Of a stretch of DNA of 64,000 bases, positions 1 to 64,000 are shown one piece after another. The DNA is from Mesorhizobium sp. L-2-11 (GTDB lineage: Bacteria > Pseudomonadota > Alphaproteobacteria > Rhizobiales > Rhizobiaceae), in contig NZ_AP023257.1 of NCBI RefSeq assembly GCF_016756595.1, forward strand, positions 1,517,001 through 1,581,000, given 5' to 3'. Position numbers and translations under genes: made by a program. Every line of letters begins with the position of its first letter. The first letter of the stretch is position 1. The notes beneath the pieces are model-generated. The model did no database searches. It worked only from the letters and a program-made list of their open reading frames with translations, and had not been told where the DNA came from.

Positions 1-11
1 AAAGAGTAGCT

Positions 12-211
12 TTCTGACGTCGTCATCCTTGGGCGAAGCAGGAGCGCAGCTCCGTCGCGGAGACCCAAGGATCCATGCCGTAACATTGGTTGATGAGTGA
101 AGCGAAGCAGAATTCTGCACCGTCGCGATACTTCAAGGTCACGGCATGGATACTATGGTCTGCGCCGCGTCGCTTCGCTCCTTGCTTCGCCATAGGATGA
201 CGAAGCCAAAG
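12..211. repeat. Pair of inverted copies of an intergenic palindromic repeat
   Basis: Two related blocks, about 12-85 on the plus strand and 137-211 on the minus strand, share GTCATCCT, GGCGAAGCA, GAGCG and ATCCATGCCGT in the same order, so together they form a large imperfect inverted repeat. Each block is itself a hairpin (for example CCTTGGG paired with CCCAAGG in the left copy). No gene is visible between them. This is a dispersed-repeat style element beyond the 3' end of the dehydrogenase gene; it may act as a transcript end, but that is inference. Confidence 0.6.
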
Positions 212-255
212 TTCGCACCTATCGACCGCCGAATTTTCGTGTCAGAACCGGCATC

Positions 256-1272
256 CTATCCGACCTGGATGACAGCTTTGATCAGGCCGGATTTCTCATG
301 CGCCCAGCGGGCGAGGTCGCGCGGCGTGCCGCCAAGCGTCGTGCGATGGGTGACGAGCTTTGCCAGCGGCACAGCACCATCGCGGATCGAGGCGGCGACA
401 TGGTCGAAGTCGGCGCGCAGCGCGTTGCGGCTGCCGATCAGCGTCATTTCACGCTTGTGGAATTCGGGATCGGAAAAGGCGATGTCGTCCTTGACGACGC
501 TGACCAGGACCAGCGTCCCGCCATGCGCGACATGGGCGAAGGCTGACTGGACCGACTGGGTGTTGCCGGTGGCATCGAAAATCACGTCAAAACCTTCGCC
601 GTTGGTCGCCTCCCGCACCAGATCGGTCGCAGACTGCCGCGAACCGTCGAGGATGGCGAAGCCGAGTTCGCTTGCGGCGAAGCCTAGCCTCTCGGCGCTC
701 ATGTCGAGCAGCGTCACGTCGAGACCGGCGATTCGGGCAAACAGCGCCGTGCCGAGGCCGATCGGCCCGGCGCCGATGACCAGCGTGCGCGCGCCGGGAT
801 CTGTTGGCGAGCGTCGCACGGCATGCGCCCCGATCGCCAAAAATTCGACGGCGGCGGCGTCGGCCAGCGACAGGCCGTTGGCCGGATAAAGATTTTGCGC
901 CGGCACCAGGACCCGTTCGCACATGGCGCCGTCGCGGTGGACGCCGAGCACTTCGATCCTGACGCAGCAATTCGGCTTGCCTTGACGGCAGGCGATGCAT
1001 TCGCCGCAAGCGAGGTAGGGGTTGATGATCACCGGCTCGCCCACCGCCAGATCGACGCCTTCGCCGGCCTCGATCACGGTTCCCGACGCTTCATGGCCCA
1101 TGATGCGCGGATAGGCGAGAAACGGATGCTTGCCCTCGAAGATGTGATAGTCGGTGCCGCAGATGCCGACATGACTGACCGCGACCAGCGCCCAGCCCGG
1201 CGGTGGTGTGCTCGGCGCCTTGCGGTCTTCCACAACAAGATCGCCGGGCGAACGGCAGATGACGGCTTTCAT
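256..1272 (-). CDS. Zinc-dependent alcohol/polyol dehydrogenase (MDR family)
   Basis: 338-residue medium-chain dehydrogenase, probably oxidising a sugar alcohol or sugar acid hydroxyl with NAD(P). Catalytic zinc ligands are visible as Cys38 (GICGTD) and His60-Glu61 (GHE). The structural zinc lobe has Cys89, Cys92, Cys95 and Cys103. A Rossmann glycine motif (GAGPIG) lies near residue 168. The reading frame runs open far upstream, but the ATG at 1272 gives the family's usual N-terminus. It is the last gene of the minus-strand ABC operon, 65 bases after the permease gene. The family includes L-galactonate 5-dehydrogenase and sorbitol and threonine dehydrogenases; the substrate cannot be read from sequence alone. 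Confidence 0.85.
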   Translation of the reverse strand: MKAVICRSPGDLVVEDRKAPSTPPPGWALVAVSHVGICGTDYHIFEGKHPFLAYPRIMGHEASGTVIEAGEGVDLAVGEPVIINPYLACGECIACRQGKPNCCVRIEVLGVHRDGAMCERVLVPAQNLYPANGLSLADAAAVEFLAIGAHAVRRSPTDPGARTLVIGAGPIGLGTALFARIAGLDVTLLDMSAERLGFAASELGFAILDGSRQSATDLVREATNGEGFDVIFDATGNTQSVQSAFAHVAHGGTLVLVSVVKDDIAFSDPEFHKREMTLIGSRNALRADFDHVAASIRDGAVPLAKLVTHRTTLGGTPRDLARWAHEKSGLIKAVIQVG

Positions 1273-1337
1273 GCTTTGATCCAGTCGGTTGATGGCGCCG
1301 CCGGCCCGATCGCCGGGCCGGCGGTTGTTAAGATGGT

Positions 1338-2303
1338 CTATTTGCCGCGGCGGCGCAGGCCGTCGAAATAGACGATGACGATGATCAGCACGCCGGTAAT
1401 GATGCGCTGCCAGAAGGCATTGACGTTCAAGAGATTGGCGCCGTTGTTGATGGTGGCGAGGATGAAGGCGCCGAGCAGCGGTCCGTGCACCGAGCCGACG
1501 GCGCCGAACAGCGAGGTGCCGCCGATCACCGACGAGGCGATCGCCTGCAACTCCCAGCCCTCGGCCTGTGTCGGATTGCCGATGCCGATGCGTGAGGCAA
1601 GCAGCACGCCGCCAAAAGCCGCACAGAGGCCCGACAGCGTATAGGCCATGTAGATGGTGCGCTGGACGTTGACGCCGGACAGTCGCGATGCCTCGGCGTT
1701 GGAGCCGACCGAGAACAGATACCGGCCCCAGCGGCTGTGATGCAGGAAGATGTAGGCGGGGATGCCAACCAGGATCACCATCCAGAACAGATTGGGGACG
1801 CCGAGGAACGAGCTGCGCGAAAACAGCTGGAAGGCGTCGTTGTTGATCGAGATCGAGTTGCCGTTGGTCATCAGAAGGCCGATGCCGCGCAGCGAGGTCA
1901 GTGTCGCCAGCGTGATGATGAATGGCGGCAGGCCCATTTTTACGATGCCGAAGCCGTGGAACAGGCCGATGGCGACGCCGACCAGCAAGGTGATCAGGAT
2001 GGCGAGGAAGACCGGCACGCCGGCATTGATCAGCATCGCTGCGATGACGGTGGCAAAGCCGACCACGGCGCCGACGGAAAGGTCGATGCCGCCGGTGATG
2101 ATGACGAAGGTCTGGCCGACCGCCAGGATGGCGATCATCGAACCTTGCCGCAACAGGTTGGAGATGTTGTTGGCGGAGGCGAAGCTCGGCGTCGCCACCG
2201 ACAGGATGACCCACAACAGCACCAGCAGCGCCAGCAGCGTCAGCCCGAACAGGGCATTGTAGTTGCGCTTCGGTTTTTCGGCAGCAATTGCCTCGGTGCT
2301 CAT
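1338..2303 (-). CDS. Ribose-type (CUT2) sugar ABC transporter permease
   Basis: 321-residue polytopic inner-membrane protein of the RbsC/BPD_transp_2 family, the usual length for a CUT2 permease. The N-terminus is cytoplasmic and basic. Hydrophobic helices start near residue 18 (LFGLTLLALLVLLWVILSV), and the family segments GGIDLSVG and GGTSLFGAVGS are present. The start overlaps the stop of the upstream ATPase gene by 4 bases (ATGA type), which suggests translational coupling. It forms the membrane channel for the substrate-binding protein encoded at 3958-4953. Substrate is unknown; the neighbours suggest a deoxy- or L-sugar. Confidence 0.9.
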   Translation of the reverse strand: MSTEAIAAEKPKRNYNALFGLTLLALLVLLWVILSVATPSFASANNISNLLRQGSMIAILAVGQTFVIITGGIDLSVGAVVGFATVIAAMLINAGVPVFLAILITLLVGVAIGLFHGFGIVKMGLPPFIITLATLTSLRGIGLLMTNGNSISINNDAFQLFSRSSFLGVPNLFWMVILVGIPAYIFLHHSRWGRYLFSVGSNAEASRLSGVNVQRTIYMAYTLSGLCAAFGGVLLASRIGIGNPTQAEGWELQAIASSVIGGTSLFGAVGSVHGPLLGAFILATINNGANLLNVNAFWQRIITGVLIIVIVYFDGLRRRGK

Positions 2304-3853
2304 ATCTGTCCTCCCGGTTTTTCCTGTTTCTCGGCCAGCGCCTGGGTGAGGATCTCCTCATGGTCGGCAGTGTGGAAACCATGCGTGGCCACCAGCTTGC
2401 CGCGCCGGAACACATGCAGCGTGTCGGCCAGTTCATAGACCTCGGGCAGATAGGACGAGATCAGGATGATGCCGGCGCCCTTGGACAGCAGTTCGCCGAA
2501 CAGGCGGTAGATCTCGGCCTTGGTGCCGACATCGACGCCAACTGTCGGCTCGTCGAAGATGAACAGTTTGGCGCCGTGCGCCAGCCACTTGCCGATGACG
2601 ATCTTCTGCTGGTTGCCGCCGGACAGGCTGGAGGCGAGCGCGTGGCGCGTCGGCGTCTTGATCCTGAGATTGGCGATCTGGCGATCCGCCTCGGTCTTCT
2701 CCTGTGCGCTGGAGATCAGCAGATTACTGGAGATGCGCTTGTAGATCGGCAGATTGAGATTGAGGCCGACCGGCAAATTGAGGCACAGGCCCTGGTCGCG
2801 GCGGCTTTCCGGCGCCAGCGCCATGCCGAGCCTGATAGCGTCATGCTCGGAGTTGACCTGAACCTCCTTCCCCTCCCAGAGGATCTGGCCGGCCGATTTG
2901 CGATGACGGCCGTAGAGCGTGGTGACGAACTCGCTGCGCCCGGCACCGATCAGGCCGTAGAGCCCGACGATTTCGCCGGCACGGACCGTCATCGAGACAT
3001 TTTCGAAGCCCTTGCCGGAGAGGTTTCGGGCTTCGAGGAGCGTCGCGCCCGGGGTAAAATGCTCCTTGTGATAGACTTGCTCGATCGAGCGGTTGATCAT
3101 CATCCTGACCAGCTCGGCGTCGTTGGTCTCGGCGATGTTCCTGGTGCCGACAAGCGTGCCGTCGCGCAGCACCGAGACCCGGTCGGCGAGCTCGAACACC
3201 TCTTCCATGCGGTGGCTGATGTAGATGATGGTGACGCCTTCGCCCTTCAGCCGGCGGATCAGCGTGAACAGCTGGTCGGCTTCCTTGCGGGTGAGATAGG
3301 CAGTCGGCTCGTCGAAGATCAGGAACTTGGTGCCGCGCACGGTGGCGCGGGCGGCGGCGATCAGCTGCTGCTGGCCTATGGTCAGGTCACCCAGCACGAC
3401 ATGCGCCGGCAGATCGAAGCCGAGATCGTCGATGATCTTCTGCGCTTCCCTGACCATGGCCCGCTGTTGCAGGATGCCGAAGCGGGAAGCCTCCTCGCCG
3501 AGGAACATGTTGGCCGCGACGGTGAGATGGCGGCACAGGACGACTTCCTGATGCACAGCATTGATGCCGAGCGCCATCGCCTCATGCGGCGTCGCCAATG
3601 CGGCGGGCTTGCCCTCCCAGATGACGTCGCCGGAGGTGCGCGGCATGACGCCGGTCAAAAGCTTGATCAGGGTGGATTTGCCGGCGCCGTTCTCGCCGAC
3701 GATGGCGTGGATTTCGCCGGCCTTGAAGGCGAGGTTGACCGGCTTCAGCGCGTGCGTGCCGGGATAGCGCTTTTCCAGTCCCTTGAGTTCGAGGATCGTC
3801 CTGCCCGGTTCCAGCGTTGGGGCCGGATGCAGTTCCTGCGCCGTCGACGTCAT
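2300..3853 (-). CDS. Ribose-type (CUT2) sugar ABC transporter ATP-binding protein, double ATPase
   Basis: 517-residue RbsA/XylG-like protein with two fused ATPase domains. The first has a good Walker A (GENGAGKST, residues 53-61), a signature-like TIGQQQ and Walker B DEPTAYLT. The second has the degenerate Walker A usual for this family (GLIGAGRSE), an intact LSGGNQQK signature and DEPTVGVDVG. It powers import by the permease encoded next to it. It lies between the substrate-binding protein gene (104 bases away, with a hairpin in the gap) and the permease gene (4-base overlap). Confidence 0.92.
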   Translation of the reverse strand: MTSTAQELHPAPTLEPGRTILELKGLEKRYPGTHALKPVNLAFKAGEIHAIVGENGAGKSTLIKLLTGVMPRTSGDVIWEGKPAALATPHEAMALGINAVHQEVVLCRHLTVAANMFLGEEASRFGILQQRAMVREAQKIIDDLGFDLPAHVVLGDLTIGQQQLIAAARATVRGTKFLIFDEPTAYLTRKEADQLFTLIRRLKGEGVTIIYISHRMEEVFELADRVSVLRDGTLVGTRNIAETNDAELVRMMINRSIEQVYHKEHFTPGATLLEARNLSGKGFENVSMTVRAGEIVGLYGLIGAGRSEFVTTLYGRHRKSAGQILWEGKEVQVNSEHDAIRLGMALAPESRRDQGLCLNLPVGLNLNLPIYKRISSNLLISSAQEKTEADRQIANLRIKTPTRHALASSLSGGNQQKIVIGKWLAHGAKLFIFDEPTVGVDVGTKAEIYRLFGELLSKGAGIILISSYLPEVYELADTLHVFRRGKLVATHGFHTADHEEILTQALAEKQEKPGGQI

Positions 3854-3911
3854 GGCAATCCTCCCAGATCGGCCTCCCAGATCGGCCTCACGATTGGCAC
3901 GAGTGCGGGGT

Positions 3912-3938
3912 GTTTCCGGGGCGAAGGGCCCCGGAAAC
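3912..3938 (-). terminator. Intra-operon hairpin between binding-protein and ATPase genes
   Basis: Perfect 11-base stem GTTTCCGGGGC / GCCCCGGAAAC with a 5-base loop, lying directly after the stop of the substrate-binding protein gene. There is no T-run, so it is more likely a 3' mRNA-stabilising or attenuating hairpin than a full terminator. Such hairpins commonly raise binding-protein mRNA over the downstream transporter genes. A similar hairpin follows the other ABC binding-protein gene at 36467-36494. Confidence 0.6.
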
Positions 3939-3957
3939 AGTTCGCCTGTGGCGATGC

Positions 3958-4953
3958 TCAGTCGAGCTTCGGGTTGAGCAGCGCGTCGATCTTTGGATCT
4001 TTCATGTTGGCCTTGGTCACCAGGTTGGCGCCGGTGTCGACATTGGCCTCGACCTTCTCGCCCTTCGAGGCGGCGAGCGCCGTCTTGATGCCGTCATAGC
4101 CCATCCGGTACGGATCCTGGACGACGAGAGCCGAAATGACGCCGTCATTGAGGAATTTGATCAGCTTCTCGTCGCTGTCGAAGCCGACCAGCCCGACCTT
4201 GCCGGCAAGGCTGTTCTCGGCGATCGCCTGACCGACGCCCTGCGCCATGATCAGGTTGGAGGCGAAGATGCCCTTGAGGTTCGGGTTGGCGGTGATCAGG
4301 TCGGTGGCGATGTTGAGGCCGGTGGTGGCCTGGCCGTCGGCATATTTGTCGGCGACCAGCTTGAGGCCGGGATATTTGGCGGCGAGCTGTTCCTTGAAGC
4401 CCTGGGCGCGCTGTTCGAGCGAGCCGGCGCCGGGAAGCGCGGTGATCAGGGCGACGTCGCCCTCGATCTTGCCGCCATTGGCTTCGCCGATCGCCGCCGC
4501 CAGCCCGTCAGCGGCGACGCGGCCGCCCTGGATGTTGTCGGTGGTCAGGAACGAGGTGAAGGCCTTGGAGTCGGCGCCGGAGTCGATGCCGATGATCTTG
4601 ACCTTGGTGGCGGCCTCGTCGATCGGCTTTCCGAGCGCCTTGGCTTCGGTCGGCGCGATGACGACGGCAGCCGGGTTGCCGGCGACGGCGTTTTCAAGGA
4701 TCGAGATCTGGCCGTTGACGTCGGTCTCCGCCTGGGCGCCGAGTTCCGGCACATTGACGCCGAGGTCCTTGCCGGCCTTGCGGGCGCCGGCCAGGACGAT
4801 CTGCCAGTAGAAAGAGGTGGTGTCCTTGACGATTATCGGAATGGTTTCGTCGGCCGCCGAAGCCGGGCCCGAATGCACCACGCCGGCAAGCATCGAGGCG
4901 GCGGCGAGCGCCACGAATGCGCGGCGGTTGAGAATGCTGGTCACGAATTTCAT
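3958..4953 (-). CDS. Periplasmic sugar-binding protein of the CUT2 ABC transporter
   Basis: 331-residue Peripla_BP_4 (RbsB-like) protein with an N-terminal signal peptide (basic MKFVTSILNRR, hydrophobic core, Ala-rich cleavage region near residue 33, ASAADE). The mature protein shows the family pattern ILENAVAGNPAAVVIAPTE followed by IIGIDSG. It captures the substrate in the periplasm and delivers it to the permease/ATPase pair encoded downstream on the minus strand. It is the first gene of the operon 4953-256, preceded by a 333-base regulatory region. The ligand is uncertain: L-fucose, L-galactose or a related sugar is suggested only by the adjacent catabolic genes. Confidence 0.9.
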   Translation of the reverse strand: MKFVTSILNRRAFVALAAASMLAGVVHSGPASAADETIPIIVKDTTSFYWQIVLAGARKAGKDLGVNVPELGAQAETDVNGQISILENAVAGNPAAVVIAPTEAKALGKPIDEAATKVKIIGIDSGADSKAFTSFLTTDNIQGGRVAADGLAAAIGEANGGKIEGDVALITALPGAGSLEQRAQGFKEQLAAKYPGLKLVADKYADGQATTGLNIATDLITANPNLKGIFASNLIMAQGVGQAIAENSLAGKVGLVGFDSDEKLIKFLNDGVISALVVQDPYRMGYDGIKTALAASKGEKVEANVDTGANLVTKANMKDPKIDALLNPKLD

Positions 4954-5170
4954 TAGGCTTCCTCCCTAAGTCGCCCGGTGAGTGTTGCGGAAGCTCGGTT
5001 TGGATAGGCGCTGGCCAAACCGAACTTTATCAATAAAAAACATTTACCGCATTTTGATAGTGCATCGGTCCGGTCGACGCAAGCGGTGTTTCGTATGGTC
5101 CTGCGTTTGCTTCGACAGGAAGGGAATGCCGATCCTCATTGACAAACCCCACAAATCCTCTCCGAAAGGC

Positions 5171-5218
5171 ATGGAATATTAATTCCATCTTCAAGTCAAT
5201 ATGGAATATTCATTCTTT
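5171..5218. promoter_or_regulatory. Candidate operator upstream of the CUT2 operon
   Basis: ATGGAATATTAATTCCAT at 5171-5188 is a near-perfect palindrome (ATGGAAT/ATTCCAT arms, 4-base centre). A second partial copy, ATGGAATATTCATTC, starts at 5201, 30 bases further on. The pattern resembles IclR-family sites (TGGAA...TTCCA), but the regulator is not identified. The site lies about 220 bases before the binding-protein start on the minus strand and beyond the end of the aldo/keto reductase gene. The rest of 4954-5286 is AT-richer than its surroundings and has no gene. Confidence 0.5.
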
Positions 5219-5286
5219 TGTGAGGCGTAAGGTGGGCGCCTCCTGATCGCATCGTCCGCAGATCAACCGGCGAAGGCCGCAGCGCA

Positions 5287-6285
5287 TCAGCCAAGTTTCT
5301 GTACGACCGTAGGGGGATCATATTTGGCGAATTCGGTTTCGGGCACCTGGATGTCGAGCAGTTGCAGGTTTCGCGCCAGGTTGGCCGGTTTGGCGGTGCC
5401 CGTCAGCACAGAAGCCACCACAGGCTCGTGCAGCGGGAACTGGAACGCCGCCGCGGCAAGCGGGTAGCCGCCCTCCGTGGCAATTCTCTCCATGGCGCCG
5501 ACGCGGTCGAGAATATCCGGGCTGGCCGGCAAATAGTCGAAATGCGCACCTGGCACCGGGCCGGTCGCCAAAATACCGGAATTGAAGACGCCGCCGATGA
5601 TCAGCGAGGTCTGCCGTTGCCGGCAAAGCGGCAGCAATTCGGCTTCGGCGGTGCGGTCGAGCAGCGAGTAGCGGCTGGCGAGCAGGATGCAGTCGAGCGG
5701 CGCCTGGCGCAGCACATCGAGACAGATCTGCACCTCGTTGACGCCAAGGCCATACGCCGAAATGACCCTGGACGATTTCAGCTCTTCCAGCGCCTTCAGC
5801 CCGCCATCCATGAACTGGCGGAAATGCAGCTTGGTTTTCTCGACGCCATGCGTGTAGACGCCGATGTCGTGGACGAACAGGATGTCGATTCGATTGAGGC
5901 CAAGCCGCGCATAGCTGAACTCGACCGAGCGCATGATGCCGTCGTAGGAATAGTCGTAGTCGAGTGCAAAGGGCAGCGGATCGACATAGGAATGGTCCGG
6001 GATCTGGCCATCCGGCACCGGCCGCAACAGGCGCCCGACCTTGGTCGACAGCACGTAGGAATCCCGCGGCTTGTCGCGCAGGAAATCGCCAAAACGGCGT
6101 TCCGAGAGGCCGAAGCCGTAGAAGGGCGCCGTATCGAAATAGCGCAGGCCGGCATCCCAGGCGACCTGCAGCGTCTGCATCGCCGCCTCGCGCGGGCAGG
6201 ATCGGTAGAGGCCGCCGATCGCCGCGCCGCCGAAGCTGACCTCGGTTATTTCCAGCGCGGTGCTGCCGACACGGCGTTTCTTCAT
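5287..6285 (-). CDS. Aldo/keto reductase, aldose (L-fucose/L-galactose-type) dehydrogenase-like
   Basis: 332-residue TIM-barrel oxidoreductase. The AKR tetrad is visible: Asp in YFDTAPFYG with Tyr in the same segment, Lys in VLSTKVGR and His in ILFVHDIG. The segment PDHSYVDPLPFALDYDYSYDG resembles the D-threo-aldose 1-dehydrogenase/pyridoxal 4-dehydrogenase subgroup that oxidises L-fucose or L-galactose to the lactone with NAD(P)+. The ATG at 6285 gives the natural N-terminus (MKKRRVG); the open frame extends further upstream but is a shadow of uxaA. It is 62 bases downstream of the altronate dehydratase gene and probably co-transcribed with it. Confidence 0.8.
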   Translation of the reverse strand: MKKRRVGSTALEITEVSFGGAAIGGLYRSCPREAAMQTLQVAWDAGLRYFDTAPFYGFGLSERRFGDFLRDKPRDSYVLSTKVGRLLRPVPDGQIPDHSYVDPLPFALDYDYSYDGIMRSVEFSYARLGLNRIDILFVHDIGVYTHGVEKTKLHFRQFMDGGLKALEELKSSRVISAYGLGVNEVQICLDVLRQAPLDCILLASRYSLLDRTAEAELLPLCRQRQTSLIIGGVFNSGILATGPVPGAHFDYLPASPDILDRVGAMERIATEGGYPLAAAAFQFPLHEPVVASVLTGTAKPANLARNLQLLDIQVPETEFAKYDPPTVVQKLG

Positions 6286-6347
6286 GCAAAGCCTCCCCAC
6301 CGGCAGTTGTCCGGCCTGTCTATTGTCGTTGTCGGTTGGCGGTCGGG

Positions 6348-7886
6348 CTAGAGGGTCGCCCCGAGGTGCCAGGGCACGAACTCGTTGTCGCCGTAGCCGA
6401 ACGCCTCGCTCTTGGTCTTGCGGCCGGAAGCCGTCTCGACGATCAGCTCGAAAATCTCGCGGCCCATGCCGGCGATGGTCTTTTCGCCCGAGGCGATGAC
6501 GCCGCAATTGACGTCCATGTCCTCTTCCATGGTGTGGTACATGGTCGAGTTGCTGGCGACCTTGATCGACGGTGTCGGCCGGCAGCCGAAGCAGGAGCCG
6601 CGGCCGGTGGTGAAGACGATGACGTTGGCGCCGCCAGCCACCTGGCCGGTGGCGGAAACCGGATCGTAGCCGGGCGTGTCCATGAACACCAAGCCGTGGC
6701 CGCCGACCTTTTCGGCATAGCCGAAGACGCCGTTGAGCGGGGTCTGGCCGCCCTTGGCGACCGCGCCAAGCGACTTCTCCAAAATGGTGGTCAGGCCGCC
6801 GCGCTTGTTGCCTGGCGAGGGATTGTTGTCGATGGAGGCGCCATGCTTGGCGACATGGTCTTCCCACCATTTTACATAGCCGTCGAGCTTGGCGGCGATC
6901 TCCGGGGTCGCCGCGCGATAGGCCAGCAGATGCTCGGCGCCGTAGATCTCCGTCGTTTCGGAGAGGATGCCGATGCCGCCGACGCCGGCCAGGATGTCGA
7001 CGGCGGCGCCAAGCGCCGGATTGGCGGTGATGCCGGACATGCCGTCGGAGCCGCCGCATTGCAGGCCGACGACAATCTCGCTGACCGGGATAGGCTCACG
7101 CTCAAGCCTGCCGACCTCCTCGGCGATCTCGGCCAGCACCAACATCGCCTTCTCGACCGACTTGCGCGAGCCGCCGGCTTCCTGGATGTTGAAATGGCGT
7201 TTTCCCGCGGCGACGCCCTTCTGGCCATAGAGGGTGAGCTGGTTGACTTCGCAGCCGAGACCGACCATTAGCACGCCGCCAAAATTCGGGTGGCGGGCAT
7301 AGCCGGCAAGCGTGCGGTGCAGCACCATCATGCCGTCGCCGGTGGCGCTCATGCCGCAGCCCTGGCCGTGAACGATGGGAACGAAGCCGTCAATGCCGGG
7401 ATATCTGGGCAGCAGCGTGCGGTTGGCCTCGTCGGCGATGGCGTGGCAAACGGTGGCCGAGCAATTGACGCTGGCGAGAATGCCGATGAAGTTGCGCGTG
7501 CCGGCACGGCCGTCGGCGCGGCGGTAGCCCATGAAGGTGCGGGCGCGGTCGGCCTCTGTCGCGTGCACGGCCTCGCTCGGCGGCACCACCGGCAAACGCC
7601 CGGACTCGAAGACCAGATTGTGCGAATGGACATGCTCGCCGGGTGCAATATCCTGGGTGGCGCGGCCGATCGCCTGGGCGTATTTGACCACGGCCTCGCC
7701 GGCGGCAATCGGCTTGATCGCCACCTTGTGGCCGGGTTCGATCAGCGCCGTGGCAACGGCCCCGCCCGGCAGCACCGCGCCGATCTCGATGCGGCCGTTG
7801 GCGACCGCGACATTGTCGGCGGGGGACAGAAGAATGCTGTTTGCGGGGTTCACGGGCAGTTTCCTGGGTGTTCCTGGGATCGGCAA
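6348..7886 (-). CDS. uxaA: UxaA-family altronate/sugar-acid dehydratase
   Basis: 512-residue enzyme combining an N-terminal SAF domain (about residues 15-95, GAVLPGGAVATALIEPGHKVA) and a C-terminal UxaA/GarD catalytic domain (from about residue 115, GYRRADGRAGTRNFIG, then HGQGCGMS and GLQCGGSDG). Family members dehydrate D-altronate or related aldonates to 2-keto-3-deoxy acids using iron. Cysteines in VNCSATVCH, GQGCGMS and GSCFGCRP are likely metal ligands. It is the first gene of a minus-strand unit with the aldo/keto reductase and is divergent from the GntR regulator, which probably controls it. The exact substrate is not certain. Confidence 0.85.
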   Translation of the reverse strand: MPIPGTPRKLPVNPANSILLSPADNVAVANGRIEIGAVLPGGAVATALIEPGHKVAIKPIAAGEAVVKYAQAIGRATQDIAPGEHVHSHNLVFESGRLPVVPPSEAVHATEADRARTFMGYRRADGRAGTRNFIGILASVNCSATVCHAIADEANRTLLPRYPGIDGFVPIVHGQGCGMSATGDGMMVLHRTLAGYARHPNFGGVLMVGLGCEVNQLTLYGQKGVAAGKRHFNIQEAGGSRKSVEKAMLVLAEIAEEVGRLEREPIPVSEIVVGLQCGGSDGMSGITANPALGAAVDILAGVGGIGILSETTEIYGAEHLLAYRAATPEIAAKLDGYVKWWEDHVAKHGASIDNNPSPGNKRGGLTTILEKSLGAVAKGGQTPLNGVFGYAEKVGGHGLVFMDTPGYDPVSATGQVAGGANVIVFTTGRGSCFGCRPTPSIKVASNSTMYHTMEEDMDVNCGVIASGEKTIAGMGREIFELIVETASGRKTKSEAFGYGDNEFVPWHLGATL

Positions 7887-7890
7887 GCGA

Positions 7891-7918
7891 TTGACACGCG
7901 CCTGTTAACAGTTAATGT
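7891..7918 (+). promoter_or_regulatory. Possible sigma70 promoter for the gntR gene
   Basis: TTGACA (7891-7896) and TAATGT (7913-7918) are spaced by 16 bases on the plus strand, about 65 bases before the regulator start. A perfect 10-base palindrome CTGTTAACAG (7902-7911) lies between them. The match is only to consensus and transcription is untested. Confidence 0.35.
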
Positions 7919-7928
7919 CTTTTATCGT

Positions 7929-7959
7929 GAAAAAACAGTTTTGCGTCAATTGTTTTTTC
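7929..7959. promoter_or_regulatory. Candidate GntR operator between uxaA and gntR
   Basis: Large inverted repeat: left arm GAAAAAACAGTT (7929-7940), 7-base spacer, right arm AATTGTTTTTTC (7948-7959). The arms match at 11 of 12 positions. It lies in the 98-base divergent region, just downstream of a possible plus-strand promoter and upstream of the uxaA start on the other strand. Binding here could control both directions. The assignment to the adjacent GntR protein is inferred from position. Confidence 0.6.
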
Positions 7960-7984
7960 GCGCGTCGTCGCAACGGGGCAGGGG

Positions 7985-8878
7985 ATGTCGAAGAGCAACA
8001 ACGTCTACAAGGACGCCTACAATCGTGGTTTGCGGCTGCTCGAGGAAACGAAAAGCCTGCCGTCGGAGCCCGAGCTAGGCGCCCTGCTTGGCGTCAGCCG
8101 CACGACCATCCGCACCATCCTTGCGCGCATGGAAGAGACCGGGCTGATCGCCTGGAACAAGCGCAGCAAGACGGTGTTGCGCGCGCCGCGGCCCGACGAC
8201 TTTTTCCCCGAGGAAGAGACCGACACGCTGTCGCAGATCATCGAGCGCTCTTTCATGCGGCGGCTGCTTGCCGGCGGTGCTGAGCCCGGCATGCAGATCA
8301 ACGAGCTCGAGCTGGCGCGCGAGATCGGCGTCGGCACCACCAGCGTGCGCGAGTTCCTGATCCGCTTTTCCCGCTTCGGGCTGATCGAGAAGCGCCGCAA
8401 CAGCCATTGGGTGCTGAAAGGTTTTACACGCGCCTTCGCGCTGGAACTGACCGAAATCCGCGAGATGTTCGAACTGCGCTCGGCCGCCGCCTTCGCCGCG
8501 CTGCCGGAAGACAGCCCGGTGTGGGCCGACCTCGACCTGCTTGAGGACGAGCATCGCCTGCTGGCGCGCGAGATCGCCACGCGCTTCAACGAATTCTCGG
8601 AGCTCGACGAGCGCTTTCACCGGCTGATCCACCGCGCGTCGCACAATCGCTTCATCGTCGATTTCTACGACGTCATCGCCATGATCTTCCACTACCACTA
8701 TCAGTGGAACAAGGCGCAGGAGCGCGAGCGCAACGAGGTGGCGGTCGCGGAACACCTGGCCTATATAGCGGCGCTCAAATCGCGCGATCTCGGCAAGGTC
8801 GACACTGCCTGCCGCAAGCATCTGAAGTCGGCGCGGCACACGCTGCTGACGTCGATTCCGGAAGGCCAGCAACCGTAG
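7985..8878 (+). CDS. GntR-family regulator with two winged-helix domains and an FCD ligand domain
   Basis: 297 residues. Two GntR-like winged helices occur in tandem. The first covers about residues 15-68 (SEPELGALLGVSRTTIRTI). The second covers about residues 82-146 (NELELAREIGVGTTSVREF). An FCD (FadR C-terminal) ligand-binding domain follows from about 150 to 285 (LTEIREMFELRSAAAF, ELDERFHRLIHRAS). A normal FCD GntR protein has one winged helix and about 230-250 residues, so the extra N-terminal domain accounts for the length. It is divergent from uxaA with a 31-base palindrome between them, and probably represses the sugar-acid genes until an inducer binds. Confidence 0.85.
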   Translation: MSKSNNVYKDAYNRGLRLLEETKSLPSEPELGALLGVSRTTIRTILARMEETGLIAWNKRSKTVLRAPRPDDFFPEEETDTLSQIIERSFMRRLLAGGAEPGMQINELELAREIGVGTTSVREFLIRFSRFGLIEKRRNSHWVLKGFTRAFALELTEIREMFELRSAAAFAALPEDSPVWADLDLLEDEHRLLAREIATRFNEFSELDERFHRLIHRASHNRFIVDFYDVIAMIFHYHYQWNKAQERERNEVAVAEHLAYIAALKSRDLGKVDTACRKHLKSARHTLLTSIPEGQQP

Positions 8879-8889
8879 CGTGGTTAATA

Positions 8890-9320
8890 GCGACCTCTCC
8901 CCGTATAGTGACGGGGAGAGGGACGCTCTCGGCGATTTTCGCCAATTGTCAGCCTTGCAGGAAGTGTGCCGCGGTGGCGGCCGGCTCTTTCTCCCCGTCA
9001 CTATACGGGGAGAAATGCCCGGCAGGGCAATGAGGGGCAGCGCCGGCTTCAACAATTCCAGGAATCCTGTTCGCCGCCCCTATCGACCGGTTGGCGCTGC
9101 CCCCTCACCCGCCTGCCGGCGACCTCTCCCCGTATAGTGACGGGGAGAGGGACGCTGTCGTCGCCGGTTTCGCCAATCGCCAGCGTTGCGGGAAGGGCGC
9201 CGAGGCTGCGGCCGGCCCTTTCTCCCCGTCACTATACGGTGAGAAATGCCCGGCAGGGCAATGAGGGGCGGAGCCGGCTTCAACAATTCCAGGATCCGGT
9301 TCGCCGCCCCTATCGAAGAC
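8890..9320. repeat. Two tandem copies of a palindromic intergenic element
   Basis: The 601-base gap between gntR and the copper operon holds two diverged head-to-tail copies of one repeat, about 8890-9090 and 9091-9320. Each has CCTCTCCCCGTATAGTGACG near its left end, its inverted counterpart GTCACTATACGGGGAGAAA about 100 bases on, then GCCCGGCAGGGCAATGAGGG and a tail ending CGCCGCCCCTATCGA. The same family recurs at 42677-42857, 54240-54385 and, much shortened, near 41502. There is no coding content. Confidence 0.8.
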
Positions 9321-9479
9321 TGATGCGACGAGCTGACTTCCAGCTTCCTCGGCTTCGTTCCTGGCTAGGATTGTCAACACGACCTAAAGCGCCGCGTTGC
9401 CGCAGTGGCAAGTTGGCGATTTTCCGACCGCCGGCCGCGTGCTAGATATCTTGCCGTTGCTGCGTGAGGAGGCAGGCCT

Positions 9480-9863
9480 TTGAACATCCGGCGGAGACAA
9501 TGGAGCATGCCGGCGGCATTCGCCGCCGCCTATTTGCTCGTGCTCCAGTCGATGCTCGGCGCATTCGCCTTCGGCATCGGGCCGGACGCTTCGCAACGCG
9601 ACGCTTTCGGCAACGTCATCTGCACCCAGGAGGGCGCGGCCCAGCGTCCCGGCGGCGACCCGCACCAGCAGCACATCCCGGCTTGCTGCGTGCTCGGCTG
9701 CGGCATGGCCTCGGCTGTCGACGCTCCGCCGCCCGCTGCCGCCATGCTGTCCGACATTTATTCGGCCGAAACCGTTGCGTTTGTGCTGCCGGCGTTCAGG
9801 CATCTCGACTTTGCCCGCGACCGCTCGCCGTCGAATCCGCGGGCGCCTCCGGTGACGGCCTGA
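9480..9863 (+). CDS. Small Cys/His-rich exported protein of the copper operon (DUF2946-like)
   Basis: 127 residues with an N-terminal hydrophobic signal/anchor (about residues 11-32). A metal-binding-like cluster follows: Cys48, His62, His65, Cys69-Cys70 and Cys74 (HIPACCVLGCGM). The start is TTG at 9480, supported by a strong ribosome site GAGGAGG (9466-9472); a later in-frame ATG at 9507 has only poor ribosome-site spacing. It is the first gene before PCu(A)C, YcnI and CopCD, so a copper-related periplasmic role is likely. The family assignment rests on length, Cys pattern and context rather than a clear domain match. Confidence 0.65.
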   Translation: MNIRRRQWSMPAAFAAAYLLVLQSMLGAFAFGIGPDASQRDAFGNVICTQEGAAQRPGGDPHQQHIPACCVLGCGMASAVDAPPPAAAMLSDIYSAETVAFVLPAFRHLDFARDRSPSNPRAPPVTA

Positions 9864-9967
9864 TCCGTCCCAGTTCGCCTTGCGGAATTTTTCGCGGGCG
9901 AATTCGTTCAACATCGAAACTGTTCGCGACCGGCCGACGGCGCGATTTCTCAGTTCCTGGAGCTATC

Positions 9968-10507
9968 ATGTCTCACACCTTTCGCGCGCGGCTCGGCCGC
10001 ACCAGCCGCTTTCTGCGCAGCTTCGAGGAGCGACTCGGCATCACCGTACTCCTCCTCGCCCTGCTGTTCGTCAGCGCCCAGGCCGTTTTCGCGCATGAGT
10101 TCAGGGTTGGTGACCTCGAGATCGTGCATCCCTGGTCGCGCGCCACGCCACCGGGCGCCAAAGTGGCCGGCGGCTACTTCACCGTGACCAACTCCGGCAG
10201 TTCGCCGGACCGGCTGCTGTCGATCTCCTCCGATGTGTCGGACAGGACCGAACTGCACGAAATGGGCGTCAAGGACGGCGTCATGACCATGCGGCCGGTC
10301 AGCGGCGGCCTCGAAATCCCGGCCGGCGGCAAGGTCGCGCTGGCTCCCGGCGGCTATCATCTGATGTTTATCGGCCTCAAGCGCCAGCCCAAGCAAGGCG
10401 AGACGTTTTCCGCTGCGCTGGCCTTCGAGAAAGCCGGCGCCGTCACCGTCGAGTTCGCCGTAGAAGGCATCGGCGAAATGGGCGGCATGCACGACCATGC
10501 CAATTGA
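9968..10507 (+). CDS. PCu(A)C periplasmic copper chaperone
   Basis: 179 residues with a long N-terminal signal segment (hydrophobic about residues 24-42, cleavage near VFA-HE). The copper site motif is complete: His97, Met99, Met106/Met108, then His131 and Met133 (YHLMFIG). Such proteins bring Cu(I) to the CuA/CuB centres of cytochrome c oxidase. A His/Met tail (MGGMHDHAN) ends the protein. The ATG at 9968 gives the signal peptide; the frame is open further upstream but that part overlaps the preceding gene. It lies 39 bases before the YcnI gene in the same operon. Confidence 0.9.
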   Translation: MSHTFRARLGRTSRFLRSFEERLGITVLLLALLFVSAQAVFAHEFRVGDLEIVHPWSRATPPGAKVAGGYFTVTNSGSSPDRLLSISSDVSDRTELHEMGVKDGVMTMRPVSGGLEIPAGGKVALAPGGYHLMFIGLKRQPKQGETFSAALAFEKAGAVTVEFAVEGIGEMGGMHDHAN

Positions 10508-10546
10508 TCCGGCCAGATCCGCACAATTCAAACTCAGGGAAACATC

Positions 10547-11065
10547 ATGAACCGTTATCTTCTCTCGGCCTGCACGTTTCTCGTCTTCGGGACGGGTGCA
10601 GCTTTTGCCCACGTCACGCTGGAAACCCAGGAGGCGGCGGTCGGTTCGACCTACAAGGCAGTCCTGCGCGTGCCGCATGGCTGTGAAGGCAAGGCGACGA
10701 CCGCCGTGCGCGTGCAGATCCCGGAGGGCGTGATTTCAGTGAAGCCGATGCCGAAGGCCGGCTGGACGCTGCAGGTCAAGAACGGCAGATACGAGAAATC
10801 CTATCAGCTCCATGGTCAGGAGGTGTCCAGCGGCGTCAAGGAAGTCAACTGGAGCGGCGGCAGCCTGCCGGACGAATTCTACGACGAATTCGTCTTCCGT
10901 GGGACACTGGCGGCGGATCTGCCGGTAGGCCAAACGCTCTACTTCCCGGTGGTGCAGGAATGCGAAGGCGCCGCTGAACGCTGGATCGAGATACCAGCGG
11001 CTGGCCAGGATGCGGATGCCCTGGAATATCCGGCGCCCGGCCTCAAGCTTTCGCCGAAGCTATGA
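10547..11065 (+). CDS. YcnI-family (DUF1775) copper-binding periplasmic protein
   Basis: 172 residues. A signal peptide (about residues 1-21) ends so that the mature protein would begin with His22 (AHVTLE). In YcnI proteins this N-terminal His forms a copper-binding brace with nearby residues. The family core is clear (GSTYKAVLRVPHGCEGKATT, then KPMPKAGWTLQ). It is second to last in the copper operon; its stop overlaps the possible start of copCD by 4 bases. It probably acts with PCu(A)C and CopCD in moving copper across the periplasm. Confidence 0.88.
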   Translation: MNRYLLSACTFLVFGTGAAFAHVTLETQEAAVGSTYKAVLRVPHGCEGKATTAVRVQIPEGVISVKPMPKAGWTLQVKNGRYEKSYQLHGQEVSSGVKEVNWSGGSLPDEFYDEFVFRGTLAADLPVGQTLYFPVVQECEGAAERWIEIPAAGQDADALEYPAPGLKLSPKL

Positions 11066-12735
11066 TTATTCGGCGGAGCGTTTTGTTCGAAAGAGCGCGC
11101 CGCTGTTTTTGTGACATGAGTGCATCCCTGCTGCGAACGGTCTGCACAACCGGCCGTGCGAACTGCCTGCTGGCTGCGATCGTGCTGCTTGCCGCCATTG
11201 CCGCGCCAGGTCAGGCCTTCGCCCACGCGGCGCTGGTCACAACCGAGCCGACGGACGGCGCCGTGCTGGCGCAGAGCCCCGCGCAGTTCTCGCTGACCTT
11301 CAGCGAGCCGGTATCACCGCTGGTGCTGGCCTTGGTGCGGCCTGACGGGACGCCGGTTCCGCTGACGTCGTTTCGGCTCAACGCCCAGACGCTCGCCATC
11401 GATAATCCGCACAGGCTCGGATCCGGCACCCATGTGCTGAGCTGGCGGGTGATCTCCGCCGATGGCCATCCGGTCGTTGGCTCGGTGCTGTTTTCCATTG
11501 GCGCGCCTGGTGCTGCGCCGGCCGTATCCGAAGCTGTCGACCGGGGTCTGAGGTCGGCAATCTGGATCGGCAAGGTCTTCCTCTATGTCGGCCTGTTTCT
11601 CGGCGTCGGCGGCGCCTTTGCCATCGCCTGGCTGGCGCAAGGCGGGCGCGCCGGCCGGCGCTTCGTCATCACCGCGATCCTTTGCGGCCTCGTCGCGGCG
11701 CCGTTGTCGCTCGGCTTGCAGGGACTGGACGCGCTCGGTGCACCGCTCGTCCGGCTGGCGCAGCCGGACATCTGGAAGGCCGGGCTCGCCACCAGATTCA
11801 GCTGGACGGTGCTGGTCGCGCTGGTGGCGCTCGGGCTTGGCCTGCTGTCGCTGGTCGGGCCGCGCGGCGGCGCAAAACTGTTTGCCTTTGCCGGCCTGGC
11901 CGGTGTCGGCGCCGCCCTTGCCGCCAGCGGGCACGCAAGTGCTGCCGAACCGCAATGGCTGACGCGGCCGATGGTGTTCCTGCACGGCGCCGGCATTGCA
12001 TTCTGGGCCGGGGCGCTGGCGCCGCTCGGTCTCGCCATGCGGCGGAAGCCGGCCGAGGCCGCGCCTTTCCTGCGTCGGTTTTCCCAGGCGATCCTGCCTG
12101 TCGTGGCCGTGCTTGCGGCCGCTGGCTTCGTGCTGGCTGTCATCCAGGTGCAGTCGCCCGCAGCTTTGCTCGAGACCGCCTATGGCCGGCTGCTGCTGAT
12201 CAAGCTGGCGCTGCTGTTGTTTCTGTTCACGCTGGCCGCCATCAACCGCTGGAAGCTGACCGGTCCGGCGGAAGCGGGAGAGACGGAAGTACAGAAGAAG
12301 CTGGTCCGCTCGATCGGCATTGAAATGCTGATCGTTCTGGCGATCTTCGGCGTTGCCGCCGGCTGGCGCTTCACGCCGCCGCCACGCGCCCTGGCGATCG
12401 CAGCGGCGCAGCCGGCGTCGGTGCATATCCACACGGCGAAGGCGATGGCCGACCTCAGCATCACGCCCGGCCATGTCGGGCCGGTTGCCGCCTCGATCGT
12501 CATCATGACCGGCGATTTTGGCCCGCTCGACGCTGAGCAAGTGACGCTGGTGCTGTCAAAACCCGATGCCGGCATCGAGCCGATCAAGCGCGCGGCGACA
12601 AAGCCAGGCGACGGCAGCTGGCGCGTCGACGAACTCGTCGTCCCGGTTCCCGGCCGATGGACGGCGCGGCTCGATATTCTCGTCTCGGATTTCGAGATGG
12701 TGAAGATCGAGGCGCCGATCGACATCAGGCCTTGA
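11062..12735 (+). CDS. CopC-CopD fusion copper import protein
   Basis: 557 residues. A signal peptide is followed by a CopC domain (about residues 55-150), whose mature N-terminus is His55 (AHAALV) with a second copper ligand region DGHP (His136). A polytopic CopD membrane domain follows (about 165-440), then a periplasmic C-terminal region of about 110 residues with His-containing VHIHTAKAM (YtkA-like). Translation may start at ATG 11062, overlapping ycnI by 4 bases, or at ATG 11116 (residue 19), which gives a more usual signal peptide. It probably imports copper into the cytoplasm or supplies it for oxidase assembly together with the upstream chaperones. Confidence 0.85.
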   Translation: MIIRRSVLFERARRCFCDMSASLLRTVCTTGRANCLLAAIVLLAAIAAPGQAFAHAALVTTEPTDGAVLAQSPAQFSLTFSEPVSPLVLALVRPDGTPVPLTSFRLNAQTLAIDNPHRLGSGTHVLSWRVISADGHPVVGSVLFSIGAPGAAPAVSEAVDRGLRSAIWIGKVFLYVGLFLGVGGAFAIAWLAQGGRAGRRFVITAILCGLVAAPLSLGLQGLDALGAPLVRLAQPDIWKAGLATRFSWTVLVALVALGLGLLSLVGPRGGAKLFAFAGLAGVGAALAASGHASAAEPQWLTRPMVFLHGAGIAFWAGALAPLGLAMRRKPAEAAPFLRRFSQAILPVVAVLAAAGFVLAVIQVQSPAALLETAYGRLLLIKLALLLFLFTLAAINRWKLTGPAEAGETEVQKKLVRSIGIEMLIVLAIFGVAAGWRFTPPPRALAIAAAQPASVHIHTAKAMADLSITPGHVGPVAASIVIMTGDFGPLDAEQVTLVLSKPDAGIEPIKRAATKPGDGSWRVDELVVPVPGRWTARLDILVSDFEMVKIEAPIDIRP

Positions 12736-12903
12736 GGACAAGCTGGCGCCTGCAACACAATTCGGCGAGGCGGTTGACGCAGCCCCGAAGGCCCGTCAAA
12801 CATCGCGGCAAGAATGGCATCTCGGCAAGAGTGGCATCCTGGAAGAATGGGAGTCGCCACAAATCGCCGCCTCAACAAAAGATCCGAAGGCAGGGAAGAA
12901 ACG

Positions 12904-14331
12904 ATGGAAAAAGCCGAAATCGGCCTGATCGGCCTTGGCACGATGGGCTCCAACCTGGCGCTCAACATCGCCGAAAAGGGGCACCGCATAGCCGTCTTCA
13001 ACCGCACCGCCGCGCGCACCGACGCCTTTGTCGAGAATGCCGGGGCGCTCAGGGATATGGTTGTGCCCTGCTACAACCTGGAGGAACTCGCCGCCGCCAT
13101 CCGGCCGCCGCGGCCGATCATCATCATGGTGCTGGCCGGCAAGCCGGTCGATGAGCAGATCGCGGCACTGCGCGGCGAGCTGTCGGCCAACGACATCGTC
13201 ATCGATGCTGGCAACGCCAATTTCCGCGACACGATGCGGCGCTTCTCCGAACTTTCCGATTCGGGTCTCACCTTCATCGGCATGGGCGTGTCCGGCGGCG
13301 AGGAGGGCGCGCGCCATGGACCGTCGATCATGGTCGGCGGCACCGAAGGGTCCTGGAAACGCGTCGAAAAGGTGCTGACCGCCATTTCGGCCAAGTTCAG
13401 GGATGAGCCCTGTGCGGCATGGCTTGGCACCGATGGCGCCGGGCATTTCGTCAAGACCATCCATAACGGCATCGAATATGCCGACATGCAGATGATCGCC
13501 GAGATCTACGGCATCTTGCGCGACGGCTTAAGCATGGGGCCGAAGCAGATCGCACAGGTGTTTGCCGGCTGGAACAGGGGCCGGCTCAACTCCTATCTGA
13601 TCGAGATCACCGCCAAGGTGCTGGCCGCCGACGATCCGAAGACAGGCAAGCCGGTGGTCGACATCATCCTCGACCGCGCCGGCCAGAAGGGCACCGGCAA
13701 ATGGTCGGTCATCGAGGCGCAGCAGCTCGGCATTCCGGCCACCGCGATCGAGGCGGCGGTGGCGGCGCGCGTGCTGTCGTCGATCAAGGACGAGCGGCTG
13801 GCCGCCGAAAAGGCCTATGGCCATGGCGGCGTGACCAGGATTTCCGGAGACAAGGACGCGTTTCTTGGCGATCTCGAACTGGCGCTGTTCGCCGGCAAGA
13901 TATCAGCCTATGCGCAAGGCTTCGCAGTGATGAGCGGCGCGTCGAAGGAGTTCAACTGGAACCTGCCGATGCCGACCATCGCCAAGATATGGCGGGCCGG
14001 CTGCATCATCCGCTCGCAATTGCTGGACACGATGGCGGAAGCCCTCGACAAGGGCGGCGCAACCACCAATCTCCTAATGGCGCCGGCCTTCATCGCGATG
14101 ATGCAGGAAGCGCATCCATCGCTGCGGCGCATCGTGGCAAGGGCGTCGGAAGCCGGCTCGCCGGTGCCGGCGCTGTCGTCGGCGCTGGCTTATTTCGACA
14201 GCTACCGCCAGGGCCGCGGCACCTCGAACCTGATCCAGGCGCAACGCGATTTCTTCGGCGCGCACGGCTTCGAGCGCATCGACGGGCCGGGCGCGTTCCA
14301 TGGCCCTTGGGGCAGCGGGGCGGGGGGTTAG
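12904..14331 (+). CDS. gnd: 6-phosphogluconate dehydrogenase, decarboxylating
   Basis: 475 residues, close to the usual 470. The NADP Rossmann motif GLGTMG is at residues 10-15. The substrate segment SGGEEGARHGPSIMVGG is present, as is the catalytic Lys/Asn region FVKTIHNGIEYADMQMIAE. The enzyme converts 6-phosphogluconate to ribulose 5-phosphate in the pentose phosphate pathway. ATG 12904 follows GGAAGAAACG. Its 3' third (from about 13751) is duplicated at 19096-19681, and a 67-base piece recurs at 24035-24101, marking it as the left anchor of an accessory islet. Confidence 0.95.
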   Translation: MEKAEIGLIGLGTMGSNLALNIAEKGHRIAVFNRTAARTDAFVENAGALRDMVVPCYNLEELAAAIRPPRPIIIMVLAGKPVDEQIAALRGELSANDIVIDAGNANFRDTMRRFSELSDSGLTFIGMGVSGGEEGARHGPSIMVGGTEGSWKRVEKVLTAISAKFRDEPCAAWLGTDGAGHFVKTIHNGIEYADMQMIAEIYGILRDGLSMGPKQIAQVFAGWNRGRLNSYLIEITAKVLAADDPKTGKPVVDIILDRAGQKGTGKWSVIEAQQLGIPATAIEAAVAARVLSSIKDERLAAEKAYGHGGVTRISGDKDAFLGDLELALFAGKISAYAQGFAVMSGASKEFNWNLPMPTIAKIWRAGCIIRSQLLDTMAEALDKGGATTNLLMAPAFIAMMQEAHPSLRRIVARASEAGSPVPALSSALAYFDSYRQGRGTSNLIQAQRDFFGAHGFERIDGPGAFHGPWGSGAGG

Positions 14332-14420
14332 CGCCCAAGGTCGGACATTGAGATCAGCATTGCCGCTTCCTGAAAGCCAACATCCCAAGAACCTCACTGA
14401 GGGTCGTGGTTGCGCCATAA
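14332..14420. repeat. Left copy of a diverged ~90-base repeat flanking module A
   Basis: Starting at the gnd stop, the string GCGCCCAAGGTCGG...TTGAG.TCAGC...CGC.TCCTGAAAGC...GGTCG.GGTTGCGCCA is matched in the same order by 18894-18981, upstream of the gnd 3' copy. The two copies are clearly related but have many substitutions. The following 14421-14746 shows no convincing gene or RNA. Confidence 0.55.
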
Positions 14421-14759
14421 CCTGTCATTTGCAGCGCTTCTCCAAACCTGCCCTTCGCGCAACGGCCCAAACCGACCCGTTGACGACCTTGGGCGTTGCA
14501 GACTTGAACCTCCAAATCGAGGTCGGGAACCTGACCTTCAGCGCAAGAGCATTCGCTCGCGTGAGGTCATTCACCACATTTGGCGGCGACCCGCAGATGC
14601 TTTTCGTGTTATGATGGGCTTGCAACGCGCGCAATCTCGACCTCGGCAGGTCGAAAGCTATTGCCTTGGCACAGGAAGTCTTCGCCCCCAGCACTCGATC
14701 GCCTCCGAGACGCTGGGTGTGCTGCTTTCCCTGACTGATGCGGGGCGAGGAGGTTGTCT

Positions 14760-15404
14760 ATGTCCACGAGTAGTGTTGACCGCCCGCTGCAGCCGGGCGA
14801 CCGGGCACCGAATGTTGTGCTCAATGCGATCTCACGCGAAGGCAAGATCGCGCTCGATGATTTTCGAGGCCGTAGCCCGTTGTTGATCGGTTTGTTCCGA
14901 GGCCTGCACTGTCCGTTCTGCCGGCGCCATGTCGCGGCGATGGCGCAACTCAAGCCGGCCCTGCGTGAGAAAGGCGTCGAATGCCTGGCGGTGGTCAATA
15001 CGCCGGTCGAGCGGGCGCGGCTCTATTTCCGTTACCACCCGGCACCCGATCTTCTCGCCGCATCCGACCCGGAGCGGGCCTCGCACCGTGCTTTCGGCTT
15101 GCGCGAGGTTGGGATGGACACGGTCATGGCGATACGGATCCACCTTCCGGGCGAGTTGCCCGAGCCTATGGACGTCATGGCAATGAACGAGTTCCTCAAC
15201 AAGAAAGAAGGATATGAGATTACGGAAGCCGATCAGCAGGCGATGGTGGCTTCCGGCCAGGGGCAGCTTGTCGGTCAGTTCCTAATCGACCGGGCGGGCA
15301 TCGTACGCTGGAACTTCACTGAAGTTCTGGAGGATGGCCTCAACACCTTCAGAGCGCCGAATCCCGAGGAATTGATGTCGGCAGCTTCCCAAGTTGCACA
15401 TTAA
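14760..15404 (+). CDS. Peroxiredoxin-like redoxin (AhpC/TSA family)
   Basis: 214-residue thioredoxin-fold protein. The active-site segment FRGLHCPFCRRHVAAMAQL has two Cys in a CxxC arrangement near residue 50, as in peroxiredoxin-like redoxins that reduce peroxides or disulfides. ATG 14760 is preceded by GAGGAGG at 14747-14753; an in-frame TTG two codons earlier lies too close to that site. It is a single gene within module A of the gnd-lacI islet, with no visible partner. It is probably cytoplasmic (no signal peptide). Its reductant and substrate are unknown. Confidence 0.75.
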   Translation: MSTSSVDRPLQPGDRAPNVVLNAISREGKIALDDFRGRSPLLIGLFRGLHCPFCRRHVAAMAQLKPALREKGVECLAVVNTPVERARLYFRYHPAPDLLAASDPERASHRAFGLREVGMDTVMAIRIHLPGELPEPMDVMAMNEFLNKKEGYEITEADQQAMVASGQGQLVGQFLIDRAGIVRWNFTEVLEDGLNTFRAPNPEELMSAASQVAH

Positions 15405-15985
15405 TAGGCTGCGGAAATGGGCTGCTGAAAACTCGCTCGACGGCCACCGTCCTGTGGCGATTCTTTGGATTTAACAATCATCGAAATGCTCAGCGCGGGA
15501 GGCCAAGGTCTGCCCGTGGGCTTCGTAGCGATTTCGATTCAACGGTCTGCGGACCGCCCCAACGCTAGACTGAGCAAGCCGCATAGGCGGGGCGACGTCC
15601 GCTCCTTGCCGCAATCACGTCGTTCCGACAGGCGCGCATACGGCAAGTTTCCACCCAACCTGGTCCTCCAACGGCTTCTTCCGCGTGCAGAGCGGTTAAA
15701 AGCACGGGTCGCCTCGATTGCGCCAGCAACAGTCGTTTGATGCGATATCGGCGAATGACGGTTGTCGACGCCATTTTCTGACCTTCGGGGTCATGTGCGT
15801 CTCTTTCGCGCTTTCCGCCCAGCAGCTAATGGTGTCGCTTTCTGAGTGGGTCAAATAGCGCTATATTTGGGCACCAAGTGCTCGATGTAGGTAACGACTT
15901 TTTGGATGAGCAGCCCCGGTGAAGCGTGAAATTCGCATCATTTGGGAATGGTTCCTGACATCGGCTGCCGTCCGAAACCGATCAG
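15405..15985. other. Gene-free stretch
   Basis: About 580 bases between the redoxin gene and the substrate-binding protein gene. Short open frames occur, but none has a convincing ribosome site, family motif or normal codon use. No inverted-repeat-bounded insertion sequence was recognised. It may hold degraded sequence. Confidence 0.4.
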
Positions 15986-15994
15986 GTGGATCCA

Positions 15995-16981
15995 ATGCGT
16001 CAAGGGTATTTCGCTCTTGCCTACCTGCTGGCACTGTTCGTTGGACCGTTTGCGGCCAGCCAAGGGCTGGCCGCAACTGTTCCGCATGTAGGCCTTCTCA
16101 CCTATTGGAACTGCAGCCCGGGTACTGTTCAGGACGAATTCGGACCGTTTCTCAAGGGGCTTGAGGAACTGGGCTATAGGAAGGGCGAGACCTTTGCACT
16201 CGAGTGCCAGGCGGCCGGCAAGAATTACGACAGACTTGCCGAAGCGGCGCGCAAGCTGGTGCAGCTTTCTGTGGACGTGATCGTGACAAGCTCTCAACCG
16301 GCGGGACGTGCAGCCCACCAGGTGACGGATTCGGTCCCGATCGTATCGATCGTCAGCGGGGATCCGATATCCGCTGGCCTCGTCGCCAGCCTTGCCAGGC
16401 CAGGCGGCAATTTTACCGGGGTGAGCTACTATGCGACCGAACTTACTGCCAAGCGTCTGGAACTGCTGAAAGAAGCAATTCCGGGTATCGTCACGATCGG
16501 GGTTCTGGCCAACCCGGACGTTTCCTATTTGCCATTCGAGGCTGATGCAATGCGCGCGGCCGAAAAGCTCGGCATTGGCGTAAAGCTTCATCACATCAGG
16601 CAGCCGGCGGACCTCGATGTCGCAATCCCGGAAATGAAGAAAGAGAGCGTGCAGGCAATCTTCGTCCTGCCCGACGTCATGCTCGCCGGCGAGGCGGCAC
16701 ATATCGCCGATCTGGCGCTCGAACAGCGGTTGCCGACGATGGCATGGGCTCCGTGGTATCCGCGAAACGGCTGTCTGCTTGCCTATTCCGCGGATTACGC
16801 GGAGATGCTGCATCGGCTGGCTTTCTATGTCGACCGGATTCTCAAGGGAGAGAATCCCGGCGATCTTCCGCTCGAGCAACCGACAAAGTTCGAGCTGTCG
16901 GTCAATTTGAAAACGGCCAATGCTCTCGGCATCGATCTGCCGCAGACCGTACTGATCATGGCTGATGAAGTCATCGAATGA
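15995..16981 (+). CDS. Orphan ABC-type substrate-binding protein (ABC_sub_bind/TrpX-like)
   Basis: 328 residues with a signal peptide (about residues 1-27, cleavage near GLA-ATVP). The family core follows: HVGLLTYWNC, GLEELGYRKGETF, VDVIVTSSQPAGRAA, then PGGNFTGVSYYATELTAKRLELLKEAIP and the C-terminal NLKTANALGIDLPQTVL. ATG 15995 is preferred; an upstream in-frame GTG (15986) is possible. No permease or ATPase gene is adjacent. Instead its end overlaps the start of a membrane cyclase gene by 17 bases, so the two are probably co-translated and the protein may sense a ligand for the cyclase rather than import it. Confidence 0.85.
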   Translation: MRQGYFALAYLLALFVGPFAASQGLAATVPHVGLLTYWNCSPGTVQDEFGPFLKGLEELGYRKGETFALECQAAGKNYDRLAEAARKLVQLSVDVIVTSSQPAGRAAHQVTDSVPIVSIVSGDPISAGLVASLARPGGNFTGVSYYATELTAKRLELLKEAIPGIVTIGVLANPDVSYLPFEADAMRAAEKLGIGVKLHHIRQPADLDVAIPEMKKESVQAIFVLPDVMLAGEAAHIADLALEQRLPTMAWAPWYPRNGCLLAYSADYAEMLHRLAFYVDRILKGENPGDLPLEQPTKFELSVNLKTANALGIDLPQTVLIMADEVIE

Positions 16982-18779
16982 GGATGATGTGCGGGATTCG
17001 ATCCATCCCGAGGCCGCCCCCGTGCGCCGATCACTGTTTCGGAAGTATTTCATCGCCCTTTTAGCCGCCGTCATTGTCCCCATAACTGCCAGCGGCATCA
17101 GCAACGCCTGGTTCGGCTATCGCGATCAGCGTGCCATGCTCAGCGCTCTCTTGCGGGTGGAAGCCACATCGGCAGCCGGCAAGATGCAGAGCTTTCTCGA
17201 CGGCATCAGGGATCAGCTCAGCTGGACGGTCCAGCAGGCCTGGAACCCGGACGCCGAGGGACAGCATCGCCTGGATGCCCTGCGGGCAATGCGCCAAGCC
17301 CCGGCAATTGTCAGCATCACTCTTGTCGACAGTACGGGAGTAGAGCGGCTGCACGTGTCCCGAATTGGCTTGAACAGGATGGAAAGTGGATCGGATCGTT
17401 CAGGCGATCCTGCGGTCGCGGGAGCCCGGTCCACGGGCTTATGGTATGGCCCAGTCATGTTTCGCAACGGCTCCGAACCGTTCCTGACTATGGCAATGGC
17501 CGGAAACCGCAAGGCGGATGCGTTCGTCGTCGCCGAAATCAACCTGAAGCTCATCTGGATTGTCGTTTCGGAAGTTCGTGTCGGCCGCAGCGGTCAGGCA
17601 TTTGTTCTTGACCAGACCGGCCGGCTTATCGCTCACCCCGACATCAGCAAGGTGTTGCAAGGCACCGACGAGAACACAGCGGCTGCCCGGCGCAGATTGC
17701 GGGACGAGATCGCCACAGCGGGCGGCGAGGCGACAACGGCCCGCAACGCTGAGAATGAACGCGTCGTGACTGCGATGGCATCGATCCCCAGTGTTGGCTG
17801 GACCATGTTCGTCGAGCAGCCGCAGGCAGAAGCTTTTGCACCGCTCTATGCTTCTTTGTGGCGCACCGGCGGCCTGCTGCTTGCGGCGCTCATCTTAGCG
17901 GCGGCGCTCGCCTACTGGCTTGCCAGGCGCATGACCGGCCCCATCCGTCAGCTGGAGGAGGGCACCGAAAAAATCGGTGCCGGACAGTTCGATCACCGGA
18001 TCGACATCGCCACCGGAGATGAACTTGAACGGCTGGCGGTCCGGTTCAATCAGATGGCTCAGGAACTCGCCAAATCGCGGGATCGATCGGAGCGGATCGC
18101 GCGGCTGAAACGCTTTCTCGCACCGCAAGTCGCCGAGCTCGTGGAAAAATCCGGTGACGAGAGCGTACTCGCGGGCCAGCGGGCGGAAGTGGTCCCTGTC
18201 TTCTGCGATCTACGCGGCTTTACCGCGTTTTCGGCGCACGCCGAACCCGATGATGTCATGCAGGTGTTGCGCGACTATTATGAGGCTCTCGGCGCGATCA
18301 TCACGCGCTACGAGGCCACGCTGACCAACTTCTCGGCGGACGGGTTGATGGTGCTTGTCAACGCCCCTGTGCCGAGCGCGGAGCCAGCGCTTCGCGCCGT
18401 CGAGATGGCGATTGACATGCAGGATGCCGTTCAGCACCTGATCGCCGAGTGGCGTCTGCGCGGCCACGCGGTCGGTTTCGGCATAGGGCTCGCGATGGGA
18501 CGGGCGACGGTCGGCCGAATTGGCTATGAGGCCCGCGTTGACTACACCGCCATCGGCAATGTCGTGAACCTGGCGTCCAGACTGTGTTCGTCGGCCGATG
18601 ATCTGCAAATTCTCACCGATGACTCTGTGGCGTGTTCCGTCGGCGGCAAGATTCCGATGGTCGCCCTCGGCGCGCGCCACCTCAAGGGCTTCGATGAGGA
18701 AGTACGCGTGTACGACGTCGGAATACGGAGACTGACGTCAGATTTCGCTCCTGCGCCGGAGATCAGTGCGAAAAGCTAG
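16965..18779 (+). CDS. Membrane sensor adenylate/guanylate cyclase (Cache-HAMP-CYC)
   Basis: 604 residues. A transmembrane helix (about 27-48) is followed by a periplasmic Cache-like sensor (about 50-295; YGPVMF, FVLDQTGRLIAHPD), a second helix (about 303-320), HAMP (about 320-372, ARRMTGPIRQLEEGTEKIGAG) and a class III cyclase domain (about 385-590). Metal-binding aspartates are visible in CDLRGFTAFS and NFSADGLMV. The start overlaps the upstream binding-protein gene by 17 bases. It probably makes cAMP in response to a periplasmic signal, perhaps presented by the binding protein. Confidence 0.85.
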   Translation: MKSSNEDDVRDSIHPEAAPVRRSLFRKYFIALLAAVIVPITASGISNAWFGYRDQRAMLSALLRVEATSAAGKMQSFLDGIRDQLSWTVQQAWNPDAEGQHRLDALRAMRQAPAIVSITLVDSTGVERLHVSRIGLNRMESGSDRSGDPAVAGARSTGLWYGPVMFRNGSEPFLTMAMAGNRKADAFVVAEINLKLIWIVVSEVRVGRSGQAFVLDQTGRLIAHPDISKVLQGTDENTAAARRRLRDEIATAGGEATTARNAENERVVTAMASIPSVGWTMFVEQPQAEAFAPLYASLWRTGGLLLAALILAAALAYWLARRMTGPIRQLEEGTEKIGAGQFDHRIDIATGDELERLAVRFNQMAQELAKSRDRSERIARLKRFLAPQVAELVEKSGDESVLAGQRAEVVPVFCDLRGFTAFSAHAEPDDVMQVLRDYYEALGAIITRYEATLTNFSADGLMVLVNAPVPSAEPALRAVEMAIDMQDAVQHLIAEWRLRGHAVGFGIGLAMGRATVGRIGYEARVDYTAIGNVVNLASRLCSSADDLQILTDDSVACSVGGKIPMVALGARHLKGFDEEVRVYDVGIRRLTSDFAPAPEISAKS

Positions 18780-18893
18780 ACTTGGGACGCGGCTGGACCG
18801 AATGGCAACTCGTCACGTCGAGACCGGACCATCGAGATCGTGCAATTGGACAGCAGCTACGGGTCATTCCTTCCGGTTTGAAAACGGGAAGGT

Positions 18894-18981
18894 TGCGCCC
18901 AATGTCGGCTGTTGAGGTCAGCTTCGCCACCGCCTGAAAGCAGACATCGCCGGCGACTACGTTGGAGGTCGCGGTTGCGCC
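18894..18981. repeat. Right copy of the diverged ~90-base repeat flanking module A
   Basis: GCGCCCAATGTCGG...TTGAGGTCAGC...CGCCTGAAAGC...GAGGTCGCGGTTGCGCCA matches 14332-14420 in order and orientation with substitutions. It lies about 110 bases upstream of the gnd 3' copy. The rest of 18780-19095 shows no gene. Confidence 0.55.
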
Positions 18982-19095
18982 AAAAGCGGCCGTTCAGCCG
19001 ACAGATGTGAAATAGCGGGAGTCGGACCCTGAGCGCACATCGCCGAAGGCCTGTCCCGAACGCCGATAATTGTGCCGCCCCAACGCCGAGTATTC

Positions 19096-19681
19096 GGCGG
19101 CGGTGGCGGCGCGCGTCCTGTCATCTATCAAGGACGAGCGCCTGGCCGCCGAAAAGGCCTATGGCCATGGCGGCGTGACCAGCATTTCCGGAGACAAGGA
19201 CGCGCTTCTTGACGATCTTGAACTGGCGCTGTTCGCCGGCAAGATATCAGCCTACGCGCAAGGCTTCGCGGTGATGAGCGGCGCGTCGAAGGAGTTCAAC
19301 TGGAACCTGCCGATGCCGACCATCGCCAAGATCTGGCGGGCCGGCTGCATCATCCGCTCGCAATTGCTGGACACGATGGCGGAAGCCCTCGACAAGGGTG
19401 GCGCAACCACCAATCTCCTGATGGCGCCGGCCTTCATCGCGATGATGCAGGAGGCGCATCCATCGCTGCGGCGCATCGTGGCAAGGGCGTCGGAAGCCGG
19501 CTCGCCGGTGCCGGCGCTGTCGTCGGCGCTTGCCTATTTCGACAGCTACCGCCAGGGCCGCGGCACCTCGAACCTGATCCAGGCGCAACGCGATTTCTTC
19601 GGCGCGCACGGCTTCGAGCGCATCGACGGGCCGGGCGCGTTCCATGGCCCTTGGGGCAGCGGAGCGGCAGGTTAGCGCCGC
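19096..19681 (+). pseudogene. gnd: Duplicated 3' end of gnd (codons ~283-475)
   Basis: This stretch repeats the C-terminal 193 codons of gnd (13751-14337), including the stop and the following GCGCC, with scattered substitutions, mostly synonymous. Homology starts abruptly at GGCGGTGGCGGCGCGCGT and ends at TTAGCGCC. The frame is open from 19070 but lacks the NADP domain and most of the active site, so it cannot be a working dehydrogenase. The divergence suggests either an old duplication or arrival of an allele from a related strain. It forms the boundary between modules A and B of the islet. Confidence 0.9.
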
Positions 19682-19936
19682 ATTATTGGTCGGGTTAAGC
19701 TCCGATATTTCCAGTCCTCAAAGCGGTCATTTCCCCCGAAGTCCAGGATGCTCCGGCGGCCCACTACCCAAGATTGCGCTTAATCTCAGGCGACCTCGTG
19801 CAGTGTGGAGTGATCAACCCGCATTATGACCCTGCTGCTCGCCGGGAAGAATGAATTCCATCATCGGCGATATCGACTCTGCCGGTTTGGAGTATGGTTC
19901 GATAATTGGGATTGCGCCGCGGCCGCTAGCTACTGG
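19682..19936. other. Gene-free stretch
   Basis: About 255 bases between the gnd 3' copy and the 3' end of the hydrolase pseudogene. Nothing recognisable was seen. Confidence 0.4.
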
Positions 19937-20757
19937 TCATCGGTCCGAACCCGAGATCGATACCTTGGCTATGAAGGCAAGGACCGTCGTGTTGAATTCA
20001 TCCGGACGCTGTAGCGGCGCAAAGTGACTAACGCCGGGCAAAATGATTGATGCGGCCCCCGGAATAGTGTCGGCCAGGTAGTTGGCATGCTCTCGCTTGA
20101 TGAATTCGTCATGCTCGCCGAGTGCGACGATGACAGGCACCTCGATGGCGCCAAGGTCCTCTTTGGTATAGTTCGGCTGGGTTCGCATCATCAGCCCCAC
20201 CGCGCTGACGAACTGGTCGAAGGCGGCTGGCGTGGCGGAGAGCATGGCGTAGTCTTTCCTGTGGCGACTGAAGCAGCGATCGAGAAGCGGACTCGGTTCG
20301 ATCTGCTTTGTGCCACCAGGATCCATGTTGCAGGCGAAAAAGAAGACGCCTGCCACGCGTGCTGGTGCCTTGGAGGCAACTACCAGAGCGACGCAAGCGC
20401 CGTCACTCCAGCCGACGAAGGCAGCCTTGTCGAGGGAAAGGTGGTCCATCACAGCCACGACGTCAGAAGCCATGAGTTCATAGGAATATGGCCTGTCATC
20501 GCGGGTGCTGCGGCCGTGCCCGCGACTGTCGATCGTCACGACGCGGTGGCCCGCCGCTACCAAGGCCGGCACCTGATATCCCCAATTGCCGCTGTGGCCG
20601 AGTCCGCCGTGCAACAGGATGACGGGAGGACCGCTGCCAAATGATGCTACCAGATCAGGGCTCCGTCATGCTCCACGCGATCCTCGCGATCGGGGGCGGG
20701 GAGAAGGGCGGCTCCATGCTCGGCAAACCGGGTAAGGTCGTCGTCATATAAATTCAT
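19937..20757 (-). pseudogene. Alpha/beta hydrolase gene broken by a one-base frameshift
   Basis: The catalytic part is intact: nucleophile Ser in GWSDGACV, acid Asp in GEHDEF and His in GVSHFAPL. Reading from ATG 20757 gives MNLYDDDLTRFAEHGAALLP, a plausible N-terminus, down to ALIW and then TAG (20647-20649). The continuation ASFGSGPPVILLHGGLGH, with the HGG oxyanion segment, lies in another frame starting right there. Total length 821 is one short of a multiple of three, so a single lost base explains it; restored, the protein would be 273 residues. An internal start could make a protein without the HGG strand, probably inactive. A sequencing error cannot be excluded. It is divergent from the TetR gene. 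Confidence 0.75.
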
Positions 20758-20796
20758 ATCGGGTTCCGTGTTTCGAGAGCTACGCGCGCTCTACTG

Positions 20797-20822
20797 TTGA
20801 CACATACCAACCGTAAGGTATG
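20797..20822. promoter_or_regulatory. Candidate TetR operator/promoter in the divergent region
   Basis: TTGACA at 20797-20802 is followed by the inverted repeat CATACC (20803-20808) / GGTATG (20817-20822) with an 8-base spacer. The right arm overlaps the possible ATG at 20820. This fits autoregulation by the TetR protein if translation begins at the next ATG (20832). Confidence 0.4.
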
Positions 20823-21464
20823 AATATTCGCATGTCTAGGCCAACCAAACATGCTCCCGAGCGCGGTGATGCCCGAACCCGGCTCCTGGAAGCTGCAAGG
20901 GACACTATCCGCGCCAAAGGCTTCGCCTCGGCCAGCATTGATGATCTTTGCAGGGCGGCTGAGGTAACCAAGGGGGCATTCTTCCACAACTTCGGTAGCA
21001 AGGAAGCCCTGGGAGTTGCAGCTGCGGAATTTTGGGCCAGGACCACCTCGGGCTTTTTCGCCGCGGCTCCCTATCATCACCCTCGCGATGCGTTGGAGCG
21101 GGTGCTTGCCTATGTCGCTTTTCGCAAAGCGATCATCACGGAGGATCTGGCGGAGTCCAGCTGTCTGGTCGGAACGATGGCTCAAGAGGCCTACATGACC
21201 TTCCCCAGCATCCGCGATGCGTGCGGAGCCAGCATGTTCGATCATGCGTCGACGCTAGAGGCCGACATTGAACTGGCCCGCCGTGAGCGCGGTGTTACGG
21301 ATGATTGGACTGCCGAAAGTCTAGCTCGATACACGCAGACTGTTATCCAAGGAGGATTCGTCCTTGCGAAAGCAGGGAATGACGCGGAGCTGGCGCGCGA
21401 AAGTCTTGATCATTTGGAGCGGTATATTCGGCTTCTGTTTCGCGTTGCCGACGACGAGACGTGA
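20820..21464 (+). CDS. TetR/AcrR-family transcriptional regulator
   Basis: 214 residues. The N-terminal TetR DNA-binding domain covers about residues 15-62 (RTRLLEAARDTIRAKGFASASIDDLCRAAEVTKGAFFHNFGSKEAL, shown here by its positions and the AFFHNFGSKEAL signature). A helical ligand domain with a TetR_C-like end (DWTAESLARYTQTVIQGGF) follows. Start may be 20820 or ATG 20832 (MSRPTKHA). It is divergent from the broken alpha/beta hydrolase gene, its likely original target. The intergenic palindrome supports local control. Confidence 0.85.
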   Translation: MNIRMSRPTKHAPERGDARTRLLEAARDTIRAKGFASASIDDLCRAAEVTKGAFFHNFGSKEALGVAAAEFWARTTSGFFAAAPYHHPRDALERVLAYVAFRKAIITEDLAESSCLVGTMAQEAYMTFPSIRDACGASMFDHASTLEADIELARRERGVTDDWTAESLARYTQTVIQGGFVLAKAGNDAELARESLDHLERYIRLLFRVADDET

Positions 21465-21678
21465 GCGAGATCGATCAGAACGCAATCGAGCGCATGTTCT
21501 GCCCAAACGCCGTCAGTCTGAGAGTCCGAATTCCAAGGCCGAACCGACCTTTGTTGATCGAACGGCAAACATGATCGCTAAGCAACAACCAGCCGCATCT
21601 ATGTCGGGGAGTGCGCGTCTGCTTGCCTGTCGCCGGACGTAGCTCTGTCCCCGAAGATTCTTCTTCCCGTTTCGGCGA

Positions 21679-23421
21679 TCAATCCCGGCGCGAATCGTAA
21701 GGCTTGGCGGCCCGTTGAGCGACGCGCTCGCGGTACCTCGCCTCGGTTCCACTTTGGTTTTCCGGCTTGGCAAGCGTTTCGACAGGCTTCCCGAGGACGA
21801 CCAGCAGCGTGTCCCATTCTTCCTGGCCGAGCGTCTTGTAGCGGTACTCCAGACCCGGCGACGCCAGGAGCTGCTCGATCTCAGGCCGCGCGAAAGAGGC
21901 CGCAGGGCCAATGCGGCGAAAGCCGCTTCGCACGGCATCGGTAGCCGCGGTCAGGTCGCTGAAGCCATACTTGCCCGGATCGTAGACGGAGTACTCGCGC
22001 AGCAGCCGCAACAGGTCGGGCACGGCATCGACGCCGCGGTCGCCCTGGCGCTTGATCAGGCCGGTGGCAAAGCGGCTGACCGCCGGATCGGCGAGAATTG
22101 CGCGCTCTTCCGGCAGAGGATCGGCGTATGCACCTACAGGGAGACCGGCCAGGGCATTGACCCAGTGGCGCGCCTCCTTCTTGTCGGTGGCCGCTAGGTA
22201 GCGGCGGGCGGCGAGCCGCCGCAGATCGGCGGAGTCGCCATCGACCTGTTTGATGATCGCCCACAGTCCGTCTGAGGATCGCACCCGCGGGTCCTCCAAG
22301 ATGCGAACCAGCAGACGCCGGTCGCTCTCGCCGAGCGGCTGGTCGTTCGCGCGGAACGAGTCCATCCACTGATTGGCGAGCGCGAACGCGGGATCGCTCA
22401 CCGGCTTGCGCGGATCGTCTAGCGCTCTGGCAAGTCCCTCGCGCGTTTTCGTTTTCGCCGCTTCCATATCCACGCCGCGCGAAACGCTGGTGTGGTCGAG
22501 TAGCAGCCGGTTGACCGGAACCTCGGCGTACATCCTTCCGTCACCGAGCCGCCGACGCGCCCAGCCAAACCGGAAGTTCTCGATCCCGCCCGAAATCCCG
22601 ATCAGCAACGGTGCCGCCGGGGCAAAGATCGACACGATCGACTGCCGCAGCAGCACCTGTTCACCGGCGCCGGTGATGGTGAGCGCCTTGCGGTGGGGAG
22701 CGGAGGGTTCGAGCGACCAATCCACCCGTCCCGATCCGGGCTTGGCATCGGGCACGGCAGGGCCATCCTCGATCGCGATGGTGAAGTCGGTTTCGGGGGC
22801 GTCGTCGCTTTGCAGCAGCGCCTTGCCCTCTGACATCATCAGGTTCCATTCGGCTTCCAGCGCGCGCTGATGGGAGAGCGGATCGGAGGCATCGTAGCGC
22901 CGCTCTTCCAGTAGGCCATGCCCGATGACGGTGCTTCGTTTGCCGGGCGTCGAGTCCGGCACGATGCGATAGGTATTGGAATGACCGCGAGGGGTCTGGA
23001 CGCGGACCGAAGTGACGCCCGGGGTCTTGAGCAAGGCCGCGCACAATGCATCGCAACGGCCCTCGAAGGGGCGGGCGAGGAGAATGTCGCCCTTGAGCGC
23101 AATCGGTGCGCTCGCCTGAATGTCCGGCTCCTCCAGGCTGGCCAGCATGCCCCTCGCCCAGGTGAGGCCTGGCTGGGGGATGGTCCAAAACAGTGCCAGC
23201 GTCGCGGCGCCCGACATGACGTTCAGAGGAACGCCTGAAAGGAAACTTCCGAGCAGCGAGCGGAACAGCGCGAAGGCGACGCCATACATGAAGGCCGTTG
23301 GCATCGACGCGAGGATGAGCCCCGGAATAATCAGGAAACTGCCGATGATGACCAGCCATGGCATTGTCAGCGCCACGAACGCGCCGACGCCAGTGATGAT
23401 CAAGTAAGTCTTCAACCACAT
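21679..23421 (-). CDS. Membrane-anchored protein of unknown function, 580 residues
   Basis: The N-terminal 85 residues contain about three hydrophobic helices (MWLKTYLIITGVGAFVALT, LVIIGSFLIIPGLILASMP, MYGVAFALFRSLLGSFLSG). A large soluble part follows, probably periplasmic or cytoplasmic, with two Cys close together (GRCDALCAALL, about residue 123) and a helical C-terminal half that may be a repeat-like scaffold (from about residue 350). No enzyme motif was recognised. The frame is open throughout with normal GC-rich codon use, so it is a real gene. It is alone on the minus strand in module B, convergent with the TetR gene. Confidence 0.65.
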   Translation of the reverse strand: MWLKTYLIITGVGAFVALTMPWLVIIGSFLIIPGLILASMPTAFMYGVAFALFRSLLGSFLSGVPLNVMSGAATLALFWTIPQPGLTWARGMLASLEEPDIQASAPIALKGDILLARPFEGRCDALCAALLKTPGVTSVRVQTPRGHSNTYRIVPDSTPGKRSTVIGHGLLEERRYDASDPLSHQRALEAEWNLMMSEGKALLQSDDAPETDFTIAIEDGPAVPDAKPGSGRVDWSLEPSAPHRKALTITGAGEQVLLRQSIVSIFAPAAPLLIGISGGIENFRFGWARRRLGDGRMYAEVPVNRLLLDHTSVSRGVDMEAAKTKTREGLARALDDPRKPVSDPAFALANQWMDSFRANDQPLGESDRRLLVRILEDPRVRSSDGLWAIIKQVDGDSADLRRLAARRYLAATDKKEARHWVNALAGLPVGAYADPLPEERAILADPAVSRFATGLIKRQGDRGVDAVPDLLRLLREYSVYDPGKYGFSDLTAATDAVRSGFRRIGPAASFARPEIEQLLASPGLEYRYKTLGQEEWDTLLVVLGKPVETLAKPENQSGTEARYRERVAQRAAKPYDSRRD

Positions 23422-23581
23422 GCGCGGAACCTTATCGCGCAGGATTCAAAAAATGATAAAGCTACTGTTCTCGGGTCGGTGCCGTCTTTCGGCATCCGCC
23501 CTCGTTGACGAATCTCGTTACGCTCAACGCGAGCGCGACGATCGACCCATAACCTCTACCTCAGCGCGCGCGCTCCTCCCG

Positions 23582-24034
23582 CGCAGCGGGTCGTTCATCG
23601 GCCCCAAAGGTTGCCAGTCAGCAGCGCGCATTTTGCGGCCAAGCGGAATCACAGTGGCGCCGCAGAAATGCGGGTATGACAAATTGATGGAGCGGGAGTT
23701 CAATTTGAACATATCCCGCTCTAGTCGGAGCCGCGATAGGCCAGAACCCCGGTCGGCTTGCTCGGGCTCTGCAGGGAGCCAGGTGCTGCGCCGCCGATCC
23801 AGCCCAGCACGGAGCGGGCGAGCTCGGCGTCGGCGAGCCGGAAGTTCTCGTTGACGACCAGCAATTCCCTGCGGAACAGATGCAGCAAGTCGAACGACTG
23901 CTTGGACACCACGTCGACATCCCGGCCGAGCTTGAGGCCGGCGTCCTCGATGCCGGCGACAATGGCCAGTGTCGCGGCAGCGGCACCTGCTGACGAAACC
24001 GTCCGGCCTGACGTCGCGGCGCATCAGCTGCGCG
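23582..24034 (-). pseudogene. Duplicated 3' end of lacI with its downstream flank
   Basis: This segment matches about 33645-34096, the last ~105 codons of lacI plus about 140 bases beyond its stop, in the same orientation. Single-base indels (for example near 23990) break the frame. It includes the copy of the GAGCGGGA/TCCCGCTC hairpin at the gene end. The match stops within GCGCG at 24030-24034, where gnd sequence begins. The gap 23422-23581 before it shows no gene. Confidence 0.85.
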
Positions 24035-24101
24035 TCGAAGGAGTTCAGCTGGAACCTGCCGATGCCGACCATCGCCAAGATCTGGCGGGCCGGCTGCATC
24101 C
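24035..24101 (+). pseudogene. 67-base gnd fragment fused to the lacI remnant
   Basis: The sequence TCGAAGGAGTTCA...GCCGGCTGCATC matches gnd 13942-14008 and its copy near 19287-19353. The base string AAGATCTGG agrees with the 19 kb copy rather than the intact gene (AAGATATGG). It ends abruptly 3 bases before the stop of the response regulator gene at 24105. It is oriented like gnd. Confidence 0.85.
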
Positions 24102-24104
24102 TAT

Positions 24105-24779
24105 TTAGCCGTCGCGCCAGGATGTGACACCTCGGCTTTGCAACGAACTGAGATGCGGTGACTGCCCGAGATTCAGCTTTGCAGCCATGTTGACCAGTTC
24201 GGGAAGGGAACCGGCCTTCATCTTTCGCATAACCTGGCCGCGATGGGCTTTTACTGTGATCTCGCTGATGCCGAGCTCGAAGCCAACCTGCTTGTTCAAC
24301 AGTCCCGTCACGACCAGCGCCATCACCTCCGCTTCGCGGTGACTGAGTGATGAATAGCGCTCACGGAGCACTTGCTTGTCCAACTCGTTCGCACGTGCAG
24401 CCCGGCTACGTTCAAGCGCGTGCTCGACGGCCGTCAAGAGTACGTCGTCCCCAAACGGCTTGGTCAGGAATTCTACGGCTCCAGCCTTCATCGCTTTGAC
24501 TGTCATCGGCACGTCGCCGTAGCCAGTGACGAAGATAATCGGCATGTCGGTTCGCTCGACGGAGACAAGTTGTTGCAAGTCGAGCCCGCTGAGATCGGGA
24601 AGGTTGACGTCAAGAATCAGACAATTCGGAACCAGGGCTCGGGGCCGAGACAGAAATTCCTGCGCCGACGAGCAGGGCTCCGGATGGAAGCCCGCTGAAC
24701 GGATCAGCAATTCCAGCGATTCACGCACAGAAATGTCGTCGTCAACGACGAATACGACAGGCGTTTCGTGTGACATCAT
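24105..24779 (-). CDS. FixJ/NarL-type response regulator
   Basis: 224 residues. The receiver domain covers about residues 6-120, with acidic DDD near residue 13, phospho-acceptor Asp in [12 protein letters not shown], Thr in VTGYGD and Lys in LTKPFG. A LuxR-type HTH occupies about residues 140-200 ([20 protein letters not shown], then [16 protein letters not shown]). ATG 24779 is used; an upstream extension to 24866 lacks family similarity. It is the third gene of the kinase-receiver-regulator unit on the minus strand, 83 bases after the receiver gene. It probably activates nearby genes when phosphorylated. The stop lies next to the gnd fragment. Confidence 0.88.
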
Positions 24780-24862
24780 GCCGGCCTTGCCCTTGCTCGG
24801 TGCAGTTGCCAAATCCGTGTGTGCGGGAAGTATCCCTTGCGGATCGGCATAGCAAGTCGCGT

Positions 24863-25237
24863 TCAATCATCAGCGAAGGCCAGGTTGAGCGCTTTCTGCA
24901 GGGCTGTGTCGCTAAACGGCTTGAATAGGCATTCTACCGCACCCTTTTTTAGAAGGTCCGGCCGCGCGGTCTCATAACTCTGCGCCGTAATGTAGATGAT
25001 GGGGATAGGCTGGCCCCGGCGCGCCAACTCTAGTTCGAGTTCAGGCCCCGTCATGCCGGGCATGCTGATGTCAAGCACCAGGCACTCGGTCTCGTTGATG
25101 ATGCCTGACCCCAGAAACTCCTCCGCCGAAGAGAACGCTTCGGCGCGGAAGCCGAACTCGCTCAACAGGTCGGGCAGAGACTCGCGCACGGACTCATCGT
25201 CATCGACGATCGACACGAGTGGGCGGCGAACGTTCAT
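24863..25237 (-). CDS. Single-domain response regulator (receiver only)
   Basis: 124 residues forming only a CheY-like receiver: DDDES near residue 12, phospho-acceptor Asp in [13 protein letters not shown], Thr in YITAQ and Lys in LFKPFS. There is no output domain. Its ATG overlaps the kinase stop by 4 bases (TCATGA on the plus strand), so it is translationally coupled to the kinase. In such FixJ-group operons the free receiver may act as a phosphate sink or a competitor of the DNA-binding regulator encoded downstream. Confidence 0.88.
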
Positions 25238-27597
25238 GAAAAACCTCGTTGTATTGAGGCGCTGCCGCTGGTCGGTGCCGATATGGCGCCAGGCGGATGG
25301 GCAGGTGGTGACTCTGCGCGGAGATATTCGTGGATTGAAAACGAGAAGGTCGATCCAGGACCGACATTCGCCTCCGCCCAAAGCCGCCCGCCATGGCTTT
25401 CGACGATGGAACGACTGACGGACAGGCCCATTCCCATGCCCTCGGCTTTCGTCGTGTAGAAAGCATCGAAGAGCCGCTCCGCACCCTGAGCATCGAACCC
25501 GATTCCGGTATCCCGCACAAAAAGGTGCACCTTTCCGTCCTCCCCAAGCCGAGTGCCAAGCACGACAAGTCTTGGTCGATCGTCGACGGCGACCATCGCG
25601 TCGGATGCGTTGCGCAACAGGTTCATGATGACCTGTTGCAGTTGGACCCGATCGCCGCCGACGAGCGGGAGTCCGTCTGCAAGCTGGGTCTGAAGGAGCA
25701 CCTTGTTTCGCTGAAGGTCTCCCGAAAGCAATGCGACCACCTCTGCCGCCGCGTTGTTGAGATCGACCGGTTCAACAATCGTGGCCTTTTTGGCGAACAG
25801 AGCGCGAAGCCGGGCGATCACATCAGCCGCGCGGTTGCCATCCCTGATTGTGCGCCGCGCAGTTTCCCGCGCGCCGTCAACATTAGGCGGGTCGGCCGCC
25901 AGCATGCGAAGGCAGGTGCCGGCGTTGGTGACAATGCCCGAGAGCGGTTGGTTCACTTCGTGTGCAATCGACGCGGTCAACACGCCCAAGCTCATAGCCC
26001 GCGTAGCTTGTGCAAGTTCGGATCGGACTTTCTCCAGCGCCTCTTCGGAGCTCCGCCGTTGCGTGATGTCAAGAACCGCGCCAACATACTCGATGTGGCC
26101 GGAATCGTTGCGTGCGCGGTGGGCGATCAGGTGCAGGTGCTTGACCGACAGGTCGGGCAAGACAATCCGGTGCTGGTATTCAAAGTCGCCATCACCGCGC
26201 TGCGCCCGTTCAACCATGTCCCCCATCAGAGGCAGGTCTTCGGGATGAACTCGGCTGGCTATTCGTTCGAGCGTTACGAGCGTACCCGGCTCGAATTCGA
26301 AGATGCGGTAAAGAGGCTCGGACCAGGTGATCTTGCCCGTTGCGACTTGCCAGGACAAATTCCCCATGCGGGCCAGGTACTGACCCTCCGACAGGAATGC
26401 TTCGCTGCGCTTGAGCGCGTCTTCGGCACGCTTTCGCCCGTGGATGTCGGTATGCGTGCCGTACCATTTGACGATGTTTCCGGCTTCGTCGCGCAGGGGA
26501 TTGGCCCGAAACAGGAACCACCGATACTTGCCGTCGAAGCGGCGGAGGCGTGCTTCCGTTTCGCCCGACTTGCCTGACGCCAATATAGCCTCCCATGTGG
26601 CGGCAAGTCGGTCTACGTCGTCGGGATGGACAGCCGCAGTCAAGTCCCAATACTCGGACAACGGACCAGCCGGCTCCCAGTCCTTTGACTGGCCAATGGA
26701 GAGGCCCACGTAGTGGAGATAATGCTGGTTGAAGAAATCAGGTGACCCGTCAGGACGAGCCGACCATGCCATCACGGGTATGGTGTTGATGATGAGGCCA
26801 AGATCGTGCCTGCTCGCAAGCAGCGCCTCTTCGGCGCGCCTCTGGTCGTCAATGTCTATGCCGACCGAATACCAACGGATGACGCGTCCGTTTTCGTCGC
26901 GATGGGGCACACGGCGAGATGTGTGCCAGCGATATTGTCCATCGGCGCGCCTGACCCGCACGTCAATGGTAAGCGGCTCGCCGCTTTCCAGTGCAACTTT
27001 CCACGCCGCATCGTTCCGTTCTACATCATCCGGATAGAAATGCGGAAATGTCTTCCCAGATGGACCTGTCGCGTCCTCAAGTGTGAGGCCCATGTAGTCT
27101 TGCCACGTCCGGTTCACGAAAGTGCGCGTTCCGTCCGGACTGTATGTTGCAACGAATACGGGGATCGTATCGATCGTCTGCCGAATATCTCGTTCTGCGG
27201 CGGTTAGCCTCGCCTCGTCCTGCCGAAGCGTTTCTTCGGCGCGCTTCCTTTGATCGATGTCGGTGTTGATCGCATACCACTCGACGATACGACCGACATC
27301 GTCACGCATCGGACTGCAGTGGATCACGAACCATCGGTATTGCCCGTCGACGCGCCGCATGCGCGCTTCCATTTCGCCGGGTTCCCCGCAAGCCAGCATC
27401 GATCGCCAACTCTCGATCAGGTTCGGCAAGTCTTGCGGGTCGGTCGCAGCCTGCCACCCGGAGCGGCGGACCTGATCAAGATCGAGCCCCGTATATTCTG
27501 ACCAGCGTCGATTGACGAAGTCGACGTGCCCGTCCGGTTTCGCGGTCCATACCATCGCCGGAAGTGCATCCAAAACGCGGGTCTGTTCGATCTCCAT
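25234..27597 (-). CDS. Histidine kinase with four PAS domains
   Basis: 787 residues, no membrane segment. Four PAS/PAC units in a row cover about residues 6-120, 137-255, 265-395 and 410-535. Each of the first three ends in a W(Y/H)...TDI or GIDI plus RKRAE-type linker. The HisKA H-box is IAHEVNQPLSG near residue 555, and the HATPase has NLLRNASDA, DTGIGF and GMGMGLS (about 655-765). HEVNQPL is typical of the FixL-like cytoplasmic kinase group. No haem-binding His is evident from sequence alone, so the signal is unknown. ATG 27597 is chosen by domain start. It leads the operon with two response regulators. Confidence 0.9.
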   Translation of the reverse strand: MEIEQTRVLDALPAMVWTAKPDGHVDFVNRRWSEYTGLDLDQVRRSGWQAATDPQDLPNLIESWRSMLACGEPGEMEARMRRVDGQYRWFVIHCSPMRDDVGRIVEWYAINTDIDQRKRAEETLRQDEARLTAAERDIRQTIDTIPVFVATYSPDGTRTFVNRTWQDYMGLTLEDATGPSGKTFPHFYPDDVERNDAAWKVALESGEPLTIDVRVRRADGQYRWHTSRRVPHRDENGRVIRWYSVGIDIDDQRRAEEALLASRHDLGLIINTIPVMAWSARPDGSPDFFNQHYLHYVGLSIGQSKDWEPAGPLSEYWDLTAAVHPDDVDRLAATWEAILASGKSGETEARLRRFDGKYRWFLFRANPLRDEAGNIVKWYGTHTDIHGRKRAEDALKRSEAFLSEGQYLARMGNLSWQVATGKITWSEPLYRIFEFEPGTLVTLERIASRVHPEDLPLMGDMVERAQRGDGDFEYQHRIVLPDLSVKHLHLIAHRARNDSGHIEYVGAVLDITQRRSSEEALEKVRSELAQATRAMSLGVLTASIAHEVNQPLSGIVTNAGTCLRMLAADPPNVDGARETARRTIRDGNRAADVIARLRALFAKKATIVEPVDLNNAAAEVVALLSGDLQRNKVLLQTQLADGLPLVGGDRVQLQQVIMNLLRNASDAMVAVDDRPRLVVLGTRLGEDGKVHLFVRDTGIGFDAQGAERLFDAFYTTKAEGMGMGLSVSRSIVESHGGRLWAEANVGPGSTFSFSIHEYLRAESPPAHPPGAISAPTSGSASIQRGFS

Positions 27598-27708
27598 TGC
27601 GGTCCTTTCGCGGATATCGCGTGCGCGTGACAATGCGCCGGCGTGATCGCGGCGTCCATTGTGCCTTGGTGTCGGTTCGATGATGAGGCATCGCCGGGCC
27701 AATACAAA

Positions 27709-27723
27709 GGTATCGCCGATACC
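27709..27723. promoter_or_regulatory. Candidate operator between the kinase and the epoxide hydrolase genes
   Basis: GGTATCGCCGATACC is a perfect palindrome (6-base arms, 3-base centre) in the 201-base divergent region. It is 75 bases upstream of the hydrolase start and 111 bases upstream of the kinase start. It could be the site of the FixJ-type regulator encoded in the kinase operon; this is inferred from position only. Confidence 0.4.
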
Positions 27724-27798
27724 ATCGTGCAATAGCTTTGCCTCGCCTGACAGTCGATCTGTGTGCCGTCCAAAGCATCAGCAAACAGGGAGAATGTC

Positions 27799-29073
27799 AT
27801 GTCGGCACGATCACTTACTCGACGGCATCTACTTGCAGCGACAGCGGCAGCCGGGGCCATCGCGCTTCTTCCGGGAGCAGCGTTGGCAACGGGCGGCGGC
27901 AACTCGATCCGCCCGTTCACCGTCAACATCCCGCAGGAAGAGATTGACGAGCTTCGCCGGCGCATAATGGCGACACGCTGGCCGGACCAGGAGACCGTCG
28001 CCGATCGGTCGCAGGGCATTCAGCTCGCAAGATTGCAGGAGATCGTCCGTTACTGGGGAACCGAGCACGACTGGCGCAAGGCTGAGGCAAAGCTGAATGC
28101 CCTGCCGCAGTTCATGACCGAGATCGACGGGCTCGACATCCACTTCCTTCACGTTCGATCGAAGCAACCCAACGCCCTGCCGCTAATCATGACGCATGGT
28201 TGGCCCGGCTCCGTCTTCGAACTGATCCAGACGGTCGGCCCGCTCACGGACCCCACGCAGCATGGCGGCAGGCCTGAGGATGCCTTCGACCTGGTGCTGC
28301 CCTCGATGCCCGGCTACGGGTTCTCCGGCAAGCCGCGCGGCGTGGGCTGGAATCCAGACCGCATCGCAAGTGCCTGGGCCGAACTGATGCAGCGCCTGGG
28401 CTACGACCACTACGTTGCCCAGGGCGGCGACTGGGGCGCGCCCGTTTCAAGCGCGTTGGCACGCCAGGCGCCAAAGGGATTGCTTGGCATCCACATCAAC
28501 TTGCCGGCAACGATACCGGCGGACGCGGCCGCAGTGCTTGCCGCCGGCGGGCCGGCGCCAGCCAGCCTCACCGAGAAGGAAGGTGTGGCGTTCGGTTCGC
28601 TCGAAAACTTCTACAAGAAATATCGGGCCTACGCGGCAATGATGGGCACGCGGCCACAGGCAATTGGCTACGCATTGACGGATTCGCCGGCCGGGCTCGC
28701 CGGCTGGATGTACGACTACAACAACGGCGAACCCGAGCGCCTGCTCAGCAGGGACGAGATGCTGGATAACGTCACGCTGTACTGGCTGACGAACAGCGCG
28801 ACTTCGGCGGCGCGGCTCTACTGGGAGACGATGGGCCAGAGCGTGCTTCTCGCAGCGGCGCAGAAAACCTCCGATATCTCGCTCCCGGTCGCCATCTCGG
28901 TATTCCCCGAAGAGGTCTATCGAGCGCCCGAGACCTGGGCCCGGCGCGCCTATCCCAACCTGATCTACTTCAACGAAGTGAACAAGGGCGGACACTTCGC
29001 CGCCTGGGAGGAGCCGGAGCTCTTCTCGGCCGAACTGCGCGCCGCCTTCAGGTCTCTGCGGCCGGCACACTAA
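27799..29073 (+). CDS. Tat-exported epoxide hydrolase (EHN + alpha/beta hydrolase)
   Basis: 424 residues. A twin-arginine signal (SLTRRHLLAATAAAG, ending in ALATGGG) is followed by the epoxide-hydrolase N-terminal domain (IRPFTVNIPQEEIDELRRRI) and an alpha/beta hydrolase fold. The oxyanion segment is HGWPGSVFE, the nucleophile Asp is in GGDWGAPVSS and the His in KGGHFAAWEEPE. Family members open epoxides to diols; the substrate is unknown. ATG 27799 follows an AGGGAGAA ribosome site. It is the first of a plus-strand set (hydrolase, cupin, VOC, SDR, second hydrolase) divergent from the kinase operon. Confidence 0.88.
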   Translation: MSARSLTRRHLLAATAAAGAIALLPGAALATGGGNSIRPFTVNIPQEEIDELRRRIMATRWPDQETVADRSQGIQLARLQEIVRYWGTEHDWRKAEAKLNALPQFMTEIDGLDIHFLHVRSKQPNALPLIMTHGWPGSVFELIQTVGPLTDPTQHGGRPEDAFDLVLPSMPGYGFSGKPRGVGWNPDRIASAWAELMQRLGYDHYVAQGGDWGAPVSSALARQAPKGLLGIHINLPATIPADAAAVLAAGGPAPASLTEKEGVAFGSLENFYKKYRAYAAMMGTRPQAIGYALTDSPAGLAGWMYDYNNGEPERLLSRDEMLDNVTLYWLTNSATSAARLYWETMGQSVLLAAAQKTSDISLPVAISVFPEEVYRAPETWARRAYPNLIYFNEVNKGGHFAAWEEPELFSAELRAAFRSLRPAH

Positions 29074-29106
29074 TCCTCAAACCGCGAACGCCAAAGGAAA
29101 ATAGCC

Positions 29107-29517
29107 ATGAAAACGTTTCGAATGATCGCGGCGGCGACGCTTTTTGCCGGTGCTGTTCTCACGCCGCTGCTGGCGCAAACCGAAGAGGCACAATTGCTCG
29201 GTGTAGGGCGCACCGACTTGCTGCGGGCGGACCTCGGCATCCCCGGACGTGAAGTCATTCAGGTGCTTGTCGAATTCGCCCCGGGCGTGACGGCGCCTTG
29301 GCACGCGCATCCTGGCGAAGAGATCGCCTATGTCGTCGAGGGCCAGCTGGAGTACACGCTCCAGGGTAAGCCGCCGCTGACACTCAGCGCCGGCGATACG
29401 CTCTTTATCCCACAGGGAACAAGCCACACGGCCAAGAACGTGGGCAGCGGCAAAGCGCTCGAGCTCGCTACCTACATCGTCGAAAAAGGAAAGCCGCTCG
29501 TCGCGCTGGATGAATAA
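29107..29517 (+). CDS. Exported single-domain cupin
   Basis: 136 residues with a signal peptide (about residues 1-23, LLA-QTEE). One cupin barrel shows motif 1 metal ligands (WHAHPGEEIAYVVEG) and motif 2 (PQGTSHTAKN). It probably binds a metal in the periplasm. It starts 33 bases after the epoxide hydrolase stop, likely in the same transcript. Similar small cupins often accompany oxidative or detoxification genes; no reaction can be assigned. Confidence 0.8.
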   Translation: MKTFRMIAAATLFAGAVLTPLLAQTEEAQLLGVGRTDLLRADLGIPGREVIQVLVEFAPGVTAPWHAHPGEEIAYVVEGQLEYTLQGKPPLTLSAGDTLFIPQGTSHTAKNVGSGKALELATYIVEKGKPLVALDE

Positions 29518-29584
29518 CGCCTGGCAAGTAACGCCCAGCGAAGCATGCGCACGTCAACACAACCAAGGGAAATAGGAGACCATC

Positions 29585-30235
29585 ATGAACCACGCTGTTA
29601 TTGCAAGAGATGTCGCGTCCTCCACGCGAGCGACAGACATGAAGCTCGAGGTCGTCGTTATCCCAATCTCGAATGTCGAGCGCTCCAAGCGCTTCTATGG
29701 CGACCTGGGCTGGCGACTCGACGCCGACTTTGCCGTCGGGGACGACTTTCACGCCGTTCAGTTCACGCCCCCGGGTTCGCCGAGCTCGATTCACTTCGGC
29801 AAGGGGATCACGTCGGCCACGCCGGGATCGGCTCGAGGACTGTATCTGGTCGTGTCGGACATCGTCGAAGCGCGCGAAGAGCTCATCGCTCACGGTGCCG
29901 AAGTGAGCGAGATTTTCCACCGCGCCGGGCCTGGAAAGCCGGCCATCACAGGTCTGGATCCGGAACGCCGCAGTTACTTCACCTACGCCACGTTCAGTGA
30001 TCCGGACGGCAATGAGTGGCTGCTGCAGGAAGTCACTACCCGGTTTCCCGGCCGGATCGACACCAACACGACAAGTTACGCTTCTGAGGCCGATCTTGCC
30101 TCTGCGATGCGGCGGGCAGCTGAGGCCCATGGCGAGCACGAGAAGCGCAACGGCGGCCAACGCGATGAGAATTGGCCGGACTGGTACGCCAAGTACATGG
30201 TGGCGGAACAGGCCGGCAAGCCGCTGCCGCTCTAA
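29585..30235 (+). CDS. VOC-family (glyoxalase/bleomycin-resistance fold) protein
   Basis: 216 residues. The VOC fold begins near residue 20 (MKLEVVVIPISNVERSKRFY) with GWRLDADF and the C-terminal acidic ligand region FSDPDGNEWLLQEV near residue 140. A charged C-terminal tail of about 60 residues (EKRNGGQRDENWPDWYAKYM) follows and is longer than the simple family. The ribosome site AGGAGACCATC precedes ATG 29585; an alternative start is residue 19 (29639). It belongs to the hydrolase cluster, and a perfect hairpin lies just after it (30258-30279). Substrate unknown. Confidence 0.75.
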   Translation: MNHAVIARDVASSTRATDMKLEVVVIPISNVERSKRFYGDLGWRLDADFAVGDDFHAVQFTPPGSPSSIHFGKGITSATPGSARGLYLVVSDIVEAREELIAHGAEVSEIFHRAGPGKPAITGLDPERRSYFTYATFSDPDGNEWLLQEVTTRFPGRIDTNTTSYASEADLASAMRRAAEAHGEHEKRNGGQRDENWPDWYAKYMVAEQAGKPLPL

Positions 30236-30257
30236 GCAGCAACCCAAAATCGGGTGA

Positions 30258-30279
30258 GCGGGACGGGTCGCCGTCCCGC
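30258..30279 (+). terminator. Hairpin after the VOC gene
   Basis: Perfect 9-base stem GCGGGACGG / CCGTCCCGC with a 4-base loop in the VOC-SDR gap. No T-run follows, so termination may be weak or the hairpin may only stabilise RNA. Confidence 0.4.
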
Positions 30280-30368
30280 CGCCCAGCTCAACCGGCGATC
30301 CAAGCCTGGTTTGCCGCTGATGTTTTCACGCGCGCTGTTGCCGGCGCAATCGTATGGGAGAACGATCA

Positions 30369-31175
30369 ATGACGCATTCCAAAATGGGCATCGCGATGGT
30401 GACCGGCGCCTCCGCCGGGATTGGAGCGATCTACGCCGACCGGCTCGCGCGCCGCGGCTATGACCTCATTCTCGTGGCGCGCAGCCAGGAGAGGCTGGAC
30501 GAAGTGGCCAGGCGCATCGCCGGCTCAACGAATCGCAACGTCAGCGCCGTTGCGGCTGACCTCAACGACAAGGCGGATCTGGGCCGGATCGAGACCTTGC
30601 TCGGCGCCGATCCCGCCATCACGATGCTGGTCAATAACGCTGGCATCGGCGCCGTCGCGCCGCTCTTGGAATCCGACATCGACAAGATGCAAGCGATGAT
30701 CGGGCTCAACATCACGGCGTTGACCCGCTTGACTTATGCAGCGGCTCCGGCCTTTGTGGCGCGAGGCGGCGGCACAATCATCAACATCTCGTCAGCGGTC
30801 GCCATCGCGCCGGAAATCCTCAACGGCGTCTATGGCGCGACGAAAGCCTTTGTGCTCGCTTTCAGCCTGTCGCTCCACAAGGAGCTTGCGGACAAGAAGC
30901 TGCGCATCCAGGCGGTTCTGCCCGGCGCCATCGCCACCAATTTCTGGGACGTATCAGGAGGTTCACTCGACGATCTGCCGAGCAAGGCGATCATGCAGTC
31001 CGATGACCTCGTCGACGCGGCCCTTGCCGGCCTCGACCAGGGCGAGTTGGTGACTATTCCCTCGCTTCCCGACGTCGCCGACTGGCACGCCTATGAGGCG
31101 GCGCGGCAGAAACTCATCCCAAATCTTTCGCTCAACACCTCGCCAGCGCGGTACGGCATCGCCGTGGCCGCGTAA
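30369..31175 (+). CDS. Short-chain dehydrogenase/reductase
   Basis: 268 residues. The NAD(P) motif TGASAGIG is near residue 14, NNAG near residue 91, and the catalytic Ser (NISSAVA) and Tyr-Lys (YGATK) are in place. The sequence resembles the DltE/YqjQ-like general SDRs. ATG 30369 has GGGAGAA at suitable spacing, better than ATG 30354. It probably acts on a carbonyl or alcohol in the same route as the neighbouring hydrolases, but the substrate is unknown. Confidence 0.82.
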   Translation: MTHSKMGIAMVTGASAGIGAIYADRLARRGYDLILVARSQERLDEVARRIAGSTNRNVSAVAADLNDKADLGRIETLLGADPAITMLVNNAGIGAVAPLLESDIDKMQAMIGLNITALTRLTYAAAPAFVARGGGTIINISSAVAIAPEILNGVYGATKAFVLAFSLSLHKELADKKLRIQAVLPGAIATNFWDVSGGSLDDLPSKAIMQSDDLVDAALAGLDQGELVTIPSLPDVADWHAYEAARQKLIPNLSLNTSPARYGIAVAA

Positions 31176-31348
31176 CCAAGCGAAAACTCAATGGGTCAGC
31201 CTGAGTAAAGCGCCAGAGGACCTCCATGACGCCGAGCGGGTCGCAAACCAAGCATTCGCACCTATCACGGTCGACGTGTCCGATGTGACAGTCGACCGAA
31301 GATAATCTTCCACCAGGCACCATGCCTTATCAACGGGTACAAACCACT

Positions 31349-32401
31349 ATGACCGAACAGATCGACCTCCATCGGCGGCACCTTTTGGGCGTGGCCGTCA
31401 CCACCGTCGCGGCCGCTCAGTTTGCCATGACGGGCTCGGCATATGCGCAGTCCAGCATTACAAAACCGGACGCCAACACAATCGAACCAGAAGCGAACAC
31501 GTCGTTCGGTCCGTTGAAGCAGGTTAAAGCTGGCGTACTCGACATTGGATATGCCGAAGTCGGTCCTAGCAAAGGGTCGGTCGTCATCCTCCTGCATGGA
31601 TGGCCGTACGATATCCACACCTATGTCGACGTTGCGGCTATCTTGGCGTCGAGGGGCTTTCGCGTCATCGTCCCCTATCTGCGCGGCTACGGCTCGACGC
31701 AGTTTCTCTCCAGCGAAACACCGCGAAATGGCCAGCAGGCGGTGGTCGCCGTCGATGTCATCGCGCTGATGGATGCACTGCAGATCGATAAGGCGATTGT
31801 CGGCGGTTGCGACTGGGGCGCACGCACGGCCAACATCATTGCGGCACTGTGGCCGGAACGCTGCAAGGCCTTGGTTTCGGTCAGCGGCTACCTGATCGGC
31901 AGCCAGGAGGCCAACAAGATGCCTCTGCCGCCAAAGGCCGAGCTGCAGTGGTGGTACCAGTACTACTTCGCCACCGAACGCGGCCAGGCCGGCTACGAAA
32001 AGTACCGGTGGGATTTTGCCAAGCTGATCTGGCAGATTGCCTCGCCGCAGTGGAATTTCGACGATGCCACGTTCGAGCGCAGCGCCAGGGCCTTCGACAA
32101 TCCGGATCATGTGGCGGTCGTCATCCACAATTACCGCTGGCGGCTCGGCCTCGCAGAAGGCGAACCCCAATATGACGTTCTGGAGCAGCGGCTTGCAAAG
32201 GCGCCGGTGATCGGCGTGCCGACGATCACCCTTGAGGGGGACGCCAACGGCGCGCCGCATCCCGACCCCAGCGCCTACGCGAAGATGTTCTCCGGCAAAT
32301 ACGAGCACCGGCTCATATCCGGCGGCATAGGGCATAATCTTCCGCAAGAAGCCCCGCGGGCATTTGCAGACGCCATACTGGAGGTGGCGAGCCTGGCCTG
32401 A
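31349..32401 (+). CDS. Tat-exported alpha/beta hydrolase (epoxide hydrolase/dehalogenase type)
   Basis: 350 residues from ATG 31349 (an in-frame ATG at 31322 is possible). A twin-arginine-like signal HRRHLLGVAVTTVAAAQ is followed by the hydrolase core: HGWPYDIHTY, nucleophile Asp in GGCDWGARTANI, and the C-terminal His in GGIGHNLPQEAP. It belongs to the epoxide hydrolase A group, without the EHN domain of the 27.8 kb protein. The preceding gap 31176-31348 shows no gene. It is the second exported epoxide-hydrolase-like protein of this cluster, which suggests a shared extracytoplasmic substrate. Confidence 0.8.
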   Translation: MTEQIDLHRRHLLGVAVTTVAAAQFAMTGSAYAQSSITKPDANTIEPEANTSFGPLKQVKAGVLDIGYAEVGPSKGSVVILLHGWPYDIHTYVDVAAILASRGFRVIVPYLRGYGSTQFLSSETPRNGQQAVVAVDVIALMDALQIDKAIVGGCDWGARTANIIAALWPERCKALVSVSGYLIGSQEANKMPLPPKAELQWWYQYYFATERGQAGYEKYRWDFAKLIWQIASPQWNFDDATFERSARAFDNPDHVAVVIHNYRWRLGLAEGEPQYDVLEQRLAKAPVIGVPTITLEGDANGAPHPDPSAYAKMFSGKYEHRLISGGIGHNLPQEAPRAFADAILEVASLA

Positions 32402-32511
32402 GCAAATCGCCATACCGCGATACATGATCGAGGGTGCCAGGGCGAAACTGATGAAATCACAACCGCACCGAGCAACAGGCCGAGACCCGATCTCATCGAG
32501 CAGGATACGAA

Positions 32512-33546
32512 ATGAACACTGGCCGGGACCGCTTTCGTCGCCCTTTGCAGTGGCTCCTCGCACCCATTGTGGGGGCAGTAGCGGGCTTGGCCTACGCGCT
32601 GATGTTCGACGTCGAGGCCCTGCACTCCGCAGTCAGGGGCGTGTTCATCGGAACTCCTATTCTGTTGTATGAGCGCGGCGTTATCTTGCGCCGATGGCGC
32701 GATATCATCCGGCAAGCGGCAACGCCGGTCTTCGTCGTGGCTACGATCGCAACCTACGGTTTGATGATCTTGATCGGCAACGCCGCCGCCGGCACAGCGC
32801 TTCACCATCTCATCGGCTATATGAGCACCGCGCGGGAAGCCATGGTGATGTCGGAGTCCGGTCTTCTGTATTCACTCGGTGTCTCCACGCTCGTCGCATT
32901 CGTGTTCCGACTGCGTGACCTTATCGGGCCGAGCCTGTTCACCAGCCTGCTTCTTGGGCGCTATCATCGGCCCATCGAGGAGAAGCGCATCTTTCTGTTT
33001 CTCGATGTCAGCGGATCCACGCACTTCGCGGAGCGATACGGCGATCTGGAGACCCAGGCCTATCTCGGACAGATATTCAACGCACTTGCGTCTCCCGTTC
33101 GTCGCTCCCAGGGCTCTATTGACGACTATATCGGCGATATGGCGCTGGTCACCTGGCCCATGGATCGCGGCATGCGGGACGCCGCGTGTCTTCGTTGCGT
33201 CTTCGACTTCGCGGCGGCCATAAGGGATCAGGCGGCGGCGTGGCAAGCGCGTTTCGGGCAAGTGCCGGAGTTTCGCGCCGTCCTGCATTGCGGGTCGGTG
33301 GTAACGGCTGAGATTGGCCTTGAGCGACACAAGATCGCGTATTTCGGCGATGTCGTGAACACCACTGGACGTCTGGAGTCGCTATCCAAGGCTCTCGGTC
33401 AACCTATTCTGGTCTCCGCAGATCTTCTCGCCGGTATCCGTGTTCTACCTCCACATGTCGTCACGGAGAACCTCGGATTTCATGTGATTAGAGGCCGAGA
33501 TGAACCGCTTCAGATCTCAGCCGTAAGGCTAGCATCGGGAAGCTGA
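32512..33546 (+). CDS. Membrane-anchored adenylate/guanylate cyclase
   Basis: 344 residues. Hydrophobic helices lie at about 13-31, 71-90 and 117-133, and a class III cyclase domain at about 155-335. Metal-binding Asp165 (FLFLDVSGST) and Asp209 (YIGDMALVTW) are present, and the segment KIAYFGDVVNTTGRLE carries the usual substrate/transition-state region. It would make cyclic nucleotide at the inner membrane; no sensor domain other than the membrane part is seen. It is the last gene of module C, 110 bases after the second hydrolase, and the second cyclase gene in the islet. Confidence 0.82.
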   Translation: MNTGRDRFRRPLQWLLAPIVGAVAGLAYALMFDVEALHSAVRGVFIGTPILLYERGVILRRWRDIIRQAATPVFVVATIATYGLMILIGNAAAGTALHHLIGYMSTAREAMVMSESGLLYSLGVSTLVAFVFRLRDLIGPSLFTSLLLGRYHRPIEEKRIFLFLDVSGSTHFAERYGDLETQAYLGQIFNALASPVRRSQGSIDDYIGDMALVTWPMDRGMRDAACLRCVFDFAAAIRDQAAAWQARFGQVPEFRAVLHCGSVVTAEIGLERHKIAYFGDVVNTTGRLESLSKALGQPILVSADLLAGIRVLPPHVVTENLGFHVIRGRDEPLQISAVRLASGS

Positions 33547-33752
33547 TTGGAGTGGCGCCATCATCTCCGTGCATCCACCTATCTTCGATGCCCATTTTAC
33601 GGCAGTCGCCGTCACTCCTGTTCGCTTTTGAAGGTCCAGGTTTCGCAGCTGCCGGTTCGTTTTCGGCCCCAAGGCTGCCAGTCAGCAGCGCGCATTTTGC
33701 AGCCAAGTGGAATCACTTGGCGCCGCAGAAATGCGGCTAAGACAAATAGATG

Positions 33753-33784
33753 GAGCGGGAGTTCGATTTGAACATATCCCGCTC
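33753..33784 (-). terminator. Hairpin at the end of lacI
   Basis: GAGCGGGA / TCCCGCTC stem with a 16-base loop, overlapping the lacI stop. A copy accompanies the duplicated lacI end near 23692-23724. No clear T-run was seen, so termination strength is uncertain. Confidence 0.4.
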
Positions 33785-34821
33785 TAGTCGGAGCCGCGAT
33801 AGGCCAGAACCCCGGTCGGCTTGTTCAGGCTCTGCAGGGAGCCAGGTGCTGCGCCGCCGATCCAGCCCAGCACCGAGCGGGCGAGCTCGGCGCCGGCCAG
33901 CCGGAAGTTCTCGTTGACGACCAGCAATTCCCTGCGGAACAGGTGCAGCAGGTCGGACGACTGCTTGGACACCACGTCGACGTCCCGGCCGAGCTTGAGG
34001 CCGGCGTCCTCGATGCCGGCGACGATGGCCAGTGTCGCGGCAGCGGCACTGCTGACGAAACCGTCCGGCCTGACGTCGCGGCGCATCAGCTGCGCGGTCC
34101 TCATCCTGATCTGCTCGATCGAATGATCGACCGAAACGGTGTTGAACGGGATCTCGCTGGCGCCGACCTCGCTGAGCGCATCGGTGAAGCCGTCCAGCGT
34201 ATGACCGTGGTAGGTCAGCTCGACTGGAGGCGCCAGCAGAGCCAGCCGGCGGCGGCCGATGCCGGCCAGGTGGCGCACAGAATCGGCCGCGAAAGCATAG
34301 TTGTCGAAATCATGATAGGGGTGGATCAGCCCCGTGCGGCCATGCGTGGCAAAGGGAATGCCTCGCTCCAGCATGTAACGGGCCCTGGGGTCATTCGGCT
34401 GGGTGCGCGAAATGATGACGCCGTCGGCGGAGCCGGTTTCCATGAGATAACGTATCGGGTCCAGGGGGTCCTGGGTGCGTGAATAGGGCGTGACGATCAG
34501 GTGGTAGGGCGTGTCGGCGATGACTTCCGAAACGCCGTAGATGATGTCAGAGACAAAGCTCATGATCTCGCGCTCGGTGTTGAGCACCAGGCTGATGACA
34601 TTGGTCTTGCCGGTCCGCAGGCGCACACCGGCACGGTTGGGGCGATAACCGATCTGCCTGGCGACGAGCTGGACGCGCCGCCTTGTTTCGGCGCCGATCT
34701 CGGGCGCGTCCTTCAGCGCCCGCGACACGGTGGTGACGCCCAGCCCGGTCATGAAGGCAAGCGTCTTCAATGTCGGCCGGCCCGACGCCTCGTCGTCTTT
34801 TTCCGTCTGATCTCTGTCCAT
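33784..34821 (-). CDS. LacI-family transcriptional repressor
   Basis: 345 residues. The N-terminal LacI HTH covers about residues 15-62 (TLKTLAFMTGLGVTTVSRAL, then IGYRPNRAG hinge). A periplasmic-binding-protein-like sensor domain fills the rest, with EREIMSFVSDIIYGVSE and DGVIISRTQPNDPR. It is divergent from the CUT1 sugar ABC operon and almost certainly represses it through the two matching operators at 34911-34924 and 35179-35198. Its 3' end is the right anchor of the accessory islet, and a partial copy lies at 23582-24034. Confidence 0.92.
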   Translation of the reverse strand: MDRDQTEKDDEASGRPTLKTLAFMTGLGVTTVSRALKDAPEIGAETRRRVQLVARQIGYRPNRAGVRLRTGKTNVISLVLNTEREIMSFVSDIIYGVSEVIADTPYHLIVTPYSRTQDPLDPIRYLMETGSADGVIISRTQPNDPRARYMLERGIPFATHGRTGLIHPYHDFDNYAFAADSVRHLAGIGRRRLALLAPPVELTYHGHTLDGFTDALSEVGASEIPFNTVSVDHSIEQIRMRTAQLMRRDVRPDGFVSSAAAATLAIVAGIEDAGLKLGRDVDVVSKQSSDLLHLFRRELLVVNENFRLAGAELARSVLGWIGGAAPGSLQSLNKPTGVLAYRGSD

Positions 34822-34910
34822 TCATCCCGCCCGTCAGGCGCATAGCAGTTGCCGTGCAGGTCGGCAATCGGCGGGTCGCGGCTCGGCCCGCCGAATGAAC
34901 ACCCTATATA

Positions 34911-34924
34911 CTGAAACGTTACAG
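34911..34924. promoter_or_regulatory. LacI-type operator 1
   Basis: CTGAAACGTTACAG, centred on ACGT, lies about 90 bases before lacI. It is the exact reverse complement of the core of operator 2 (CTGTAACGTTTCAG). Confidence 0.75.
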
Positions 34925-35178
34925 ATTGTCACTTGCCATCGCGCAGCGGCCGGTAAAAGCTAACTTGGATGAGCGGCGCTCCGTTCGACGCATAGTCGGT
35001 GTGCGTCGGCAAGGACCTGCCCGCTGAGCAATGTCTTGCCGTATTTCACGCATTGCAGTGCAGCCTGCCTGCTGCGGTACATTGGGCGGACATTGCGCGG
35101 CGAGTTTGTTCGCGCCTCGAAAAAATGCGGAACTGCTCCTGTTGGGGGTTGCGCGCCTCCGACAATTGCCGTATCGAA

Positions 35179-35198
35179 AATCTGTAACGTTTCAGATT
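35179..35198. promoter_or_regulatory. LacI-type operator 2
   Basis: AATCTGTAACGTTTCAGATT is an almost perfect 20-base palindrome ending 15 bases before the ATG of the binding-protein gene and directly before its GGGAGGAG ribosome site. Two operators 268 bases apart would allow looping repression. No other gene is seen in 34822-35213. Confidence 0.75.
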
Positions 35199-35213
35199 CT
35201 GGGAGGAGCCGAA

Positions 35214-36449
35214 ATGCGATACCAATTGATGACCGCTGCGTTGGCGGTGACCGCGCTGCCATTCGCCGGCCCGGCGGCAGCGACAGATCTGGAAGTGACC
35301 CATTGGTGGACTTCGGGTGGCGAGGCGGCGGCGGTCGCCGAATTCGCCAAGGCGTTCGACGCGACCGGCAATCATTGGGTCGACGGCGCCATTGCCGGCT
35401 CCGGCGGCACGGCGCGGCCGATCATGATCAGCCGCATCACTGGCGGCGACCCTATGGGCGCCACCCAGTTCAACCACGGAAGGCAAGCGGAAGAACTGGT
35501 GCAGGCCGGTCTGATGCGCGATTTGACCGAGCTGGCGACCAGGGACAAGTGGGCGGAAATCGTACAGCCGAAGAGCCTGCTCGACGGCTGTACCCTCGAC
35601 GGCAAGATCTATTGCGTGCCGGTCAACATCCACTCCTGGCAGTGGCTGTGGCTGTCGAACGCGGCCTTCGAAAAGGCCGGTGTGCCGGTGCCGAAGAATT
35701 GGAATGAATATGTCGCGGCCGCTCCGGCGCTGGAGAAGGCAGGCATCATACCGCTGGCGGTCGGCGGGCAGCCCTGGCAATCCTCGGGCGCCTTCGACGT
35801 GCTGCTTACGGCGGTCGGCGGCACGGACGCCTTCTTGAAGGTCTATCGCGATAAGGATGCCGAATTCGCCGCCGGGCCCGAGGTCGCCAAGGTATTCAAG
35901 GCCGCGGACGATGCCCGCAAGATGGCGAAGAACACCAATGTGCAGGACTGGAACCAGGCCACCAATCTGGTCATCTCCGGCAAGGCTGGCGGCCAGATCA
36001 TGGGCGACTGGGCGCAGGGCGAGTTCCAGGTTGCCGGGCAGACCGCCGGCAAGGACTATACCTGCCTTCCCGGCCTTGGCCTGAACGAGGTCATCGCCAC
36101 CGGCGGCGACGCCTTCTACTTCCCGCTGCTGCAGGACGCTGAAAAGTCCAAGGCGCAGGAGGCGCTGGCCGAAACGCTGCTCGATCCCAAGACGCAGGTC
36201 GCCTTCAACCTCAAGAAGGGCTCGCTGCCGGTGCGCGGCGATATCGACCTCAAGGCGGCGAACGATTGCATGAAGAAAGGGCTCGACATCCTGGCCAAGG
36301 GCAGTGTCATGCCCTGGACGGACCAACTGCTGTCGCAGGACACCCAAAAGCAGAAGGAGGACCTTTTCTCCGAGTTCTTCGCCAAGCCGGACATGACCGT
36401 GGAAGATGCGCAAAAGCGCTTCGCCGACATCGTCGCCTCAGCGGACTGA
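35214..36449 (+). CDS. Periplasmic sugar-binding protein of a CUT1 ABC transporter
   Basis: 411 residues. The signal peptide (about 1-23, GPAAA-TDLE) precedes an SBP_bac_1 fold: LEVTHWWTSGGEAAAVAEF, NEYVAAAPALEKAGIIPLAVGG and KGSLPVRGDIDL. It has five to six Cys, unusual for the family but compatible with disulfides (DGCTLDGKIYCVP). ATG 35214 follows GGGAGGAG. It is the first gene of the LacI-controlled operon and delivers an oligosaccharide or monosaccharide, identity unknown, to the permeases encoded at 36576-38397. Confidence 0.92.
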   Translation: MRYQLMTAALAVTALPFAGPAAATDLEVTHWWTSGGEAAAVAEFAKAFDATGNHWVDGAIAGSGGTARPIMISRITGGDPMGATQFNHGRQAEELVQAGLMRDLTELATRDKWAEIVQPKSLLDGCTLDGKIYCVPVNIHSWQWLWLSNAAFEKAGVPVPKNWNEYVAAAPALEKAGIIPLAVGGQPWQSSGAFDVLLTAVGGTDAFLKVYRDKDAEFAAGPEVAKVFKAADDARKMAKNTNVQDWNQATNLVISGKAGGQIMGDWAQGEFQVAGQTAGKDYTCLPGLGLNEVIATGGDAFYFPLLQDAEKSKAQEALAETLLDPKTQVAFNLKKGSLPVRGDIDLKAANDCMKKGLDILAKGSVMPWTDQLLSQDTQKQKEDLFSEFFAKPDMTVEDAQKRFADIVASAD

Positions 36450-36466
36450 CGATCGACGAACCGCGC

Positions 36467-36494
36467 GCTCCCGGCCCGCCGCGGGGCCGGGAGC
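36467..36494 (+). terminator. Intra-operon hairpin after the CUT1 binding-protein gene
   Basis: Perfect 11-base stem GCTCCCGGCCC / GGGCCGGGAGC with a 6-base loop, 17 bases after the stop, without a T-run. It is followed by short imperfect repeats of a GGCCTTGACCC unit (about 36500-36555). It probably protects or partly terminates the binding-protein mRNA. Confidence 0.6.
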
Positions 36495-36575
36495 TCCGGG
36501 TCAAGGCCCTGACCCATCGGCCTTGACCCTTGGCCCTGACCCTTTGGCCTTACCCGATCCAGCCCGGCTGTGCAG

Positions 36576-37469
36576 ATGAGCAAGTGCGAACGCCCCAACC
36601 AACTCTTCCGCAACCTTAACGCCAAGGTCGCCTCTATTCCGATGGTCCTCACCGCACTGGTGATCTTCGTCGGCGGCAGCGCGTGGACGGTGCTCTATTC
36701 CTTCACCAATTCAAAACTGCTGCCGCGGCTGAATTTCGTCGGGCTCGACCAGTATTATCGACTGTGGTCGACGCCGCGTTGGCTGGTCTCGATCGAGAAC
36801 CTGCTGGTCTACGGTGTGCTGTCGCTGGTGTTCTCTCTGGTCATCGGCTTCCTGCTGGCGGCGCTGCTCGACCAGAAGATCCGCTTCGAGGATACGTTCC
36901 GCACCATCTTCCTCTACCCCTTCGCGCTGTCCTTCATCGTCACCGGTCTTGTCTGGCAGTGGCTGCTCAACCCGGAGTTCGGAATCCAGGGGGTAGTGCG
37001 CGACCTCGGCTGGGAAAGCTTCAGCTTCGATCCGCTCTACAATTCCGACATCGTCATCTACGGCATCCTGATCGCTGCGCTGTGGCAAGGCACCGGGCTG
37101 ATCATGTGCCTGATGCTGGCGGGCCTGCGCGGCATCGACGAGGATATCTGGAAGGCCGCTCGGGTGGATGGGATACCCACCCTGAAAACCTATCTGTTCA
37201 TCATCATCCCGATGATGCGACCGGTCTTCATCACCTCGCTGGTCATCATCGCCGCCGGCATCGTCAAGGTTTATGACCTGGTCGTCGCCCAGACCAGCGG
37301 CGGTCCCGGCATCGCCTCCGAAGTGCCGGCCAAATATGTCTATGACTACATGTTCTTCGCCCAGAACCTCGGCCAGGGTTTTGCTGCCTCGACCATGATG
37401 CTGCTGTCGGTGGTGGTCGTCATCGTTCCCTGGGCCTATCTCGAATTCGGAGGCAAGAAGCGTGGCTGA
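36576..37469 (+). CDS. CUT1 sugar ABC transporter permease (MalF-like)
   Basis: 297 residues with about six transmembrane helices (VLTALVIFVGGSAWTVLYSF first). The EAA loop appears as EDIWKAARVDGIPTLKTYLFIIIPMMRP, listed here by its EDIWKAARVDG core near residue 189. ATG 36576 is used; an in-frame GTG two codons earlier is possible. It overlaps the next permease by 8 bases and forms the channel heterodimer with it. Confidence 0.92.
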   Translation: MSKCERPNQLFRNLNAKVASIPMVLTALVIFVGGSAWTVLYSFTNSKLLPRLNFVGLDQYYRLWSTPRWLVSIENLLVYGVLSLVFSLVIGFLLAALLDQKIRFEDTFRTIFLYPFALSFIVTGLVWQWLLNPEFGIQGVVRDLGWESFSFDPLYNSDIVIYGILIAALWQGTGLIMCLMLAGLRGIDEDIWKAARVDGIPTLKTYLFIIIPMMRPVFITSLVIIAAGIVKVYDLVVAQTSGGPGIASEVPAKYVYDYMFFAQNLGQGFAASTMMLLSVVVVIVPWAYLEFGGKKRG

Positions 37470-38397
37470 CCTTGCCGTTCCCCTGCCTGCCGCTACGGGC
37501 TCTATCGGGCTTGAGGCATCCGGGCCGCGAGGGCCGAAGCCGCGGCATGTGTTCTCGCGCCGCAACATCTTCCTCTATGGCACGCTCATCGTGGTGGCGC
37601 TGTATTATCTGCTGCCGCTCTATGTGATGGTGGTGACATCGCTGAAGGGCATGCCGGAGATACGCCTCGGCAACATCTTCTCGCCGCCGCTCGAGATCAC
37701 CTTCGAGCCTTGGGTAAAGGCCTGGTCCAGCGCCTGCACCGGCCTCAACTGCGACGGGCTCTCGCGCGGCTTCTGGAACTCGGTGCGCATCACCGTCCCG
37801 TCGGTCGTCCTGTCGATCGCCATTGCATCGGTGAACGGCTACGCGCTAGCCAACTGGCGCTTCAAGGGCGCCGATACGTTCTTCGTCATCCTGATCGTCG
37901 GCGCCTTCATCCCCTATCAGGTGATGATCTATCCGATCGTCATCATCCTGCGCGAGATCGGCCTCTACGGCAGCCTGAGCGGCCTGGTGATCGTCCATTC
38001 CATTTTCGGCATGCCGATCCTGACATTGTTGTTCCGCAACTATTTCTCTTCCATGCCGGAGGAACTGTTCCGGGCGGCTCGCGTCGACGGCGCCGGCTTC
38101 TGGGGCATCTATTTCCGCATCATGCTGCCGATGTCGCTGCCGATCTTCGTCGTCGCCATCATCCTGCAGGTGACCGGCATCTGGAACGACTTCCTGTTCG
38201 GCGTCGTCTACACCCGCCCCGACACCTATCCGATGACGGTGCAGCTCAACAATATCGTCAATTCGGTGCAAGGCGTGAAGGAATACAACGTCAACATGGC
38301 CGCCACCATCCTGACCGGCCTGGTACCGCTCGTCGTCTACTTCGTTTCCGGCAAGCTTTTCGTGCGTGGCATCGCCGCCGGCGCGGTGAAAGGATGA
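37462..38397 (+). CDS. CUT1 sugar ABC transporter permease (MalG-like)
   Basis: 311 residues with about six transmembrane helices and the EAA motif PEELFRAARVDGAGFWGIYF near residue 195. It starts within the end of the MalF-like gene (8-base overlap) and ends overlapping the ATPase start by 4 bases, so the three genes are translationally linked. The N-terminal 35 residues are cytoplasmic and Pro/Arg-rich. Confidence 0.92.
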   Translation: MADLAVPLPAATGSIGLEASGPRGPKPRHVFSRRNIFLYGTLIVVALYYLLPLYVMVVTSLKGMPEIRLGNIFSPPLEITFEPWVKAWSSACTGLNCDGLSRGFWNSVRITVPSVVLSIAIASVNGYALANWRFKGADTFFVILIVGAFIPYQVMIYPIVIILREIGLYGSLSGLVIVHSIFGMPILTLLFRNYFSSMPEELFRAARVDGAGFWGIYFRIMLPMSLPIFVVAIILQVTGIWNDFLFGVVYTRPDTYPMTVQLNNIVNSVQGVKEYNVNMAATILTGLVPLVVYFVSGKLFVRGIAAGAVKG

Positions 38398-39497
38398 TGA
38401 TGACAAGACTCGAAAATCCCAGCGTTTCGATCCAGGATCTGTCGCTGAATTTCGGCGCGATTTCGGTGCTGGAAACGCTTAACATCGATGTCGCCGAGGG
38501 CGAGTTCATCGTGCTGCTGGGGCCGTCCGGTTGCGGCAAGTCGACCTTGCTCAACTGCATCGCCGGCCTGCTCGACGTTTCGGACGGCCGCATCTTCATC
38601 AAGGGCAAGAACGTCACCTGGGAGGAGCCCAAGGACCGTGGCATCGGCATGGTGTTCCAGTCCTATGCGCTCTACCCGCAGATGACGGTGGAGAAGAACC
38701 TGTCCTTCGGGCTGCGCGTCGCCGGCATCCCCAGGGACGAGATCGCCAGGCGCATCGCGCGGGCCGCCGAGATCCTGCAGATCGAGCCATTGCTGCAACG
38801 CAAGCCGTCGGCGCTTTCGGGCGGCCAGCGCCAGCGTGTGGCGATCGGGCGGGCGCTGGTGCGCGACGTCGACGTCTTCCTGTTCGACGAGCCGCTTTCC
38901 AATCTCGACGCCAAGCTGCGCGCCGAATTGCGCGTCGAGATAAAACTGCTGCACAGCAAGCTGCAGAACACCATGATCTATGTCACCCACGACCAGATCG
39001 AGGCGATGACGCTGGCCGACCGCATCGCGGTGATGAAGGGCGGCGTCATCCAGCAGCTCGACGCACCGCAGACCATCTACAATCGCCCGGTCAACCGTTT
39101 CGTCGCCGGCTTCCTCGGCTCGCCGGCGATGAATTTCCTCGACGGCCGGCTGGAGAAAAACGATGGCAACTGGCACTTCGTCGCCGAGGAAGTCCGGATC
39201 CCGCTTGCCACCTACGCTTTCGAAAGGGAGCCGGTGCCGGGAGCGGCGGTGTTCGGTATCCGGCCCGAGCATGTCGCCTTCAACAGCGGCTCCGGATGGC
39301 CGTTCACAGCCACGGCAAATGTCGTGGTCGTCGAACCCATGGGTTCCGACACGCTGGTCTGGCTGAAGCTCGCAAATCAGAATTTCACCGTGCGGGTGAC
39401 ATCCGAGCGCACGCCAAACACCGCCGACACGGTGAGCATTGGTTTTGACCCGATGCGCGCTTCGCTGTTCGACGCTGCAACCGGCAACCGCCTGTAA
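38394..39497 (+). CDS. CUT1 sugar ABC transporter ATP-binding protein (MalK/UgpC-like)
   Basis: 367 residues. Walker A GPSGCGKST is at residues 43-51, signature LSGGQRQRVAIGRAL near residue 141, Walker B VFLFDEPLSNLD, and switch His in VTHDQIEAM. A C-terminal TOBE/regulatory domain runs from about residue 245 (GIRPEHV). ATG 38394 gives MMMTRLE and overlaps the upstream stop; the ATGs at 38397 or 38400 are alternatives. It energises the importer encoded upstream. Confidence 0.93.
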   Translation: MMMTRLENPSVSIQDLSLNFGAISVLETLNIDVAEGEFIVLLGPSGCGKSTLLNCIAGLLDVSDGRIFIKGKNVTWEEPKDRGIGMVFQSYALYPQMTVEKNLSFGLRVAGIPRDEIARRIARAAEILQIEPLLQRKPSALSGGQRQRVAIGRALVRDVDVFLFDEPLSNLDAKLRAELRVEIKLLHSKLQNTMIYVTHDQIEAMTLADRIAVMKGGVIQQLDAPQTIYNRPVNRFVAGFLGSPAMNFLDGRLEKNDGNWHFVAEEVRIPLATYAFEREPVPGAAVFGIRPEHVAFNSGSGWPFTATANVVVVEPMGSDTLVWLKLANQNFTVRVTSERTPNTADTVSIGFDPMRASLFDAATGNRL

Positions 39498-39555
39498 CAC
39501 CCCCCGAAATTTTCACCCTCCAAACACATCCATCCCCAGGGAACGGACAGAGACG

Positions 39556-40302
39556 ATGAATTGGTCATTCCAACTTTACAGCGCGCGCAACTTCCAGCCT
39601 TGGGCAGGGGTGCTCAAGATGCTGGGCGAACTCGGCTACACGCAAGTCGAAGGGTTCGGCGGCGTCTATGACGACCCCAAGGCGTTTCGTGCCGAACTCG
39701 ACAAGAACGGGCTGGCCATGCCGACCGGCCATTTCTCGATCGATGCGCTCGAGAATGATTTCGACGGCGTGCGCAAAATCGCCGACGCGCTCGGCATCAC
39801 GCTGCTCATCTGCCCCTATCTGGTCGCCGAGAGCAGGCCGACCGACACGGCCGGCTGGCGCGGCTTCGGCGAACGCCTGGCCAAGGTCGGCGAGACGGCT
39901 GAAAAGGCCGGCTACGGCTTTGCCTGGCACAACCATGATTTCGAGTTCAAGAAGCTTGCCGACGGCTCGGTGCCGCAGGACCATATCCTGGCGGCAGCGC
40001 CCGACATCGGCTGGGAGATGGACGTCGCCTGGGTGGTGCGCGGCGGCGACGATCCGCTGTCCTGGATCGAGAAGCATGGCAAACGCATCGCCGCCGTCCA
40101 TGTCAAGGACATCGCCAAGCCCGGCGAGGGCGTCGATGAGGACGGCTGGTCGGATGTCGGCCACGGCACGATCGACTGGGCCGGTCTGATCCAGGCGCTG
40201 CGCGCCGAGAGCGCCGGCAAATACTACGTCGTGGAACACGACAACCCCAACGATATCGAGCGCTTCGCCCGCCGCTCGATCGCCGCCGCCAAGACCTATT
40301 AG
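39556..40302 (+). CDS. Sugar phosphate isomerase/epimerase family TIM barrel
   Basis: 248 residues of the xylose isomerase-like TIM-barrel superfamily (AP_endonuc_2). The likely metal ligands lie in WHNHDFEFK, GWEMDVAW, HVKDIA and VEHDNP. ATG 39556 follows GGACAGAGACG. It is the fifth gene of the LacI operon, 58 bases after the ATPase and 12 bases before the Gfo/Idh/MocA gene. Pairing of these two families is common in oxidative catabolism of modified sugars or 3-keto-glycosides; the substrate here is unknown. Confidence 0.85.
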   Translation: MNWSFQLYSARNFQPWAGVLKMLGELGYTQVEGFGGVYDDPKAFRAELDKNGLAMPTGHFSIDALENDFDGVRKIADALGITLLICPYLVAESRPTDTAGWRGFGERLAKVGETAEKAGYGFAWHNHDFEFKKLADGSVPQDHILAAAPDIGWEMDVAWVVRGGDDPLSWIEKHGKRIAAVHVKDIAKPGEGVDEDGWSDVGHGTIDWAGLIQALRAESAGKYYVVEHDNPNDIERFARRSIAAAKTY

Positions 40303-40314
40303 GAGCAGACCAGC

Positions 40315-41475
40315 ATGGCAAAAAAACTTGGGGTCGGCGTCATCGGCTGCGGCAACATCTCGAAGGCGTATTTTTCACTGGCGCCGCTGTTTCGCGGCAT
40401 CGAGATGCGCGCCTGCGCGGATATCGACATGGATGCAGCCAAGGCGCGGGCGAAGGAGTTCAAGCTGCGCGCCGAGACAGTCGAAGGACTGCTCAAGGCC
40501 GGCGACATCGACATCATCGTCAACCTCACCGTTCCGGCGGTGCACTATGAGGTGTCGAAACAGATCCTCGATGCTGGCAAGCATGTCTATTCGGAAAAGC
40601 CATTCGTGCTGTCGGTCAAGGAAGGGCTCGACCTGAAGAAGCTGGCGGAGAGGGATGGGCTGCGCATCGGCTCGGCGCCCGACACTTTCCTCGGTGGCGC
40701 GCACCAGCTTGTCCGCAACCTGATCGACACAGGCAAGCTCGGCAAGATCACCAGCGGCACATGCCACGTGATGAACCATGGGATGGAGCATTGGCACCCC
40801 AATCCGGACTTCTTCTTCCAGCCTGGCGCTGGTCCGGTGCTCGACATCGGACCCTATTACATCACCAACCTGATCCAGCTGATCGGGCCGGTGAAGCAGG
40901 TGGCGGCGTTCGCTTCCATCCCCTCGACAGAGCGTACCATCAGCTCGAAGCCACGCGCGGGCGAAAAAGTCCTGGTCGCCACGCCGACGACGATCCACGG
41001 CGTGATGGAGTTCGAGAACGGCGCCGTGGTGACGCTCAATACCAGCTGGGACGTGTGGAGCCACGGCCATGCGCCGATGGAACTCTACGGCGAGTTGGGC
41101 ACGGTGGTTTTGCCGGATCCGAATTTCTTCGGCGGCGACGTTCGCTTCACCAACGGCGCCAAGCCGGTCAAGAAGCTGCCAAAGTGGAAGCATCCGTTCG
41201 GCGTGGCCAACCAGATGCATTCGCACGGCATGATGGCCAACTACCGCACCGCCGGTCTCGCCGACATGGCGCTGGCGATCGCCGAAGGCCGGCCGCATCG
41301 CTGCTCGATGGAACTGGCGCTGCATGCCGTCGATGTGATGACCGGCATGCTGCGGTCGGGCGCCAGCGGAAAGTTCGTTACCATGCAGACCACCTGCGAA
41401 CGGCCTGCGGCACTGGGCGTCAAGGATGCGGAAGGGCTGTTGGCGAAGAAGAAAGGACCTTCGAAGAAGAAATAG
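40315..41475 (+). CDS. Gfo/Idh/MocA-family sugar dehydrogenase
   Basis: 386 residues. The Rossmann NAD motif GVIGCGNIS is at the N-terminus, and the EKP motif lies in VYSEKPFVLS. The substrate helix segment GPVLDIGPYYITNLIQL carries the Asp/Tyr pair expected for catalysis. A Lys-rich C-terminus (KKKGPSKKK) ends the protein. It probably oxidises a sugar at a ring carbon with NAD(P), together with the preceding isomerase/epimerase-like enzyme. It is preceded by TAGGAGCAGACC at 12 bases after the previous stop. Confidence 0.9.
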   Translation: MAKKLGVGVIGCGNISKAYFSLAPLFRGIEMRACADIDMDAAKARAKEFKLRAETVEGLLKAGDIDIIVNLTVPAVHYEVSKQILDAGKHVYSEKPFVLSVKEGLDLKKLAERDGLRIGSAPDTFLGGAHQLVRNLIDTGKLGKITSGTCHVMNHGMEHWHPNPDFFFQPGAGPVLDIGPYYITNLIQLIGPVKQVAAFASIPSTERTISSKPRAGEKVLVATPTTIHGVMEFENGAVVTLNTSWDVWSHGHAPMELYGELGTVVLPDPNFFGGDVRFTNGAKPVKKLPKWKHPFGVANQMHSHGMMANYRTAGLADMALAIAEGRPHRCSMELALHAVDVMTGMLRSGASGKFVTMQTTCERPAALGVKDAEGLLAKKKGPSKKK

Positions 41476-41501
41476 GTGCGGGCTTCAGTGACACGTCGAA
41501 C

Positions 41502-41527
41502 CCTCTCCCCATGGATACGGGGAGAGG
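41502..41527. repeat. Short hairpin related to the dispersed palindromic element
   Basis: CCTCTCCCC / GGGGAGAGG with an 8-base centre, followed by TAAGGGTGAG. It resembles the core arms of the element at 8890-9320 and may be a reduced copy between the dehydrogenase and reductase genes. Confidence 0.5.
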
Positions 41528-41606
41528 CTAAGGGTGAGAGGCAGAGCCGACTCACCCTTTTCGCGGTGGCAGCTGCCTGGCTCGCTTTTGATTTGAGGAT
41601 CTCCCC

Positions 41607-42653
41607 ATGCCCTATGTGCCCGCCGAAAACCGCTACGAGAACATGGTCTACAATCGCTGCGGGCGATCCGGCCTGAAATTGCCGGCGATCTCGCTCGGAC
41701 TCTGGCACAATTTCGGTGACGACACGCCGCACCGGACCAAGCAGGCGATCACGCGCAAGGCGTTCGATCTCGGCATCACGCATTTCGATCTCGCCAACAA
41801 TTACGGCCCGCCGCCCGGTTCGGCGGAGACGGCTTTTGGCGAGATCCTGCGGACGGATTTTTCGGCCTATCGCGACGAGCTGATCATCTCGACCAAGGCC
41901 GGCTACGAAATGTGGGCCGGGCCCTATGGCGAATGGGGCGGGCGCAAATATGTGCTGGCCAGCCTCGACCAGAGCCTGAAGCGGATGGGGCTCGATTATG
42001 TCGACATCTTCTATTCGCACCGCTTCGATCCCGATACTCCGCTGGAAGAAACGATGGGCGCGCTCGACCACGCGGTGCGCTCGGGCAAGGCGCTTTACGC
42101 CGGCATCTCCTCCTACAATTCGCAGCGCACGCGCGAGGCCGCCGACATATTGAAGCAGCTCGGCACGCCTTGCGTCATCCATCAGCCGAGCTATTCGATG
42201 CTCAACCGCTGGGTCGAGGACGATGGTCTGCTCGACACGCTGGAGGGGCTCGGCGTCGGCTCGATCGTGTTCACGCCGCTGGCGCAAGGCATGCTGACCG
42301 ACAAATATCTCGGCGGCATCCCTGACGGCAGCCGCGCCAGCCAGGGCAAGTCGCTGCGGCCGGCTTTCATCAACGACAAGACCATCGCCAACATCAAGGC
42401 GCTGAACGCGATTGCCGGCCGCCGCGGCCAGACGCTGGCGCAGATGGCGCTGGCCTGGGTGCTGCGCAAGGGCAGGGTGACCTCGGCGCTGATCGGCGCC
42501 AGCCGGCCGGAACAGGTCGAGGATTGCGTCGGCGCGCTGAAGGCGCTCGAGTTCAGCGATGCCGAGCTCGCCGAAATCGACACCTACGCACGCGAGGCCG
42601 ACATCAATCTGTGGGCCGCCTCCGCCGAGCGCAACGGTCCGCCCCGCAAGTGA
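41607..42653 (+). CDS. mgrA: Aldo/keto reductase, L-glyceraldehyde 3-phosphate reductase type
   Basis: 348 residues, AKR14/YghZ-like. The tetrad residues are Asp and Tyr in HFDLANNYGPPPGSAE, Lys in ISTKAGYEMW and His in FYSHRFDPD. YGEWGGRKYVLASLDQSLKR and the C-terminal NADP site IGASRPEQVEDC are well kept. It detoxifies L-glyceraldehyde 3-phosphate or methylglyoxal in relatives. It follows the sugar operon after a 131-base gap and may be read from it or independently. The symbol is by family similarity. Confidence 0.85.
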   Translation: MPYVPAENRYENMVYNRCGRSGLKLPAISLGLWHNFGDDTPHRTKQAITRKAFDLGITHFDLANNYGPPPGSAETAFGEILRTDFSAYRDELIISTKAGYEMWAGPYGEWGGRKYVLASLDQSLKRMGLDYVDIFYSHRFDPDTPLEETMGALDHAVRSGKALYAGISSYNSQRTREAADILKQLGTPCVIHQPSYSMLNRWVEDDGLLDTLEGLGVGSIVFTPLAQGMLTDKYLGGIPDGSRASQGKSLRPAFINDKTIANIKALNAIAGRRGQTLAQMALAWVLRKGRVTSALIGASRPEQVEDCVGALKALEFSDAELAEIDTYAREADINLWAASAERNGPPRK

Positions 42654-42676
42654 CTTAGGGCAGTCACTTCAGGTTG

Positions 42677-42857
42677 GCGCTGCCCCTCATTGCCCTGCCG
42701 GGCACTTCTCCCCGTATAGGGACGGGGAGAAGGACGCCTCGACAAAGGATTTCGCCAATATCCGGCGTTGCAGAAAGGGTGCCAAGGTTGCGGCCAAGCC
42801 CTTTCTCCCCGTCATTATACGGGGAGAAATGCCCGGCAGGGCAATGAGGGGCAGCGC
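42677..42857. repeat. 181-base MITE-like element with ~42-base terminal inverted repeats
   Basis: Left end 42677-42718 begins GCGCTGCCCCTCATTGCCCT and the right end 42816-42857 finishes AGGGCAATGAGGGGCAGCGC, its reverse complement. The arms stay matched over about 42 bases with one or two mismatches, through the CTCCCCGTATA core. The interior of about 97 bases has no coding frame. It is related to the elements at 8890-9320 and 54240-54385. No target-site duplication could be identified with confidence. Confidence 0.7.
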
Positions 42858-42969
42858 AGGCATTGAAACAGTAGCAAAAAGACCCGTTCGTCGCTATCTG
42901 GAGAGAATTAAAGCCGCTTGCATGCGGAAATGACGTGCGGGCGGCGCAAGACGGGTTGGAAACAGGATC

Positions 42970-43374
42970 ATGGCGGCAAGGAATGTGCTGACGAAGAACC
43001 AGTTGTGCGTGCTCGAGAAACTCGAGGCCGCCAGCGGGCCGCTCAGCGCCTATACATTGCTCGACCAGCTGCGCGATCGGGGTTTTCGCGCCCCGCTGCA
43101 GGTCTATCGCGCGCTCGACACGCTGGTGAAGTCCGGCTTCGTGCACCGGCTCGAAAGCCTCAATTCCTTCGTCGCCTGCGCCGAGCCGCACGACCACAGC
43201 CATTCGATGACCGCCTTTGCCATCTGCGACACATGCGGGCAGGTGACCGAATTTTCCGACCATGATGTCGGACACCGGCTCGACGAATGGGTACGCTCGA
43301 CCGGCTTCGCCGCCAAGAAGGCGGTGATCGAGTTCCGCGGCACCTGTGCGAAATGCCTGGCCGAGGCGGCTTAA
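42970..43374 (+). CDS. zur: Fur-family regulator, probably zinc-responsive Zur
   Basis: 134 residues. A winged-helix domain (about 8-70; APLQVYRALDTLVKSGFVHRLE) precedes a metal domain with ICDTCGQ and GTCAKC (two CxxC pairs for structural zinc) and a His cluster CAEPHDHSHSM. This His/Cys arrangement matches Zur better than Fur. It would repress zinc-uptake genes when zinc is plentiful. No zinc transporter is adjacent. A palindrome GTTATG/CATAAC follows just after the stop. Confidence 0.75.
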   Translation: MAARNVLTKNQLCVLEKLEAASGPLSAYTLLDQLRDRGFRAPLQVYRALDTLVKSGFVHRLESLNSFVACAEPHDHSHSMTAFAICDTCGQVTEFSDHDVGHRLDEWVRSTGFAAKKAVIEFRGTCAKCLAEAA

Positions 43375-43380
43375 AGGCCT

Positions 43381-43398
43381 GTTATGCCGCGACATAAC
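43381..43398. promoter_or_regulatory. Palindrome just after zur
   Basis: GTTATGCCGCGACATAAC has perfect 6-base arms. It resembles a degenerate Zur-type box but sits downstream of the regulator gene, so it may be incidental or part of a transcript end between convergent genes. Confidence 0.3.
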
Positions 43399-43449
43399 GG
43401 TGGATGCCGGAGGGAAGCGCCCCCTCTGTCCTGTCCTCTTTGCCAACGT

Positions 43450-43680
43450 TCATAGCCTGCGGCGAATGTCGGCAGCGCGAACCGTATCCTCACCTACGAA
43501 AGTGCCGTGATCGGCCTCTGCGAGTCCTGCTGTCACGGCGCGGCGCTCTGTTTCCGACGTGGCATACAGACCCGTTCGGCGCGCCTCGATGACGCGGGCA
43601 TAGTCGGCAAGCTCCTCCTGGTCTTCGCGAGGCCAAGCTTCCGCGTGCTTTACCAGATTCTCAAGTGTCTTGGTGATCAT
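43450..43680 (-). CDS. Small antitoxin-like protein without adjacent toxin
   Basis: 76 residues from ATG 43680 (MITKTLENLVKHAEAWPRED). The helical, acidic N-terminal part and ARRTGLYATSETERRA segment resemble antitoxins of the ParD/RelB type found with RelE/ParE toxins. No RelE/ParE-sized frame lies downstream (43375-43449 is too short) or upstream. It may be an orphan or a remnant. It is convergent with zur and lies 122 bases past the polA stop. Confidence 0.55.
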   Translation of the reverse strand: MITKTLENLVKHAEAWPREDQEELADYARVIEARRTGLYATSETERRAVTAGLAEADHGTFVGEDTVRAADIRRRL

Positions 43681-43802
43681 GCGGGCAAATATAGCACACC
43701 GCTGCTTGTCGTGAACCTTGAACCGAAAAATCGCACACAAGCTGAGAGAAGGGAGTGACCAGATACTGCCTTCCTGGACGGGAAGTCGACAGCGGCCCCG
43801 AA

Positions 43803-46769
43803 CTAATGCGCCTCTTCCCAATTGTCGGCGGCGCGGGCGTCGACATGCAGCGGCACCGACATCGACACCGCCGGCATCGCGGCGTTCTCCATGACATGAC
43901 GCACGACCGGAATCGTCGCCTCGACCTCCGCTTCGGCCGTCTCGAAGACCAGTTCGTCATGCACTTGCAGCAGCATGCGGGCGGAAAGCTTCGCCTTTTC
44001 CAGCGCTTCGTCCATGCGGATCATGGCGCGGCGGATGATGTCGGCCGCGGTGCCCTGCAGCCGGGCGTTGATCGAGGCGCGCTCGTTGAAGGCACGGACC
44101 GACGGGTTTGACGAGCGTATCTCCGGATAGTGGATGCGGCGGCCGAAGATGGTTTCGACATAGCCGTATTCGCGGGCATAGGCCTTGGTCGCGTCGATAT
44201 AATCGCGGATGCCGGGGAAGCGTTCGAAATATTTCTTGATATAGGCGCCGGCCTCTTCGCGCGGGATCGACAGCTGGTTGGCCAGGCCAAAGGCGGAAAT
44301 GCCGTAGATGATGCCGAAATTGATCGCCTTGGCGCGGCGGCGTATCTCCGCGGGCATGCCCTCGACCGGCACGTTGAACATCTCCGAGGCGGTGATGGCG
44401 TGGATGTCGGCGCCGTCGGCAAACGCCTGCTTGAGCTGCGGGATCTCGGCGACATGGGCGAGCACACGCAGCTCGATCTGGCTGTAGTCGGCGGAAACCA
44501 GCTTGTTGCCCTTGTCGGCGATGAAGGCCGTCCGGATCTTTCGCCCCTCGACGGTGCGGACCGGAATGTTCTGCAAATTGGGATCGGAGGACGACAGCCG
44601 GCCCGTCGTCGTTGCGGCAAGCGCGTATGAGGTGTGGACGCGCTTGGTATCGGGATGGACGAAACCGGGCAGCGCATCGGTATAGGTCGATTTCAATTTG
44701 GTCAGCTGGCGCCAGTCGACGATCTTGCGCGGCAGCTCGTGGCCTTCTGCGGCGAGGTCTTCCAGGAGCTGCGCCGAGGTCGACCATTGGCCGGTCTTGG
44801 TCTTGGAGCCGCCGGGCAGGCCCATCCGGCCGAACAGGATGTCGCCGAGCTGCTTTGGCGAGCCGATATTGATGCGCTCGCCGACGAGCTGGTAGATTTC
44901 GTCCTCCAGCCGCGCCGCGCCCTGTGCCAGCTCGCCGGAGAGCCGCGACAGGATCTGCCGGTCGACGGAGATGCCGCGCTGCTCCATCCTTGCCAGAACC
45001 GGCACCAGCGGCCGTTCCAGCCGCTCGTAGACCGAGACGAGGCCCTTGGCGGCAAGCCGTGGCTTCAGCACCCGCCAGAGCCTGAGCGCCACATCGGCGT
45101 GCTCCGCGGCATAGGCCGTTGCCTTGTCGATGTCGACCTGGTCGAAGCCGACGAAGCTCCTTCCAGAGCCGGCCAGTTCCTTGAGGGCAAAAGTCGAGTG
45201 GCCGAGCCACTTTTCCGACAGAGCCGCCATGCTGTGGCCGCCGGACGTGCCCGCGTCGAGCACATAGGAAATCAGCATGGTGTCGTCGAAGGGGGCGATA
45301 TCGATGCCGTGGCGGCTCATCACGACGAGGTCGTATTTCAGCTCCTGAACGATCTTGAGAACCGACCTGTCCTCCAGCAACGGCTTCAGGATGGCAAGCG
45401 CCTCACGGATCGGAATCTGGTTTTCGACCACTCCGCCGCCGAGCAGGTCGCCGTTGCCACTTTTGTGGGCGAGCGGCACATAGGCGGCGCGACCGGGCGC
45501 AGTGGCTATGGACAGGCCGATCAGCTCGGCCTGCATCGGATCGGCTGAACTGGTTTCGGTGTCGAAGCCGACGATGCCGGTCTCCATCGCCTCGGCCACC
45601 CAGGCCTTCAGCACTTCAGGGTCGCGGATGGAGACGTAGGCGCTGGCGTCGATCTTGCTGACAGTGGCGTCCTCCAAGCGGAGCGCCGAGAGAAGCGAAG
45701 GGGTGTCGCCTTGCTTGGGTTCCACCTTGACGGTGGCCGGCACCGCTTCGCCGGCTTCGTCTGTCACTGCGCCTGCCGCGCTTGCGGCGGCGGCCGGCAC
45801 GCCAAACCCCATATCGGGACCATGCGCGGTGTCGGCGCGCTCGATAATGACGGGAACCGGTTTGACGTCAGCCGCTTCTGTTCCGGTCGCTTCCGCCACG
45901 CGGCGGGTCAGCGAGGAGAATTCCATCGTCTTGAGGAAGCCGATCAGCCTTGGTCCGTCTGGCGGGTGCAGCACGAAATCATCGAGCCCGCCGTTCACCG
46001 GCACGTCGTTCTTCAGCGTCACCAGTTCACGCGAGATGCGCGCCTTGTCGGCATTGGCGATGATCGATTCGCGGCGCTTGTCCTGCTTGATCTCGGTGGC
46101 ACGGGCGAGCAGCGTATCGAGGTCGCCGAACTGTTCCAGCAATTGCGCCGCGGTCTTCGGCCCGATGCCGGGCACGCCCGGCACATTGTCGACCGAATCG
46201 CCGGTCAGCGCCTGCAGGTCGATCATTTTTTCCGGCGGCACGCCCCATTTCTCGATCACCTCGGGAACGCCGATCTGGCGGTCCTTCATCGGGTCGTACA
46301 TGGCGACCGAAGGGCCGACCAGCTGCATCAGATCCTTGTCGGAGGAGATGATGGTGGTGTCGGCGCCGGCTTCGCAGGCAAGCCGGCAAAAGGTGGCGAT
46401 CAGGTCGTCGGCCTCGTAGCCCTCCGTCTCGATGCAGGGCAGGTTGAAAGCCCTGGTCGCCTGGCGGATCAGGCCGAACTGCGGGATCAGATCTTCCGGC
46501 GGTGCCGAGCGGTTGGCCTTGTATCCGGGGTAGAGGTCGTTGCGGAAGGTTTTCGACGAATAGTCGAAGATGACGGCGAAATGCGTCGGCACGATGCCGA
46601 CATCGGTGTTGCGGGCGTCCTGGGTCAGCTTCCACACCATGTTGCAGAAGCCGAGGACGGCACTGGTCGGCAGCCCATCGGATTTGCGGGTCAGTGGCGG
46701 TAGCGCGTGATAGGCACGGAAGATGTAGCCGGAGCCGTCGACAAGGAACAGATGATCGCCTTTTTTCAT
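43803..46769 (-). CDS. polA: DNA polymerase I
   Basis: 988 residues with three domains: 5' nuclease (about 1-300; HLFLVDGSGYIFRAYHALPP, GYEADDLIAT), 3'-5' exonuclease (about 385-570; VGFDTETSSADP) and polymerase (about 600-988; motif A SADYSQIELRVLAH, motif B RRRAKAINFGIIYG, motif C LLQVHDELVFE). All catalytic aspartates are visible, so proofreading should be active. A low-complexity Ala/Val linker around 310-380 makes it longer than the 928-residue E. coli enzyme. It acts in Okazaki fragment processing and repair. Its start faces the small RNA region. Confidence 0.95.
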   Translation of the reverse strand: MKKGDHLFLVDGSGYIFRAYHALPPLTRKSDGLPTSAVLGFCNMVWKLTQDARNTDVGIVPTHFAVIFDYSSKTFRNDLYPGYKANRSAPPEDLIPQFGLIRQATRAFNLPCIETEGYEADDLIATFCRLACEAGADTTIISSDKDLMQLVGPSVAMYDPMKDRQIGVPEVIEKWGVPPEKMIDLQALTGDSVDNVPGVPGIGPKTAAQLLEQFGDLDTLLARATEIKQDKRRESIIANADKARISRELVTLKNDVPVNGGLDDFVLHPPDGPRLIGFLKTMEFSSLTRRVAEATGTEAADVKPVPVIIERADTAHGPDMGFGVPAAAASAAGAVTDEAGEAVPATVKVEPKQGDTPSLLSALRLEDATVSKIDASAYVSIRDPEVLKAWVAEAMETGIVGFDTETSSADPMQAELIGLSIATAPGRAAYVPLAHKSGNGDLLGGGVVENQIPIREALAILKPLLEDRSVLKIVQELKYDLVVMSRHGIDIAPFDDTMLISYVLDAGTSGGHSMAALSEKWLGHSTFALKELAGSGRSFVGFDQVDIDKATAYAAEHADVALRLWRVLKPRLAAKGLVSVYERLERPLVPVLARMEQRGISVDRQILSRLSGELAQGAARLEDEIYQLVGERINIGSPKQLGDILFGRMGLPGGSKTKTGQWSTSAQLLEDLAAEGHELPRKIVDWRQLTKLKSTYTDALPGFVHPDTKRVHTSYALAATTTGRLSSSDPNLQNIPVRTVEGRKIRTAFIADKGNKLVSADYSQIELRVLAHVAEIPQLKQAFADGADIHAITASEMFNVPVEGMPAEIRRRAKAINFGIIYGISAFGLANQLSIPREEAGAYIKKYFERFPGIRDYIDATKAYAREYGYVETIFGRRIHYPEIRSSNPSVRAFNERASINARLQGTAADIIRRAMIRMDEALEKAKLSARMLLQVHDELVFETAEAEVEATIPVVRHVMENAAMPAVSMSVPLHVDARAADNWEEAH

Positions 46770-46929
46770 GGGACGAAGGGATAGCGCGGCGCGGCGTCGT
46801 GGTCCATGCCAAAGGCGGCCTCAACCACCGCTTCCGGCAACATCCCTGACATGTCGATCCGATCACGGCTATGTTACGAAAGTGTAATCTTCGTGCCCTT
46901 GAATCGCCACGTTCGGAGACACAGATAAA

Positions 46930-47080
46930 CGCCATCGGCATTTTTCGCCGAGGTCCGGAGCAAGGCCCGTCCCCCGCCTATCCCGGACATTTGCGGCAGC
47001 CTATCCCCCCTCTCCGGGCTGCCGCATCGTTTCGAGTAAAGGCCGCCGTGGTTCCCCCTCCACCACGGCGGCATTTTTTT
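46930..47080 (+). ncRNA. abcR: Likely AbcR (alpha-r15) trans-acting small RNA
   Basis: Three hairpins occur in a row. The first is GTCCGG/CCGGAC (46953-46958 with 46983-46988). The second is TGCGGCAGC/GCTGCCGCA (46992-47000 with 47018-47026). The third is an intrinsic terminator, GCCGCCGTGG/CCACGGCGGC then ATTTTTTT (47042-47080). Every loop is C-rich (GTCCCCCGCC, TATCCCCCCTCTCC, TTCCCCCTCC) and could pair with Shine-Dalgarno sequences. In Sinorhizobium the AbcR RNAs, which repress ABC-transporter mRNAs, sit next to polA, as here. A weak CTTGAA at 46898 may be part of the promoter. The 5' end is uncertain, and only one copy is seen. Confidence 0.65.
47042..47080 (+). terminator. Intrinsic terminator of the small RNA
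   Basis: GCCGCCGTGG and CCACGGCGGC form a 10-base perfect stem with a pyrimidine loop, followed by seven T. It is the best rho-independent terminator in the window. Confidence 0.85.
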
Positions 47081-47173
47081 GGATTTTGCTGCCCGTGGTC
47101 CAACGACCGCCGGCTTTTCGTTTCCGCTTTGCAGCTTTAGGGTTGCCGCTCAGAATCGAAAGGCCTGACAAAA

Positions 47174-48559
47174 ATGTCCAGAATTTCTCCCGTCCTCGAC
47201 CGCCTCGACAAAAATCTCGACGAGAGCCTGGAGCGCCTGTTTGGCCTGCTCAGGATCAAGTCGATCTCCACCGATCGATCCTATGCCGCAGACTGCCGCA
47301 AGGCGGCGGAATGGCTGGTGGCCGAGCTCAAGCTGATCGGCTTCGACGCCAGCGTGCGAGACACGCCAGGCCATCCGATGGTGGTGGCGCACCATGACGG
47401 GCCGGCGGGCGCGCCGCATGTCCTGTTCTATGGCCATTACGACGTGCAGCCGGTCGACCCGATCGAGCTCTGGGACAGCGATCCGTTCGCGCCTTCGGTC
47501 AAGCAGATCGAGCCCGGCCGCCAGGTGATCACGGGACGTGGTTCGGCCGACGACAAGGGGCAGCTGATGACTTTTGTCGAGGCTTGCCGCGCCTGGAAGC
47601 AGGTGCATGGCGGGCTGCCGTGCCGCATCACAATCCTGTTCGAGGGCGAGGAGGAGTCCGGCTCGCCATCGCTGAAGCCGTTCCTCGAGGCAAATGCGGC
47701 CGAACTCAAGGCCGACTTCGCGCTTGTCTGCGACACCGGCATGTGGGACCGCGATACACCGTCCATCTGCGTCGCGCTGCGTGGGCTGGTCGGCGAGGAG
47801 GTCACGGTGAAAGCCGCCGACCGCGACCTGCATTCCGGCCTCTATGGCGGTGCTGCCGCCAATCCGATTCGCATCCTGGCCAGGATCCTGGCAGACATCC
47901 ACGACGAGGACGGCCGCGTCACCATTCCCGGTTTCTATGACGGTGTCGAGGAGACGCCATCGCAGATCCTGAATTCATGGCAGACGCTCGGCGAGACCGC
48001 AGAGACATTCCTTGGGCCTGTCGGCCTGTCGATCCCTTCCGGCGAACGCGGCCGCTCGGTGCTCGAACTCACCTGGGCGCGGCCGACTGCCGAGTTCAAC
48101 GGCATTATAGGTGGCTATACCGGCAAAGGGTTCAAGACGGTGATCGCGGCGGAAGCCTCGGCAAAAGTGTCTTTCCGCCTCGTCCACAAGCAGAATCCGG
48201 AAAAGATCCGCGCCGCTTTCCAGACCTTCGTCAGGGAGCGCATCCCGGCCGACTGCTCAGTCGATTTCCACCCGCATGGCGGCTCGCCGGCGATCCAGCT
48301 TTCCTACGACTCGCCATTTCTCGCCAAGGCCAAGGACGCGCTGTCCGAGGAGTGGCCGAAGCCGGCGGTGACCACGGGAAGCGGCGGCTCGATCCCGGTG
48401 GTCGGCGATTTCCAGACTTATCTCGGCATCGAATCCCTGCTGGTCGGTTTCGGGCTCGACGATGACCGCATCCATTCGCCGAACGAGAAATACGAGATGA
48501 GTTCCTTCCACAAGGGCCAGCGCTCGTGGGCGCGCATTCTCGACGCGCTGACACGCTGA
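47174..48559 (+). CDS. M20-family dipeptidase
   Basis: 461 residues, close to carnosinase-type M20 enzymes. The di-zinc site is visible in FYGHYDVQP (His, catalytic Asp), GRGSADDKGQ (bridging Asp) and FEGEEESGSPS (catalytic Glu-Glu); the last ligand His is in DRIHSPNEKYEM. A lid/dimerisation domain is inserted at about 190-340. No signal peptide, so it probably hydrolyses imported di- and tripeptides in the cytoplasm. It is preceded by the small RNA on the same strand; the gap 47081-47173 has no other feature. Confidence 0.9.
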   Translation: MSRISPVLDRLDKNLDESLERLFGLLRIKSISTDRSYAADCRKAAEWLVAELKLIGFDASVRDTPGHPMVVAHHDGPAGAPHVLFYGHYDVQPVDPIELWDSDPFAPSVKQIEPGRQVITGRGSADDKGQLMTFVEACRAWKQVHGGLPCRITILFEGEEESGSPSLKPFLEANAAELKADFALVCDTGMWDRDTPSICVALRGLVGEEVTVKAADRDLHSGLYGGAAANPIRILARILADIHDEDGRVTIPGFYDGVEETPSQILNSWQTLGETAETFLGPVGLSIPSGERGRSVLELTWARPTAEFNGIIGGYTGKGFKTVIAAEASAKVSFRLVHKQNPEKIRAAFQTFVRERIPADCSVDFHPHGGSPAIQLSYDSPFLAKAKDALSEEWPKPAVTTGSGGSIPVVGDFQTYLGIESLLVGFGLDDDRIHSPNEKYEMSSFHKGQRSWARILDALTR

Positions 48560-48645
48560 GAGGGCGAGGCTGCAACTTTCTGTTGATTTTTCATCGGATC
48601 GCGGCGAGGACAGCGACGCGCGCCCAGTCGCGACCGGAGAAGACG

Positions 48646-49266
48646 ATGAGCGATATCCGCTTCCACAAGAACGACCTGCCGGGGCTCCTGCACTACGACG
48701 TCGGGGCGGTCGCCATCGACACGGAGACGCTGGGGCTGAACCCGCATCGCGACCGGCTTTGCGTGGTGCAGATCTCGCCGGGCGACGGTTCCGCCGACGT
48801 CATCCAGATCGCGCCCGGGCAGAAGAAGGCGCCAAACCTCGTCAGCCTGCTCAGGAACCGCAGCATAACCAAGCTGTTCCATTTCGGCCGCTTCGATCTC
48901 GCAGTGCTCTACCATGCCTTCGGCGTCATGCCGGAGCCGGTGTTCTGCACCAAGATCGCCTCGCGGCTGACCCGAACCTACACCGACCGGCACGGGCTGA
49001 AGGACATCTGCTTTGAGCTTCTCGGCGTCAGCCTGTCAAAAGCGCAGCAATCGTCGGACTGGGCGGCGGAGACGCTGTCGCCCGAACAAATCGAATACGC
49101 AGCCTCCGACGTGCTCTATCTGCACCAGTTGCGCGATGTGCTGACGATGCGGCTGGCGCGCGACAACCGAACCAAGGAGGCCGAGGCCTGCTTCCGCTTC
49201 CTGCCGACGCGTGCGAAACTCGACCTGATGGGCTGGGATGAGGCAGACATCTTCGCCCACAGCTAA
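48646..49266 (+). CDS. RNase D-like 3'-5' exoribonuclease (DEDD, single domain)
   Basis: 206 residues, DEDDy exonuclease only. AIDTETLGL carries the first Asp/Glu, FHFGRFDLAVL the second Asp and YAASDVLYLHQL the Tyr/Asp. The HRDC domain of full RNase D (about 370 residues) is absent, as is common for this alphaproteobacterial group. It probably trims structured RNA ends. ATG 48646 follows GGAGAAGACG. A ribosome site and the 86-base gap place it in its own or a shared unit with the dipeptidase gene. Confidence 0.85.
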   Translation: MSDIRFHKNDLPGLLHYDVGAVAIDTETLGLNPHRDRLCVVQISPGDGSADVIQIAPGQKKAPNLVSLLRNRSITKLFHFGRFDLAVLYHAFGVMPEPVFCTKIASRLTRTYTDRHGLKDICFELLGVSLSKAQQSSDWAAETLSPEQIEYAASDVLYLHQLRDVLTMRLARDNRTKEAEACFRFLPTRAKLDLMGWDEADIFAHS

Positions 49267-49318
49267 GTGGAACCAGGTGTTCGCCTCGACGTTCTTGTCG
49301 GAACATGGAGGGGATGAA

Positions 49319-49567
49319 ATGGCTGCCAGAAAACCAATCGAAACAGCGCCCAGGGATGGCTCCAAGGTCACCGTCTACTGGAAGGACAGCGACGGGGTGA
49401 TGAACGAATCCATCGCGCAGTACAGGTCGCTCGACCGGCTGAAAGCGGCCGGCGGCGACTGGGACGAGAACGACACCGGCTGGTGGGCCTATACGGACGG
49501 TCATACGCAAAGAAAGATCGATCCGATCAGCTGGCGGCCCGCATCCGGCGATGACGACGGCGAATGA
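49319..49567 (+). CDS. Small conserved hypothetical protein, 82 residues
   Basis: 82 residues from ATG 49319, with a strong GGAGGGG ribosome site. Acidic, with tryptophans in WKDSDGV, GGDWDEND, GWWAYTDGH and SWRPA. These short aromatic motifs resemble small phage-like or SH3-type domains, but no function can be named. It lies between the exonuclease and the YeaQ-like gene. Confidence 0.6.
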   Translation: MAARKPIETAPRDGSKVTVYWKDSDGVMNESIAQYRSLDRLKAAGGDWDENDTGWWAYTDGHTQRKIDPISWRPASGDDDGE

Positions 49568-49672
49568 CGCCGCTGGCGGCGCCGGCTTCTTTCCAATAGG
49601 TTGGACCTGTTGCAATCGGGGGTCGATTCGGAGCTTTCTGCTCCGCGACCATTCGCTCAGGAGGGATCTGCA

Positions 49673-49927
49673 ATGGGGACTGAGAGCCTGCTTGTCTTCA
49701 TCATCATCGGCGCCATCGCCGGCTGGCTCGCCGGCCTGATCGTCAAGGGGTTCGGCCTCGGCCTGGTCGGCAATATCGTCGTCGGCATCGTTGGCGCCTT
49801 GATCGCCGGCTGGCTCTTCCCAAGACTAGGCTTCGCCATAGGCGGTGGCATACTTGCCGCCATCATCCACGCCACGATCGGCGCGGTGATCCTGCTCGTG
49901 CTGATCAAGCTGGTGAAGCAGGCCTGA
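49673..49927 (+). CDS. GlsB/YeaQ/YmgE-family stress membrane protein
   Basis: 84 residues, nearly all hydrophobic, with three Gly-rich helices (FIIIGAIAGWLAGLIVKGFG, then GNIVVGIVGALIAGWLF and IHATIGAVILLVLIKLV). This is the transglycosylase-associated (Transgly_assoc) family of small stress-related inner-membrane proteins. ATG 49673 follows GGAGGGATCTGCA. A 48-residue membrane peptide is encoded directly after it. Confidence 0.88.
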   Translation: MGTESLLVFIIIGAIAGWLAGLIVKGFGLGLVGNIVVGIVGALIAGWLFPRLGFAIGGGILAAIIHATIGAVILLVLIKLVKQA

Positions 49928-49955
49928 TTCTTTCGAAGCACATCAAGGGCGCGCC

Positions 49956-50102
49956 ATGAAACAGAACATGCTCTATCTCGTCATCGGCGCGCTCGTCGTC
50001 GTGGTCATCGCGCTCGGCGCCTATGTCTATCGCGAGCAAACCAGGTCGGAGGGCGTGGAACTGAAGATCGACGACAAGGGAATATCGATCCAGCGGAATT
50101 GA
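49956..50102 (+). CDS. 48-residue single-pass membrane peptide
   Basis: ATG 49956 to TGA 50102 encodes a short protein with one transmembrane helix (MLYLVIGALVVVVIALGAYV) and a charged tail (YREQTRSEGVELKIDDKGIS), predicted N-out or N-in uncertain. An AAGGGCGCGCC stretch precedes the start. It is 28 bases after the YeaQ-like gene and probably co-transcribed. Function unknown; coding is supported by the strong helix-plus-tail organisation and codon use like its neighbours. Confidence 0.6.
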   Translation: MKQNMLYLVIGALVVVVIALGAYVYREQTRSEGVELKIDDKGISIQRN

Positions 50103-50310
50103 GCGGGTGTTGTGTTGGCGCGGCAAAGGTGCCGATGACCTACCCACATCAGGCCGAAAATTGACGCCAAGGCAGGGCCGCTCCATCCTTCGATGCGTCC
50201 GGAGACAGAAGCCAAGCTGGATATGCAATGAGAGTGACGTATCGGCGCATCCGCGGTATGATCTTGGTACAGGGAGTTTGGGCCAACCCACCTACTAATA
50301 GGAGGTTGCC

Positions 50311-50700
50311 ATGAGGCACCAAACACTGGACCAACTGCATGCGGTGGCAAAGGTACACAGAGACCCAACACCTCCTGCAATGGACCGAACCCAGCGTCTC
50401 GAACGTTGGTCAATACTTCTTGAACGGCAGCCCAACCGACTGCTTACCGCACTTACCGGGACCGAATACCGTTTGTCACCCGAGCGCGACGTCATGCGTG
50501 GCGACGGCTCGCCAATATCGGTTGCCTTCGAGGATCCGATCCTGTGCGATGAGGGGCTGAAAGACGACACTTATGGCGAAGCAAAGCGTTTCTTCGAATT
50601 AAGCGACGATGAGCTCCACGAAATTGTCTGCTACTGCCATGTGGGCGAGACGATGCGATCATCCTGGGCAGCGCTTTCCGTTCGTGCTGCGATTGGCTAA
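50311..50700 (+). CDS. Conserved hypothetical protein, 129 residues
   Basis: 129 residues, soluble, acidic middle. GGAGGTTGCC is a strong ribosome site before ATG 50311. The N-terminal helix-rich part has QRLERWSILLERQPNRLLTA; the C-terminal part has DELHEIVCYCHVGETM with two Cys. No family was recognised. The preceding gap 50103-50310 has no other gene. Confidence 0.55.
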   Translation: MRHQTLDQLHAVAKVHRDPTPPAMDRTQRLERWSILLERQPNRLLTALTGTEYRLSPERDVMRGDGSPISVAFEDPILCDEGLKDDTYGEAKRFFELSDDELHEIVCYCHVGETMRSSWAALSVRAAIG

Positions 50701-50758
50701 CGAATGATCCCCCAGTGCGCGTGACTTTGGTGACAAGGTCATTCGTAGATCCAATGGT

Positions 50759-50798
50759 TTAGAGCGCGATCGAACGCACTTTACCGATCGCGCTCTAA
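50759..50798. repeat. Palindromic repeat / hairpin
   Basis: TTAGAGCGCGATCG and CGATCGCGCTCTAA are perfect 14-base arms around a 12-base loop. GAGCGCGATC strings are common in rhizobial spacers. It may serve as a transcript end for the 129-residue protein gene. Confidence 0.6.
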
Positions 50799-51080
50799 TG
50801 ACGAGCATAGATTGCGGCTACCTTGCTATGGGCGGTCCCGCGCCGAACGACTGCGGCTGGGCAGCTGATGCCGAAATGCGAGAACGCTCCGCCGTCTCGC
50901 CGGGGATTCCGTTGTTTGCCGACCGCCAGAAGCAAGGAACGCAGCGGTGACGTGCGTAACGCATTGAATTACCTTTGGACCACTTAACCCGCCCTTAAAT
51001 CGCCGCATCTACTCTGCACCCCGAACGCCATGGAGCACCGTTCGTCCGTTCGGACGCACGCTCTAAGACTTTGAAGCTTC

Positions 51081-51124
51081 GCATCGGCTTTTCCGAAAAA
51101 ACGATTCCGTTTTCGGGCCGATGC
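51081..51124. repeat. Palindromic repeat upstream of the PBP1A gene
   Basis: Outer arms GCATCGGC/GCCGATGC and inner CCGAAAA/TTTTCGG form an imperfect hairpin. It covers an early in-frame ATG (51121), which argues that the PBP gene starts later at 51154. The remaining 50799-51080 holds nothing recognisable. Confidence 0.55.
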
Positions 51125-51153
51125 GACAGGCATCGGGACAGACAGCACAGCGC

Positions 51154-53415
51154 ATGGCGAACCGCAGAGACAGCCGCATCGAACCGAGCTTCGAGGGACC
51201 GCCGCGGGCGAAATCCTCGGCCGGTTTTTCGGTGAGCGAGGAGGATCGCGTCGTGCCGAGCAACCGCAACACCTCTGCAAAGCGCCAATCGGCCAAGACG
51301 AAAGCGTCGCGTCGCGGGCGCGGCAAAAGCCGGCGCGGCCTGTTCGGCGTGCTCGGCCGGTTGGCCTACTGGTGCTTCGTGCTGGCCATCTGGGGCGGCA
51401 TCGCCGCCGCCGGCATCGTCGTCTATTACGGCGCGAAAATGCCGGCGGCCACCACCTGGGCCATCCCCGACCGCGCGCCCAACATCAGGATCGTCTCGGT
51501 CGACGGAAAACTGCTCGCCAATCGCGGCATGAGCGGCGGCGAAGCCGTCGGCCTGCATGAAATGTCGACCTATATTCCCGAGGCCGTCATCGCCATCGAA
51601 GATCGCCGCTTCTATTCGCATTTGGGCATCGACCCGATCGGTCTGTCGAGAGCCATGGTGGCCAACGTTGTCGGCGGGCGTTTTTCGCAGGGCGGCTCGA
51701 CGCTGACCCAGCAATTGGCGAAAAACCTGTTCCTGACGCCCGATCGCACGCTGGAACGCAAGGTGCAGGAAGTGCTTCTGGCGCTGTGGCTCGAGCACAA
51801 GCACAGCAAGGACCAGATCCTCGAAATGTATCTCAACCGGGTCTATTTCGGCTCCGGCGCCTATGGTGTCGAAGCGGCCTCGCGCCGCTATTTCGGCAAG
51901 AGCGCGCGCGACGTCACGCTGCCCGAAGCCGCACTCCTCGCCGGCCTGCTGAAAGCGCCGTCGCGACTGTCTCCGGCGCGTGACCCGAAGGCCGCCGAGC
52001 GGCGCTCGCAGCTCGTTCTCGCCGCCATGCGCGACGAAGGCAAGATCAGCGCCAAGGAACTGACCACGGCGATGAGCGCGCCGGCGTCGCGGGTAGCATC
52101 CTACTGGACGGGCTCGGAAAACTACGTCGCCGACGCCATCGTGGAAGAACTGCCCGAGCTGATCGGCGATGTGCGCGGCGACATCATCGTCGACACCACC
52201 GTCGACCTGACGCTGCAGAAGCTCGCCGAGCAATCGATCCGCCGGCTGATCGACGGCAGCGGCAAGAAGCTCAATGCCAGCCAGGGCGTTCTGGTGTCGA
52301 TCGACAATTCCGGCGCCGTACGCGCCATGGTCGGCGGCTATGATTACTCGACCAGCCAGTTCGACCGCGCCTCGGAGGCGCGCCGCCAGCCTGGCTCGGC
52401 CTTCAAGCCCTTTGTTTACATGGCGGCGCTGGAAGCCGGCCGCACACCCGACAGCGTACGCAATGACGCGCCGATCAAAATAGGCAAATGGACGCCAACC
52501 AATTACGGCGGCAAGTATTTCGGCAAGGTGACGCTGGCGACGGCGCTGGCGAAGTCGCTGAACTCGGTGGCCGCCCAGCTGACCATGGAAGTCGGGCCTG
52601 ACGCGGTCGTCGAGGCGGCGCATCGCATGGGTGTCGGGTCCGACCTCACGGCCAACACCTCGATCGCGCTCGGCACCTCTGAAGTGACGCCGCTGGAACT
52701 GACGTCGGCCTACGTCCCCTTCGCCAATGGCGGCTACCGGCCGGAGGTGCATTTCATCCGCCGCGTGACGACAGCCGGCGGCAAGGTGCTCTACGACAAC
52801 AATGGCGGCGGCGCCCCGCGCGTCATCAAGCCCGAGATCGTCGGCATGATGAATTCGATGATGACCGGCACCGTCGAAATCGGCACTGCCAGGAAGGCGG
52901 CTTTTGCCTGGCCGGCCGCCGGCAAGACCGGCACCAGCCAGAATTCGCGCGACGCCTGGTTCATCGGCTATACCGCCAATCTCACCACCGGGGTCTGGTT
53001 CGGCAATGACGATGGCGGTCCGATGAAGAAAGTCACCGGCGGCGCGCTGCCGGCACAGGCCTGGCACGAGTTCATGGTCGCCGCGCACGAAGGCGTGCCG
53101 GTGCGGCCGCTGCCTGGAACATGGCGGTCGACGCCTGCCGATACGATCGTGCAGGACGAATTACCACCCAACACCGCGCAACCGGCGCCGGTGCCGTCCG
53201 CTTCGGTCGGCCAATCCGCGCCGGCTGCCTCCACCAGGACGCCGGCGCCGGCTCGCGCCGCGCGTCCCGCCGAAACGGTCGACGCCGGCGGCTTCGGCAT
53301 GCCGGGCGGTGGCGGCAACACCGCATCGATCAGGCGTCCGGTGCCGCCTGGCGATGTCGGCGGCCCGGTCAAGAAGCGGCAGACCTCGATCCTCGACATC
53401 CTCACCGGCGGCTGA
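51154..53415 (+). CDS. Class A penicillin-binding protein 1A
   Basis: 753 residues from ATG 51154 (ATG 51121 would add 11). A basic cytoplasmic tail (about 1-65) and one transmembrane helix (about 70-92) precede the GT51 transglycosylase (catalytic Glu in IEDRRFYSHLGID, GGSTLTQQLAKNLFL) and the transpeptidase with SxxK (GSAFKPF), SxN (KSLNSVAAQ) and KTG (GKTGTSQN). A Pro/Ala-rich C-terminal extension of about 90 residues follows. It polymerises and cross-links peptidoglycan at the inner membrane. Confidence 0.92.
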   Translation: MANRRDSRIEPSFEGPPRAKSSAGFSVSEEDRVVPSNRNTSAKRQSAKTKASRRGRGKSRRGLFGVLGRLAYWCFVLAIWGGIAAAGIVVYYGAKMPAATTWAIPDRAPNIRIVSVDGKLLANRGMSGGEAVGLHEMSTYIPEAVIAIEDRRFYSHLGIDPIGLSRAMVANVVGGRFSQGGSTLTQQLAKNLFLTPDRTLERKVQEVLLALWLEHKHSKDQILEMYLNRVYFGSGAYGVEAASRRYFGKSARDVTLPEAALLAGLLKAPSRLSPARDPKAAERRSQLVLAAMRDEGKISAKELTTAMSAPASRVASYWTGSENYVADAIVEELPELIGDVRGDIIVDTTVDLTLQKLAEQSIRRLIDGSGKKLNASQGVLVSIDNSGAVRAMVGGYDYSTSQFDRASEARRQPGSAFKPFVYMAALEAGRTPDSVRNDAPIKIGKWTPTNYGGKYFGKVTLATALAKSLNSVAAQLTMEVGPDAVVEAAHRMGVGSDLTANTSIALGTSEVTPLELTSAYVPFANGGYRPEVHFIRRVTTAGGKVLYDNNGGGAPRVIKPEIVGMMNSMMTGTVEIGTARKAAFAWPAAGKTGTSQNSRDAWFIGYTANLTTGVWFGNDDGGPMKKVTGGALPAQAWHEFMVAAHEGVPVRPLPGTWRSTPADTIVQDELPPNTAQPAPVPSASVGQSAPAASTRTPAPARAARPAETVDAGGFGMPGGGGNTASIRRPVPPGDVGGPVKKRQTSILDILTGG

Positions 53416-53471
53416 CCCCTCGTCATCGCTGCCGTGTTCCGCTACATCTGCGGGTTAAAGAGAGATCGTGA

Positions 53472-54224
53472 ATGGCCGAGACCGATACCAGAAAGACCAT
53501 CGTGCTGACCGGCGCCAGCCGCGGCATCGGCCACGCCACGGTCAAGCGCTTTTCGCGCGAAGGCTGGCGCGTCATCACCTGCTCGCGCCAGGCCTTTGCC
53601 GACGACTGCCCGTGGCCGGCCGGTCCGGAGGACCATATCAAGGTCGATCTCGCCGACCAGGAGGATGTCGGCATCGCGATCTCGGAGATCCGCCATCGGC
53701 TGGAGGCGCATGGCGGCCAGCTCCATGCGCTGGTCAACAATGCCGGTATCTCGCCGAAGCTCAAGGACGGTAACAGCCGCATGAATTCGATCGACACGCC
53801 GATGCATGTCTGGCGCGACGTGTTCCAGGTCAATTTCTTCGCGCCGATCATGCTGGCGCGGGGATTGTTCAGGGAATTGGCGTCGGCCAAGGGCTCGATC
53901 GTCAACGTCACCTCGATCGCCGGCACCCGCGTGCATCCCTTCGCCGGCACCGCCTATGCGACGTCGAAGGCGGCGCTCGGCTCGCTGACGCGCGAAATGG
54001 CCCATGATTTCGGCCCGCACGGCATCCGCGTCAACGCCATCGCACCCGGCGAGATCGACACGGCGATCCTGTCACCGGGCACTGAAAAGATCGTCGAGAC
54101 GATTCCGCTGCGGCGGCTGGGCACCACGGCGGAAGTCGCCGACATCATTTTCTTCCTGTGCTCACAGCAGGCGTCCTATGTGACGGGTTCGGAAATCCAC
54201 ATCAATGGCGGCCAGCACGTGTGA
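53472..54224 (+). CDS. Short-chain dehydrogenase/reductase
   Basis: 250 residues. TGASRGIG cofactor motif, NNAGIS, catalytic Ser in VTSIAG and Tyr-Lys in YATSKAAL, and the classical SDR end (YVTGSEIHINGGQHV). An insertion around residues 95-112 (SPKLKDGNSRMNSIDTPMHV) is typical of a rhizobial subgroup. It follows the PBP gene by 56 bases and may be co-transcribed; the substrate is unknown. Confidence 0.88.
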   Translation: MAETDTRKTIVLTGASRGIGHATVKRFSREGWRVITCSRQAFADDCPWPAGPEDHIKVDLADQEDVGIAISEIRHRLEAHGGQLHALVNNAGISPKLKDGNSRMNSIDTPMHVWRDVFQVNFFAPIMLARGLFRELASAKGSIVNVTSIAGTRVHPFAGTAYATSKAALGSLTREMAHDFGPHGIRVNAIAPGEIDTAILSPGTEKIVETIPLRRLGTTAEVADIIFFLCSQQASYVTGSEIHINGGQHV

Positions 54225-54239
54225 GCTTTTGATCGATCG

Positions 54240-54385
54240 TTGACGCTGCCCCTCATTCCCCTGCCGGGACTTTCTCCCCGTGAACGACGGGAGAAGGGCT
54301 TGACCGCAACGCTGCGACTCCTCTCCCCGTTCTTCATCCCGTTCTTCATGGGGAGAGGGAGAGGGTAAGGGTGAGGGGCGGCGCA
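54240..54385. repeat. Diverged copy of the dispersed palindromic element
   Basis: GACGCTGCCCCTCATTCCCC and TGCCGGGACTTTCTCCCCG resemble the left end of the 42677 element, and the right end has GGGGAGAGGGAGAGGGTAAG followed by GGTGAGGGGCGGCGC. It fills most of the spacer between the SDR and the host-attachment protein genes. Confidence 0.65.
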
Positions 54386-54397
54386 GGCTTGGGCTGA

Positions 54398-54874
54398 TCA
54401 GGCGCGCTCCAGCAGGTTTTCGATGTCGTCGATGGTGTGGTTGGTCAGCGTCTTGGGAATTTCCACTGTGATTTTCTCGGCAACTTCCTTGTGCAGTTTT
54501 CGACGCATGTCACCCAGTACCTGCGGCGGCGCGATCAGCACCATCTCCTTGAAGGCGCCGCGATGCGCGAGCTTGTACAGACGCTCGGCAACTTCGTCGG
54601 CGAAACGCTCCTTGCCGAGGCGATGCCAGTCAGTGTCCTCGACTGCGCTGCGGTGGACGGACGGGCCGTCGCTGTAGCGACCGGGGCGGTCCGAACCTTG
54701 CTCTCGCGTCGCCGGATTTTCCTGTTCCATCTCCTGCACAACCTGAAGGTCGGGATATTGGGTGCCACCGCGGTTCTCGAGGAACAGCGCCTTCTCGCCG
54801 TCGGCGACCACGACCCACAGTCCGCGTTTCAACTTGAGGTTGTTCACCGGAGCGCTCCTTTTTCTGTTTTTCAT
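54398..54874 (-). CDS. Host attachment protein (baeRF/AtsE-like)
   Basis: 158 residues of the family described as required for attachment to host cells (eRF1-like fold). Characteristic segments are WVVVADGEKALFLENRGG and EMVLIAPPQVLGDMRRKLH. ATG 54874 is used; the GTG at 54844 (VNNLKLKRGLW) is possible. Convergent with the SDR gene. In Agrobacterium such proteins influence plant attachment, but the biochemical role is not settled. Confidence 0.82.
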   Translation of the reverse strand: MKNRKRSAPVNNLKLKRGLWVVVADGEKALFLENRGGTQYPDLQVVQEMEQENPATREQGSDRPGRYSDGPSVHRSAVEDTDWHRLGKERFADEVAERLYKLAHRGAFKEMVLIAPPQVLGDMRRKLHKEVAEKITVEIPKTLTNHTIDDIENLLERA

Positions 54875-55034
54875 GGTGTTCTAGGCCCGTCTCTGGAGCC
54901 ATTGCCGCAGCTCGACAGCCAGGCTCGGATTCGCAGGGCAAACGCGCGCCGAGGCAGGAATGTTCCGGTGACGACAAGACCGGCGAGCAAGCCAACCAAC
55001 GGGGATAACGGTGTTCAGCGCATCTCGGCTTTAA

Positions 55035-55077
55035 TCTACAAGATTGGTAGAATTTAGAAAAAAGTGTTTTGTAATAT
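55035..55077 (+). promoter_or_regulatory. Candidate promoter/operator of the cys operon
   Basis: An AT-rich island holds the inverted repeat TCTAC/GTAGA (55035-55039 and 55047-55051) and TAATAT at 55072, which could be a -10 box. About 200 bases of leader follow before cysG, including a GCATCGC/GCGATGC hairpin. No known riboswitch was recognised in 54875-55282. Confidence 0.35.
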
Positions 55078-55282
55078 AGTTCGCTTGTCGCTAGAACGGC
55101 GGCAGATCAGGCTCGCAACAGCGGCTTGGATCCGCTCCACTCGTGGGTGTAGAATTTTTTTCTCCTGCCTCTGGTGCTTGCGGAAAAGCGATTGCATCGC
55201 ACGAAGCGATGCGCGAGTGCGTTCCTTCTGCTTTTTCGCGCTCGCGCGTAAAACCGACAGCGTATTCAGGATTCCACTCGCC

Positions 55283-56734
55283 ATGCCGCAGGCCCCTGCC
55301 AAGCTCAACGCCTTTCCCGTCTTCATGCGGGTCGAGGGCGAAGCCGTGGCCGTCGTCGGCGGCGGCGAGGAGGCTCTGGCCAAGGCGCGGCTGATCGGCC
55401 AGTCGAGCGCCGTCTTGCGTATCATAACCGATGCCCCGGACCACGAGTTGCTGGCCTTCATCGCCGCGAACGGCGCCGTCCACATCGCTGCCGCCTATGA
55501 GGCCGCGCATCTCGAAGGCGCGGTGATGGTGTTTGCTGCCAGCGGCAACGAGGCGCTCGACCGCCGCGTTGCCGAGGATGCGCGCCGGCTGGGCATTCCG
55601 GTCAATGCCGTCGATCGGCCGGAGCTATGCGATTTCTTCACCCCGGCGCTGGTCAACCGCGCGCCGGTCGCCATTGCCATCGGCACGGAAGGGGCCGGAC
55701 CGGTGCTTGCCCAGATGCTGCGCAGCCGCATCGACCGCATGCTGTCGCCGTCGCTCGGGCCGCTTGCTTCGCTTGCTGCCTCGTTGCGCGGCACCGCTGA
55801 AAGATTGTTGCCGAAAGGCAATGCCCGCCGCCGCTTCTGGGGCGAGTTTTTCGGCGGGGCGCCGGCCCGCGCCATGGCGGCTGGCCAGGTTTCGCAGGCG
55901 CATGATGCCGCCGTCGACCTGTTGCTTTCGAACGCGCCGGCATCTGGTCATATCGCCCTGGTTGGCGCGGGTCCAGGCGCCGAAGACCTGCTGACGCTGC
56001 GCGCCCACCGCCTGCTGATGGAAGCCGATGTCATCGTCCATGATGCGCTGGTGCCGGAGGCGATCGTCGCCATGGGCCGTCGCGACGCCGAGCGTCTGCC
56101 GGTGGGCAAACGCAAGGGCTGCCACACCAAGAGCCAGGCCGAAATCAACGCGCTGCTGATCGAACTCGGCCGCGATGGCAAGCGCGTTGTGCGGCTGAAA
56201 TCCGGTGATCCGCTGGTGTTCGGGCGGGCGGGCGAGGAAATGGCAGCGCTGCGCGATGCCGGCATCGCCTATGAGGTGGTTCCGGGCGTCACCGCGGCCT
56301 TCGCCGCCGCCGCCGATTTCGAGCTGCCGCTGACGCTGCGCGGCGTGTCGTCGTCGATGGTGTTCACCACCGGCCACGACCTCAAGGGAAATTCGCTGCC
56401 CGACTGGGCCAAGCTCGCCATTTCCGGCGCCACGGTCGCCGTCTATATGGGCCGCTCGGTCGCGGCCGAGGTTGCCGGCCGGCTGATCGAGGCGGGCCTG
56501 TCGCCGGATACGGCGGTCGCCGTGGTCGAGAATGCCAGCCTTGCCAACCGACGCCGTTTCCACGGCACGCTCGCCGACCTGCCATCGCTAGAGGGCCGCG
56601 CCGACCTTACCGGCCCGGTCATGACGGTCATCGGTGATGCGGTCGCCGGCGCCAACTTTGAACGTTCCGAGCCGCTCGCGGCACACAGGCATGAAGGCGC
56701 GGACCAAACAGCCGCCGAAGGAGCTGAACGATGA
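55283..56734 (+). CDS. cysG: Siroheme synthase
   Basis: 483 residues, the trifunctional CysG layout. The N-terminal precorrin-2 dehydrogenase/ferrochelatase domain has VVGGGEEALAKA near residue 25, followed by the Sirohm_synt central part. The C-terminal uroporphyrinogen III methyltransferase has GAGPGAEDLLTLRA near residue 231, IVHDALVP and KSGDPLVFGRAGEE. It makes the siroheme cofactor needed by the sulfite reductase encoded downstream. ATG 55283 starts the family N-terminus. Its end overlaps the DUF2849 gene by 4 bases. Confidence 0.93.
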   Translation: MPQAPAKLNAFPVFMRVEGEAVAVVGGGEEALAKARLIGQSSAVLRIITDAPDHELLAFIAANGAVHIAAAYEAAHLEGAVMVFAASGNEALDRRVAEDARRLGIPVNAVDRPELCDFFTPALVNRAPVAIAIGTEGAGPVLAQMLRSRIDRMLSPSLGPLASLAASLRGTAERLLPKGNARRRFWGEFFGGAPARAMAAGQVSQAHDAAVDLLLSNAPASGHIALVGAGPGAEDLLTLRAHRLLMEADVIVHDALVPEAIVAMGRRDAERLPVGKRKGCHTKSQAEINALLIELGRDGKRVVRLKSGDPLVFGRAGEEMAALRDAGIAYEVVPGVTAAFAAAADFELPLTLRGVSSSMVFTTGHDLKGNSLPDWAKLAISGATVAVYMGRSVAAEVAGRLIEAGLSPDTAVAVVENASLANRRRFHGTLADLPSLEGRADLTGPVMTVIGDAVAGANFERSEPLAAHRHEGADQTAAEGAER

Positions 56735-57036
56735 AAGTTCTGACCGCAAACCGCCTGACCGACGGCGAAGCCGTCTGGTACGCCAATGGCGGCTGGGCCG
56801 AGACCATCGACCATGCCGACGTCGCCCATGACAAGGCAGCTGAAGACCGGCTGGAGGCGATCGGCGCCACGGCCTCTGCCAACAATGAAGTGGTCGACGT
56901 CAATTTGATCGACGTGACCGTCGCCAATGGCGTGGTCGAGCCGGTCCGGCTGCGCGAAAAGATCCGCGCCGCCGGCCCGACCAACCGCAACGATCTGGGC
57001 AAGCAGGCCCGCCCACAAGCCGCCCGGGCGGCGTAA
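56731..57036 (+). CDS. DUF2849 protein of the cys operon
   Basis: 101 residues. Starts inside the cysG stop (ATGA overlap) and ends 48 bases before cysI. The DUF2849 core is MKVLTANRLTDGEAVWYANG and a second half with VVEPVRLREKIRAAGPTN. It occurs in rhizobial sulfite-reductase operons; a helper role in sulfite reduction is inferred from position only. Confidence 0.85.
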   Translation: MKVLTANRLTDGEAVWYANGGWAETIDHADVAHDKAAEDRLEAIGATASANNEVVDVNLIDVTVANGVVEPVRLREKIRAAGPTNRNDLGKQARPQAARAA

Positions 57037-57083
57037 ACGACCGCATTGAAGATAACGGGCGGACGCGCCCGGAAAGACCAGAC

Positions 57084-58754
57084 ATGTACCGTTACGATGA
57101 GTTCGATCACGATTTCGTCCAGGCCCGCGTCGCCGAGTTCAGCGATCAGGTCGCGCGGCGGCTTGCCGGCGAGATCACCGAGGATCAATTCCGGCCGCTG
57201 CGGCTGATGAACGGCGTCTACCTGCAGTTGCACGCCTACATGCTGCGCATCGCGGTGCCTTACGGCACGCTGAACAGCAAGCAGTTGCGCATGCTCGGCC
57301 ACATCGCCCGCAAATACGACAAGGGCTACGGCCATTTCACGACGCGCCAGAACATCCAGTTCAACTGGCCGGCGCTGTCGGACATTCCGGCGATCCTGGC
57401 CGATCTGGCGAGCGTCGAGATGCACGCCATCCAGACCAGCGGCAATTGCATCCGCAACGTCACCGCCGATCACTTTGCCGGTGCCGCCGCCGACGAGGTG
57501 GCCGATCCGCGTCCCTATGCGGAAATCCTGCGTCAATGGTCGTCGGTGCATCCGGAATTTTCGTTCCTGCCGAGAAAATTCAAGATCGCGGTGACCGGCG
57601 CCGAGCGCGACCGCGCCGCCATCCAGACGCATGACATCGGCCTGCATTTGAAGAAGAACGCTGCCGGCGAACTCGGTTTCGCCGTCTATGTCGGTGGCGG
57701 CCAGGGCCGTACGCCGATGATCGCCAAGAAGATCCGCGATTTCCTGCCCGAGGCCGACCTTCTGTCCTATTGCACGGCGATCCTGCGCGTTTACAACCTC
57801 TACGGCCGTCGCGACAACAAATACAAGGCGCGCATCAAGATCCTTGTCCACGAGACCGGCGTCGAGGAGATCACCCGCCAGGTCGAGGCCGAATGGCAGG
57901 AGCTGAAGGATGCGGATCTAAAACTGCCGGAAGCCGACATCCGCGCCATCGATGCCTATTTCGCGCCGCCGGCGCTGGTCGAACGGCCGGAAGGCGACGA
58001 GGCGGTCAAGCTCGCCCGCCTCGATTCGAAGAGCTTTTCGCAATGGCTCGACCAGAACGTGGTGACCCACCGCCACCCCGATTATGCCGCCGTGACCATC
58101 TCGCTCAAGGGCATTGGCGAAGCGCCGGGCGACGCCTCCGACAGCCAGATGGAAGCGGTCGCCGACCTTGCCGAAAAATATGCCTTTGATGAGCTACGCG
58201 TCAGCCATGAGCAGAACCTGATCCTGCCGCATGTCGCGCGCGCCGACCTCAAGGCGGTCTATGACGCGCTGGTCGATATCGGACTGGCGACCGCCAATTC
58301 CAACCTGATATCAGACATCATCTCGTGCCCGGGCCTCGACTATTGCGCGCTGGCTACGGCGCGCTCGATTCCGGTGGCGCAGGAAATCTCGCTTCGTTTC
58401 GCTTCGCTAGAGCGGCAGCGCGAGATCGGCGAATTGAAGCTGAAGATTTCCGGCTGCATCAATGCCTGCGGCCATCACCATGTCGGCCATATCGGCATCC
58501 TCGGCGTCGAGAAGAAGGGCGCCGAACTCTATCAGGTGACGCTCGGCGGCTCGGCCGACGAGAACACCTCGGTCGGCGAGATCATCGGCCGCGGCTTCAG
58601 CTCGGCAGAGATCACCGACGCCATCGAGCAGATCGTCGAGACCTATCTCGGCCTCCGGCTCGACCGAAACGAAAAATTCATCGACGCCTACCGCCGTGTC
58701 GGTCCCGCGCCGTTCAAGGAGGCGCTCTATGCTGGCGAAGCCAAGGCCGCTTGA
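57084..58754 (+). CDS. cysI: Sulfite (nitrite/sulfite) reductase, hemoprotein subunit
   Basis: 556 residues. Two ferredoxin-like half domains and siroheme/4Fe-4S ligands: CPGLDYCALA and SGCINACGHHH give the C-x5-C ... C-x3-C pattern. Substrate arginine/lysine segments are TTRQNIQFNW and RVSHEQNLILPH (second half). In this context, between cysG and an APS reductase, the role is sulfite to sulfide in cysteine biosynthesis. ATG 57084 has GGAAAGACCAGAC upstream. Confidence 0.9.
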   Translation: MYRYDEFDHDFVQARVAEFSDQVARRLAGEITEDQFRPLRLMNGVYLQLHAYMLRIAVPYGTLNSKQLRMLGHIARKYDKGYGHFTTRQNIQFNWPALSDIPAILADLASVEMHAIQTSGNCIRNVTADHFAGAAADEVADPRPYAEILRQWSSVHPEFSFLPRKFKIAVTGAERDRAAIQTHDIGLHLKKNAAGELGFAVYVGGGQGRTPMIAKKIRDFLPEADLLSYCTAILRVYNLYGRRDNKYKARIKILVHETGVEEITRQVEAEWQELKDADLKLPEADIRAIDAYFAPPALVERPEGDEAVKLARLDSKSFSQWLDQNVVTHRHPDYAAVTISLKGIGEAPGDASDSQMEAVADLAEKYAFDELRVSHEQNLILPHVARADLKAVYDALVDIGLATANSNLISDIISCPGLDYCALATARSIPVAQEISLRFASLERQREIGELKLKISGCINACGHHHVGHIGILGVEKKGAELYQVTLGGSADENTSVGEIIGRGFSSAEITDAIEQIVETYLGLRLDRNEKFIDAYRRVGPAPFKEALYAGEAKAA

Positions 58755-59493
58755 TCGTATCGTCGACGCCGAGGCCGGCATCGCCGCCGAAGCGGCGGGG
58801 CTCGATGCGCTCTATGGTCATCTGAAGCCGCTGGAGATCATCGAGCGGTCGGCCCGGGAATTCTTTCACGGTGAAATCGCCGCGGTTTCGTCGTTCGGGG
58901 CGGATTCGGCAGTGCTGCTGCACATGATCGCCAAGATCGACCGGACGCTGCCGGTCATCTTCCTCGACACCGGCAAGCACTTCGAGGAGACGCTCGGCTA
59001 TCGCGACGCGCTGGTTGCCGATTTCGGGCTGACCGACATAAGGGTGATCACCCCCGAAGAAGCGGCGCTCGAACGGATCGATCCGACCGGCAATCTGAAC
59101 GAGACCGACACCGACGCCTGCTGCGGTGTTCGCAAGGTTGAGCCATTGGCGCGCGGCGTCGAGCCGTTCCGCGCCTGGTTCACCGGCCGCAAGCGTTTCC
59201 AGGCGACGACGCGGGCATCCCTGCCGGTGTTCGAGGCGGTCGGCTCGCGCATTCGCATCAACCCGCTGGCGCATTGGACGACCGCCGACCAGGCCAACTA
59301 TATGCGCGCGCATGCGCTGCGTGAGAATCCGCTGGTCGCCTATGGCTATCTGTCGATAGGTTGCTTCCCATGCACGCAGCCGGTGCAACCGGGCGAGGAC
59401 GCGCGCAGCGGCCGCTGGGCAGGGCACGCCAAGACCGAGTGCGGCATCCATTTGTCGGGGCTGGAGAAGTCGCTGACCGACGCATCGCTTTAG
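58729..59493 (+). CDS. cysH: APS reductase (thioredoxin-dependent, 4Fe-4S type)
   Basis: 254 residues. The Cys131-Cys132 and Cys212-Cys215 pairs are the iron-sulfur ligands that mark adenylylsulfate (APS) rather than PAPS reductases. The active-site Cys238 lies in ECGIH, and the adenylate-binding segment SSFGADSAVLLHMI is present. It reduces APS to sulfite, which cysI then reduces. ATG 58729 has a good AAGGAGG site inside the cysI end, with a 26-base overlap. Confidence 0.92.
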   Translation: MLAKPRPLDRIVDAEAGIAAEAAGLDALYGHLKPLEIIERSAREFFHGEIAAVSSFGADSAVLLHMIAKIDRTLPVIFLDTGKHFEETLGYRDALVADFGLTDIRVITPEEAALERIDPTGNLNETDTDACCGVRKVEPLARGVEPFRAWFTGRKRFQATTRASLPVFEAVGSRIRINPLAHWTTADQANYMRAHALRENPLVAYGYLSIGCFPCTQPVQPGEDARSGRWAGHAKTECGIHLSGLEKSLTDASL

Positions 59494-59524
59494 GGTATGT
59501 CGATATTCAGGTGAGGCCGGCCTG

Positions 59525-59604
59525 CGAATGGCGGCTTCCTGCGCTTCCGGTGCTCACGTACCCCAAGTACGCTCCGCTCCGGTTCTCGGAAGCCACCATT
59601 CTCG
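59525..59604. repeat. 80-base imperfect palindrome after cysH
   Basis: The left arm CGAATGGCGGCTTCCTGCGC and the right arm ending GGAAGCCACCATTCTCG are reverse complements with mismatches around a GTAC centre. The hairpin could terminate or stabilise the cysG-cysH transcript before the DUF934 gene. Confidence 0.6.
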
Positions 59605-59665
59605 AATCTCAACACACATTAGAGCGTTTTGAACTTTAGAATTTTGTGGACTTGGGAATTTCTCG

Positions 59666-60199
59666 ATGAGTGAATCGATAGCGGAAAACGCCCGCCTCTG
59701 GACCCCGAATGGCTTTCTCGAAGACGAGTGGGTTCATGCCGAGAGTGCCGACGCACTGTCCGGCAATGGCCGCTTCATCCTGCCGCTGCAGGCGTTTCTC
59801 GACCTCGATCCGGCGGTGCGCCGGTCGGCGAAGGAGCGCCTCGGCGTGCTGCTTCAGCCCGGCGACCAGCTCGAAAAGATCGCGGACCTGCTCGACCAGA
59901 TATCGCTGGTGGCGCTGGCCTTCCCGGCTTTCAGTGACGGCCGCTCCTTCTCCAAGGGCGAACTGCTGCGCAGCCGCTACCGTTTCGAGGGCGCGGTCCG
60001 CGCCACCGGACAGGTTCTGGTCGACCAGCTTCCGCATATGCTGCGCCTCGGCTTCGACGAGTTCGAAGTATCAAATCCAGTGTTGCTGAAACGGCTCGAG
60101 GAAGGCCGCACCGGCGGTCTGCCGCTCTCCTACCAGCCGACTGTGAAGCCGGAGGCCAAAGGCCCCAAATATTCGTGGCGGCGGGTGCGCACCGGCTGA
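59666..60199 (+). CDS. DUF934-family protein linked to sulfite reduction
   Basis: 177 residues. The family core RFILPLQAFLDLDPAV and PAFSDGRSFSKGELLRSRY is clear; DUF934 proteins are almost always encoded next to sulfite/nitrite reductase genes and annotated as oxidoreductases, without a proven reaction. A C-terminal basic tail ends the protein. It follows cysH by 172 bases across a large palindrome, so its expression may be separated from the operon. Confidence 0.85.
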   Translation: MSESIAENARLWTPNGFLEDEWVHAESADALSGNGRFILPLQAFLDLDPAVRRSAKERLGVLLQPGDQLEKIADLLDQISLVALAFPAFSDGRSFSKGELLRSRYRFEGAVRATGQVLVDQLPHMLRLGFDEFEVSNPVLLKRLEEGRTGGLPLSYQPTVKPEAKGPKYSWRRVRTG

Positions 60200-60333
60200 T
60201 CTTCCCGACGGAGCAGGTCACATCTGGTCGGACCACATTGCAGATTCAGTCTTCTATGTTCGGCGTCCGCGCCTTAGGATAGGCTTGTTATTTCGCGATC
60301 CGAAATAAATATCGCCACCAAGGAGGAACCGGA

Positions 60334-60954
60334 ATGGCTGGTAAGAAGATATTGATGCTCGTTGGCGAGTTCAGCGAGGAATACGAGATTTTCGTCTTTG
60401 AACAGGCCATGCATGCGGTCGGCCACACGGTCCATGTCGTGTGTCCCGACAAGAAGTCAGGCGATATCCTGAAGACGTCGCTGCACGACTTCGAGGGCCA
60501 CCAGACCTATACGGAAAAGCTCGGCCACGATTATATCCTCAACAAGACGTTTTCCGAGGTGAATCCAGCTGAATACGATGCCGTCTACGCGGCAGGCGGG
60601 CGCGGGCCGGAATATATCCGTATCGACAAGCGCGTGCAGGCGCTGGTGCGGCATTTCCACGAGACCGGCAAGCCGATCTTCACCATCTGCCACGGCGCCC
60701 AGATCCTGATGGCGGTCGACGGCGTGCTGCGTGGCAGGGAGGTCGCGGCGCTGCAGTATTGCGAGCCGGAAGTCACGCTCGCCGGCGGAACCTACATCGA
60801 TGTCGCGCCGACCGGCGCCCATGTCGACGGCAATCTGGTGTCGGCCAAGGGCTGGCCGGGGCTGGCCGCCTTCATGCGCGAATGCCTGAAAGTGCTCGGC
60901 ACCGAGATTCGTCACGGCGAGATCCTGATGCGCGACGAACGCCAGGCGGCTTGA
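60334..60954 (+). CDS. DJ-1/PfpI-family protein
   Basis: 206 residues of the class I glutamine amidotransferase-like DJ-1/PfpI family. The nucleophile Cys119 lies in FTICHGAQIL, with the nearby Glu in GEFSEEYE. Such proteins are reported as chaperones, proteases or glyoxalase-like enzymes; the exact role is open. AGGAGGAACC precedes ATG 60334. The convergent terminator at 60969-60993 separates it from the desaturase gene. Confidence 0.85.
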   Translation: MAGKKILMLVGEFSEEYEIFVFEQAMHAVGHTVHVVCPDKKSGDILKTSLHDFEGHQTYTEKLGHDYILNKTFSEVNPAEYDAVYAAGGRGPEYIRIDKRVQALVRHFHETGKPIFTICHGAQILMAVDGVLRGREVAALQYCEPEVTLAGGTYIDVAPTGAHVDGNLVSAKGWPGLAAFMRECLKVLGTEIRHGEILMRDERQAA

Positions 60955-60968
60955 GCCAGTTTTCGAAA

Positions 60969-60993
60969 ACCGCCGCACCTGCGGTGCGGCGGT
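60969..60993. terminator. Hairpin terminator between convergent genes
   Basis: ACCGCCGCACC / GGTGCGGCGGT form a perfect 11-base stem with a 3-base loop between the DJ-1 and desaturase stops. Flanking T-runs are short (TTTT on the left for the minus strand). Confidence 0.65.
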
Positions 60994-60998
60994 GCGCT

Positions 60999-62021
60999 TT
61001 ACGCAGTCATCCGCGCTTCGCGAAACGACACCAGCTTGCTGCGACTCTCATCCCACAGCGCCAGCTTGACGCAGCGCAGGCTGTCGAGAAGCGTGACGCG
61101 ACCAATTTCGCGCAGCTCCGGATAGTCCCTCAGCACCTCCTGCAGACGATAGCACGGCACCTTGGCGGAGAGGTGGTGCACGTGATGGACGCCGATATTG
61201 CCGGTGAACCAGTTCAGTACCGGCGGCAGGTCGTAATAGGACGAGCCGTGCAGGGCTGCATGCTGGAACTCCCATTCGGAGTCCTTTGCCCACTCTGTCT
61301 CTTCGAACTGGTGCTGGACATAGAACAGCCAGATGCCGGCAGAACCAGCGAGAACGACGATCGGCAAATGGACGACCAGGAACGCTTCGAGACCGACGAA
61401 CCACACGAGTGCGGCGGCGGCGACCGCGATGGCCGCGTTGGTGGCCATTGAGGACACCCAGGGGGTGAGGCCGCCTCGCATCATGCCGACCGGCAGTCTC
61501 TGCTCAAAGATGAAAAGCCAAATGGGACCGAGGCCGAACATGACGAGCGGATGGCGATAGAGACGATAGGCAAGGCGGCCCCGCCAGGACATTTGCCGAT
61601 ATTCCGCGACAGTCAGCGTCTTGATGTCGCCGGTGCCGCGCTCATCGAGATTGCCGGCGCTGGCGTGATGGGTTGCGTGGGCACGTCGCCAGCAATCGTA
61701 AGGCGTCAACGTCAGGATGCCCAGGCCGCGGCCGATCCAGTCGTCGGCGGTGCGGTTGGCGAAGAAGGAACCGTGGCCGCAATCGTGCTGGATCATGAAG
61801 ATCCGCACCAGAAAGCCGGCGGCCGGAAGGATGAGGATCAGACCCCACCAATGACCATAGGCATAGGCAGCCGAGGACAGGGCCCACAGCGTGGCAAAGG
61901 GGATGAGCGTGATGGCAAGTTCGACGGCGCTGCGCCGCCTGTCAGGTTTCTTGTAGCGCGCCAGGATTTTCAACCAGGCACGTTTGCTGTTCGCTACAGC
62001 TTCGGGGGAAATCATGTTCAT
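60999..62021 (-). CDS. Membrane fatty acid desaturase
   Basis: 340 residues from ATG 62021; ATG 62042 would add 7. The three di-iron His boxes are present: HDCGHGS, HATHH and HHVHH, with about four membrane helices between them. It belongs to the acyl-lipid desaturase group (Des/omega type) and would insert a double bond into membrane acyl chains. No regulator is adjacent. It is alone on the minus strand, convergent with the DJ-1 gene. Confidence 0.88.
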   Translation of the reverse strand: MNMISPEAVANSKRAWLKILARYKKPDRRRSAVELAITLIPFATLWALSSAAYAYGHWWGLILILPAAGFLVRIFMIQHDCGHGSFFANRTADDWIGRGLGILTLTPYDCWRRAHATHHASAGNLDERGTGDIKTLTVAEYRQMSWRGRLAYRLYRHPLVMFGLGPIWLFIFEQRLPVGMMRGGLTPWVSSMATNAAIAVAAAALVWFVGLEAFLVVHLPIVVLAGSAGIWLFYVQHQFEETEWAKDSEWEFQHAALHGSSYYDLPPVLNWFTGNIGVHHVHHLSAKVPCYRLQEVLRDYPELREIGRVTLLDSLRCVKLALWDESRSKLVSFREARMTA

Positions 62022-62180
62022 CAGGAAGCATAGACGGACCATTTCGTCGCCGCAAGGCAGGCATCACGCCAGGTTACTGCGGGTAATTGTCGCGCGACGC
62101 GCAGCGCGTGAGGTGTAGCAATGTGGAAGGGCATGCTTGGCACCCGGGCCGGCACGCAATGTCAGGCGAAGGTATTTCGA

Positions 62181-62417
62181 CTACCGCTGGCGGCGACTGG
62201 CGGCTACGCTGCTTTCGATGCCGTCCATGCGGTCGAGCAATTCCTTGAAACGGTCGGGAATGTCGTTCTCAGTCCGGAAAGCCGGCAACGCACGCAGAAA
62301 GCGTATCGTCGCCTCGGTGCCGAACTGGCGCCTCAGGCCGGCCGCGAGCCGCTCACGTTTTTCGTCATCGTTGCGCGCGCCATTATTGCCACGGTCGCCA
62401 TTGTTGCGGGTCGCCAT
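62181..62417 (-). CDS. Small hypothetical protein, 78 residues
   Basis: 78 residues from ATG 62417 (MATRNNGDRGNNG), charged N-terminus, then helices with LAAGLRRQFGTEATIRFLRA and NDIPDRFKELLDRMD. The IPDRFKELLDRMD end recalls the core of NepR anti-sigma factors (PDRFxxLLxxL), but the spacing to the upstream helix is longer than in NepR, and no phyR or ecfG gene is near. Function unassigned. Confidence 0.5.
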   Translation of the reverse strand: MATRNNGDRGNNGARNDDEKRERLAAGLRRQFGTEATIRFLRALPAFRTENDIPDRFKELLDRMDGIESSVAASRRQR

Positions 62418-62647
62418 CTCAAAATCCTGTATCGGTTTCGAAACTCTCGCGCAGACGAATGGTTCCCCCATCGCAGCATCTTGGCAAGCAAAGCCGGCGG
62501 TTACAGTAAAATTTGAATTAATATCGAAAGGTCTTCATGATGCGTCGTCGAAGCGCGAACGGCCGCTCCAGTATCGCTTGCCCCTTGATTTTTGGCCGCC
62601 AAACCTCGATATCGGGCACAAATCCACACCATTCGAGATGACGGGAA

Positions 62648-63286
62648 ATGGCGATGAGCGACCAGGCAAAAGACGAACGCGCGCCCGATGAAGCCGAGAC
62701 GACCGGGACTGCCACCGAACGCACGGAAGGCAGCGCCGACGGCGACTATGAAGCGCTTGTGCGGCTGCTGAAGGAAAACGACGAGTTGAAGGACCGCGCG
62801 CTCCGCGTCGCAGCAGAGATGGAGAATTTGCGCCGTCGTACTGCCCGTGACGTGCACGATGCACGCGCCTATGCGGTTGCCAATTTCGCCCGTGACATGC
62901 TGTCGGTATCGGACAATCTGCGCCGTGCGCTGGATGCGATCCCGGCTGAGTCCAAGGCGTCGGGTGATGCCGGTTTGAAGTCACTGATCGAGGGCGTCGA
63001 ACTCACCGAGCGCGCCATGCTATCGGCGCTCGAGCGGCACGGAGTGAAGAAGCTCGAGCCGGAAGGCGAGAAGTTCGACCCGAATTTCCATCAGGCGATG
63101 TTCGAGGTTCCCAATCCGGAGGTGCCGGCCAACACGGTGGTCCAAGTCGTGCAGCCCGGCTATTCGATCGGCGAGCGGGTGCTGCGGCCGGCCATGGTCG
63201 GCGTTGCCAAGGGCGGTCCCAAGCATGTGGCTGGTGAAGCGGTCGAGCCAGGGCCGGTGAATGAGCAAGCTGAGAAGGATGCGTAA
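62648..63286 (+). CDS. grpE: Nucleotide exchange factor GrpE
   Basis: 212 residues. A charged N-terminal region leads into the long coiled coil (about 35-110; [20 protein letters not shown]) and the beta-wing domain with [28 protein letters not shown] near residue 118, here noted by its [12 protein letters not shown] core. It releases ADP from DnaK. ATG 62648 or 62654 may be used. No heat-shock gene such as hrcA is adjacent within the window. Confidence 0.92.
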
Positions 63287-63288
63287 GT

Positions 63289-63421
63289 TAGGGGAGTAGG
63301 GGAATAGGGCAGTACGGGAGTAGGGAATAACGCTACATACGATAATGTAGAGCAATTGCCTACTCCGGCCGTTGCTTCTTTCCCCCTACTCCCCCACTGC
63401 ATTATTCCCCTACTGCCCTAC
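63289..63421. repeat. Inverted purine/pyrimidine-rich repeat between convergent genes
   Basis: GGGGAGTAGGGGAATAGGGC near the grpE end is mirrored by ATTCCCCTACTGCCCTACTC before the olsB stop. The arms can form a long imperfect hairpin; it probably serves as a bidirectional transcript end. Similar AGTAGGGGAATAGGG strings are a recurring spacer type. Confidence 0.6.
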
Positions 63422-64000
63422 TCAAGCGGCGAAGCGCTGGGCTTCCCCGCCATAATAATTGACGTAGCGGGCGCCGATCTCCTTGACCGGCATCACCACG
63501 AACACGTCGACGGTCGAGAATTCGCGGTCGATGACGCAGCCGTCGCCGATGCGCGCGCCGACGCGCAGATAGCCCTTGACCAGCGGCGGCATCGCCGCGA
63601 TCGCGGCCTTGGCGTTGACCGCCTCGATCGGCATCAAATCCATGGAGCAGTAGCGCCCGGCGACCGCGCGCACGTCCCAGGCCGAGTTCGTCCGGCAGTG
63701 ATGGGCGAGATAGGTCAGCGCTTCGGCGTGCGCCGCCGGCACGGTGCCGGGGAACGAGGCGCAACCGGTCATCACGCCGATCCCATAATGGTTGATATAG
63801 GTCCAAATACCTTGCCAGAGCGCCTCGATGGTGCGCTTCGAGCGGTATTGCGGCAAGACGCAGGAGCGGCCGAGCTCAAGGAAACGCTGGCCGGGGTGGC
63901 GGGCGATAAGATTGGTCAGCTCAAACTCGCCCTCGGAATAGAAGCCGCCGGCCGCTGCCGCGATTTCCTGCCGCAACAGGCGGTAGGTGCCGACAATGCG
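63422..64000 (-). CDS. olsB: OlsB-like L-ornithine N-acyltransferase (partial, runs off the right edge)
   Basis: The last ~192 codons are present; the 5' end lies beyond position 64000, since the frame continues (IVGTYRLLRQE) to the edge. GNAT-family acyltransferase features include GRSCVLPQYRSKRTIEALWQ and MTGCASFPGT, typical of OlsB/hemolysin-like acyltransferases. These attach a 3-hydroxy fatty acid to ornithine, the first step of ornithine-lipid synthesis. The TTG at 63976 is internal, not a start. The downstream partner olsA is not in the window. Confidence 0.8.
   Translation of the reverse strand, partial: RIVGTYRLLRQEIAAAAGGFYSEGEFELTNLIARHPGQRFLELGRSCVLPQYRSKRTIEALWQGIWTYINHYGIGVMTGCASFPGTVPAAHAEALTYLAHHCRTNSAWDVRAVAGRYCSMDLMPIEAVNAKAAIAAMPPLVKGYLRVGARIGDGCVIDREFSTVDVFVVMPVKEIGARYVNYYGGEAQRFAA

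Follow-up and report, generated by a model that had tools for sequence, protein, structure and literature searches.

A probable integrase-free recombination hotspot at the gnd-lacI junction of Mesorhizobium, with several sets of genes of probable foreign origin in one strain

The gene cassette arrays of integrons are additive arrays of modules. Many bacterial hotspots lack integrases, which raises the question of how genes are added to them, as opposed to swapped. Oliveira et al. (2017; PMC5635113) attributed integrase-free hotspots to double (two-sided) recombination at the flanking core genes. For the T6SS effector-immunity arrays of Vibrio cholerae, Kirchberger et al. (2017; PMC5361080) proposed a process akin to homology-facilitated illegitimate recombination and also later homologous exchange of the arrays, and compared them with integron arrays. 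In E. coli, one-sided capture occurred at about 3e-10 per recipient and homology at the junction was lacking in three of four clones (PMC3240628), so microhomology at the joint is not strictly needed.

The window, a 64,000-nucleotide stretch of Mesorhizobium sp. L-2-11 (GCF_016756595.1, NZ_AP023257.1, forward strand, 1,517,001-1,581,000; all coordinates are window-based), contains an islet flanked on the left by an intact gnd, encoding 6-phosphogluconate dehydrogenase (12904-14331, + strand; the ORF beginning at 12814 matches Pfam 6PGD at 4.5e-117), and on the right by the intact gene of a lacI-family regulator (33784-34821, - strand; Pfam Peripla_BP_1 and LacI). Module A (14434-19095) encodes an AhpC/TSA-like protein, an ABC substrate-binding protein and a Cache-HAMP-adenylate cyclase, while module B (19680-23586) encodes an alpha/beta hydrolase, a TetR regulator and a 580-residue protein without a Pfam family (21679-23421). 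Module C (24101-33652) carried, by Pfam, signalling proteins (LuxR-type and single-domain response regulators, a PAS histidine kinase and an adenylate cyclase) as well as enzymes and other proteins (epoxide hydrolase, cupin, glyoxalase, SDR and alpha/beta hydrolase). The cargo looks like ordinary accessory metabolism and signalling. As stated in the original prediction, made from this DNA alone, no transposase or integrase family was found by Pfam among the 15 main islet proteins of the window, one of which had no Pfam family. A tRNA-anchored island was rejected because the window contained no tRNA, and known RNA families were rejected for the borders because Rfam gave no gathering-score match in 12-36 kb.

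When the region 10-38 kb was compared with itself by blastn, three repeats were found with E-values of 4e-29 to 0, which rules out chance. The end of gnd (13752-14335) recurred on the + strand at 19096-19679, ungapped over 584 bp with 96.7% identity. This displaced 3' end, gnd', corresponds to gnd positions 849-1428; the recurrence was thus correctly predicted, but it had been described as the 3' third of the gene and is 580 of 1428 bp, or 41%. The end of lacI with its downstream repeat (33653-34096) recurred at 23587-24034 with 94.6% identity. This copy, lacI' (- strand), consisted of the last 313 bp of lacI and the downstream structured repeat, and extended about 130 bp beyond the position of the lacI stop. 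A 78-bp internal piece of gnd, gnd'' (24023-24100, + strand; gnd positions 1027-1104), matched 13930-14007 with 94.9% identity and was joined to lacI' via GCGCG, so the fusion of a lacI 3' end to a gnd piece, predicted at 23582-24101, was found within a few bases of that position. Among the 40 of 304 whole-genome candidates that were scored, there was one full copy of gnd, and the matches were gnd, gnd', gnd'' and one 44-bp stretch.

Collapsed or misjoined repeats in the assembly could mimic such a structure, and in another genome, G034, a run of N interrupts one lacI piece. The window genome, however, is in 5 contigs, the copies differ by 3-5%, and the same class of structure was present in three other assemblies, with one junction common to G034 and G089. 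With comparable structures in other assemblies, an artefact is very unlikely.

The genomes compared were of the genus level, none of them known to share a species with the window genome. Among the 132 genus genomes in which the distance could be measured, gnd and lacI were at most 369 bp apart in 101 and 1.2-38.9 kb apart in 31. The core neighbours were thus the same while the content between them was variable and of differing length, which makes the site a hotspot, and probably one without integrases. Neither an integrase nor a transposase was found among 30 proteins of G034, G089, G040 and G143 (30 of the relatives' 133 ORFs). The tally of families in the relatives' islets was made on 112 of these 133 ORFs and covers 25 of 138 families. 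The islet of G134 may contain an IS, judging by resemblance. The large-islet label, which applied to 20 of 33 rows, required at least five gains or losses when mapped on the tree of gnd and at least four on that of lacI; in these two trees G074 was grouped differently.

Islet content was compared in 26 of the 31 filled sites (all except G075, G048, G059, G092 and G043). The empty sites (101/132) that had been expected among the relatives were present; no strain was found to have precisely module A, B or C and nothing else, and relatives of module parts occurred in other combinations elsewhere. Displaced gnd or lacI pieces were present in four of the 26 islets, those of the window genome (G000), G040, G089 and G034, and the order of the modules differed among the four. 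DNA resembling module A was found in G074 (75%) and G014 (82%), relatives of module B in G014, G140 and G040, and relatives of module C in G040, G089 and G034. The part of module B at about 21627-23527 adjoined lacI in G014, G140 and G040 with 95-97% identity. The right part of module C was 88-96% identical to G040 and G089 and 88-91% identical to G034, while its left part reached only 68-77% where it matched. A recurrent breakpoint was located just 3' of the last cyclase stop (33551-33564), downstream of which the DNA was unlike among G000, G040, G089 and G034.

The three junctions whose parents are known were scored for microhomology. The lacI'|gnd'' junction of the window had 5 bp (GCGCG; chance 0.009), the junction between lacI' and the C module in G089 and G034 had 6-7 bp (chance 0.003-0.001), and the C|gnd' junction in G040 had 3 bp (chance 0.065), which becomes 7 bp when one permits a slip. 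All five lacI pieces kept the 3' end of lacI, with a module on the left, and were cut on the 5' side, as a capture model demands, so that the old 3' end was retained beside a module, as it was in gnd' of the window. The window gnd'' and the gnd piece of G040 lacked the gnd 3' end, and a further deletion is needed to explain them under a capture model. The lacI'|C junction was common to G089 and G034, but the lacI piece beside it had a different 3' end in each, and the real lacI of G089 carried a 3' end of the type found on the piece in G034. This combination is predicted if a crossover had occurred inside the displaced piece.

The lacI'|gnd'' fusion, with its 5-bp microhomology, is also the product expected of a local tandem duplication from inside gnd to inside lacI, after which exchange would have replaced the module in one copy. 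A segment designated X was located to the left of the lacI'|C junction in G034 and to the right of C in G089, an arrangement like that of derivatives of a duplicated state. Moreover, among the sequences compared, gnd' (96.7%) and lacI' (94.6%) of the window were closest to the gnd and lacI of their own genome. Yet modules A, B and C had no mutual nucleotide similarity by blastn except for the gene ends and one weak repeat flanking A, though cyclase and hydrolase families recur by Pfam. The differences between gnd and gnd' were mainly synonymous (15 synonymous against 4 nonsynonymous, with P 4e-6 if evolution were neutral, but only P 0.02 for the gnd' lineage taken by itself), and for this reason the pair would be better explained as two functional alleles brought together than as a decayed local copy. 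Two lacI pieces of G034 were also closer to other species, one to G037 (319/341, as against 306 for the lacI of G034 itself) and another to G143, G140 and G089 (87/93, as against 79); the third was closest to its own lacI (190/197). In lacI', three nonsynonymous changes, two synonymous changes and one frameshift insertion were absent from 12 of 12 relatives, so part of its divergence post-dates truncation, and a local duplication is possible for lacI', as is a local duplication step at the lacI'-gnd'' junction.

Given the dissimilar modules, the mainly synonymous divergence of gnd' from gnd and the two G034 pieces that are nearer to other species, these comparisons favour repeated acquisition from related strains over simple tandem duplication, which we regard as unlikely. 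On the suggestion that some of the copies came from related strains, the evidence points both ways: the synonymous pattern and the two G034 pieces agree with it, while the decay of lacI' and the proximity of gnd', lacI' and the third G034 piece to the genes of their own genomes do not. Repeated additive recombination at one locus, also proposed at the outset, is the best fit, and empty sites are common (101/132).

Both borders of the islet carry repeats. A degenerate dispersed repeat follows the gnd stop codon directly (14332-14433, + strand; profile match 14326-14433), and a second copy within module A (profile match 18892-18996) places it on both sides of that module (14332 and 18892). At the right border a structured repeat touches the lacI stop (33653-33783; fold of 33653-33800, z-score -5.3). 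We take this repeat downstream of lacI to be RIME-like. Such an arrangement could mark a cassette-like element with border repeats recognised by a putative recombinase supplied in trans. In the 20 large islets (18 filled sites together with G014 and G140), the left-repeat profile matched at the gnd stop in 17 and the right repeat adjoined lacI in 16, usually ending at the lacI stop. All 29 left-repeat matches inside islets were on one strand, although this agreement is partly built in, because the profile was made from many of the same sequences, picked on that strand. The left repeat also flanked the gene for the 580-residue protein on both sides in L060. Both repeats, however, are scattered over the genome, with at least 17 matches to the left repeat at E<=0.01 and seven further matches to the right repeat outside the islet; the duplicated pieces stop inside gnd and lacI rather than at the repeats; and no recombinase was present among the proteins checked. 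Four copies of the left repeat elsewhere share additional upstream sequence, so the copy beside gnd looks truncated rather than cut at a fixed site. A cassette-like element is thus quite improbable.

Recombination has probably brought several sets of foreign genes into this soil bacterium between gnd and lacI. We put at roughly 70% the probability that the junction is an integrase-free hotspot growing through one-sided homologous capture, or circle entry, of DNA from relatives, because this is supported by the empty and filled sites, the displaced ends, the microhomology, the synonymous pattern in gnd, the foreign-like pieces of G034 and the shared junction. The repeats, the empty and filled sites, the microhomology at three junctions, the shared junction and the permuted modules are observed, while the order of events, the foreign origin, the route of DNA entry and the choice between two ways of joining are inferences. 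A fragment from a related strain would pair by homology with gnd or lacI at one end. Its other end would be joined illegitimately, via a microhomology of a few bases, within the copy of that flanking gene already present in the cell; alternatively, the fragment would first be circularised by end joining and then enter through a single crossover. Either way, the new module would end up beside an intact gnd or lacI, with the earlier 3' end left on the earlier module. In the window, a single event on the gnd side would have inserted module A, separating gnd from the displaced gnd' and B, and a single event on the lacI side would have added module C on the right of lacI' and B. Against this reading, only four of the 26 islets had a displaced end, so most islets need just a two-sided exchange, or their scars have been lost; the frequency of about 3e-10 per recipient in E. 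coli also counts against it.

A gene transfer agent was rejected as the carrier, since the single GTA gene searched, GTA_TIM, had no match in the window genome (the Caulobacter control was positive). ComEC was present in the window genome and likewise in 10 of the 14 controls, so it does not point to an entry route.

The displaced ends, being homologous DNA, may host later crossovers, for which G089 and G034 provide a hint. We tentatively propose that they could act as self-renewing landing pads, every capture leaving fresh homology (down to about 95 bp in G089/G034) at which the next module would be added rather than swapped. The junction would then resemble an integron array that lacks an integrase, with modules and junctions exchanged among species of Mesorhizobium.

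Like the hotspots of Oliveira et al., the site has variable genes with a core gene on either side, no mobile element recognised among the proteins checked and, probably, exchange via the flanks, but the model in the available part of that paper is two-sided, whereas the gnd-lacI site shows additive growth through displaced pieces of the flanking genes (PMC5635113). The V. cholerae T6SS arrays, and the rhs C-terminal displacement cited with them, are alike in that a module enters via an anchor and the old 3' part is kept downstream; here, in contrast, the displaced ends come from a housekeeping gene and a regulator, growth proceeds from both flanks, and the window cargo is not toxin or immunity genes (PMC5361080). 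Homology-facilitated illegitimate recombination similarly combines homology at one end with an illegitimate joint at the other, but at gnd-lacI it is deduced from genome scars; the E. coli work also yielded circularisation followed by a single crossover, which fits G089 (PMC3240628, PMC2884548). The islet resembles integron arrays in being an additive array of modules with repeats at some borders, and differs in that the duplicated pieces end inside genes and that no attC was identified on inspection of the repeats; no integrase family, and hence no integron integrase, was found in the islet proteins checked (15 from the window, 30 from G034, G089, G040 and G143).

The capture mechanism is already known elsewhere; the new element is growth from both sides, with a housekeeping gene at one flank and a regulator at the other. 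No report of partial gnd copies, a Mesorhizobium gnd hotspot or partial flanking-gene copies was found in the titles and abstract openings of the papers listed, and the main text of a paper on Mesorhizobium mobile elements (PMC8627217) contains neither 'gnd' nor '6-phosphogluconate'. The leftover pieces of gnd and lacI between the batches allow the additions to be partly retraced. Readable scars of single additions survive at the locus, parents are known for part of the junctions, and close relatives have empty sites, so that the joining mechanism and the order of events are directly testable.

Comparison of the 10-38 kb part of the window with itself bore out the original prediction that the ends of the two flanking genes recur within the islet. 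The 3' end of gnd (6-phosphogluconate dehydrogenase, 12904-14331, forward strand) was found again as a 584 bp copy, gnd', at 19096-19679; the 3' end of lacI (LacI-family regulator, 33784-34821, reverse strand), with its downstream repeat, recurred as a 448 bp copy, lacI', at 23587-24034, to which a 78 bp gnd piece, gnd'', was fused at 24023-24100. The order was gnd, module A (14434-19095), gnd', module B (19680-23586), repeat-lacI', gnd'', module C (24101-33652) and repeat-lacI, and the window lies inside a contig of 6.65 Mb, one of the five that make up the 7.4-Mb genome.

Module A encodes AhpC/TSA, ABC substrate-binding and adenylate cyclase proteins, module B a hydrolase, a TetR protein and a protein of unknown family, and module C two-component proteins, an epoxide hydrolase, cupin, glyoxalase, SDR, hydrolase and adenylate cyclase. 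The 580-residue module B protein (21679-23421) matched no Pfam family and was represented by nine records, eight from Mesorhizobium and one from Sphingopyxis (MAG, a 69% relative). The 1.9-kb block of its gene had near-constant limits in the eight Mesorhizobium records, in differing contexts.

Both flanking genes were searched in 146 genomes of the genus, the window's own among them, using strong matches among the best two candidates per genome. Usable matches were obtained for gnd in 140 genomes and lacI in 137, and in 132 the two were convergent on one contig. The remainder were six genomes lacking a usable gnd match, three lacking a usable lacI match (G044, G031, G073), three with the genes on separate contigs (G014, G140, G006) and two with non-convergent orientation (G011, G120). 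The gap was at most 369 bp in 101 of the 132 and 1.2 to 38.9 kb in the other 31. The sites examined were 26 of the 31 filled (the window and 25 more), 8 of the 101 empty, and the split sites of G014 and G140. Trees were built from the 5' portions of the two genes for 33 of these rows (20 large-islet, 8 empty, 5 single-gene inserts); the large-islet label requires at least five changes on the gnd tree and at least four on the lacI tree. The 2.5-kb insert of G134 (L036) begins with a putative IS transposase gene.

Displaced gnd or lacI ends occurred in 4 of the 26 filled sites, the window genome, G040, G089 and G034, and were absent at E 1e-4 from the remaining 22. G040 carries gnd 751-988 after a C-like module, and G089 the repeat with lacI 1-95. 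The pieces in G034 are lacI 1-215, lacI 3-95, and lacI 1-142 and 743-897, which are separated by N and probably constitute one piece. Module C has the gnd piece to its right in G040; in G089, as in G034, a lacI piece stands to its left, and in the window lacI'-gnd'' does. The main part of B adjoins lacI in G040, G014 and G140, and was found at six other loci (L058, L059, L060, L063, L064, L066) with neither gnd nor lacI in the compared flanks, some of which were short.

Some of the cargo in relatives may be defensive. Among 112 proteins, the defence models matched at E 1e-5 (best 25 of 116 families) included those for HamB-type helicase, PDC-M23B and PDC-M70A, each with two proteins; the HamB matches are likely the two G089 helicase ORFs, and the PycC matches are probably merely ordinary cyclases. 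In the G089 islet, L019:3272-7184 encodes a DUF3223 protein, and two overlapping ORFs there carry DEAD and Helicase_C parts; this is a possible Hachiman-like defence module, perhaps frame-broken. The first genes of the G034 islet (L021:2086-4574) encode a SIR2-domain protein and one that weakly resembles Mrr, under the Pfam cut-off; the two are a possible defence pair.

Among the sequences compared, those nearest to gnd' and lacI' were the gnd and lacI of the same genome, as local duplication would predict. Over 579 bp, gnd and gnd' had 19 differences, 15 synonymous and 4 nonsynonymous, where neutrality would lead one to expect a nonsynonymous share of 0.73. Polarised with 17 other gnd sequences, 5 changes (4 synonymous) fell to gnd' and 6 (4 synonymous) to gnd, with 8 unassigned. 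The departure from neutrality (P 4e-6) depends on both lineages combined, since the gnd' lineage by itself gave only P 0.02, and intact gnd would be expected to change mostly synonymously anyway. Between lacI' and lacI there were 6 synonymous and 4 nonsynonymous differences; three nonsynonymous changes, two synonymous changes and one frameshift in lacI' were present in none of 12 relatives, and two more synonymous changes in one or two of them. By its sequence, lacI' is decayed and probably the older scar. Two G034 lacI pieces were closer to other species and the third was closest to that genome's own lacI; this third piece and the private changes of lacI' take only a little away from the argument against a local duplication.

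The islet borders can be read as dispersed intergenic repeats. The right repeat is strongly structured (fold z-score -5.3), with 7 matches outside the islet. The left one is a degenerate direct repeat spanning about 105 bp; its matches in the genome number at least 17, a lower bound from the best 150 of 6492 candidates, and two lie inside the islet (14332-14433, 18892-18996), and the matches include three same-strand pairs spaced 4.6-8.5 kb. Four copies outside the islet (L068, L069, L071 and L080) also have sequence in common farther upstream, so the gnd-side copy appears truncated.

Both parents were known for three junctions, and only one parent for all others. The lacI'-gnd'' junction has 5 bp in common (GCGCG), the lacI'-C junction of G089 and G034 6-7 bp (CCGAGC, plus one base), and the C-gnd' junction of G040 3 bp, or 7 if a slip is allowed; at random breakpoints, at least 5 bp is expected in 0.8-0.9%, at least 6 bp in about 0.3% and at least 3 bp in 6-7%. 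Four genomes diverge at one place in the window, 33551-33564, directly 3' of the last module C cyclase gene, and breakpoints therefore recur at the end of this gene.

The junction of the 95 bp lacI' with C is common to G089 and G034, and G089 8818-20097 aligned with G034 12847-24102 unbroken at 95.5%. The G034 lacI piece ends as does the real lacI of G089, with segment X before it, while the G089 piece ends in the right-border repeat type. Exactly this pattern would arise if a circle made of C, X and lacI' had joined a chromosome of the repeat-lacI type by one crossover within the 95 bp, and an exchange on a displaced piece already present would give it too. We infer from these alignments that, under either reading, the displaced piece would have acted as a crossover site.

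Integrase-free hotspots exchanging at core genes (PMC5635113) and displacement arrays with proposed homology-facilitated illegitimate recombination (PMC5361080) have already been described, and the gnd-lacI locus combines the two. Its displaced ends are those of a housekeeping gene and a regulator, from both flanks, and one such end was apparently reused in a second species.
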